A stretch of 31,728 nucleotides of DNA. It comes from a virus. Shown here one piece after another: positions 1-31,728 of the stretch. Both the position numbers and the translations under genes were made by a program. Within the stretch, counting starts at the first letter, position 1. The number at the start of each line of letters is the position of its first letter. The notes beneath the pieces were generated by a model. It worked only from the letters and a program-made list of their open reading frames with translations. It was not told where the DNA came from and ran no database searches. Where the stretch lies: positions 1-31,728 of the IMG/VR virus record IMGVR_UViG_3300017971_000617, one strand, 5' to 3'.

Positions 1-1048
1 CAAAAGATTCTTCCCGAGTTGGGAAAATGAAAACATCGGAGAGCAATTGTAATTCTCTAAGCATCCTTTTACCAATCCCTTTTTCAAACCCTGGCCATTT
101 GGAAGTGAAAAGGAAGTCTTTGGTATTGATCAGGCCAATACTTTCCGCATTTTCAATATAAGCATCAACATCTTCCTGGCGCTGGCGACCAGTAGCCCAT
201 TGATTGGCAATGATCAAAAATACATTCTTTCTGCCGGACAATTTCATATGAGCAAAGATTTTAAAAACAAGGTCAAGTTGCTTTGCGCTCATTCTATCCG
301 TAGAACACGGGTAAACCTGGATAATTTCAGCATTCATGATTGCCGGGAAGTTATCAATCAATTCGGTGGATTCCTTGCCAAAATCATACCAATTTCTAAT
401 ATCCTTGATATGCGGAATCACATTTACCCGATTGGCGGTCGTTCTGTAGGATTCGGCCACCCGCATGATTTCCGTCTTGTTGGGGAATACCAAAGAATGA
501 TTTTGCCCGTAGGCTTCCAACTGCCACCAATCACGATTGGCACTGGGTACAGAATGAATCCAATGGAACCACTTCACTTTCGTCTTTTTAGCATTAACCA
601 GACTATTATGCGTATATTTGATAGCCTCGGCAAATGGGAGATTCCAACCGGTGAAAACGAAATCATGAGTGAAAACGAATTCAACTTTTTCCTGTTTAAA
701 GATATCGGCAAAGATTTCCCCTGCTTCTTTGGCAGCAATCCGGTGATCATCCGACATGGCTGCTTTTTTGGTATAGTCGGTTAAATGGATAAATTTGGTT
801 TTCTTCAATACTTCAATCTGAGAGAATCGGACCTGCAGATCAGCAAGACCACTATCCACTTCATAATTATCGTTGTATTGCTCAGAAACAAAGATCAGAA
901 CCCTATGACCGTTTTTAGCCAGCATATGGGCTTGATCAATGACGATTCCTGAAAGGGAATAACCGGGGTTGAAATCCATGAAATTTGTCAGAATTGCTAC
1001 GGTGGGCCGTTTGCCTTGAGGGGCGTACTCAATAATTTTACTTGACAT
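1..1048 (-). CDS. Glycosyltransferase (GT-B fold, GT4-like), partial
   Basis: Reading the minus strand from ATG at 1048 gives 349 uninterrupted codons that run off the left edge, so the C-terminus is missing. An SD-like AAGGA lies about 7 nt before the ATG. The N-terminus has the Rossmann start of GT-B glycosyltransferases (VAILTNFMDFNPGYSLSG, then DQAHMLAKNGHRVLIF). The last visible residues, SDVFIFPTREESF, match the Glu-containing donor-sugar motif of GT4-type enzymes. The gene would transfer a sugar from a nucleotide-sugar donor; the acceptor is unknown. It is the last visible gene of the late operon, after a possible lysis group. A 194-codon ORF on the other strand (200-784) is its shadow. 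Family-level confidence is good; the acceptor and donor are not determinable. Confidence 0.85.
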   Translation of the reverse strand, partial: MSSKIIEYAPQGKRPTVAILTNFMDFNPGYSLSGIVIDQAHMLAKNGHRVLIFVSEQYNDNYEVDSGLADLQVRFSQIEVLKKTKFIHLTDYTKKAAMSDDHRIAAKEAGEIFADIFKQEKVEFVFTHDFVFTGWNLPFAEAIKYTHNSLVNAKKTKVKWFHWIHSVPSANRDWWQLEAYGQNHSLVFPNKTEIMRVAESYRTTANRVNVIPHIKDIRNWYDFGKESTELIDNFPAIMNAEIIQVYPCSTDRMSAKQLDLVFKIFAHMKLSGRKNVFLIIANQWATGRQRQEDVDAYIENAESIGLINTKDFLFTSKWPGFEKGIGKRMLRELQLLSDVFIFPTREESF

Positions 1049-1098
1049 TTTCTTTCCTTTCTGGCTAAAAGCCAGGTGATGTTATAAAGGGGATTGAA

Positions 1099-1110
1099 CC
1101 CCCCCCCCCC
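1099..1110. repeat. 12-bp poly-C/poly-G homopolymer tract
   Basis: Twelve consecutive C on the plus strand (G12 in the transcribed sense) lie between the stop of the 53-aa gene and the glycosyltransferase start, about 50 nt upstream of its ATG. In the sense strand the G run is followed by TTCAAT and CCCC, so hairpins can form in several registers. Long G tracts are typical slippage sites in bacterial phase-variable genes; here the tract is in the leader, not in the coding sequence. Confidence 0.9.
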
Positions 1111-1124
1111 TTATGGGTTATGGG

Positions 1125-1286
1125 TTATTCAATATCCTCTAATTGATCAGGCGTATTCGTTTTGAATGATGCCTTGACCTGAGAATAAATTCGCTCAATT
1201 TCTTCGTCGGTTGCTCCGTTTAATCGGGCATAAGAAAAATAAGCGGTTAAAAGCATTTTTGCTATTTCAAGAACTGCATCTACCAT
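1125..1286 (-). CDS. 53-aa conserved-type small phage protein
   Basis: The ATG at 1286 is chosen over an upstream in-frame start because GAGGTGATT stands directly before it. The product starts MVDAVLEIAKMLLTAYFSYA and ends in an acidic tail (TPDQLEDIE). It looks like a short amphipathic helix followed by a negatively charged helical part. Small proteins of this shape occur near the ends of phage tail/lysis modules, but I cannot name a function. It follows the lipoprotein gene by 13 nt and precedes the G12 tract and the glycosyltransferase. There is no clear transmembrane segment and no signal peptide. Confidence 0.7.
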   Translation of the reverse strand: MVDAVLEIAKMLLTAYFSYARLNGATDEEIERIYSQVKASFKTNTPDQLEDIE

Positions 1287-1299
1287 AATCACCTCTTTT

Positions 1300-1698
1300 C
1301 TAATCGACCAATTTAACCAGTTCATCCAGCAAAGCAAAAATCTGCTGTTCGGTCGCAAGGTCTATTTGACGATTATTCGCCACATAAGAATCATAGAGGG
1401 TGATCAATGGATAAACGTTCGTCAGGATCTCTTTTTTCTTTCGCATGATATCCTTTTGATCTTCGGTGAAGTCAATAATCTCCCCCGTCTTTTCCCATTT
1501 ATCACCAATTTTGGTATATCCGGTTTTTGTCATATAATCGGTGAACTGTTGATTGTAAATATCCATCATGATCACCGATTTTTCTTTATCCGACATCTCA
1601 GAAAGAGATTTACCTCCTTTCTGAGCGGCACAACTGGCTAACATAAAAGCCAAAACCAAAACCAAAACTGCTTGAAAATGATTTCTTTTAAATCTCAT
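1300..1698 (-). CDS. Phage lipoprotein (lipobox, possible lysis accessory)
   Basis: The start at 1698 is preferred because GGAGG lies 9 nt upstream; it sits inside the last codons of the neighbouring two-TM gene, so translation is probably coupled. The 132-aa product has a short basic N-terminus, a hydrophobic stretch and the lipobox LASC with Cys23, so it should be exported, lipidated and anchored in a membrane facing the periplasm. The mature part is charged and helical, without the Pro-rich tether typical of many outer spanin subunits. Placement next to a holin-like gene makes a role in lysis or host-envelope interaction plausible; superinfection exclusion is an alternative. Lipoprotein assignment is firm, the role is not. 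Confidence 0.8.
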   Translation of the reverse strand: MRFKRNHFQAVLVLVLAFMLASCAAQKGGKSLSEMSDKEKSVIMMDIYNQQFTDYMTKTGYTKIGDKWEKTGEIIDFTEDQKDIMRKKKEILTNVYPLITLYDSYVANNRQIDLATEQQIFALLDELVKLVD

Positions 1699-2041
1699 TT
1701 TCTTCATCCTCCATTTCATGAGTTATAGTTGACCCAGTCCCAGCGACTGGCCTTGCTCCATAATTGGTTAATTCAGGTTCAGGTTCAGGCTCCACTTTTG
1801 GGGTCTGCTCTGTTGGGGTCTGCCCTGGGGATTCAGAACTACCAAAATAATAAGTGAAAATCAAGGTCACCAAAGTTCCAGTCATAAATCCAAGAATGGT
1901 GCCAGTAAACTTTGAGCCCTGGGCTTCCTCACTCAAGACTGCCACAAAGACAAATCCCATTGCGAATAGGAACCCAAGAACAGCAAAGAAAGCTCTGAAC
2001 TTTACCCTGAATGCGTGTTCATTAAACTTTTCCAAAATCAA
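1688..2041 (-). CDS. Two-TM membrane protein, holin-like
   Basis: The 117-aa protein starts after AAAGGAGG. Two hydrophobic segments (about residues 16-35 and 47-66, the latter with GFMTGTLVTLIFTYYFG) are separated by a short charged turn (SEEAQGSK). A Pro/Glu-rich stretch (VEPEPEPEL) and an acidic C-terminus follow. A small size, two membrane segments and a charged tail match class II holins, and it lies in the usual late position beside a lipoprotein. The proline-rich soluble tail is longer than in many holins. The gene overlaps the lipoprotein start by 11 nt. Holin function is inferred from topology and context only. Confidence 0.6.
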   Translation of the reverse strand: MILEKFNEHAFRVKFRAFFAVLGFLFAMGFVFVAVLSEEAQGSKFTGTILGFMTGTLVTLIFTYYFGSSESPGQTPTEQTPKVEPEPEPELTNYGARPVAGTGSTITHEMEDEENEI

Positions 2042-2056
2042 ACCTCCTTTTAACGT

Positions 2057-2071
2057 AATACTTCTAGTATT
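2057..2071. repeat. Perfect inverted repeat in leader of the two-TM gene
   Basis: AATACT and AGTATT form a perfect 6-bp stem with a 3-nt loop, just before the Shine-Dalgarno of the holin-like gene. There is no U tract, so it is not a standard terminator. It could be a binding site or a translational hairpin controlling timing of the lysis genes, or chance. Confidence 0.4.
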
Positions 2072-2106
2072 TATTAATCATGATACACCGCCATTTTAAT
2101 TTTGGC

Positions 2107-2568
2107 TCAAACTGTAGTTGTAGTGGTCAATAAAGCATGCCGTTCAATTGTTCCTGATAAAATAATAGTTGTGGATGATATGGCAGTTCCCATATATTGC
2201 CTTCCCCGGGTATGCGTAAGCCCTCCTGCCACAGATGCTGAAAGATAGACAGCTCTCCCTGGAGTCCAAGACCAGCTACCATTCGTGACCGGCCCTACCC
2301 TTTGAACATTAATTTCATCATTTAAAACACCAGATACCAAAGCAAGCCCCAGGGCAGGGACATCATGGGTCCCATCTTGAGCCTTTTTATATTTAGTTTC
2401 TCCAATGAAAATACCAACGGCATCATATTGACTTACCGTTTCCCCCAGGGTGGCCAGCAAATTGGTATGGAGCACATCGTCAATCGTTTCCATATCACCG
2501 GACATAATGGTATCCCATCCCTGAACAGAATAATCAATCGTATGCAATCCATATTTGTCAGTCGTCAT
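2107..2568 (-). CDS. Virion-associated structural protein with poly-Thr tail
   Basis: The 153-aa product starts after AAAGGAG. The N-terminal half (GWDTIMSGDMETIDDVLHTN) is a helical segment of a type seen in small phage structural or fibre-tip proteins. The C-terminal half (VQRVGPVTNGSWSWTPGRAV, then LTHTRGRQYMGTAIS) looks like a small beta domain found in phage fibre and spike proteins. The chain ends in a run of five Thr and Val, the same ending as the 1647-aa tail protein. It lies directly downstream of the tail hub, the usual place for tail fibre or appendage genes. Structural role likely; exact position in the virion unknown. Confidence 0.6.
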   Translation of the reverse strand: MTTDKYGLHTIDYSVQGWDTIMSGDMETIDDVLHTNLLATLGETVSQYDAVGIFIGETKYKKAQDGTHDVPALGLALVSGVLNDEINVQRVGPVTNGSWSWTPGRAVYLSASVAGGLTHTRGRQYMGTAISSTTIILSGTIERHALLTTTTTV

Positions 2569-2580
2569 CTGCTTTCTCCT

Positions 2581-3981
2581 TTAAAATGATTTTTTGGTTA
2601 TTACTGTTGTTTGATCTGATTCATAAGTGATACCACCCGATTCAAGATAATTGGAAATCTTAAAAGTTATTTCATCTGCCGGGGTACCATTATCGGCAAC
2701 ATTCATGGCATTTGTATAAGTCCAGGTAGTGGAATTAATTGCTGATTGGGTTCTGACCAAAACGGATGAAACCCAAACCTCAATCTCAAAATACCCCTCT
2801 CGATCAGTCTCCGGCAAAACCACCCCAGGTAATCCAATACCAGCCCCTTCCCCTCTTTTTCTTGGAGTCCAGGTCAGAACGCAATTTCCCCCGCTTGTGT
2901 ATCGGCTGGCATAGGATACCCCATTGCAATCAAAATTCGTTGGTCTATATGGAGTTGATGATTCAGCAGCAATAGTTAAATCAATGGCAGTGGCTTCTGC
3001 TATATCCCCTGTTTGCTTTCCATTATAGGGGACCAGTTTGAACTTTCTATCAGCCCCATAAATGATCTCAGAATGACTGATCATCCCAGCGGATTTGCTA
3101 ACAAAATAAACATCAGCTAAGCCTGAATGATGCTCCTTTTCAGTTCCGTATCTGTTTCTGATAATTCCGGTCAATCGATATTGAACTCCGGAGATAGGAG
3201 TAATAGTTGTGAATGATAAAAGCTCGTCATTGATATATACCAAATTGCTTTCGCCGGCTAAAACAGCCCCCATCCCCGCTGATTCAATTCTTTCTTGTCC
3301 TTCCGTGAAATTTACCAAAATCCCGTCTTCGCCATCATCAAGCGTCCCAGTAATCGGATATGCCACTTCTAAAGTCCCATGTGCTGCCAAATTGAGCGAA
3401 TTAGATAGAAAGGTATAGGAATCCCCATCATCGATACTCATATAAACGTTAAAGCCGGTTAAATAATCACTGTTTTTCCCAGCCATTGGGATAAGTTGAG
3501 TTGAGTTGGGTGAAAGGACATAAGGGGCTTCCACCACTCTAATACTTTCCAGAGGATTAACCGTATAATCCGGCGGGGCTATCTGATTATCATCAGGATC
3601 GGTATAATCGTCTTGACTGATCGCCGAAACGGCAGCAAAGAAATCTTCAATGCAATGAATGGTGATATTTTCGGTATCAAGAGAATCCTCCTCAATATGT
3701 AGCACCCGGAGAACCATATTCGATATTCCGTATTTTGAATAACTCCATTTGAAAACATCCCCTACTTGCAATCTAAAGAGATTTCGATTAACCGGAATGT
3801 TAACCATTGCTAAAGGATATGATTCTTTCCTTAATTGCTGATTTGCCGCCCATACAGCATTTTTATTTGTGGTGAATAAACCAAGTTTAATCGTTTTCAC
3901 GACTGTCCGATCTTGAAGAACCTTATTCCCAACATCTTGTGAAATCGGATCTGATATTGATTGCTGAAAATCAATAGCCAT
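2581..3981 (-). CDS. Tail hub protein, C-terminal part (split gpJ/GTA gp15-like)
   Basis: The 466-aa product begins with sequence that normally lies inside a larger tail hub protein: KTIKLGLFTTNKNAVWAANQ, then RKESYPLAMVNIPVNRNLFR and LQVGDVFKWSYSKYGIS. These resemble the hub segment that deals with column-like loops of the tail-tip ring in phage host-specificity proteins. After about residue 130 come Pro-containing linkers and fibronectin/Ig-like beta domains (SPNSTQLIP, GFNVYMSIDDGDSYTFLS). The strong SD, seven G followed by AGG, lies between the stop of the upstream hub gene and this ATG. I read it as the detached C-terminal half of the hub, with the N-terminal half in the next gene upstream. 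Confidence 0.7.
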   Translation of the reverse strand: MAIDFQQSISDPISQDVGNKVLQDRTVVKTIKLGLFTTNKNAVWAANQQLRKESYPLAMVNIPVNRNLFRLQVGDVFKWSYSKYGISNMVLRVLHIEEDSLDTENITIHCIEDFFAAVSAISQDDYTDPDDNQIAPPDYTVNPLESIRVVEAPYVLSPNSTQLIPMAGKNSDYLTGFNVYMSIDDGDSYTFLSNSLNLAAHGTLEVAYPITGTLDDGEDGILVNFTEGQERIESAGMGAVLAGESNLVYINDELLSFTTITPISGVQYRLTGIIRNRYGTEKEHHSGLADVYFVSKSAGMISHSEIIYGADRKFKLVPYNGKQTGDIAEATAIDLTIAAESSTPYRPTNFDCNGVSYASRYTSGGNCVLTWTPRKRGEGAGIGLPGVVLPETDREGYFEIEVWVSSVLVRTQSAINSTTWTYTNAMNVADNGTPADEITFKISNYLESGGITYESDQTTVITKKSF

Positions 3982-3997
3982 TTTATTCCTCCCCCCC

Positions 3998-6019
3998 TTA
4001 ACTAAACTTGCTTATTCTGCAAAGACCAGTATCACTTCTTTGAATAGTAACCACTCGATCTTTACCAATTGCGCAATCTTCCCAAATACTTCTTATTGAC
4101 AATCCTGCTTCCATATCCTTATATTCAGCCCCATCGGTTGAATAATACATTGGAAAAGTGGTTCCATCAAGTGATGTATTGGGATTAAATACAGCAAATT
4201 TTCCATATCCAAAAGTACCAATGCTCCAGGCAACCGGAATATCCTCCGGCCCAACATTTGCAGCCCAGCCAAGTTCTTGCCTATTATAGCAACCGGAATA
4301 AATCAGGATATTGTTTCCATTTGAAAGAAGTCTTTTTCTTGGGTATTTATCTAATGAGCCAGGAGATTGACTTGCCGGCCCCCATGAATTCATGTGAGTA
4401 TCTGGCTCAATGCATTGAAATGTATGATTGTAATTTGGTGAAAAGAAATAATCTTTTAATCCAGCAGAACAACCACCATCACATTGATGATAATAGCCGA
4501 TAATATCAGTTTCAACATTAAGAACCGTTCCATTAGAAGTGGTATGGCATTTAGTAGAACCGCCCCCTCGCTGACTCACTACCCAAACCAATCCTGTCCG
4601 TTCGCTATAACAGATCTCTGATCCATTAACATAATCATATTCATGACATGAATTTGATTGCGTCCAATTAATTCCGTCAGCAGAAAATCCAATTGAATGA
4701 CTATAGGTGCAAATGAATCCGCCAAGTTCTGGAATCCATTCAATTGATTCCGCGGGAGCATTATTTGAGGTATCCACCCAAGTGACCCCACCATCATCTG
4801 AATATCGAACAATACTAGTTTTCATGCTGACGACCACAAATCTGCCTAAGCTCCCACCAAGGGTTGGGCTATAAGCAATGCCATATCCTGGGGCGTATCC
4901 ACCATTTTCAGAAACGATAACCGGTGGACGAATTGTCTTGATTTCCGTATATTGAACTTTAGTTTCATTCAGGGTATCAATCCAACTTTTTCGGGTAAAA
5001 GAAGGATCATCCAGACAATCAACTTCATCCAATGTTGGAATGGTGGCAATATCATAATCGTCTCTTATTAATTTAGGATGAAATTGGGCATCGGATCCAT
5101 ATCTCAAAATTCCGTCAATATGTTGATTGATTACCTGAATATAATCAAGGGCAGTTTGATCTCGATCTATTAACATTGAAATTCCCCGGCCTTCCAAAAG
5201 GAGAACGTCAGCCACTTCTTCAAATTCTGATTCATTTAACCAAGTTTCGTCAAGCTGGCAAAGATTATTCAAAATATACCAAATAGCATGCATTGGATTT
5301 GAATCAAAAGCCTGGCTTACAGCTGATTCATCCGGCAGAGTGACGGAGGGTTGCCTTCTGACTACAAATTTCATAGTTGGAGTTCGATTATATTCTCCAA
5401 TATGGCAATCATCAAAAAAGCACCAACAAAAATGACGCATGGGGGAATTCAAAGTATCATCAGGAAGAATTGATCCATAATTTGCATTCGCTTCCTGATC
5501 ATCCGTCCCAAAATAAAAGGTACAAGATCCCATCCCTTCCAGAGTAATTGTTTCCACTCCCCCGCTGGCTGGAATATCAAGCCCTGAATCATTCTCCCAC
5601 ACAATATCATTATTTTTATAAATGGTATAAATGGTATCAATTGGGCCAACGCAAATTCCAACAGCCCAACTCATATAATAGTTATAACCCACAATTTGAG
5701 GTTCGGGCTCGCTCCCCTTTCCTCCCCCTCCGGCAGAATCAGAATAAATGGCTTCATTTCTTTCAGCCCCATAAGCCAAAAGATGCCCGGTAATTTTAGC
5801 TGTCCCGCAAAGGTCTTTTACTGGATCACCGATCGTCGAGGTCATCACCTGCTCTTCAGGGCTGGGAAGACCAGTAGTTGGTAAATCTGGCATAACGGGG
5901 TCAAGCATCATTCCCCCAGCAAAACCGATAGAAGCCCCATAAACAGCCCCCATCGGACCACCAACGAAAAATCCAACAAATCCGCCTGCTACCCCGCCTA
6001 CAAGTGCACCTAAACTCAT
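3998..6019 (-). CDS. Tail hub protein, N-terminal part with C-terminal Asp-box beta-propeller
   Basis: The 673-aa product starts with a Gly-rich hydrophobic region (residues 1-40, GGVAGGFVGFFVGGPMGA), common at the N-terminus of phage tail hub proteins. Next come hub-type beta domains (VGYNYYMSWAVGICVGPIDT; residues about 95-360), ending near WIDTLNETKVQYTEI, which in related hubs leads straight into the sequence now found in the next gene. Residues about 362-673 are instead a repeat domain with Asp-box-like motifs: SDDGGVTW, SADGINW and STDGAEY. This suggests a sialidase/BNR or Ycf48-like propeller, perhaps binding host glycans. It sits at the tail tip, after the NlpC/P60 gene. Confidence 0.7.
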   Translation of the reverse strand: MSLGALVGGVAGGFVGFFVGGPMGAVYGASIGFAGGMMLDPVMPDLPTTGLPSPEEQVMTSTIGDPVKDLCGTAKITGHLLAYGAERNEAIYSDSAGGGGKGSEPEPQIVGYNYYMSWAVGICVGPIDTIYTIYKNNDIVWENDSGLDIPASGGVETITLEGMGSCTFYFGTDDQEANANYGSILPDDTLNSPMRHFCWCFFDDCHIGEYNRTPTMKFVVRRQPSVTLPDESAVSQAFDSNPMHAIWYILNNLCQLDETWLNESEFEEVADVLLLEGRGISMLIDRDQTALDYIQVINQHIDGILRYGSDAQFHPKLIRDDYDIATIPTLDEVDCLDDPSFTRKSWIDTLNETKVQYTEIKTIRPPVIVSENGGYAPGYGIAYSPTLGGSLGRFVVVSMKTSIVRYSDDGGVTWVDTSNNAPAESIEWIPELGGFICTYSHSIGFSADGINWTQSNSCHEYDYVNGSEICYSERTGLVWVVSQRGGGSTKCHTTSNGTVLNVETDIIGYYHQCDGGCSAGLKDYFFSPNYNHTFQCIEPDTHMNSWGPASQSPGSLDKYPRKRLLSNGNNILIYSGCYNRQELGWAANVGPEDIPVAWSIGTFGYGKFAVFNPNTSLDGTTFPMYYSTDGAEYKDMEAGLSIRSIWEDCAIGKDRVVTIQRSDTGLCRISKFS

Positions 6020-6064
6020 GATATCTCCTTTATTATTTTATTACCCTTGTGAATCAATCGGTAA

Positions 6065-6544
6065 TCATTGAGTAGAGCCCTTTTGCTGATCTTTAAGGAG
6101 TCTATAGGCGAATTTCATTTGCGCCCGAAATTTGGGGTCTGTGAATCGAATTCTTTTTACCCCTATTCTATTCAATGCCTGATAAACATATCCATCATGA
6201 AATAAGCCAGCGTGGCCAGAAGCCTTTCCATAATGAGAAAGGATAATATCACCCGTGATTAATTTATCGGTTAAACGCAATTTTTCTACGTTAAATTCCC
6301 GTTCCAATCCTTCCGCAAGTAATTCCTTGGTATTGTGCAAATGATAGTCTTTTGGATAGTCTGGCAGCTCCACCCGCTTAACCACACAAAGCCCAAGTTC
6401 TGCCAAGACCCCACCAACAAAATGGATACAATCACAGCCCATTCCTTTTACGCAAGTTTTATGCCTAAAAGGAGTATCCAACCATTCAGTCATAATCTGA
6501 ATCAAATTCTGTTTATTTTCCTGATCTTCAAAAAAGTATTCCAT
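6065..6544 (-). CDS. NlpC/P60-family tail-tip peptidase (gpK/GTA gp14-like)
   Basis: The 159-aa protein has the NlpC/P60 Cys motif GCDCIHFV, with Cys39 as the probable nucleophile, and the His motif SGHAGLFHDG with His111. In tailed phages this family cuts peptidoglycan peptides during DNA entry and sits at the tail tip; lambda gpK and GTA gp14 are the reference cases. Gene order supports this: it lies between the BR0599/gpL-like gene and the hub. Its start is 3 nt after the upstream stop, with only a weak SD (GGTGAT), so translation may depend on the upstream gene. Length is normal for the family. Confidence 0.85.
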   Translation of the reverse strand: MEYFFEDQENKQNLIQIMTEWLDTPFRHKTCVKGMGCDCIHFVGGVLAELGLCVVKRVELPDYPKDYHLHNTKELLAEGLEREFNVEKLRLTDKLITGDIILSHYGKASGHAGLFHDGYVYQALNRIGVKRIRFTDPKFRAQMKFAYRLLKDQQKGSTQ

Positions 6545-6547
6545 AAA

Positions 6548-7366
6548 TCACCATGATACCCTGATTGCTGGATTCTCAATAGGAATAAAAGGGAATCCAA
6601 GATAGTTGTCAATATTATCAAAAGTATCCCGACAAGTCGTGGCTCTGCCATCGCAGCCAGGATAGGCGTCAACAATATCTGCTGTTTCCAATTCGATAAA
6701 AGGGTACATCAGATATACCGTATTTCCTTCATGGGCAATAATCGATCTCGATTCATTTCCAAAAACAATCTCGCCCCCAATGAAATACCCATCATCAAAC
6801 ATTCCAAAAGCCGACGAAATTAATTCCTTTTTTGTGATATCCAAACTGATAATGGTATTCACTGCATAGCTGGCTTTTGTTAAGGCGCATTTGGAATCAA
6901 ATACAGCATGATTGCAAGTTAATTGATAGCGCCATAACGGAATAGATTTTTTCAGGAAATGTTCAAAACCAACACATTGGCATGCCCCATGAATCCCCTT
7001 AAAATTTATTTCCTTTATTTGGCCAACAAAAATGATATCTACTTCGGTCAAATCCTGCCGGTGAATCTTAGCAATTGAAATCCACATTATTTCTATTGGA
7101 TTCTGAGCAATATACTCAACCACCGGATCAAGCAAAGAGGGAGCATCAACCTGAACAATGGAAACATCAAGAGTAGAATTATAAGTGACCTGACCCCTTT
7201 TCAAAGTCCCTGGAGAATATTCATTTCCATCATAAGTTAAAGGAGCATCTCCACTCGTCAAATACCAATGCTGAGAATCATCATTTCTCCAAATATGGAA
7301 AAGCTCTGCTGGCTCCCTTTGGATTGCTTCCTCTGAATCTATAAAATCTTGTGATACGTTTTTCAT
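6548..7366 (-). CDS. DUF2163/BR0599 tail-tip protein (gpL/GTA gp13-like)
   Basis: The 272-aa product has the DUF2163/BR0599 layout: an N-terminal beta domain (residues about 15-130; WYLTSGDAPLTYDGNEYSPG) and a C-terminal domain ending DTFDNIDNYLGFPFIP, very characteristic of the family. Four Cys (151, 160, 238 and 245) are spaced like the ligands of the iron-sulfur cluster known in lambda gpL, in CNHAVFDSKC and CDGRATTC. The protein forms part of the tail-tip ring around the hub. Context agrees: distal-tail-type gene upstream, NlpC and hub downstream. Start is supported by AAGGAG. Confidence 0.85.
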   Translation of the reverse strand: MKNVSQDFIDSEEAIQREPAELFHIWRNDDSQHWYLTSGDAPLTYDGNEYSPGTLKRGQVTYNSTLDVSIVQVDAPSLLDPVVEYIAQNPIEIMWISIAKIHRQDLTEVDIIFVGQIKEINFKGIHGACQCVGFEHFLKKSIPLWRYQLTCNHAVFDSKCALTKASYAVNTIISLDITKKELISSAFGMFDDGYFIGGEIVFGNESRSIIAHEGNTVYLMYPFIELETADIVDAYPGCDGRATTCRDTFDNIDNYLGFPFIPIENPAIRVSW

Positions 7367-7375
7367 GCTTTCTCC

Positions 7376-10300
7376 TTAAACGGTTGTTGTAGTCGTTGCA
7401 TTCATATCTACAATTGAATAGAAATTTGAGGGGTCATTCTGGTTATCATATTCGGTAGAAATCCAATCAGCAGATAAAGCCTGAGTACATACCCTGATTT
7501 CATCAATAACCCCGTCTAAATATCTGGAAGAACCATATAAAGTTGAGGCAGTTAAATTTGCACTGGAGTTGGATAGTCCACCTGTTTCAGAAGCACTATC
7601 TTGCAAAGCCCCATTTAAATAAAGGGCGCACCCTCCGGTTCCAAATTTCACATCAACTTTATAATCAGTCAATGCGCTGACCGGGCTGATTGTTTCAAGA
7701 AAAGTCCCCACTCCTGATCCATTTGAAACTCTACCAAAAAGATGATTGTCCGTCACATCTCCCAAGGCATCGTCTACCCCTATAACAAAATCATAGGGAT
7801 TTGTGCCGGCATTATCTTTACCAAGAATGGCATAATAATCAGAGGATGGCATTGTATCCAAATTTATCCAGGCCTGGGCAACTCCTGTGGAAACATCTAA
7901 GGAAGAATCAGAACCAAAGGATATATAATCGTCAGTCCCATCAAAATCAATACCATTTTCTATCTTAGCAGCAACGATATCATATGAATTCATTGTTCCA
8001 GAAGATGCCCCATCATTCCCATTTCCGGTTGAATCCAAAAGCTCCGGCAGATCCCAAACAGGAGTTCCCGAATAAACCTCAAAATTATCAAAATTTGCTT
8101 CAACTGTTTGGGTAACGGTAGAAATACATGCTAATTGAACCGTGACATTTGTGGTAGTATTCCAGGAGGATGCTGTGGAAAGGAGAGTCCAACTCGATCC
8201 TCCCCAATAATAAACACTAACAACTCCAGAAGTCCTTACTATTCTAAATTTTCCTGATTCATCAGAAGTAGTAACAGCAGACCCCTCGGTATACCATGTG
8301 GTTCCATTATAAGAAGCATGCCTATATCGATTTAAGCCAGATATGTATTCCCTATTAATCCGGTTATATCGTCCAGAAGAATCAGCGACAACCATAAAGG
8401 TATACCACTTCTCAGTAGTGGTCATCGTCGGCATTTCCCAATCAACCCGAATATCAAAATCACCGGAAAGTACAAAATTGGAAAGGACACTGCCGTATAA
8501 ACTTGCACCGCCCGTAGTAGTGAACAATTTATTTGCTTGGATGTCTACATCCCCATCCGATGCCCACCTATCAGAATCAGGGGCATCACCATTTGTTCCG
8601 GTAAAATCATCATCCGTTTCCGGAAATACTGGTTCCATATGGCAAACGACGGCATAATTAGACCAAACAGCATTTCTACCATAGGTTGCGGTCACTGCAG
8701 GCTCAGTATCTAATCCATTAACAAAAACATAAACGGTAGTATCCGCAGATGACGAAACAGATGGGACCTTGATATGTAATTCACCAGTTTTTGCGGTGGT
8801 ATCAAGCGTGACCACTTCTCTTGCTAATTCAGTCGTTAAAGAAGCATCGCTATAACATCTAATATCCCCGCCATCTTCCGTAACGATATCATAGAAAGAA
8901 TCAGGCATATCACTCAAATCAACATATAACGGATAATTGGAAAGAGTGCTATCCACCTTACTTGATGGAATGGTGATCGCATATAAGCCCGTGATGCCAG
9001 CAACCGTTGTTGAAGTCGATGTGGTTGAAGTCGATGTGGTTGAAGTCGATGTGGTTGAAGTTGATGCGGTAGTTGAAGTCGTTGAAGTTGTGGTCGTGGT
9101 CGTGGTCGTAGAAATTAAAGCCACATCTTTAACTGAATAAAAGGAGCTGGGATTATCCTGATTTTGGAATTCAACATCAATCCAATCAGCACTTAAAATA
9201 TCTTCCCTGAATCTGATCTCATCAAGAACCCCATCAAAATAAGCACCACTTCCTACCTTGTTTGCCCCTAATGAAAGTTCATGATCAGAATCGTCCTCAG
9301 CTGATCCAGATGGGGTATCACTTTCGGTGGCTGATCGATTCACCCCATCTAAATAAAAGAGGGGATTATTCGTATCTGAATCACTGTTATAAGTTAAATC
9401 TAATTTGTAGGTAGTCCCGGCTGAAACATATTCCCCATCCATTCTCCATCTACCGAACGATGTGGTAAAATCCTGCTGAAACTGAATATAAGGATCACTT
9501 GTTCTGAGTCCAATAAAATGGCCTTCCAGATTTGAAGAATTGGCTTTGTGATAGATTCTATTAAAAGATAAAACATCACAGTCAAACCAGCATTGAAAAG
9601 TTCCCCCGCCGGCGAATAGATTATCAAGGGTATTAAGATTATCGCAATCAAAAGTATCATTTGATCCATCAAGATCAAATCCGTCCCCAATCTGAGCAGT
9701 CACCATATCAGATTCAGTCATATTTGAACCGGCTGATACTCCGTGATTATGATTTCCAGTTGAATCAATTGCAACTGGAGGCCATTCAATCGTGCCTGTA
9801 GTAATCGTGAAATTATCAAAATCGGTAACTGAACCGCCATCAATATCACCATTGCATTCAATCCTGACGTCAACATCATTTGACCCAATGGAAGAACCGC
9901 TGTAAATTTTCCCCCCAGCAGATCCTTTCCAAGTCCAATCAGATCCATTCCAATACCAGAGAGTAAAATCGGATCCTGATCGTTTTATTCTAAATTTACC
10001 AGAAGTGAATGTTTCCCCTGCCCCGGTATCTGTGAGTACCCCGGTTCCCCCTACCCACACATCCTGGGAATCATCTGTTTCATGGGTCAATCGAATACCA
10101 ATCCAAGATACAAAATCAGTCAAAACTAATGATGCCGGATAACTTCTACCAGAGGATGGGGCATCACTTGATACCTTGGCATAATCAATTTGAATATCAA
10201 AATTACCACTTAAAATAAAATTTGATCTAATTTCAGAAGTGAAATCATTGGAATCATTTGGGACAGTCGCCCTCAATTTATTATTATTAATCTCGACAGA

Positions 10301-12319
10301 ATAGCCCGTTGTTTCAAGATCATGACCTGCCGATCTCCATAAAACGGGATCAGGGGGATCTCCGTTATCTCCGGTAAAATCATCATCAACCGAAGTTGGG
10401 CGCCTTTGCTCCATATGAAAGACCGCAGCATAATCAGCCCAAACGGCATCACGCCCATAGGTAGCATTTGTTGCCGGCTCAGTTCCTAATCCATCAACAT
10501 AAACATAAACTTTGGTATCTGTGGATGATGAAACCGAAGGAACTTTCATATGCAATTGACCGGTTTTAGCAGAAGTATCAATCGTAACCACTTCTCTTGC
10601 TATTTCGGTCGTTTTTGAAATATCTGAATAGCATCTAATATCCCCGCCATCGGAGGTGACCACACTAAAAAATGGGTCAGGCATATCACTCAAATCAACA
10701 TATAACGGATAATTGGAAAGAGTGCTGTCCACCGAACTTGCCGGAATGGTGACTTCAACAAGCATATTTCCCGGCAATCCGGTTGTTGATGTTGTTGATG
10801 TTGATGTTGATGTTGATGATGAAGTTGAAGTCGTGGAACCCGTAACGGTGGTTGATGAAGTTGAAGTCGTCGATGATGAAGTCGTTGTGGAGCCCGTAAC
10901 GGTGGTTGATGAAGTTGAAGTCGTGGAAGCCGTATAAGTATGAGTCGTTGAGGTCGTCGATGTGGAGCCCGTAACGGTGGTTGATGAAGTTGTGGTTGAT
11001 GTTGATGATGAAGTTGAAGTCGTGGTTGATGATGATGAAGTCGTGGAGGTCGTTGATGAAGTTGTGGAGGTCGTGGTCGTCGTTGATGAAGTTGTGGTCG
11101 TCGTTGTTGAGGTGGTCGTCGGGCTGGGGGCTTCCTGGGAAATGGTATTGAAATTCATTTGAATATCACCCAGGCTATCAGTCACATATTGAACTTCTAA
11201 TTCATCTTGATTAAATCGGCAAAGATTCAAAAAGCAAATCTTGATGCCTGGCAATTCAGCAAGCGAAACATCTTTACCAATCGGCTTATTGAAAGTTATC
11301 GTTGTCCCGGTGGCCCTCAAAACTCCCATTTCAATCTGCGTGCCATCTGGAAAAAGCATAATCATCCAGGTGCCACCCTTGGTATAAAGCCAATAATCAT
11401 CAAAATCGATATCTTCGATTGTAAGGGTCACATCACTTGATGAAATAGCATCAGTGATCTTTAAATCATCAACCCATGAAGGTCTCCAAAAAGCTCCCCA
11501 TCTTCCTTTATGATAATCAAAGAAATCTGTTAACCGCTTAATCACCTGTTTTTCATCAGGCATATAGACCGCTTCAAATTTGATTTCTGTATTATCTTGA
11601 TGAGTCCAGGAGGTGGCCAATCCATAATATTGAAGCAGATCTGAATTATGCCATTGATCACCGATTAATTCATTTGCCCAGTTTGGAGGAGTATTCAAAA
11701 CCGGGTAATCTCTGAATGTTGGATAATGGCTGATTGATGGGGTATTTCTTGTGATGCCCTGGTCAAACTCTTCCATGAATTCCATTTGAATTTCAGACAT
11801 TCGGTTGGTCATATTTCCGAATTTTTGACTTGACCTAATTCTTGCTTTTAAGATAGGGTAAACTTTGGCATTGATTCCCCAGGCATATAAGCAATTTTCA
11901 ACAGAAGTGATAGTTGTTCCCGTGAAAGAATCCACTGTTAAAATTTCATAGGTATCTTTATCCGTCATGATGGTGAATTCACCACCAATTTCAAGATCCA
12001 TATATTCAGTGGAATCAACTTGAAAAGTAGAATCAGCTACCAAGGCGGCTGAAGTCAGGTGCATTTCATTTGGCCATATAGGACAGCCCCAAATATTCGG
12101 TATATTGCGGTGGAGCTTTTTCTTGACGTAAGCCATATCTGAATATTTAACGGCGCTTACAGAGTAGCTTAGCGTCCGCCTGGGCCATGAAAGAATAGCA
12201 GATCTCTTTTCTCTATTGGTCAATCCAATCTGTAAAGAGGTGTGCCACTTCCTTTTCAAAGAAACAATATTTGCCCAATCTGGCTTTAGCATGAAATAAT
12301 CATTTACCACGGTTGCCAT
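7376..12319 (-). CDS. Giant distal-tail protein with tandem DUF2341/lectin units and Thr/Ser linkers
   Basis: The 1647-aa product starts after AGGAG. Residues 1 to about 398 form a tail-tip domain (FFDYHKGRWGAFWRPSWVDD) at the gene position of GTA gp12/DUF2460 distal tail proteins. A Thr/Ser-rich stretch (about 400-512) follows. Unit A (about 513-1068) and unit B (about 1107-1640) are near-duplicates: a DUF2341 domain (TLSNYPLYVDLSDMPD, then DGGDIRCYSD), an inserted lectin-like domain starting DDDFTG, and a LamG/concanavalin-type domain starting at DSTGN (GIDFDGTDDYISFGS in B). A second Thr/Ser linker (about 1069-1106) joins the units; the end is a run of five Thr and Val. Likely a glycan-binding adsorption protein attached to the distal tail. 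Confidence 0.8.
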   Translation of the reverse strand: MATVVNDYFMLKPDWANIVSLKRKWHTSLQIGLTNREKRSAILSWPRRTLSYSVSAVKYSDMAYVKKKLHRNIPNIWGCPIWPNEMHLTSAALVADSTFQVDSTEYMDLEIGGEFTIMTDKDTYEILTVDSFTGTTITSVENCLYAWGINAKVYPILKARIRSSQKFGNMTNRMSEIQMEFMEEFDQGITRNTPSISHYPTFRDYPVLNTPPNWANELIGDQWHNSDLLQYYGLATSWTHQDNTEIKFEAVYMPDEKQVIKRLTDFFDYHKGRWGAFWRPSWVDDLKITDAISSSDVTLTIEDIDFDDYWLYTKGGTWMIMLFPDGTQIEMGVLRATGTTITFNKPIGKDVSLAELPGIKICFLNLCRFNQDELEVQYVTDSLGDIQMNFNTISQEAPSPTTTSTTTTTTSSTTTTTSTTSSTTSTTSSSSTTTSTSSSTSTTTSSTTVTGSTSTTSTTHTYTASTTSTSSTTVTGSTTTSSSTTSTSSTTVTGSTTSTSSSTSTSTSTTSTTGLPGNMLVEVTIPASSVDSTLSNYPLYVDLSDMPDPFFSVVTSDGGDIRCYSDISKTTEIAREVVTIDTSAKTGQLHMKVPSVSSSTDTKVYVYVDGLGTEPATNATYGRDAVWADYAAVFHMEQRRPTSVDDDFTGDNGDPPDPVLWRSAGHDLETTGYSVEINNNKLRATVPNDSNDFTSEIRSNFILSGNFDIQIDYAKVSSDAPSSGRSYPASLVLTDFVSWIGIRLTHETDDSQDVWVGGTGVLTDTGAGETFTSGKFRIKRSGSDFTLWYWNGSDWTWKGSAGGKIYSGSSIGSNDVDVRIECNGDIDGGSVTDFDNFTITTGTIEWPPVAIDSTGNHNHGVSAGSNMTESDMVTAQIGDGFDLDGSNDTFDCDNLNTLDNLFAGGGTFQCWFDCDVLSFNRIYHKANSSNLEGHFIGLRTSDPYIQFQQDFTTSFGRWRMDGEYVSAGTTYKLDLTYNSDSDTNNPLFYLDGVNRSATESDTPSGSAEDDSDHELSLGANKVGSGAYFDGVLDEIRFREDILSADWIDVEFQNQDNPSSFYSVKDVALISTTTTTTTTSTTSTTASTSTTSTSTTSTSTTSTSTTVAGITGLYAITIPSSKVDSTLSNYPLYVDLSDMPDSFYDIVTEDGGDIRCYSDASLTTELAREVVTLDTTAKTGELHIKVPSVSSSADTTVYVFVNGLDTEPAVTATYGRNAVWSNYAVVCHMEPVFPETDDDFTGTNGDAPDSDRWASDGDVDIQANKLFTTTGGASLYGSVLSNFVLSGDFDIRVDWEMPTMTTTEKWYTFMVVADSSGRYNRINREYISGLNRYRHASYNGTTWYTEGSAVTTSDESGKFRIVRTSGVVSVYYWGGSSWTLLSTASSWNTTTNVTVQLACISTVTQTVEANFDNFEVYSGTPVWDLPELLDSTGNGNDGASSGTMNSYDIVAAKIENGIDFDGTDDYISFGSDSSLDVSTGVAQAWINLDTMPSSDYYAILGKDNAGTNPYDFVIGVDDALGDVTDNHLFGRVSNGSGVGTFLETISPVSALTDYKVDVKFGTGGCALYLNGALQDSASETGGLSNSSANLTASTLYGSSRYLDGVIDEIRVCTQALSADWISTEYDNQNDPSNFYSIVDMNATTTTTV
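8901..8950. repeat. 50-bp exact direct repeat, copy 1
   Basis: This copy encodes the start of the DUF2341 domain of unit B in the giant tail protein. It is identical over 50 bp to 10677-10726, 1.78 kb away. The surrounding domains are similar only at protein level, so this stretch is unusually well kept. Confidence 0.9.
10677..10726. repeat. 50-bp exact direct repeat, copy 2
   Basis: This copy encodes the start of the DUF2341 domain of unit A and is identical to 8901-8950. Recombination between the copies would remove or add exactly one lectin unit in frame, since 1776 bp is divisible by three. Confidence 0.9.
10782..11120. repeat. Low-complexity Thr/Ser-coding tract with embedded repeats
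   Basis: On the plus strand this is made of GTT/GTC/GTG/GAT/GAA-like triplets; on the coding strand it gives over 100 residues, nearly all Thr and Ser. A 24-bp unit beginning CCCGTAACGGTGG occurs three times exactly (10839-10862, 10893-10916, 10968-10991) and encodes the STTVTGS islands. Plus-strand ORFs here are Val/Asp/Glu artefacts. Confidence 0.9.
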
Positions 12320-12329
12320 ATTATTTCTC

Positions 12330-15146
12330 CTAACTTCTGAGGATTCGTTTCACAGCCTCTGATTTTGAATTGATCACATTTAGTACTGCATTTTGACCGC
12401 TGGCAGATGATAGATATTGATCTAATTCTCTTGGATCTGAAACGTTGATCATTGTAATTTCAGTTGATCCATTTCCGCGCTGCCCTGGCATCTGAGCACC
12501 AGAACTCACCAATCCACCATCAGCAAAACGATTCTGCCTTCCCTTTGCGATTAATCCACCGGTAGCATATCCAGCAAAGGCCCCTCGTGGAATTGATTTA
12601 CGCCTGATCGCTTCCATTACTCCTTTGCCATAATAATCAACGGCAGAAACTGGTTGCATAAATTCACCGGCGGTCGCCATAATTCCAATATTATCAGCTT
12701 TCGCGTGAGGAGAATACCCGGGAACTTCACCACCATCAGCCAATCCTGTTGAAGCAATCGTTGCTAATTGGACAGCCCCCATTGCGCCAGTTGCTATGGC
12801 TAATGGAATATTTGGCAAAGCCTTTGTTATAGCAGCAGCTATATTTATTGTGGCCTCAGCAAGGGCAGCTGCTTTGGCTATATAAAATAACTCTTTATTC
12901 TTTTCTCCGGTCATTTGATATAATTTGGTGAATACATCAGCGGTTCCCTGTGCTATTGTTTTGAAATTATTAAGACGATATTCCTGTAATTTCAAAGCCT
13001 GATCAGCAGCTTGCTGTTCTTTTTCAAGTGTTTGTAATCTGGATTGTTCGGCAATGGCATCTTTTTCAGCCTGGGTGGCCGCTTCAATTTCAGCCTCTGA
13101 TGCCTTTCTATCACGGAGGGCTTGAAGCTGTTCTTCATGAAATTTTTTAACGATCTGCATTTCCTGGTTTTGCTTATTCTGCAGATCACTTATTTCTTTT
13201 TGAAAATCTGCTTCTATAGCAGTTTGACCTTCTACTCGAAGACGTTGTTGTTGATCTTGTAAGGCCTTATCGGCATTCAATTTCAATTTATTTAGTTTTT
13301 CTTTTGATTTCAAAAGATCAGCATCAAGTTTATCCTGGTCTGTCTTAGCTTCCTGGGCAAGTTTAATTTTTTCAGTTTGGTAGGCCTGATCCAGGGCGAA
13401 TAATTTGGCATTCAAAGCAGCCTTTTTATCAGGATCATTCGAGGCTGCCAATTGTTGTTCTAAAATCTTTCTCTCAGCTTCGATCTTTTGAGCCACAATG
13501 GATAATCTGCGGTCATAATAATCGGATAATGAGATCAGTTTATTTTCGTAATCTGCTTCAAGTTTGGCAGATTCGGTAGCCAGGGCGGCATTGATTTTTA
13601 TCAGAGATGCTTTCAAGATGGATTCTATGCTGGCGGCAGGAACTATATTTTTAACAATTTTATCACCGACCTTTTTAGTCCCTTTTCCGATTGGCCCGGT
13701 ATCCTCCACCGATTTTTCAAGCTCGGATCTCATTTCTTTTGTGATGGCTCTGACTACTTTGCCCCCTGATTCTGCTAAAGGATCTTCCGCAGTTCCATAC
13801 AGATTATTTATATCCTTAACAAAACCATCCATAGCAGCTTTAGCAAGATCAAACTGACCCGTGATGAGTCCCCCGGCTGCGATGGCTAATGATGAAATGG
13901 CGGACAATCCGTTATAAATTCGGGTAAGACCGGTAATCATAAAGTCGAAGATCTCGATAACCCCTTCGCCCCATCCCTGGAGATTGCCATTCTCCTGCAT
14001 TTGCTTTACAGCATCGGTGATAGCCCTTATCCAATCCCTAAACGTGGATAAAACGATAGTTACCTCGGGGCCAAAGGCTTCCCCAAGTTGAATTTTAAAT
14101 GATTCAATTACAGAAGCGGTTTTCCTAAGTTGACCACCAAGTCCTGCTTCCATCTGATCAGCAATTTCTTTAGAGGTTCCCCCCGCTGCCCTTAATTCTT
14201 TAATTAAATCTTCCAGCCCCTGTGATCCCTGATTGACCAAAGCCTGTAATGCTGGGCCGGCCCTTTCCCCAAATGCTGCCAATGCTTCGTCACCGGAGAG
14301 CCCGGCGGCTTCCAATTGTTTAATGACTTCAACAAATCCTATGAAATCACCCTCAGAATCCTTTACTCGTAAAGTCGTCTGACCAATCCTGGCTCCCAGT
14401 TTTGCCATTGCTTCTGCTTCTTTGGCTGTTGGAGCAAGTAAAGCGCCTATTGCGTTTTTGAGATTAGTTCCTGCTAAGGATCCTTTTTGACCGGCATCAC
14501 CGAGTTTACCAATAGTGGCTAATAGATCTTCGAAGTCACCCCCAACACCTTTTGAAAGGGAGCCCACATATTTAAATGATTCACCAATTTCAATTAAATT
14601 GGTATTAGATGAGGTAAAAGTTTTCGCCAGAACATCATTAACTCTTTCAAGATTACCCACTTCCAATCCAAAAGCACTCAAAACATTCGTGGCAATATCT
14701 GCTGCATCCCCTAATTCCAGAGCACCAGCGGCGGCAAGATTTAAAACACCTGGTAGGGCTTCTGCTGCTTCTGCTGCTTCAAAACCAGCCATTCCAAGAA
14801 ATCGGAGGGCTTCAGCGGCATTGGAGGCAGTATATCGGGTTTCAGCCCCCATCTTTTTTGCCACTTCCGTCATATGCTCCAGTTCTTCCGCTGTGGCAGA
14901 TGTAACGGCTCCTGCTGCCCTCATATTATCGTCGAAATCAGCAAAAGTTTTTATTGCATTACCGAATAAAGCCCCACCAGCTAAGAGTGATGCAACACCA
15001 GCCAATTGGGTATACATATTGTTTAACCCCTTGGCTGATTTTTGGGCGCCTTTCCCTATCTTCCCTAAATCGGAGTTCAGGTTTTGAAGACCCCGTTTAG
15101 CAGCATTTTGGAAGGTCACCTTGATATTCATATTCTCGGTAGCCAT
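12330..15146 (-). CDS. Tail tape measure protein (TP901 family)
   Basis: The 938-aa product starts after AAGGAGAT. Residues about 60-330 hold the TP901 tape-measure core (FADFDDNMRAAGAVTSATAE, then ALRFLGMAGFEAAEAAEALP and GSLAGTNLKNAIGALLAP). A coiled-coil part rich in Lys, Glu, Gln and Ala spans about 510-740. A hydrophobic segment (about 760-800; AAALAEATINIAAAITKALP) and a Gly-rich C-terminal part follow. Tape measure proteins set tail length and are ejected before DNA; by the lambda relation of about 1.5 angstrom per residue the tail would be of medium length, roughly 140 nm (inference). It lies directly after the chaperone frameshift pair, as expected. Confidence 0.95.
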   Translation of the reverse strand: MATENMNIKVTFQNAAKRGLQNLNSDLGKIGKGAQKSAKGLNNMYTQLAGVASLLAGGALFGNAIKTFADFDDNMRAAGAVTSATAEELEHMTEVAKKMGAETRYTASNAAEALRFLGMAGFEAAEAAEALPGVLNLAAAGALELGDAADIATNVLSAFGLEVGNLERVNDVLAKTFTSSNTNLIEIGESFKYVGSLSKGVGGDFEDLLATIGKLGDAGQKGSLAGTNLKNAIGALLAPTAKEAEAMAKLGARIGQTTLRVKDSEGDFIGFVEVIKQLEAAGLSGDEALAAFGERAGPALQALVNQGSQGLEDLIKELRAAGGTSKEIADQMEAGLGGQLRKTASVIESFKIQLGEAFGPEVTIVLSTFRDWIRAITDAVKQMQENGNLQGWGEGVIEIFDFMITGLTRIYNGLSAISSLAIAAGGLITGQFDLAKAAMDGFVKDINNLYGTAEDPLAESGGKVVRAITKEMRSELEKSVEDTGPIGKGTKKVGDKIVKNIVPAASIESILKASLIKINAALATESAKLEADYENKLISLSDYYDRRLSIVAQKIEAERKILEQQLAASNDPDKKAALNAKLFALDQAYQTEKIKLAQEAKTDQDKLDADLLKSKEKLNKLKLNADKALQDQQQRLRVEGQTAIEADFQKEISDLQNKQNQEMQIVKKFHEEQLQALRDRKASEAEIEAATQAEKDAIAEQSRLQTLEKEQQAADQALKLQEYRLNNFKTIAQGTADVFTKLYQMTGEKNKELFYIAKAAALAEATINIAAAITKALPNIPLAIATGAMGAVQLATIASTGLADGGEVPGYSPHAKADNIGIMATAGEFMQPVSAVDYYGKGVMEAIRRKSIPRGAFAGYATGGLIAKGRQNRFADGGLVSSGAQMPGQRGNGSTEITMINVSDPRELDQYLSSASGQNAVLNVINSKSEAVKRILRS

Positions 15147-15149
15147 TCA

Positions 15150-15416
15150 TTATCTCCTTTTCATAAACTGACCCCACTTTCGGTCGTCTGCTAATCGGGC
15201 CACTCTAAAAGCTATGGCCATATCCTTTCTGTTATCGTTTTTGATGAATTGATGCTCATTCAAAGCCATAACAAAAAAACTATAGCCATAGGAAAGGACG
15301 TTCGTATGTCCTGCTTCTATAAGATGGCAAGCATCTTTGAAAAGTTGCTCATATGCTTTTGAATTGTTTTGCTGACCATTTCCGGAATTTTTAGTTTTTC
15401 CAGTACTCCTAAAAAA
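15150..15416 (-). CDS. Tail assembly chaperone T-part, expressed by -1 frameshift (gpGT-like)
   Basis: This frame has no usable start of its own. It is open from the slippery site inside the upstream gene to a TAA 3 nt before the tape measure ATG. After the shift it reads RSTGKTKNSGNGQQNNSKAY and continues through ACHLIEAGHTNVLSYGYSFF and ARLADDRKWGQFMKRR. A -1 shift at 15410-15416 joins it to the first 115 residues of the upstream protein, giving about 201 aa. This matches the lambda gpG/gpGT arrangement, in which the T extension binds tube protein and the G part binds the tape measure. Frame, position and heptamer all agree. Confidence 0.85.
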   Translation of the reverse strand, partial: FFRSTGKTKNSGNGQQNNSKAYEQLFKDACHLIEAGHTNVLSYGYSFFVMALNEHQFIKNDNRKDMAIAFRVARLADDRKWGQFMKRR

Positions 15417-15754
15417 GTCGCGTTCACCTCCTTAAAACCATCGTACAATTCTGCGACATCGGAAGGTGCCAGGGGTTTAAGATCAACTAATTGAAAATCA
15501 CAAATTTTTGCCATGATTTCAGAAATGGTAGCCCCGTACTGAGTCAGATCCTCCATAAGTCCTTTTTCTGCTTCGGTATCAGCCGGGTCCTCTCCGTTTT
15601 GGGATTTCTTGGCATCAGGAGTCGCAGATTGCGTAAAGAAAGCATTTTGCTGGCTTAAATCAAGTATGTCCTGAATGGACAATTCCTTGATTGTAAAATC
15701 TTTCGTACTCCCATCATCAAGTTCTATTTTAACGGTCTTTACTTTTCTTGCCAT
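15317..15754 (-). CDS. Tail assembly chaperone G-part (gpG-like)
   Basis: The 145-aa product lies between major tail protein and tape measure genes, the standard place of tail assembly chaperones. It starts MARKVKTVKIELDDGSTKDF, a short beta N-terminus, and then becomes helical and acidic (FTIKELSIQDILDLSQQ). The family helps the tape measure fold and recruits tube subunits during tail assembly and is absent from the mature virion. Its normal stop is at 15317; a fraction of ribosomes would shift at the UUUUUUA site at 15410-15416 into the T frame. The SD (GGACGG) is moderate. Confidence 0.85.
   Translation of the reverse strand: MARKVKTVKIELDDGSTKDFTIKELSIQDILDLSQQNAFFTQSATPDAKKSQNGEDPADTEAEKGLMEDLTQYGATISEIMAKICDFQLVDLKPLAPSDVAELYDGFKEVNATFLGVLEKLKIPEMVSKTIQKHMSNFSKMLAIL
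15410..15416 (-). promoter_or_regulatory. Programmed -1 frameshift heptamer UUUUUUA
   Basis: The sense strand reads ACT TTT TTA GGA in the chaperone frame, which places T TTT TTA exactly in X XXY YYZ phase. This is the same heptamer used by HIV-1 gag-pol. Slipping back one base lets both tRNAs re-pair fully or nearly so and enters the T frame, open to the base before the tape measure leader. Confidence 0.8.
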
Positions 15755-15776
15755 CTTTGTCCGTCCCTATCCTATT

Positions 15777-16370
15777 TTAAGCAGTTGTTGTTGTGGTGCT
15801 GGTGGTTGTCGTGGTGATCATCTTATAATCGAAGTACGGGCTGGATGCATGATTTGCAGTATCAGCAAGCCCCTCCGCCAGATAAGACATGGTTAGATAT
15901 TCATCACCGATTAATTGCATTGGACCATTCGGCTTAATCGTCGTTCTCCTGAAAAAGGCGATTGACTGTGGGCCAATGGGGTTATTTGAAACAAAGATAA
16001 TGGCATATTCTTTGTCCGCTCCCTGCATACCAGCAATTGTTCTGGTGGCTTCATCCAAAGTACCGAGCAAAAACATATTCAGGTTGGAAGCTGCCACTTC
16101 ATCCAGGGTAAAATTGAGAGAATATTCAAGGGTGGTGATAGGATTCAGATCTTTGAGATTGATTCCTTCCCTGCTTGAATAATGGGGTCTGTTTTCAGTA
16201 GCCGGCTCAATCTCGAAAGACGGAGCATTACCGATGTCGACAAAATCACCGAGCGACCCGGCTTCATATGCTGTGGGATAAGTAGGGGGCGTGGTTCCAA
16301 CCCAAGGCCCCACATACATAATTCCCCTGCCCGCAGGAACATATAAACTCGTGCTATGCGGAATAGTCAT
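15777..16370 (-). CDS. Major tail tube protein with Thr-rich C-terminus
   Basis: The 197-aa product begins MTIPHSTSLYVPAGRGIMYV and carries the beta-rich layout of tail tube subunits (GDFVDIGNAPSFEIEP, then LEYSLNFTLDEVAASNLNMF). Its place just before the chaperone pair and the tape measure supports this. The last 12 residues are only Thr, Ser and a final Ala (TTTTTSTTTTTA), added beyond the folded domain and likely exposed on the tube surface. Translation starts after AGGAGG; the start follows the stop of the tail terminator gene directly. Expect hundreds of copies per virion, which makes the tail a high-density tag. Confidence 0.85.
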   Translation of the reverse strand: MTIPHSTSLYVPAGRGIMYVGPWVGTTPPTYPTAYEAGSLGDFVDIGNAPSFEIEPATENRPHYSSREGINLKDLNPITTLEYSLNFTLDEVAASNLNMFLLGTLDEATRTIAGMQGADKEYAIIFVSNNPIGPQSIAFFRRTTIKPNGPMQLIGDEYLTMSYLAEGLADTANHASSPYFDYKMITTTTTSTTTTTA

Positions 16371-16820
16371 TTAAATTCCTCCTGTATCATGGACATATTT
16401 GTGAATGGCGGTGATCTGGAAAGCAGCAAAAGGTTTCCACAGATTCACCTTCTCATTTAATTCAAGGGTGGTCTCGATGCATAATCCGTCCCGGGTTTGG
16501 TCTTGATATAGAGCAGCCCAGCAATCATCAGCTACATTACTAATCATGGAATCCATATCTGAATTTACTTGCAAATACACAAAGATATCCGTTTTCAATT
16601 CTGATATAATTTGATCAACATTTACTCGACGATCACTAAACTTTTCTAATGGGGTGGGCATTCTTCCGACAACGGCAGAAACAGGAAATTGTGTTTGAGC
16701 ATAGCACTTTAAGCTGGTATAATCCGGCATCACTCTTTGAGCGGTTTCCACAGCAGGAACTGCCGTGATTAGATTATAATCAGCGGTTATGATTTGCTCT
16801 CTCTTACTATTCTCAGCCAT
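16371..16820 (-). CDS. Tail terminator / tail completion protein
   Basis: The 149-aa product (MAENSKREQIITADYNLITA, then RMPTPLEKFSDRRVNVDQII) has the alpha/beta look of small tail terminators (lambda gpU or HK97 gp10 neighbours), with a closing beta strand TTLELNEKVNLWKPFAAFQI. It lies between the minor head-tail protein and the tail tube gene, where terminators usually are. These proteins cap the tail tube and form the head-joining ring. Start supported by AAGGGT; the stop is adjacent to the tube gene start. The assignment rests on size, order and general look rather than on a catalytic motif. Confidence 0.6.
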   Translation of the reverse strand: MAENSKREQIITADYNLITAVPAVETAQRVMPDYTSLKCYAQTQFPVSAVVGRMPTPLEKFSDRRVNVDQIISELKTDIFVYLQVNSDMDSMISNVADDCWAALYQDQTRDGLCIETTLELNEKVNLWKPFAAFQITAIHKYVHDTGGI

Positions 16821-16825
16821 AATCT

Positions 16826-17293
16826 TTACCCTTTTGAATCAATGAGTTTTTGATAATATGATCTTACAATTTTCATTATGCCTTTTATATCATCCTGATT
16901 CAGAGCAAAGAACTCTCGATCCTCATTCAGAAAAAAGGCTTTCTCCGGATTTCTTGCCCCGGAGGAGTCGGTTGTATTCATAAAAAAGATATCAACGGAA
17001 TTCCGGTCATACTCAGCCGTCATGGCGGACAGCATAGAGCCAGTACGGGTCAAATCAACAAAGTTTACTTGATACCCATCCTTGGCCCTCTCTTTGGCAT
17101 AAAAGGGGTTATATGGCTTAAAATCAACACCATCCACATCTTCCCCTAAAATGGTTCTGGCCTTAATCTGGCGCATAGCAAAGAAACCAATATCACCCAT
17201 CATAGGGCGAGCAAAAGCCGTGTTTTCCAGGGCCTTTGCTTTTTGTTTGATTCCTGCTAAGCCATCAATTGTTAATGTGATCTTGCCAGCCAT
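16826..17293 (-). CDS. Virion morphogenesis / head-tail joining protein (Mu gpG-like)
   Basis: The start at 17293 (MAGKITLTIDGLAGIKQKAK) is preferred to an ATG 10 codons upstream because AAGGGCG precedes it and because the stop of the in-frame extension of the upstream gene ends just one base before it. The 155-aa product contains PYNPFYAKERAKDG, and a DLTRTGSMLSAM segment, both typical of the phage virion morphogenesis family (Mu gpG, HK97 gp10-like). These act in joining or completing tails. It lies between adaptor and tail terminator genes. Confidence 0.7.
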   Translation of the reverse strand: MAGKITLTIDGLAGIKQKAKALENTAFARPMMGDIGFFAMRQIKARTILGEDVDGVDFKPYNPFYAKERAKDGYQVNFVDLTRTGSMLSAMTAEYDRNSVDIFFMNTTDSSGARNPEKAFFLNEDREFFALNQDDIKGIMKIVRSYYQKLIDSKG

Positions 17294-17294
17294 T

Positions 17295-17363
17295 TTACGC
17301 CCTTGACAAACGCCTTGGAGCATTCATCTTATATTCATCATACTCAATTGCGCCGGAATCATT
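17295..17363 (-). other. In-frame coding-like extension after the adaptor stop codon
   Basis: Directly after the TAA of the adaptor gene the same frame stays open for 22 codons (DSGAIEYDEYKMNAPRRLSR in the core) and ends in TAA one base before the ATG of the next gene. Perfect fit to the next start suggests that the adaptor once ended here, or that the first TAA is sometimes read through. Confidence 0.45.
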
Positions 17364-17735
17364 TTAATCATATGAAAGCCCCATACCAATGATAGTATCG
17401 AATTCGTTGCCGAATAGTTTAGCAAACAAATCCATATTCCTTTCAAAGCCATCTGGTTCAGGGCAATCTTTCATGAGAATCATATAAGCGAATTCTAAGG
17501 TTTTATAACATTCAAGACGAGTCAACGCCCCATCCTCAACCTTTGTGGGATCAAATAGCGTCAAAGTAGGATCAACCCCTTGAACCTTGGCTGCTTGATT
17601 ATACCAGCGAGCAACCAGCATCCGGTTAATCACATCAAATGCTTCAAGCCGCTGTTTTTCCCAATCATCAACGCCAAGGTCAAGAATATTGCTTCTATAG
17701 GTCAACAGGTCCTGATCTGTGCAATAAGTCGCCAT
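17364..17735 (-). CDS. Head-tail connector / adaptor protein (gp6-like)
   Basis: The 123-aa helical product (MATYCTDQDLLTYRSNILDL, with EKQRLEAFDVINRMLVARWY) has the 'T-D-Q-D-L' N-terminus and helical bundle style of phage adaptor proteins (HK97 gp6, lambda gpW/SPP1 gp15 analogues). Such proteins form a ring beneath the portal. It lies downstream of the capsid genes and upstream of head-tail joining genes, as expected. The SD AAGGGAG is strong. The ORF stops at a TAA after GMGLSYD, but the same frame continues open to the next gene (see the extension entry), so the ancestral protein may have been 145 aa. Confidence 0.7.
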   Translation of the reverse strand: MATYCTDQDLLTYRSNILDLGVDDWEKQRLEAFDVINRMLVARWYNQAAKVQGVDPTLTLFDPTKVEDGALTRLECYKTLEFAYMILMKDCPEPDGFERNMDLFAKLFGNEFDTIIGMGLSYD

Positions 17736-17747
17736 GACTTTCTCCCT

Positions 17748-18095
17748 TTAAATGGTGGAGCCTTCCTGAACAACCGGGACATTTACCCCTTTCTTTTCAT
17801 TGATTCCCCGGTGGGCGCCAACTTTAATATCATCAGGGTTGGCCCCTTCCGTATTGATGGAATCCCCAGGAATATAAACTAAAACATCCGGAGGTTCAGT
17901 CGCATCAACGGGAATTTGAGGATAACCTTTATCCAGCAGAATCTTTGCTACTCTGATATCATCAGTTGTGAAAGATCCGCCTTCAAAATCGGCCAATGCC
18001 CGGTTGTTATCAGGATCCCAAACTACTTTGGCCAGGTTCGATTTATAAAACCTGAACTCCTGTTTTTCATTCACTTTTGGATTATTCCGTTTCAT
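17748..18095 (-). CDS. Small head-associated protein of unknown function
   Basis: The 115-aa product (MKRNNPKVNEKQEFRFYKSN, then ALADFEGGSFTTDDIRVAKI) has a compact beta/alpha N-terminal part with a 'phenylalanine/tyrosine-K' strand, and a flexible Pro/Gly-rich C-terminal part. Similar short proteins are encoded after the capsid gene in phages with SU10-type capsids, and may be head-completion, decoration or capsid-stabilising proteins. It lies between the Thr/Ser-tailed 66-aa gene and the adaptor. I cannot assign a specific function. The SD (AAAGG) is moderate. Confidence 0.65.
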   Translation of the reverse strand: MKRNNPKVNEKQEFRFYKSNLAKVVWDPDNNRALADFEGGSFTTDDIRVAKILLDKGYPQIPVDATEPPDVLVYIPGDSINTEGANPDDIKVGAHRGINEKKGVNVPVVQEGSTI

Positions 18096-18136
18096 AATTT
18101 TCTGCCTTTCTTATGAATGGTTAAATTAAGCCACCA

Positions 18137-18337
18137 TTAAGCGGTAGTTGAAGTGGTGGTTGATGAAGTTGATGAAGTTGATGAAGTGGAACTGGTCGTT
18201 GAAGTAGTGGTAGTCGACCAGACCCCGCTCACCTGCAGATGTCTGTTCAGAGCTTTAAAATAATTCCTTTGCTCTGGATAAATAGCAGGGTTGGTTTCCA
18301 TGAACTTCCGTTCTTTTTTATAGTCCTCGTTTGCCAT
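18137..18337 (-). CDS. 66-aa protein with long Ser/Thr C-terminal tail
   Basis: Start 18337 is preferred over an ATG two codons upstream, which is too close to the GGGAG SD. The first 40 residues (MANEDYKKERKFMETNPAIY, then NYFKALNRHLQVSGVWS) look like a small helical head; the last 24 residues are only Thr and Ser plus a final Ala. This gene directly follows the major capsid gene, the usual place for a decoration or fibre protein. The short folded part could bind the capsid surface and expose the tail. Function is inferred; the composition is seen. Confidence 0.6.
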   Translation of the reverse strand: MANEDYKKERKFMETNPAIYPEQRNYFKALNRHLQVSGVWSTTTTSTTSSTSSTSSTSSTTTSTTA

Positions 18338-18388
18338 GGTCATTCTCCCTTTAAAAGGTTAAAGTATCAGATCCCGGGTAATCCCTTA

Positions 18389-19354
18389 TTAAAGGGAAGT
18401 GGTCAGGTTCGTGATTTTACCATGGAATTCTTCAGGGCCATAATCAAGACCAAGCTGACCATAAATCTGGCCGCGTTCAGAAGCACCGGTTTTGGCAAGC
18501 TCTTCATAGAAAAGAACACCTTTACCAGGTACCGGCAGGAATACGGGGTGACAAACATCAAGGTCTGCTACCAACAGAGTTGAGGCTGGGACATTCGGAG
18601 CCCAAATCACCCCAAACTGAGCAAAATCAGTTTCAATCTGTTTAATATTCATGCCACCGATATTCCGGTCTTCAGGGGCGTATCCGTAAATCTCAGTGAT
18701 CTGCTGTTTGTTAAAAGCATTCACAAAGATCACCGGGTTTCTGAATTCTGCCCCGTTTGAAGCCATATTCCTGATCAGTTCGTTGAACATATTTCTGGAC
18801 AGGGCCGTATTTGAAGCATCCACGGTATTTGTAGAACAGGCGGTAATGATTCCCCTGGTTTTGGCAGCAACGCCTGCACTGGTTACTTTCTGATAAGCAC
18901 CGTTTAGAAAAGTGTAATCAGAATTGACGGCAATCTGACGCAGATGGGCTGCAATCTGAAAATCTTTTTCATTCTGGACAGGCTGATTTTCATTCATATC
19001 TACCAGTCCGGTGGTGGCATCCGCTACGATGGAGCCAGGCACAGACTGCTTGGCGTATGAAATAGATACCGCCCGCTGGAAAATCTGGCAGGTATTTGTA
19101 TCCTGACCACGAACATAAGTCCACGGGGTGGGAGCAGTCAGGGAAGCCGTTTCTGTGATAGCTGGCTGGCTCGCCGCTTCAAGGGCATAGGGCTGCGCCA
19201 AAGGGAATTCAAAAGACGATACGGTTCTGATTCCTGCGCCCTGGAGCCCACCAATCATATTAAGAAACGGAGTTTGGTTTGCACCGATCAAATAAAGCTC
19301 ACCGGTATAATTCGGACAATTCCAAGAGGTACCCGCTGCATTTACATTAGCCAT
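18389..19354 (-). CDS. Major capsid protein (SU10/DUF5309-like)
   Basis: The 321-aa product follows the scaffold gene and starts after AAGGAG. Its N-terminus (GTSWNCPNYTGELYLIGANQ, TPFLNMIGGL) and the centre (QRAVSISYAKQSVPGSIV, then EKDFQIAAHLRQIAVNSDYT) match the SU10 major capsid family (DUF5309), a branch of HK97-fold capsid proteins. The later part (RNMFNELIRNMASNGAEF, RNPVIFVNAFNKQQITEIYG) fits the same family. Neighbours agree: scaffold upstream, small head and adaptor genes downstream. No N-terminal cleavage domain is evident, consistent with a separate scaffold. Confidence 0.85.
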   Translation of the reverse strand: MANVNAAGTSWNCPNYTGELYLIGANQTPFLNMIGGLQGAGIRTVSSFEFPLAQPYALEAASQPAITETASLTAPTPWTYVRGQDTNTCQIFQRAVSISYAKQSVPGSIVADATTGLVDMNENQPVQNEKDFQIAAHLRQIAVNSDYTFLNGAYQKVTSAGVAAKTRGIITACSTNTVDASNTALSRNMFNELIRNMASNGAEFRNPVIFVNAFNKQQITEIYGYAPEDRNIGGMNIKQIETDFAQFGVIWAPNVPASTLLVADLDVCHPVFLPVPGKGVLFYEELAKTGASERGQIYGQLGLDYGPEEFHGKITNLTTSL

Positions 19355-19386
19355 TTTTGTTTCTCCTTAAATGGACAAAAAGACTC

Positions 19387-20253
19387 TTACCGGCCCGCTT
19401 GCTCTAAAGTAAATATTTTATTCTTTAGGGTTATAGCAAGTTGAGTCTGACCGTTTTCCAAAGCCTTTTTGTGTTGCTGTTTTAGTGATGTGAGATCATC
19501 CCCATCACCGGCATTTCCTTTTCCACCTTGGCCACCTGATCCAGACCCGGGAGCAGTCATAATTTCATCACGACCAGGATATTCGTCAAGAATGATCCCC
19601 ATTGCTTCATTGAAGCCCGCTGGTTCACCCGGATTGACCTTTGAAATGATTGGTTCACCATTTGCATGATATGCCCTGAGAACAGACTCCCCATCATCGT
19701 CCTCTACCTTAAAATGCTTACCGAAGTAAGATTCAGCGATATCTGGATTCAAAATGGTTTTCTTTTTCTCACCAATAAAATACGGGCTTGATGCAAATTT
19801 ATTGCTAACCATTAAAGTCCTGATCTGTCCGTCTTTCCCAGCAAGTTCATTTGCATGGCTTTTCAGGGTATCCGCCAGGATGGCGTCTTTAGCACTCAAT
19901 TTGGCATCATAAGAATCTTTCATGTCGGCCTTGAGCTTTTCAACTTTGTCGGCTTTCATCCAGTCCTTGTCGTTGAAGTTTTCAACGGTGGCCAGAGCTT
20001 TATCAGCATTTTCTTTCCATTCGGAAATATTCTCAATATCTTTAAAGTCGGCGTAAGTGTCCCGGAGATTCTTATATTTATCACGGTCAACTTTGTTTTG
20101 CCTTCCAAGATCACCGATTTTCACATACATGGCGGCCGGATCAAGCGGCAATTCTTTCTTGTCGGGATCCTGATCGTCATAATAAACAATCTTTTGATCT
20201 TCGGTCATCTTCGGTGCATTTGTTTCTGAATCAGTTACTAATACTAGTGCCAT
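19387..20253 (-). CDS. Capsid scaffolding protein
   Basis: The 288-aa product lies directly upstream of the major capsid gene. Residues about 50-150 are charged and helical (coiled-coil-like; YKNLRDTYADFKDIENISEW, KADKVEKLKADMKDSYDAKL). A domain with FASSPYFIGEKKKTILNPDI and YFGKHFKVEDDDGESVLRAY matches the phage scaffolds next to SU10-type capsids, which pair a coiled coil with a small domain before a disordered Gly-rich hinge (GSGSGGQGGKGNAGDGDD) and a C-terminal helix. The scaffold guides capsid assembly and is lost on maturation. SD AAGGAG. Confidence 0.8.
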   Translation of the reverse strand: MALVLVTDSETNAPKMTEDQKIVYYDDQDPDKKELPLDPAAMYVKIGDLGRQNKVDRDKYKNLRDTYADFKDIENISEWKENADKALATVENFNDKDWMKADKVEKLKADMKDSYDAKLSAKDAILADTLKSHANELAGKDGQIRTLMVSNKFASSPYFIGEKKKTILNPDIAESYFGKHFKVEDDDGESVLRAYHANGEPIISKVNPGEPAGFNEAMGIILDEYPGRDEIMTAPGSGSGGQGGKGNAGDGDDLTSLKQQHKKALENGQTQLAITLKNKIFTLEQAGR

Positions 20254-20340
20254 TTTTGTACTCCTTGTCCATTCGGATCGTTAAAATTTTGACGGGTCAT
20301 TCTATTCAGAAGTAAGCCGCCGGTCTTAATTTAAAAAGGA

Positions 20341-20835
20341 TTAAAATAAAAAAAATCTTGCATCTCCTGCCTTGAAATTTCTGACATCAAAATGAAACCA
20401 TGATACCTCCTTTTCAATTGCAGTGATATACTTAAACTCCTCCTTATTCTGGTTGCTAATTATATATGACCTGACATCAACTGCCAAAATATTTTTAAAC
20501 GAACTATCCAATGCCCGGCCAGAGCAATGCTGGCTGGTGAAAGATGACCAAGATGCCCTAATTTCCCCACTTTCCTTATAATATGCGTGATCGATTAAGG
20601 TCATGGGATCCCTATACCCACGATCATCAAAAACCCCGCCCCACATATAATCGTTGACGATCATAGGACCAAAAAGCTTTCTTAATTGCTCAGCCGTCCA
20701 TAGAACCCTGGAGTCCATCAGGCGCCATATTTGGGGATCTATCCAATCACCTTCCCGCAAATGCTGCTTGATAATATGCGGTGGAAAGATTTCCTGTGGT
20801 TTAAAAATTCTTTGATCTGGAATAAAATGCTGCAT
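20341..20835 (-). CDS. M15-family peptidase (endolysin-like)
   Basis: The 164-aa product has the M15 zinc site: SQHCSGRALD gives His103 and Asp110, and WFHFDVRN gives His148 and Asp150. Such enzymes cut peptide bridges of peptidoglycan, as L-Ala-D-Glu or D-Ala-D-Ala-type peptidases, and are used as phage endolysins. No signal peptide or cell-wall binding domain is seen. It is unusual that it lies inside the head module between scaffold and a moron, far from the holin-like gene at 2 kb. It could also be a virion peptidase. SD TAGGAGGG is strong. Confidence 0.75.
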   Translation of the reverse strand: MQHFIPDQRIFKPQEIFPPHIIKQHLREGDWIDPQIWRLMDSRVLWTAEQLRKLFGPMIVNDYMWGGVFDDRGYRDPMTLIDHAYYKESGEIRASWSSFTSQHCSGRALDSSFKNILAVDVRSYIISNQNKEEFKYITAIEKEVSWFHFDVRNFKAGDARFFLF

Positions 20836-20862
20836 AGTCCCTCCTAAAAATAATTTAAATAA

Positions 20863-20884
20863 ATGTCACTTTTTTTCGTGACAT
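20863..20884. promoter_or_regulatory. Operator-like perfect inverted repeat
   Basis: ATGTCAC (20863-20869) and GTGACAT (20878-20884) are exact inverted repeats around an 8-bp T-rich spacer. The right arm covers the -35 box of the plus-strand promoter. A dimeric repressor would block that promoter; the site is also in the leader of the M15 gene. Confidence 0.6.
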
Positions 20885-20906
20885 AATAATTAAGGTGGTA
20901 TATTAT
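20878..20906 (+). promoter_or_regulatory. Sigma70-like promoter of the plus-strand gene
   Basis: -35 GTGACA (20878-20883) and -10 TATTAT (20901-20906) are separated by exactly 17 bp and lie 47 nt upstream of the plus-strand ATG. Each hexamer matches consensus at five of six bases. The only plus-strand gene in the window follows. Confidence 0.75.
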
Positions 20907-20952
20907 CCTTAACAGATCGAAACAATAACAACAAAAACAAAGGGGAAACGAC

Positions 20953-21207
20953 ATGGAACTCAACAGAATCAAATCAATCACAGACAAAAACATCGACCGT
21001 ATCATTAACGAAAACCTTTATAGAGGGCATGAAAAAACTGAAACAATCCTCTCCATTCAATGCATGGACAAAGATATCCATGTTACCTTTAACTTTGAGC
21101 AGGAAGAAGCCACCATCAATAATTATCACAATGGTACCCGTAAGACTGTTTTTATGGAATTCATGGCACCTAAACTTATTCACTCAAAACTCCAAACATT
21201 CTGTTAA
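20953..21207 (+). CDS. 84-aa plus-strand gene in a moron cassette
   Basis: This is the only gene opposite to the late operon. It has its own promoter, an SD (AGGGG, 7 nt from ATG) and a strong terminator. The product starts MELNRIKSITDKNIDRIINE; it is charged, has a beta-hairpin-like part (IHVTFNFEQEEATINNY) and a closing helix, and no membrane segment or signal peptide. I do not recognise the family. Self-contained cassettes of this type, called morons, commonly provide functions in the lysogen such as superinfection exclusion or toxin/antidefence. The reverse-strand ORF inside it (20974-21183) is a shadow without promoter or SD. Confidence 0.75.
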   Translation: MELNRIKSITDKNIDRIINENLYRGHEKTETILSIQCMDKDIHVTFNFEQEEATINNYHNGTRKTVFMEFMAPKLIHSKLQTFC

Positions 21208-21230
21208 TCAATCCAACATAAAAAAGATAG

Positions 21231-21254
21231 AGGGGGCTTCGGCCCCCTTTTTCT
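21231..21254 (+). terminator. Rho-independent terminator, strong
   Basis: GGGGGC (21232-21237), a TTCG tetraloop and GCCCCC (21242-21247) are followed by TTTTT (21248-21252). It lies 24 nt after the stop of the plus-strand gene. The other strand also has a U-rich run after a short gap (via CTATCTTTTTT), so it may work weakly in both directions and reduce late transcription past 21.2 kb. Confidence 0.9.
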
Positions 21255-21256
21255 AT

Positions 21257-21484
21257 TTAATAAGTTGTGTCAGGATTTTTCTGTTGATTGATATACCCTA
21301 AAATGGTGGCATTCCCCAAAACAGCTATCATCCTTTTCCCTATCACTAAATCAGGATCACCCTGCGCCGGATCAACTTCAATTGACTGGGCATCATTAAA
21401 TACCTTTTTGATTGTTGGGTTATCTGAATCAAGTTCACCATTTGTGATCACAAAATTTCCCAATAATGATTTTATTTCAATCAT
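21257..21484 (-). CDS. 75-aa small protein after the MuF gene
   Basis: The start at 21484 is chosen because it forms an ATGA overlap with the stop of the upstream MuF gene, with GGGGGAAA as SD. The product (MIEIKSLLGNFVITNGELDS, ending GYINQQKNPDTTY) looks like a small beta-rich protein. It lies directly after a fusion gene that resembles a toxin, so an immunity-like role can be considered, but there is no sequence evidence for that; a small head protein is as likely. Translationally coupled to the gene upstream. Confidence 0.65.
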   Translation of the reverse strand: MIEIKSLLGNFVITNGELDSDNPTIKKVFNDAQSIEVDPAQGDPDLVIGKRMIAVLGNATILGYINQQKNPDTTY

Positions 21485-23736
21485 ACTTTCCCCCATATAA
21501 CCTTGAGAATATAATCAAAATATTCAGGGTCTTGTTTTAGGAATCCGTAGGGATTCTGATACATTTGTTGAACTCCCATTGAAATCAATTCGGTAGCATT
21601 GAAATTATAATGCTTTCCACAATAATGATCGAAGAACCCATCTTTCCAGCCTATCTCCCCACTTCCTTTATAGATTTCAGTAGGTGGTTGACCAGCCGCC
21701 CTCTTTTTCAAGAATTTCTTTGATTTAGCAACCAGCCCACTGATATTCTTTTCAACAGCATGACTAAACTCATGAATATAAGTGGCAATCCCCTTAGTAT
21801 TGCCAATATGCAAATCATACTTTCCTTGATGATACGCCCGAATTCCCTTTTTAAAATAAACTGTTTGAGTTGGTATCTTTTTCAAAACATCAGGATGATA
21901 CATTTCCTCCACAAACTGATTCATTTTATTAATATTATTTTTAGTGGCCTTGGTCATCTTTCCGCCAAACACTATTTTCATTTTTCCGGTTGCATCAGGA
22001 GTTTGAATCAAGGCCTTTACTTTCCTGGCTCGCATCAGTTTCATTTCATCCTTAATTTCAGCTTGCCGGCGCATTGCTGCTGATAATTCTGAAATGGTTT
22101 TTGAATAAGCAGCATAGGCCTTATCACTATCAGGATCCTTATTCAGAATAGCAGCCGCTTTCTCCCTTTTCTGTTTAACGGCAGCAACCTTCTTCTTTAC
22201 TTCCTCCCCTTCCTTTTTCAAAGCCATATATTCAGGAGATTGATTAAGATTTCTTAATTCCTTTTCAATCGTCTTAACAGTTGGGGCTTCTGGAATAGTT
22301 CCCTTGCCAACCACTTTTGGTACTTTGGGTTTAGGTTTTGGTTTTGGTTTGGGCTTCGGTGGCTTCACTTTCGGTCTGGCCGTCATCACTTTCACGCTGA
22401 TATTCATTTCTGTTTTACCAGCCAACATAGCAGCCACTATTCTATGATTTCCATTCACCAAAACAAGATCACCATTGGGCAGCTGATAGGCTAAAGGCTT
22501 TCCCCCTTTATTGAATTTCTTAACAGTGAAATTATTGGCGAATTCATCAATTCTTTCCTTTACCAAAGAAGTTCTGATAGTCTTTAAACGTGATAAAGGT
22601 ACTTTCATAGGGGTGATATTGCTCACATTATTATCAGCCGCCTGCTGCAAAATTTTAGTATAGTTTTGCTGATCGAGAGTTTCAGCCATTAAAGGGGTTT
22701 TTGGTCTTTTGGGAGTCTCGAACTCCTGCTTCAATGGATTGTAAACGTAATCCTTATCTTTTACTCTATATGCAAAATCAAGATCATCGGTTGATTTAAC
22801 CCCTGGCTTCACTTTAGGTGGCTTAGGTGGCTTCACTTTAGGTGGCTTAGGTCTGATAGGATTTCCGTCTTTATCCAGAGAACTCAATTTATCAATACCA
22901 AAGATATCCTTTTCATTAAGCCATTCTTTCCTGACTGGTTGCCAATGATGCCGGCAATTGTATCCCCCTCGATGGGTCATGGCCGGGCCACTCTTTCCCT
23001 TCCATTTAAATTTCCATGAATTAATCTCTTTCTTGGAATAAGTGTTACCTACCCGGCGGCGGCAGAAATCCCGTGAACGAGCCATTATGGTGCCCATGTA
23101 GGTGAATAATTCAATGCCGAGATCTTCAGCCTTTTTCATATTCACCTCGTTATGATAATTCATAATCATATCTCGAGCATATAGGGTGGCATAACTCGCC
23201 AGGGAAGCACCCACCACCCCTTTTGCTGCAGATCCCAAGATACTCTGCCTGATCTGATTCTCCAAATCACTAAAGGAGCCCCCACCAATCACATTATCAT
23301 ACATTGATTGAATAACTTTCTGTTTGGCGGATTCCCCAATGGCCAGATAATCCTTATAATATCCATCACGAAGAACAGACATCATTTCCTGATCAACATT
23401 GGTGAACTTGGCTGCTTCCCCAACCATTTTATAATTCTTTTCTATCTGCGCCTGAGCTGATTTAAAATCACGGACAATTTTTCTGGTGTGATTATTGAAA
23501 TCCTTGTAAAACATCTGCTCAACTTTCTTCTGTAAAGTCTGCAGCGTTCCCAGGTTGGCTTTTATTCCATCAAGTTTCCCATTTGGATCCATTTTAAGAA
23601 CATTCAATGAATTTAGAATATCCTTTTGAAGTTTCTTGGTGGAATTCTGAATCATGGAGATATGCAGCTTTTGCTTTTTCCTTAACCACTCGTCTGAGTC
23701 TTGAGCGGCTGCATTCACATCACCTTTGGTCACCAT
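21481..23736 (-). CDS. MuF-type minor head protein fused to ParB-like and zinc-peptidase-like domains
   Basis: The 751-aa product follows the portal gene, the place of Mu gpF/SPP1 gp7 minor head proteins. Residues about 1-265 form the MuF part (YARDMIMNYHNEVNMKKA, ending THRGGYNCRHHWQPV). A Lys/Pro-rich linker follows (about 290-315). Residues about 375-445 are a ParB-like nuclease fold (MKVPLSRL, then LPNGDLVLVNGNHRIVAAML). After a second Lys/Pro linker and a coiled coil comes a zincin-type domain, with IHEFSHA (about 655-659; HExxH) and a possible third ligand Glu in NATELISMGVQQMYQ. MuF proteins are injected with DNA. The linkers and effector-like modules resemble MuF polymorphic toxins. 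Confidence 0.75.
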   Translation of the reverse strand: MVTKGDVNAAAQDSDEWLRKKQKLHISMIQNSTKKLQKDILNSLNVLKMDPNGKLDGIKANLGTLQTLQKKVEQMFYKDFNNHTRKIVRDFKSAQAQIEKNYKMVGEAAKFTNVDQEMMSVLRDGYYKDYLAIGESAKQKVIQSMYDNVIGGGSFSDLENQIRQSILGSAAKGVVGASLASYATLYARDMIMNYHNEVNMKKAEDLGIELFTYMGTIMARSRDFCRRRVGNTYSKKEINSWKFKWKGKSGPAMTHRGGYNCRHHWQPVRKEWLNEKDIFGIDKLSSLDKDGNPIRPKPPKVKPPKPPKVKPGVKSTDDLDFAYRVKDKDYVYNPLKQEFETPKRPKTPLMAETLDQQNYTKILQQAADNNVSNITPMKVPLSRLKTIRTSLVKERIDEFANNFTVKKFNKGGKPLAYQLPNGDLVLVNGNHRIVAAMLAGKTEMNISVKVMTARPKVKPPKPKPKPKPKPKVPKVVGKGTIPEAPTVKTIEKELRNLNQSPEYMALKKEGEEVKKKVAAVKQKREKAAAILNKDPDSDKAYAAYSKTISELSAAMRRQAEIKDEMKLMRARKVKALIQTPDATGKMKIVFGGKMTKATKNNINKMNQFVEEMYHPDVLKKIPTQTVYFKKGIRAYHQGKYDLHIGNTKGIATYIHEFSHAVEKNISGLVAKSKKFLKKRAAGQPPTEIYKGSGEIGWKDGFFDHYCGKHYNFNATELISMGVQQMYQNPYGFLKQDPEYFDYILKVIWGKV

Positions 23737-23749
23737 GGCTTATCTCCAA

Positions 23750-25369
23750 TTATTCAGTTTCGGTTTCCATGCCTTCCTGGATTACCACTTTTGTTTCATC
23801 ATCAGCCTGTTCAATATCCGGTGGGGTATCCTGCCCGAATTCCGGCATGGATTCAATATATTCATCAATTTCAGCGTCAACGGCATCCTGGTCTTCCTCA
23901 CTCATGCTGGGCAAAACCTGTTTTGCAGTCTGCTTCTGAATCAAGCCATTAAAGGTTTTTGATTTCACAATGGTTTGGGAGGTCAGGGCATTTTCAAGAT
24001 CTGCGGCAACGTCCTCCACATTAAATGATTTGGATCGACCGAAGTTCACCTCGTCTTTCATTTTCTCCCATTCATTCTGCCATTTCAGCCAATATTCAAG
24101 AATCTTGTTTTCCGCTTTTTCAAGGTTCATGGCTTTACTGACCAACGTAGAATTGAGAATTTGAAATTCTGATTTCAATGCCACCCCTGATTTAGCCGTG
24201 GTGGATATTTCAGTTCCGGCGAGCCCACCGATATTAGCCGCTCTATAGATCTCCCCAACCTTGTATTGCATATGCTTCAAAATGGAATTGATAGCCGATT
24301 CTACTTCTGGTGTGAGCCATTCCGGCTTTGATTCTGGATATTCCGGATCATACTCAAGAACAGCCTGAACACTCACCTCATCAGGGGCATCAACATTCGC
24401 CTTTTTCGGGTCAGCATCCCTTCGAGCTTTCATCATCATTGGGAATGCCGCGTAATTGATCACTTCTTCGATTTGGCTTGCGTTTTTAACCAAGGAGATA
24501 TCTATCCTTGCGATTTCGCTTAAATCGCTTTCTCCGATGCCCTGCTTAGTTGTTTTCAGGTTATAAAGCCATAGAAAGGGAACGAATCCCAATGAATTAT
24601 CACCTTCCGCTATGGATTCTACTTCTTCCCCGCCCATTGATGGAACCGTAACCGGAATCGGTTTTGAATTCGGGGCAGGTTTAGCCCCGCTGATTGTTTG
24701 AGATGTAGCCCCGGAGGTAAGAGAAACAATATTTACATTTGGTCCTTCTGGTCTACCTTGATCATCCACGAGTTCAAAGATGGCCCACTCTTGATCAGTC
24801 CAAATTCTATACCTGCCGTCTTCATCCAACAATTTCAAATATGCCAGGTAAGGGCGGTGGTTTTCATCCTTGGCAAACTTCCAATCCAGAATAGCCGGAG
24901 GATGATACGTGGCAATATATGGATAGACCTTAGCATCTTTCTGTTCTTTGAGCGTTTTAAACTGAGTAGGGGATTTATCCACAAGAATACCCATATGCCC
25001 TTGAATCGAAGCATTAAGGGCAATATTGGCCATGGTGGGATCATATCCATCACCATACAAATTAGCATCCTTGAAAAACATCTGCCAAAAATCGTCATTC
25101 TCCAATGCCTGGAGCTTTCTGCCTTGAGGAGGTTTACTCATCAAATGATAAGTGAATATTCCACAGACCGATTTAGAATAACCAAAGGAATATAAATCAG
25201 CAATTCTCCTTTCGTATGCCGCCTGGGGTTCCCTTTCATGCTGCTGAATATAGCCCCCTTTGACGATTGCTTCAATGCCCTCAAAAGCAGCCATATAGAT
25301 CTTCCACAAAGCAAGATTCTGCCTATAATCAGCATGAACTGCTTTTATTTCCTCTCGATTCAATTTCAT
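23750..25369 (-). CDS. Portal protein (DUF4055-type)
   Basis: The 539-aa product starts after TTAGGAG. Its N-terminal part (QQHEREPQAAYERRIADLYS, then SVCGIFTYHLMSKPPQG) and the NLYGDGYDPTMANIALNASI, QGHMGILVDKSP segment match DUF4055-type portals. A helical region follows (EIARIDISLVKNASQIEEVI), where portal stem-like helices occur, and the C-terminus is acidic (MSEEDQDAVDAEIDEYIESM). Portals form the dodecameric DNA channel at one capsid vertex. The MuF gene is directly downstream, the usual partner. Portal length is normal for the family. Confidence 0.85.
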   Translation of the reverse strand: MKLNREEIKAVHADYRQNLALWKIYMAAFEGIEAIVKGGYIQQHEREPQAAYERRIADLYSFGYSKSVCGIFTYHLMSKPPQGRKLQALENDDFWQMFFKDANLYGDGYDPTMANIALNASIQGHMGILVDKSPTQFKTLKEQKDAKVYPYIATYHPPAILDWKFAKDENHRPYLAYLKLLDEDGRYRIWTDQEWAIFELVDDQGRPEGPNVNIVSLTSGATSQTISGAKPAPNSKPIPVTVPSMGGEEVESIAEGDNSLGFVPFLWLYNLKTTKQGIGESDLSEIARIDISLVKNASQIEEVINYAAFPMMMKARRDADPKKANVDAPDEVSVQAVLEYDPEYPESKPEWLTPEVESAINSILKHMQYKVGEIYRAANIGGLAGTEISTTAKSGVALKSEFQILNSTLVSKAMNLEKAENKILEYWLKWQNEWEKMKDEVNFGRSKSFNVEDVAADLENALTSQTIVKSKTFNGLIQKQTAKQVLPSMSEEDQDAVDAEIDEYIESMPEFGQDTPPDIEQADDETKVVIQEGMETETE

Positions 25370-25382
25370 TTTTTTCTCCTAA

Positions 25383-26111
25383 TTAAACGCCCGGGTGAAC
25401 GTAATAATCAAATTCAATATTCACGTTATTATCGGAGGTGGTCTCATTCGTTAATAAAATGATATATTTTGTATTACTTTTTAAAATGAACTCAGCAACT
25501 CTACCTCTCGTTCCTGGGGTAGTCCGACCTGATCCGACCCGCCAAGGCCCCCATATTAAGGAGCCATCAGTTGTCCCCCCTGTTGGAGTATGGCTTATAT
25601 TCAAAGTATCAGTATTCCCACTATTTCGATCTCGATTAAAAGATGAAATAGCGGTCCCAGCCACCCTATCTGCTGCCTCATATATCGCCACCGATAATTC
25701 ACTTTCTGATTCAACATGTTCCAGAAAATGCCATATCTTTTTTGTTTGGTCTTTCCCTGAATTTTCAGTATCAATTACTCCAGAATCAGGAACAATGATT
25801 AAATATTTAATTGAAGCGCCATTACCTAAAGTGGTATTATGGGTGGCCTCGTATGAATCGCCGCAATGGATTTCATGGTGTTCAGATGAAATCATAATAG
25901 GGGCACCACGGAAAATATTATCACCAAGAAAAGATGCTTTAATTCCAAACTCATCTGTGGTGGCTCCAGATATTCCACCACTATCATCCATAAGGATCCC
26001 CCGTGGTCGACCATCCTGATCAAATAATTTCACAGCAGATGCGGCAAAAGCGCCATTTAAATTGAAAAAACAAAAAATCAATGCCAAAATAACTAAACTT
26101 TTAAATCTCAT
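25383..26111 (-). CDS. Exported structural-type protein with N-terminal VKLxDxDGRPRGI motif (2)
   Basis: The 242-aa product has a signal peptide-like N-terminus (VILALIFCFFNLNGAFAAS) with AFA as a probable cleavage site. The motif AVKLFDQDGRPRGI follows, as in the next protein upstream. The remaining beta-rich part (SYEATHNTTLGNGASIKYLI, then SSFNRDRNSGNTDTLNISHT) resembles a phage/marine-virus structural family with Asn-Arg-Asn repeat-like strands that may be decoration proteins. A Sec signal is odd for a virion protein. It may be secreted, or a structural family joined to an export leader. SD AAAGGAG. Confidence 0.7.
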   Translation of the reverse strand: MRFKSLVILALIFCFFNLNGAFAASAVKLFDQDGRPRGILMDDSGGISGATTDEFGIKASFLGDNIFRGAPIMISSEHHEIHCGDSYEATHNTTLGNGASIKYLIIVPDSGVIDTENSGKDQTKKIWHFLEHVESESELSVAIYEAADRVAGTAISSFNRDRNSGNTDTLNISHTPTGGTTDGSLIWGPWRVGSGRTTPGTRGRVAEFILKSNTKYIILLTNETTSDNNVNIEFDYYVHPGV

Positions 26112-26134
26112 AATTCTCTCCTTTTTTTAATTCT

Positions 26135-27010
26135 TTAATCAGTGAAATGGCCTTGAGCCATCGCAGATACTTTGGTTAAATCGGTCAAATCATCCTGAAT
26201 AAGCATTTGGATGCTTTCTCCGGTTAAAAGCCGAACAGCCACCCCGTATTCAGATTGACCAGCAAATGAAATCTTTATGGTGATACCATATATTCCAGAA
26301 GGGGCTTTTGTGTCATACACTTTTCCATTTGGTCCAGACAGAATACCTAATTCACCATTTGTCTTAACGTTAAAGATGTTTTCATAATGATTATCAGCAA
26401 ACTTCTTTCTGAAGACCATTCCCCGGGTCAAAGCGGCAATACCACCAAAAGTCCCATCATCCATAGCCGTTGCATCTGTGATGTGGATTACCAATTGCGT
26501 CAGATCTGCAGCGGCAGAAAAGGCATTCGTCAATTGATAAATTTGGGGAGTGGAGGAGCCATCTACATTCATATTTTGCAGGCTTGAATAAACAATAGAA
26601 TCCAAAGGGAATGCATATGGAACCGGTTCATCCAAGGTAAGGGTATTCGTCGCCACGGAAACCACATCAGGGGTAAAATAATGTGGATGGGGATCTTCAC
26701 TTGTGGTATCATCATAGATAACCGAAATATGGTCTCCTGGAGCGATTGAATGCCCCGCCTTCATAACAATCGTATAAGCCCCTACTGTGGGAATTTCGGC
26801 CAATCCATCCGTTAAATTATCAATTTTAGAGAATCGTAAAGCGATGACTCTTGTGGTCTGGTCCTGCACATTGACGTCCTGTGAACCGTCATTTTTAATC
26901 TTTATTCCCCTGGGTCTTCCATCAGTATCTTGGAGTTTAACCGAACTAGCCCCCCATAAATTGAAAGCCAAAAGAAAAATAAAACCCAAAATGATAAATA
27001 ACTTTTTCAT
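26135..27010 (-). CDS. Exported structural-type protein with N-terminal VKLxDxDGRPRGI motif (1)
   Basis: The 291-aa product has a Sec-type signal (MKKLFIILGFIFLLAFNLWG, then AS) followed by SVKLQDTDGRPRGIKI. The body is beta-rich (VGAYTIVMKAGHSIAPGDHI, then YALTLDEPV-like strands and FNVKTNGELGIL, GPNGKVYDTKAPSGIYGITI), a style also seen in viral structural proteins. It ends GESIQMLIQDDLTDL and a short tail. The shared signal and motif with the next gene suggest that both N-termini derive from a duplication fused to different bodies. SD AAAGGAG. Function unknown; exported adhesin or decoration is a guess. Confidence 0.7.
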   Translation of the reverse strand: MKKLFIILGFIFLLAFNLWGASSVKLQDTDGRPRGIKIKNDGSQDVNVQDQTTRVIALRFSKIDNLTDGLAEIPTVGAYTIVMKAGHSIAPGDHISVIYDDTTSEDPHPHYFTPDVVSVATNTLTLDEPVPYAFPLDSIVYSSLQNMNVDGSSTPQIYQLTNAFSAAADLTQLVIHITDATAMDDGTFGGIAALTRGMVFRKKFADNHYENIFNVKTNGELGILSGPNGKVYDTKAPSGIYGITIKISFAGQSEYGVAVRLLTGESIQMLIQDDLTDLTKVSAMAQGHFTD

Positions 27011-27033
27011 AACTTCTCCTTTAATTATTTTTA

Positions 27034-27213
27034 TTAGTTTCCGTGAACATTCTCTCTAACTTTGATTAATATTGGCCGGTCCTCTTTTCTTCCAGCAAGA
27101 GTAGTGATTCTATTGGTAAATGAGTAATTCGATTCTGCTGCCCCATCCTTTAGCCAGATGACCGTTTTGGTATTACTATAGGTCTTGCTAAGAACCGTGA
27201 TGCCACAGAAACA
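27034..27213 (-). other. Coding-like open frame without start codon (-1 to the small gene upstream)
   Basis: This frame is open from a TGA to TAA at 27034. It has no ATG, GTG or TTG. Its residues look like real protein (KTVIWLKDGAAESNYSFTNR, ending KVRENVHGN). It overlaps the 3' end of the 64-aa gene in the -1 frame. Either a frameshift mutation or sequence error has cut a longer gene, or ribosomes shift. No canonical heptamer is seen, only CCAAAAC. Confidence 0.5.
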
Positions 27214-27344
27214 TCAACTCCAGCATTCACTATATAGACTATTTTGTGGTCTACTCCATTTGAATCTGTATGCTTTTCTGTGATTAGCCGCCTACCATCC
27301 GCCTGTTGACTATCTTCAAGTATTTCTGAACTTACAATAGGCAT
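27150..27344 (-). CDS. 64-aa conserved-type small phage protein, possibly truncated
   Basis: The ATG at 27344 (MPIVSSEILEDSQQADGRRL) is chosen; the in-frame GTG four codons earlier is less suitable. The SD is TGGAG. The motif 'QADGRR...E.HTDS.GVDH' occurs in small phage proteins encoded near head and tail genes. The chain stops at 27150, but a coding-like sequence continues in the -1 frame to 27034 (separate entry), so the gene may be broken or frameshifted. It lies between a basic 92-aa gene and the exported-protein pair. Confidence 0.6.
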   Translation of the reverse strand: MPIVSSEILEDSQQADGRRLITEKHTDSNGVDHKIVYIVNAGVDVSVASRFLARPIVIPKRSSG

Positions 27345-27356
27345 TTTTTTCTCCAC

Positions 27357-27635
27357 TTAAATTTTTTGAAAAACATTATATGGATTCGCTCCTTGCCCTT
27401 TTCTGGTCGATTGGCGGTTAGTCCTTGGCTTTGGATTCCCTGCTTGCTGACTCCTGGGAGATCTGCCAGCAACCTGCCTTAAATGCTTTGTTTTCTTTGC
27501 TTCATCATCAGCCATTTGCTGTGCCGCTGTTTTTGCCTGGGCTAATCGGTTTGGATCTGATTCGATCTCCTTAGCCTGGGCCAGAGTTTCGGCATCCCAC
27601 CTTGCTCTATATTCCTTTTCTGAAACATCCCTCAT
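27357..27635 (-). CDS. 92-aa basic protein of unknown function
   Basis: The first 50 residues are helical and charged (EYRARWDAETLAQAKEIESD), and the C-terminal half is basic, Arg/Gln/Gly-rich and probably disordered (QVAGRSPRSQQAGNPKPRTN). This composition suggests binding of nucleic acid or of an acidic protein surface, but no domain is recognisable. The start overlaps the stop of the 50-aa gene (TAATG), with SD AAAGGAG inside that gene, so the two are translationally coupled. Confidence 0.65.
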   Translation of the reverse strand: MRDVSEKEYRARWDAETLAQAKEIESDPNRLAQAKTAAQQMADDEAKKTKHLRQVAGRSPRSQQAGNPKPRTNRQSTRKGQGANPYNVFQKI

Positions 27636-27787
27636 TATGAACTCCTTTCTGGTTGTTTAATATCGGGTTTATAATACTCACAATCTATATTGCATTGATC
27701 ACTATATTCATCACAGGTTTCTTGCCAAACACAGGGAAATATCACCAATTCTCCCCCTAACATGGTCTCTGTATCTATATCAAGCAT
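27635..27787 (-). CDS. 50-aa Cys-containing small protein
   Basis: A good SD (TTAGGAGG) precedes ATG at 27787. The ORF is 50 codons and ends in TAA overlapping the ATG of the next gene by one base. The product has four Cys (19, 25, 32, 36) in CVWQETCDEY and QCNIDCEYY. The spacing C-x5-C-x6-C-x3-C could bind a metal or form disulfides. It is highly acidic. No homologue is recognised. SD, size and coupling to the next gene make it a likely real gene that is too short for most ORF filters. Confidence 0.7.
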   Translation of the reverse strand: MLDIDTETMLGGELVIFPCVWQETCDEYSDQCNIDCEYYKPDIKQPERSS

Positions 27788-27795
27788 ATTACCTC

Positions 27796-28503
27796 CTAAA
27801 TTTGATAACCATATTCTAAAGCATTCCGCTTTAAATCATGATAGGCCACCGGATTAACCTTCAATAACTTTTCCATGCTGAATAAACCATTTAATTCAAT
27901 ATCAACGGCTTCCTTCCATGGATGAGTGTGAATATTCGTTCCCAATTTATCCACCCACACCACCAAATTATTTAAATCAAGATTAAACCATTTAGCAAAT
28001 TCAAGAATTTGCTTAGGTTGCTGCATATCCTCTACCCTCAGAATATAATCAATGTTGAATTCCTTTTGAATTCTTTTGTTCCACTCAATCCAGTAATATG
28101 CTCCTATTTCATAAGGAGAAAGATCTTTATATTCTGGAAAGAATTCAACAAAGGGCTCATATCCTATTCGTCCCTCACTAACATGCAGCCTGGAGCAAGA
28201 TTGAATCACTTTTACCGGGTTTCTGACTAAATGGATATAAGTGGTGTCCTTTTCAAATACAGCTTTTATCTGCTCAATCTGGCGCGGGTGAACTATCATC
28301 CATGATACAATACCATCTGGCAATATTCTTTCGTGGCCCACATCTTTTTTTAATCTTCTAAGCAATTCCTTTATATATTTGCTTCCTGATCTGGCACAGC
28401 AGGCTACCACTATTTTCGGGCCGGGTTTATCGGCAGCAAGCACAATATCCTCAGCAGGAAACGGTTTAATCATATCAATCACTTCTAAATCAGCTTTCAT
28501 CAT
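27796..28503 (-). CDS. Sulfotransferase-like protein (PAPS-dependent family)
   Basis: The 235-aa product has the P-loop-like 5'-phosphosulfate motif near CCARSGSKYIKELL (Arg38 to Lys42) and the 3'-phosphate motif HLVRNPVKVIQS with Arg94 and Ser102. Both are hallmarks of sulfotransferases, which move sulfate from PAPS to a hydroxyl or amine group. The end (WKEAVDIELNGLF and DLKRNALEYGYQI) also fits. Length is normal for a minimal enzyme. It is cytoplasmic and would need host PAPS. The gene overlaps the coiled-coil gene upstream (ATGATG after GGGGGA). Acceptor unknown; a glycan or Tyr on virion or cell surface is possible. Confidence 0.8.
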   Translation of the reverse strand: MMKADLEVIDMIKPFPAEDIVLAADKPGPKIVVACCARSGSKYIKELLRRLKKDVGHERILPDGIVSWMIVHPRQIEQIKAVFEKDTTYIHLVRNPVKVIQSCSRLHVSEGRIGYEPFVEFFPEYKDLSPYEIGAYYWIEWNKRIQKEFNIDYILRVEDMQQPKQILEFAKWFNLDLNNLVVWVDKLGTNIHTHPWKEAVDIELNGLFSMEKLLKVNPVAYHDLKRNALEYGYQI

Positions 28504-29018
28504 TCCCCCTTGATAAAATGCTTAACAATAAAAGCAAATAATGCTGATATGATCGGTGGGACAAGCAATGCAATCACGGTCACCCCACCAACAATTTTAT
28601 AGATCAATGGAGTAAATCCATCAACCTTAGTTTCTATCACCTCCACCCTTTTTAAAGGGGCCGCTTCTTCCACCTTTTTTTCAAGCTGCTTCACCCTGGT
28701 TTCATTAGCTTTACATCGGAGGCCTCCTGGTACATCCCTTAGTCGTTGCTCATGGTCATTGTGAATTCGATCACAATTTAATGATCTGTCTCGTCTGGCT
28801 TCGATGAATCCGGTCTGCTCAGTTTTTAATCTCTCAATTTGAATTTTAATGGAACTTAGGCATTCTTGAACCGATTTCAAAAGCAAACCAGATTGTTCTT
28901 CCATCAGGCGCTTATCATGGGCCTCCTGCTTTAATTCCTCCACCACCTGCTTCATAGAAAGCATCAATTGATTGTGCTCTTCTATATCTCTCAGTGATAT
29001 TTTTTCACCGTCCGCCAT
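28500..29018 (-). CDS. Coiled-coil protein with C-terminal membrane segment
   Basis: The ATG at 29018 is chosen because AAGGAGATC precedes it; an earlier in-frame start lacks an SD. The 172-aa product is a long charged coiled coil (residues about 5-130; NQLMLSMKQVVEELKQEAHD) followed by a hydrophobic segment (GGVTVIALLVPPIISALFAF) and a basic end (VKHFIKGE). This topology is similar to XhlA-like haemolysin/holin accessory proteins and to phage holin-type proteins with a single tail anchor. A lysis or membrane role is possible. The next gene overlaps by 4 nt. Confidence 0.65.
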   Translation of the reverse strand: MADGEKISLRDIEEHNQLMLSMKQVVEELKQEAHDKRLMEEQSGLLLKSVQECLSSIKIQIERLKTEQTGFIEARRDRSLNCDRIHNDHEQRLRDVPGGLRCKANETRVKQLEKKVEEAAPLKRVEVIETKVDGFTPLIYKIVGGVTVIALLVPPIISALFAFIVKHFIKGE

Positions 29019-29041
29019 CTGATCTCCTTTATGGGTGATCC

Positions 29042-29099
29042 CCGAGGGGCTGAAAGGCAGAAAAACCAACCCCTCGGAGATTTCACGCCCATGCGTGAA
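29042..29099. repeat. Two stem-loops in the 29.0-29.1 kb intergenic region
   Basis: Stem 1 is TTCACGC/GCGTGAA (29082-29088 with 29093-29099), loop CCAT. Stem 2 is CCGAGGGG/CCCCTCGG (29042-29049 with 29070-29077), loop 20 nt. They lie between two operon genes; the second hairpin is about 22 nt before the start of the coiled-coil gene. No classical U tract follows. They may be an RNA processing or stability element. Confidence 0.5.
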
Positions 29100-29118
29100 G
29101 CTGTTAAATATTATTTGG

Positions 29119-29195
29119 ACCGGTTTGGATTTACTTAAACCGGTTTGGATTTGTTTAGTCCTGTAAGATCTTGTATAGGTTTGTTTAGTCCTGTA
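29119..29195. repeat. Short imperfect direct repeats at the 3' end of the 155-aa gene
   Basis: A 14-bp unit beginning ACCGGTTTGG is present at 29119-29132 and 29139-29152; a 15-bp unit (TTGTTTAGTCCTGTA) is at 29151-29165 and 29181-29195. In the gene they encode the repeated TGLNK. The pattern suggests a recent tandem duplication at the gene end. Confidence 0.6.
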
Positions 29196-29602
29196 CCGGA
29201 TTGTAAAGCTGTAGTTGATTCCAAAAAGGCAAAATCCTTATTATCAATGTGATCATATTGGCAAACAATCGGTTTCCGGAGAAAGAGGGGAAAAGTGATC
29301 CAACTGGTTTTGGAGTTTAGAAGCATCTTTGATTTAATAAAATAGAACAACTCTTCCCCGGGTTCCTTAAATGCTGCAGATATCTCCCAGGCTGATAAGC
29401 AATATGGGGCATTGTCCGCTTTAACCACAAAAATCAGATAATTCAAAGTGTGATTCAACCCATACATTTTGCGAACCATAAACCGAATATCACCTTGGAA
29501 TTCCTGATCCTCTTTCCGTTTGGATTCTCTAAGGGATTCCACTAAATGCAGAATATCCTTGAAAACCTCAACCGCTTTTTGATGAACGTGTTCTCGACAC
29601 AT
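29135..29602 (-). CDS. 155-aa protein of unknown function
   Basis: Start 29602 is chosen for AAAGGGAG 8 nt upstream; the long ORF start at 29704 lies inside the terminase gene and lacks an SD. The product starts MCREHVHQKAVEVFKDILHL; it has helical segments, a Lys/Arg-rich centre and a beta-like C-terminal part (SWITFPLFLRKPIVCQYDHI), and it ends in the TGLNK repeats. No family is recognised. It follows the large terminase with only 1 nt between stop and start. Role unknown; not a typical small terminase. Confidence 0.6.
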   Translation of the reverse strand: MCREHVHQKAVEVFKDILHLVESLRESKRKEDQEFQGDIRFMVRKMYGLNHTLNYLIFVVKADNAPYCLSAWEISAAFKEPGEELFYFIKSKMLLNSKTSWITFPLFLRKPIVCQYDHIDNKDFAFLESTTALQSGTGLNKPIQDLTGLNKSKPV

Positions 29603-29603
29603 T

Positions 29604-31052
29604 TTAATTACTCCCTTTGATCTTTTGCATTGCTTGTTGAATATCATCAGCTCCCCAATATTGGAAAACAGGAAATTCTCTGTGGATATAATAGCCAAAA
29701 GCATCAGATATATGGGTTAGATTAGGATCTGCTTTTTTATCGATCTCACCGGCTCCTCCTTCAATCACAGTGACCCCTTCCAAGTCCTTTACCAGATGAG
29801 GGCATTCTTTTCCATCAATCATCAATTTTACATCACCAGTTGCTGACTTTAATCGGCTATTCACCGAATTAACCCGCTGCCTTTCCTGTGGGTTGGCTTT
29901 CGGAACTTTGAAATATAATCGATCTCCAATATATGGCATCAATTCCTGTTTGATCAAATCCCAGTCAGAACCACGAACTTTAGCAGAACCTTTTGCTCCA
30001 CCGGTGGCATCCCCATAACAGATGATATTGCTTTGATGCCGTCCCCAATCCTTTATGAGCTTTTGGCAGACTCTTGGGGTGGTACTATTCCTTGGAATAT
30101 AAACTTCCCCTATGGCAACTGTAATCGTCTTGCCTGGGGCAACCTTAAATACGTCTGCTCCCATTTCCTGAGCAATAACCGCTACCCCTGGGGCCACATT
30201 GAAATCGAAGTGAAATGATATCGGTTTCTTCGGATTATAGAATTGCTTAAAAGCTCCACAATGAATGGTTTCATCAAAATTGTAATAGCATTGCCCTGTG
30301 AAATTAACAAAAGATGCTTCATACTCTTGCAGATAAACCAATTCATCCAGATCAGCTTTAGCCGCTGCAATCTCTGATTCATCAAGAATGTCTGCTGATA
30401 TCCAGTGGTAAGCTCCCCAGTCTCCGGTTTTATCAGCCCTGGCTTTGCTCCACATCTCATAATAATGGTTTCGGCCCTCCGGAACTCCTATAAAATCGCA
30501 TCCCCCTTTTCTATCGGAAAGGGCCGGTCTGATATTTGCTTGCCAGGCATTCTTTTTAACGTTACCGATCTCATCAACAACGCCCCAGTCCCAAGGAGAG
30601 CCCTCAATTCTTTCCGGCTTATCCAATCCAAGGAGGTGAAGTTCAGCACCATTTTTACCGGTTAAAACCAAATTGGATTCATTTGGTGGCTTAGCGAGAA
30701 AACCAACAGGAACCAAACTTTTCACATCTTGCCAGTAAATCCTTTTTACCTGGTCTCTTGTTGGTGCCCCTATGAAATATTTTGGATCTTCATATTTAGA
30801 ATGGAATTGTGGAAATCTTTTATCATGGCAAAGCATGAATCTTAAAACCTGTTTTCGTTTACCCACAATTTCGGTTTTTCCTGATCGTCGGCCTGCCGGG
30901 ACTATATTGAATCTGTGGCGTGATCTCCAAAGGGCCACCTGGGTAGGATGATCTTTCAGTGGTGACCATCTTTTTGTTTTGGAGAGCATCTTGACCGTAT
31001 CTGGCTTTTTAGCCTTAATTGAATGCCCTGGGTTATTTCTGAAAACAGTCAT
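29604..31052 (-). CDS. terL: Large terminase subunit (DNA packaging ATPase/nuclease)
   Basis: The 482-aa product, with start at 31052 (TGGAG before ATG; TAATG overlap with the upstream stop), has Walker A GRRSGKT (residues 54-60) and Walker B GVVDEIG (Asp160, Glu161). The nuclease domain has Asp283 in FHFDFNVAP, Asp348 in CYGDATGG and Asp450 in THISDAFGYY, the three metal-binding acids of the RNase H-like fold. It packages DNA into the prohead with the portal as docking site. Length is typical. It is the anchor for calling the window a phage. I see no small terminase gene by motif; it may lie upstream, outside the window. Confidence 0.93.
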   Translation of the reverse strand: MTVFRNNPGHSIKAKKPDTVKMLSKTKRWSPLKDHPTQVALWRSRHRFNIVPAGRRSGKTEIVGKRKQVLRFMLCHDKRFPQFHSKYEDPKYFIGAPTRDQVKRIYWQDVKSLVPVGFLAKPPNESNLVLTGKNGAELHLLGLDKPERIEGSPWDWGVVDEIGNVKKNAWQANIRPALSDRKGGCDFIGVPEGRNHYYEMWSKARADKTGDWGAYHWISADILDESEIAAAKADLDELVYLQEYEASFVNFTGQCYYNFDETIHCGAFKQFYNPKKPISFHFDFNVAPGVAVIAQEMGADVFKVAPGKTITVAIGEVYIPRNSTTPRVCQKLIKDWGRHQSNIICYGDATGGAKGSAKVRGSDWDLIKQELMPYIGDRLYFKVPKANPQERQRVNSVNSRLKSATGDVKLMIDGKECPHLVKDLEGVTVIEGGAGEIDKKADPNLTHISDAFGYYIHREFPVFQYWGADDIQQAMQKIKGSN

Positions 31053-31687
31053 TATCTTTCTCCAAAACAATCAACAATATCTTGCCTGAGTTTCTTTGCT
31101 ATCTTTTCAGTGGTGTGGGGGCAAGGTGATATGAATCTCTGATCTTCCAGATATGGGAATTTCCCTTCCTTTGAATCTTTTAGTTTGTCCAGATTAGGCG
31201 AATACTCTTGAACGGAGAACCGATCTTCACGTAATAGCCAGTTTTCGGTTTTTACGTCCTTTTCCCTGGGGGACTCTTGGAATGGATTCGAGATACCTTT
31301 TTCTTGACCTTTTTCCCCTTTGGTCTTTCCCCCTTTTTTCTGACCTTTATTCCTTTCTTTATCCCTTTCACTAATAGATGGTTTATTTATATCATTAGAA
31401 GAATTATATATAGAATAAATAGATTTTTCGATTCTTTCTATTCTATCCCTTTTAATCAATCCCCTTTCTTTTTTTGTTTGTTTGTTTAAATCTTTTAATT
31501 CTGTTTTGTTGGTTGTATCCATTGAAAGATATATAGAATGATTCACCGCAGAATGCTTTTTTAGTTTGGTATCATCCTCTATTTCTTCTTCCCAGTTTAG
31601 CCCATTAATGAAAAGATTAAAAAGATAACCAATTGAACCACCAACAAGAATTAAGATGGAAGTGATAATGATTAATAAAATATTCAT
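31052..31687 (-). CDS. Membrane-anchored charged protein upstream of terminase
   Basis: The 211-aa product starts after CAGGAGGG. Residues 1-28 form a membrane anchor (LLIIITSILILVGGSIGYLF). The remainder is hydrophilic, with Lys/Glu-rich low-complexity sequence (ERDKERNKGQKKGGKTKGEK) and a more folded C-terminus (PHTTEKIAKKLRQDIVDCFG). The gene overlaps terminase by one base in TAATG. A small terminase often occupies this place, but small terminases have no membrane anchor, so I do not call it one. Function unknown. The DNA of this gene is more AT-rich than its neighbours by eye. Confidence 0.6.
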   Translation of the reverse strand: MNILLIIITSILILVGGSIGYLFNLFINGLNWEEEIEDDTKLKKHSAVNHSIYLSMDTTNKTELKDLNKQTKKERGLIKRDRIERIEKSIYSIYNSSNDINKPSISERDKERNKGQKKGGKTKGEKGQEKGISNPFQESPREKDVKTENWLLREDRFSVQEYSPNLDKLKDSKEGKFPYLEDQRFISPCPHTTEKIAKKLRQDIVDCFGER

Positions 31688-31728
31688 ATCTGCCCTCCTG
31701 GAATTCCGTCCAAGATGCTATCAGCGAA

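Follow-up and report, generated by a model that had tools for sequence, protein, structure and literature searches.

The phage represented by the IMG/VR record IMGVR_UViG_3300017971_000617 and dozens of its relatives probably coat their own particles with sugars, as judged from their predicted proteins and gene order. Several of their virion proteins end in tails that consist of Thr and Ser, here called tags, and a phage-encoded GT4-type glycosyltransferase (GT) accompanies these tags within the group. We consider it reasonably likely that the tails are dedicated glycan acceptors, which would be O-glycosylated in the cytoplasm and would provide the virion with a glycan coat.

Thr/Ser tags on virion proteins

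The analyzed stretch of 31,728 nucleotides (the window) spans the whole 31.7-kb record. It comprises a siphovirus-type late region with an SU10-type capsid protein, a tail tube protein, a tape measure, a tail-tip protein and a hub, and every recognised gene lies on the minus strand (Table 1). Rfam and tRNA searches of the window gave no match. A first-pass annotation had reported Thr/Ser tracts on four proteins, attached outside folded domains. All four were confirmed, as terminal tracts and, in the tail-tip protein, two additional internal linkers. The latter protein is composed of a tail domain, a Thr/Ser linker, a DUF2341+LamG module, a second Thr/Ser linker, a second DUF2341+LamG module and a TTTTTV end. 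Its gene carries an internal duplication (window positions 8400–11000), as the two DUF2341+LamG modules are 77% identical over 300 nt. In the major tail protein (MTP), the tract covers residues 186–196, followed by Ala and the stop codon. The small protein next to the capsid gene is tagged as proposed (residues 43–67, again followed by Ala and the stop codon), but it counts 68 amino acids from the first ATG instead of 66.

Table 1. Features of the window discussed in the text (MTP, major tail protein; GT, glycosyltransferase; aa, amino acids).
Feature	Position	Strand	Remarks
SU10-type major capsid protein	18389..19354	-	PF17236, 1.5e-63; untagged; query for relatives
Small tagged protein, directly 3' of the major capsid gene	18137..18343	-	Conserved anchor of ~40 aa and C-terminal Thr/Ser tag (18143-18217)
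Major tail (tube) protein, MTP	15777..16370	-	phrog_807, 2.5e-20; tag TTTTTSTTTTT-A at 15783-15815
Tail-tip protein, 1647 aa	7376..12319	-	phrog_1082 tail domain, aa 11-502
Thr/Ser linker 1 of the tail-tip protein (113 residues)	10781..11119	-	Residues 401-513
Thr/Ser linker 2 of the tail-tip protein (36 residues)	9005..9112	-	Residues 1070-1105
C-terminal TTTTT(V) tag of the tail-tip protein	7382..7396	-	
Probable virion protein, 153 aa	2107..2568	-	C-terminal TTTTTV at 2113-2127
GT4-type glycosyltransferase, GT	2..1048	-	Truncated by the window end; 57% identity to L094
Sulfotransferase-like gene	27796..28503	-	Tag association not supported

The tags are phage features and not sequence noise. 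Chance is excluded as the source of the terminal tracts: at least five terminal Thr/Ser residues occur in four out of 34 window ORFs versus none of the 1,356 ORFs drawn from random viral loci totalling 1.08 Mb (Fisher p = 3e-7). The tracts are not microsatellites, because the four Thr codons are used evenly in the window (ACT 28%, ACC 28%, ACA 21%, ACG 22%); together with the low synonymous identity between tags, this led us to reject an origin by slippage. The placement outside folded domains is borne out for the MTP. Its AlphaFold model shows a confident tube core, which matches the YSD1/Chi major tail protein in Foldseek (E 2e-9), and a disordered tag (block mean pLDDT about 50).

A scan of viral contigs with the capsid protein yielded 80 relatives. 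The genome scan with the same query found no relative, and a scan with the hub protein found no useful relative except a near-identical record. In about 50 of the relatives, tags end both the small capsid-adjacent ORF and the tail tube protein, and the tail-tip protein is usually tagged as well where the contig extends to it. The small protein has the same architecture in these approximately 50 relatives, i.e., an anchor of roughly 40 residues and a tag. In the tube protein, the tag begins immediately behind the last strand and the last conserved stretch (SPYFxV), and a Thr- or Ser-type tag terminates 32 of the 32 aligned homologues. Most tail-tip homologues stop at a C-terminal tag that corresponds to linker 1 of the window, behind which the window protein carries its two DUF2341+LamG modules. 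In L425, the homologue of the 153-aa protein carries a tag of 13 residues and is encoded immediately before the GT. The number of C-terminally tagged proteins varies from two to eight per genome.

Some relatives deviate from this layout. Two Ser-type phages (L018:10259-10647 and L013:7237-7610) encode tandem copies of the small tagged protein next to the capsid gene, and one subgroup has, behind this protein, an extra ORF that is more than half poly-Thr (L034:8861-9418, L038:1671-2063, L042:3382-3744, L046:4521-4877). A protein encoded between the capsid and tail tube genes carries N-terminal Thr/Ser tracts in L043 (4984-5481), L044 (4020-4517) and L049 (11783-12262), opposite to the C-terminal position that is otherwise the rule. 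The 68.7-kb contig L056 encodes a capsid protein that is 72% identical to that of the window in a phage that is otherwise different and lacks tags and GT, a pattern that an exchange of the capsid gene would explain.

In seven relatives, these sites bear tags of the Ser type (SSSSDSSTSSESSSSTT, SASSESS or poly-Ser), of which the SASSESS type resembles, in our view, the repeats of SRR adhesins. On a five-gene tree of 46 phages, parsimony requires four Thr/Ser state changes, three of which are forced by branches with an SH-aLRT of at least 95, while a capsid-only tree forces no more than one. Wherever both tags are readable, the small protein and the MTP switch from Thr to Ser together. Within genomes, the two tags end in the same residue in 18 out of 28 cases, compared to an expectation of 7.4 (p < 5e-5, a coherence statistic uncorrected for phylogeny), and the Ser shares of the two proteins are correlated (r = 0.90). 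Synonymous codons at matched tag positions agree in 34% within a genome versus 24% between genomes, and part of this agreement is due to codon usage. As this agreement reaches only 34%, the likeness of tags within a genome is not the result of recent DNA copying. Selection on the tags is seen to act at the protein level.

A GT4-type glycosyltransferase and its gene cluster

The glycosyltransferase predicted by the first-pass annotation proved to be a real gene, though truncated: 349 out of about 433 amino acids are present, and the record end cuts the copy before the second Glu of the EX7E motif. The GT4 signature residues (EX7E motif and Arg/Lys phosphate-binding pair: R241, K245, E337 and E345) are invariant in 47 homologues. 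The model of a homologue shows a confident GT-B fold (pLDDT 94.7). Its top structural matches in the PDB are GT4 enzymes, with a local E of about 1e-11 and low global TM-scores of 0.3–0.4; they reflect a generic GT4 fold, with no polypeptide-specific relative among them. A sequence search of the PDB gave no clear relative, and the family has no match in 50,697 named phage records. Among the relatives, six GTs are 46–57% identical to that of the window and five about 28–29%.

The GT is the first gene of a glycan cluster, the rest of which lies outside the window and was read in the relatives, where it comprises GT4, GT2, methyltransferase and hexapeptide-acyltransferase genes. In some relatives, the GT is located directly downstream of tagged structural genes. 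The Ser-tagged phage L018 lacks the window-type GT and has a different set of GTs; a Radical SAM/SPASM-type gene also lies within its glycan cluster (L099:5142-6233). A candidate GT for the Ser type (c44, 785 aa) was scanned for and gave six loci, all without tags in their flanks, and no link was shown. On a contig binned as Pacearchaeota (L428:8818-11182), a relative of the GT with 29% identity comes immediately after a protein that contains an (SSST)n tract of 90 residues.

The proposal of the first-pass annotation that the tags might carry sulfated sugars did not hold for the window phage. Its sulfotransferase has two motifs, RSGSKYI and RNPVKVIQS, which we take to be both PAPS-type motifs of sulfotransferases, and the Sulfotransfer_3 profile matches at E = 2.6e-4 with 21.7 bits, below the cut-off of 27 bits. 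However, the gene was found elsewhere only in the near-identical record and is located by the terminase, outside the glycan cluster. Because it is neither conserved nor part of the cluster, sulfation is unsupported for this phage, and the gene was rejected as a member of the tag system.

The idea of sulfate does have support in relatives, where it relies on predicted genes other than that of the window. In G007, G015, G021, G024 and G025, the cluster contains a different sulfotransferase-like gene beside a UDP-sulfoquinovose-synthase-like (SQD1-like) gene. The SQD1-like epimerase matches NF041015 at 4.9e-98, with a score of 328.6 bits that stays below the NCBIfam equivalog cut-off of 575. It is homologous to the SQD1 structure over its full length (E 5e-94) and retains the S/T, Y and K residues that presumably form the active site. 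The gene is found at L098:7904-9142 and also in L103, L106, L107 and L108; no copy was seen in the window itself and none matched in the named phage records.

Co-occurrence of tags and glycosyltransferase

The window's GT is present in all 11 Thr-tagged relatives whose contigs extend to the region. A scan with the GT alone gave 59 loci. Among 37 records new to the study, two of which nearly duplicate one another, 29 show five or more strand-specific Thr/Ser-tract matches, compared to none of 32 random viral records (p = 2e-12). When only GT records of 35 kb or longer without a detectable relative of the window-type tube protein are counted, 18 of 22 remain positive for tracts; as records may be fragments, the missing tube protein does not prove a different phage backbone. 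Conversely, G051, G054, G055, G061 and the short record G047 have the GT with (almost) no Thr/Ser tract, and one MTP of the family (G061, L443) is untagged although the GT is present. The relatives without tags, which are distant capsid homologues, also lack the window-type tail protein; with another tail protein, they do not constitute a clean natural tag knockout.

The association between tags and GT is largely confined to related phages. An unbiased search for seven Thr followed by Val or Ala and a stop codon gave at least 120 stretches, so Thr tails are common in environmental phages. Among 25 long records from this search, only three carry the window-type GT. The tags are therefore broader than this GT family, to which they are strongly linked only in the group of phages studied here. 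Any GT4-type enzyme was found in 11 of these 25 records versus six of 25 random ones, which is no clear enrichment (p = 0.23). Tags in phages that lack the enzymes had been named as evidence against the first-pass proposal, and here the outcome is divided, as the co-occurrence among the Thr-tagged relatives supports the proposal and the wider virosphere partly contradicts it. Seven of the eight other GT-bearing records from the unbiased search share one large GT4-type protein. They form a second Thr-tagged group (L444–L450, n = 7, tails like PTTTTTTTV), in which this protein is about 670–1160 amino acids long and 45–89% identical.

The window's GT also occurs in two Deltaproteobacteria MAGs, and the host of the window phage may correspondingly belong to the Desulfobacterota. 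In both MAGs, all long Thr/Ser tracts of the whole genome sit on the phage contig, which rules out that the tags are a host habit there. In the Desulfobacteraceae MAG, the 71.6-kb contig that carries the GT also encodes a tagged tube protein and has bacterial-looking genes beyond the cluster. On this prophage-like contig, a membrane acyltransferase-like gene is encoded on the opposite strand between the tagged tail genes and the GT (L427:9060-9917).

A possible virion glycan coat and its alternatives

In the proposed mechanism, the tags would project outward from the tail tube, the tail tip and, carried by the small anchor protein, the capsid. Late in infection, a soluble phage-encoded GT4-type enzyme would add the first sugar to the Thr residues of the tag in the host cytoplasm. 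The glycan would then be extended and decorated by other enzymes of this late cluster (further GTs, methyl- and acyltransferases), and some relatives may add a sulfoquinovose-type sugar and/or sulfate to it. The outcome would be a glycan coat on the assembled virion. Virions of tailed phages assemble in the cytoplasm, hence an acceptor tag would need a soluble cytoplasmic enzyme, a profile that a GT-B enzyme fits. That the tags are acceptors for the GT, as the first-pass annotation suggested, agrees with the conserved sites and the co-occurrence in the related group; the glycosylation itself, comprising the action of the GT on the tags, the sugar linkage and the surface location of the small protein, is what we infer. 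The coat may serve shielding, solubility or adhesion, among which surface shielding and a changed adsorption in sediment seem the most plausible to us.

The tags might also act unmodified, as flexible hydrophilic tails or linkers (spacers, an entropic brush or weak adhesion), with the sugar genes serving otherwise. Two of the tail-tip tracts are plain inter-domain linkers, Thr-tagged phages without a recognised GT exist, and arguably any low-complexity tail evolves in parallel within a genome. We nevertheless regard this as unlikely given a composition restricted to Thr and Ser and free of the Gly, Pro, Ala, Glu and Gln that are typical of linkers, the unrelated proteins that end in the same residue with different codons, the concerted switching from Thr to Ser and the co-occurrence with the GT. 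A role of the GT cluster in lysogenic conversion or receptor masking, acting on host LPS or surface glycans, with the adjacency to tail genes reflecting shared ancestry, appears rather improbable too. The cluster of the Desulfobacteraceae contig does lie at the end of a prophage-like region, near a bacterial-looking glycerol-3-phosphate-dehydrogenase-like ORF and adjoining the membrane acyltransferase-like gene, and GT2, GT9-like, acetyl- and sulfotransferase genes are also typical of surface polysaccharides. Yet, the GT accompanies tags in those 18 of 22 records without a detected relative of the tail protein, the GT set differs where the tags turned to Ser (L018), and in relatives the GT directly follows the tagged structural genes.

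At the DNA level, the repeats could be recombination or slippage tracts for the exchange of tail modules, with a peptide that has no role. The internal tracts indeed flank the duplicated DUF2341+LamG modules (77% identical DNA), and homologues terminate where linker 1 of the window begins. As the sole cause, this explanation is very improbable in view of the even use of the four Thr codons, the low synonymous identity between the tags of one genome, which indicates old, protein-level maintenance, and the small tagged proteins, which have no module behind their tag. A modification of phage DNA bases by the GT is hardly credible. Some phage GTs are known to glycosylate hypermodified DNA (literature cited in PMC12619734), but here the link is to tagged proteins and not to base-synthesis genes, the latter having been covered unsystematically, and the clusters include sulfotransferase and SQD1-like genes.

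Under the favoured reading of the tags as glycan acceptors, the closest parallel is the virion glycosylation of mycobacteriophages (Che8 and others), which likewise involves a phage-encoded GT. There, capsid and tail-tube subunits are reported to bear glycans at their C-termini (Freeman 2023, cited in PMC12619734), and in cluster O phages an O-methyltransferase adjoins the GTs (PMC11600133). Here, the putative acceptors are C-terminal Ser/Thr residues of the tube and capsid-associated proteins. The MCP and MTP of Che8 end in the short ...NKTGS and ...SDGS, without a Thr/Ser tract, whereas the tags described here are long and dedicated, and the capsid tag is carried by a separate small capsid-adjacent protein instead of the MCP. 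The GT family without a match among named phages and the SQD1-like gene of the relatives further set this group apart.

The Ser/Thr-rich tracts of SRR adhesins are glycosylated intracellularly by GtfA/GtfB (PMC5578698), and their glycan is O-acetylated, similar to what the acyltransferases of the phage clusters may suggest. In contrast, no GtfB partner or accessory Sec system was recognised in the phage clusters read, GtfA is absent among the 50 structure matches listed for the phage GT, and the phage proteins are assembled in the cytoplasm, not exported. SQD1 makes UDP-sulfoquinovose in plants and its relative Agl3 serves glycoconjugates in Sulfolobus, i.e., the S-layer glycan (PMC4388408), while the phage SQD1-like gene resides beside a GT and a sulfotransferase. 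The Ig-like domains of phage MTPs are also C-terminal accessory additions, and the window MTP matches the PHROG 'major tail protein with Ig-like domain'; however, it lacks such a domain, and its tube domain ends in a Thr/Ser tag.

Virion glycosylation itself is documented mainly in mycobacteriophages; what would be new here is its putative realisation through dedicated, portable, residue-coded tags. Tentatively, this may be extended to a general tag-and-cluster system in which interchangeable low-complexity tails can be fused to any surface virion protein. Each phage would rely on a single residue, Thr or Ser, as the code that its own polypeptide GT matches, with the code switching in concert, and some lineages with sulfate-reducer hosts (a host assignment that is itself putative) would use sulfonated or sulfated sugars. 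The unrelated group L444–L450, with its different conserved GT, would then make the strategy convergent. If the tags are acceptors, virion glycosylation would be widespread among uncultured phages, and the genetically portable acceptor with its matched enzyme would make a useful glycosylation tag. The concerted Thr/Ser switching constitutes a natural experiment on enzyme specificity, and phage-encoded UDP-sulfoquinovose-synthase-like genes would represent a new kind of phage metabolic gene.
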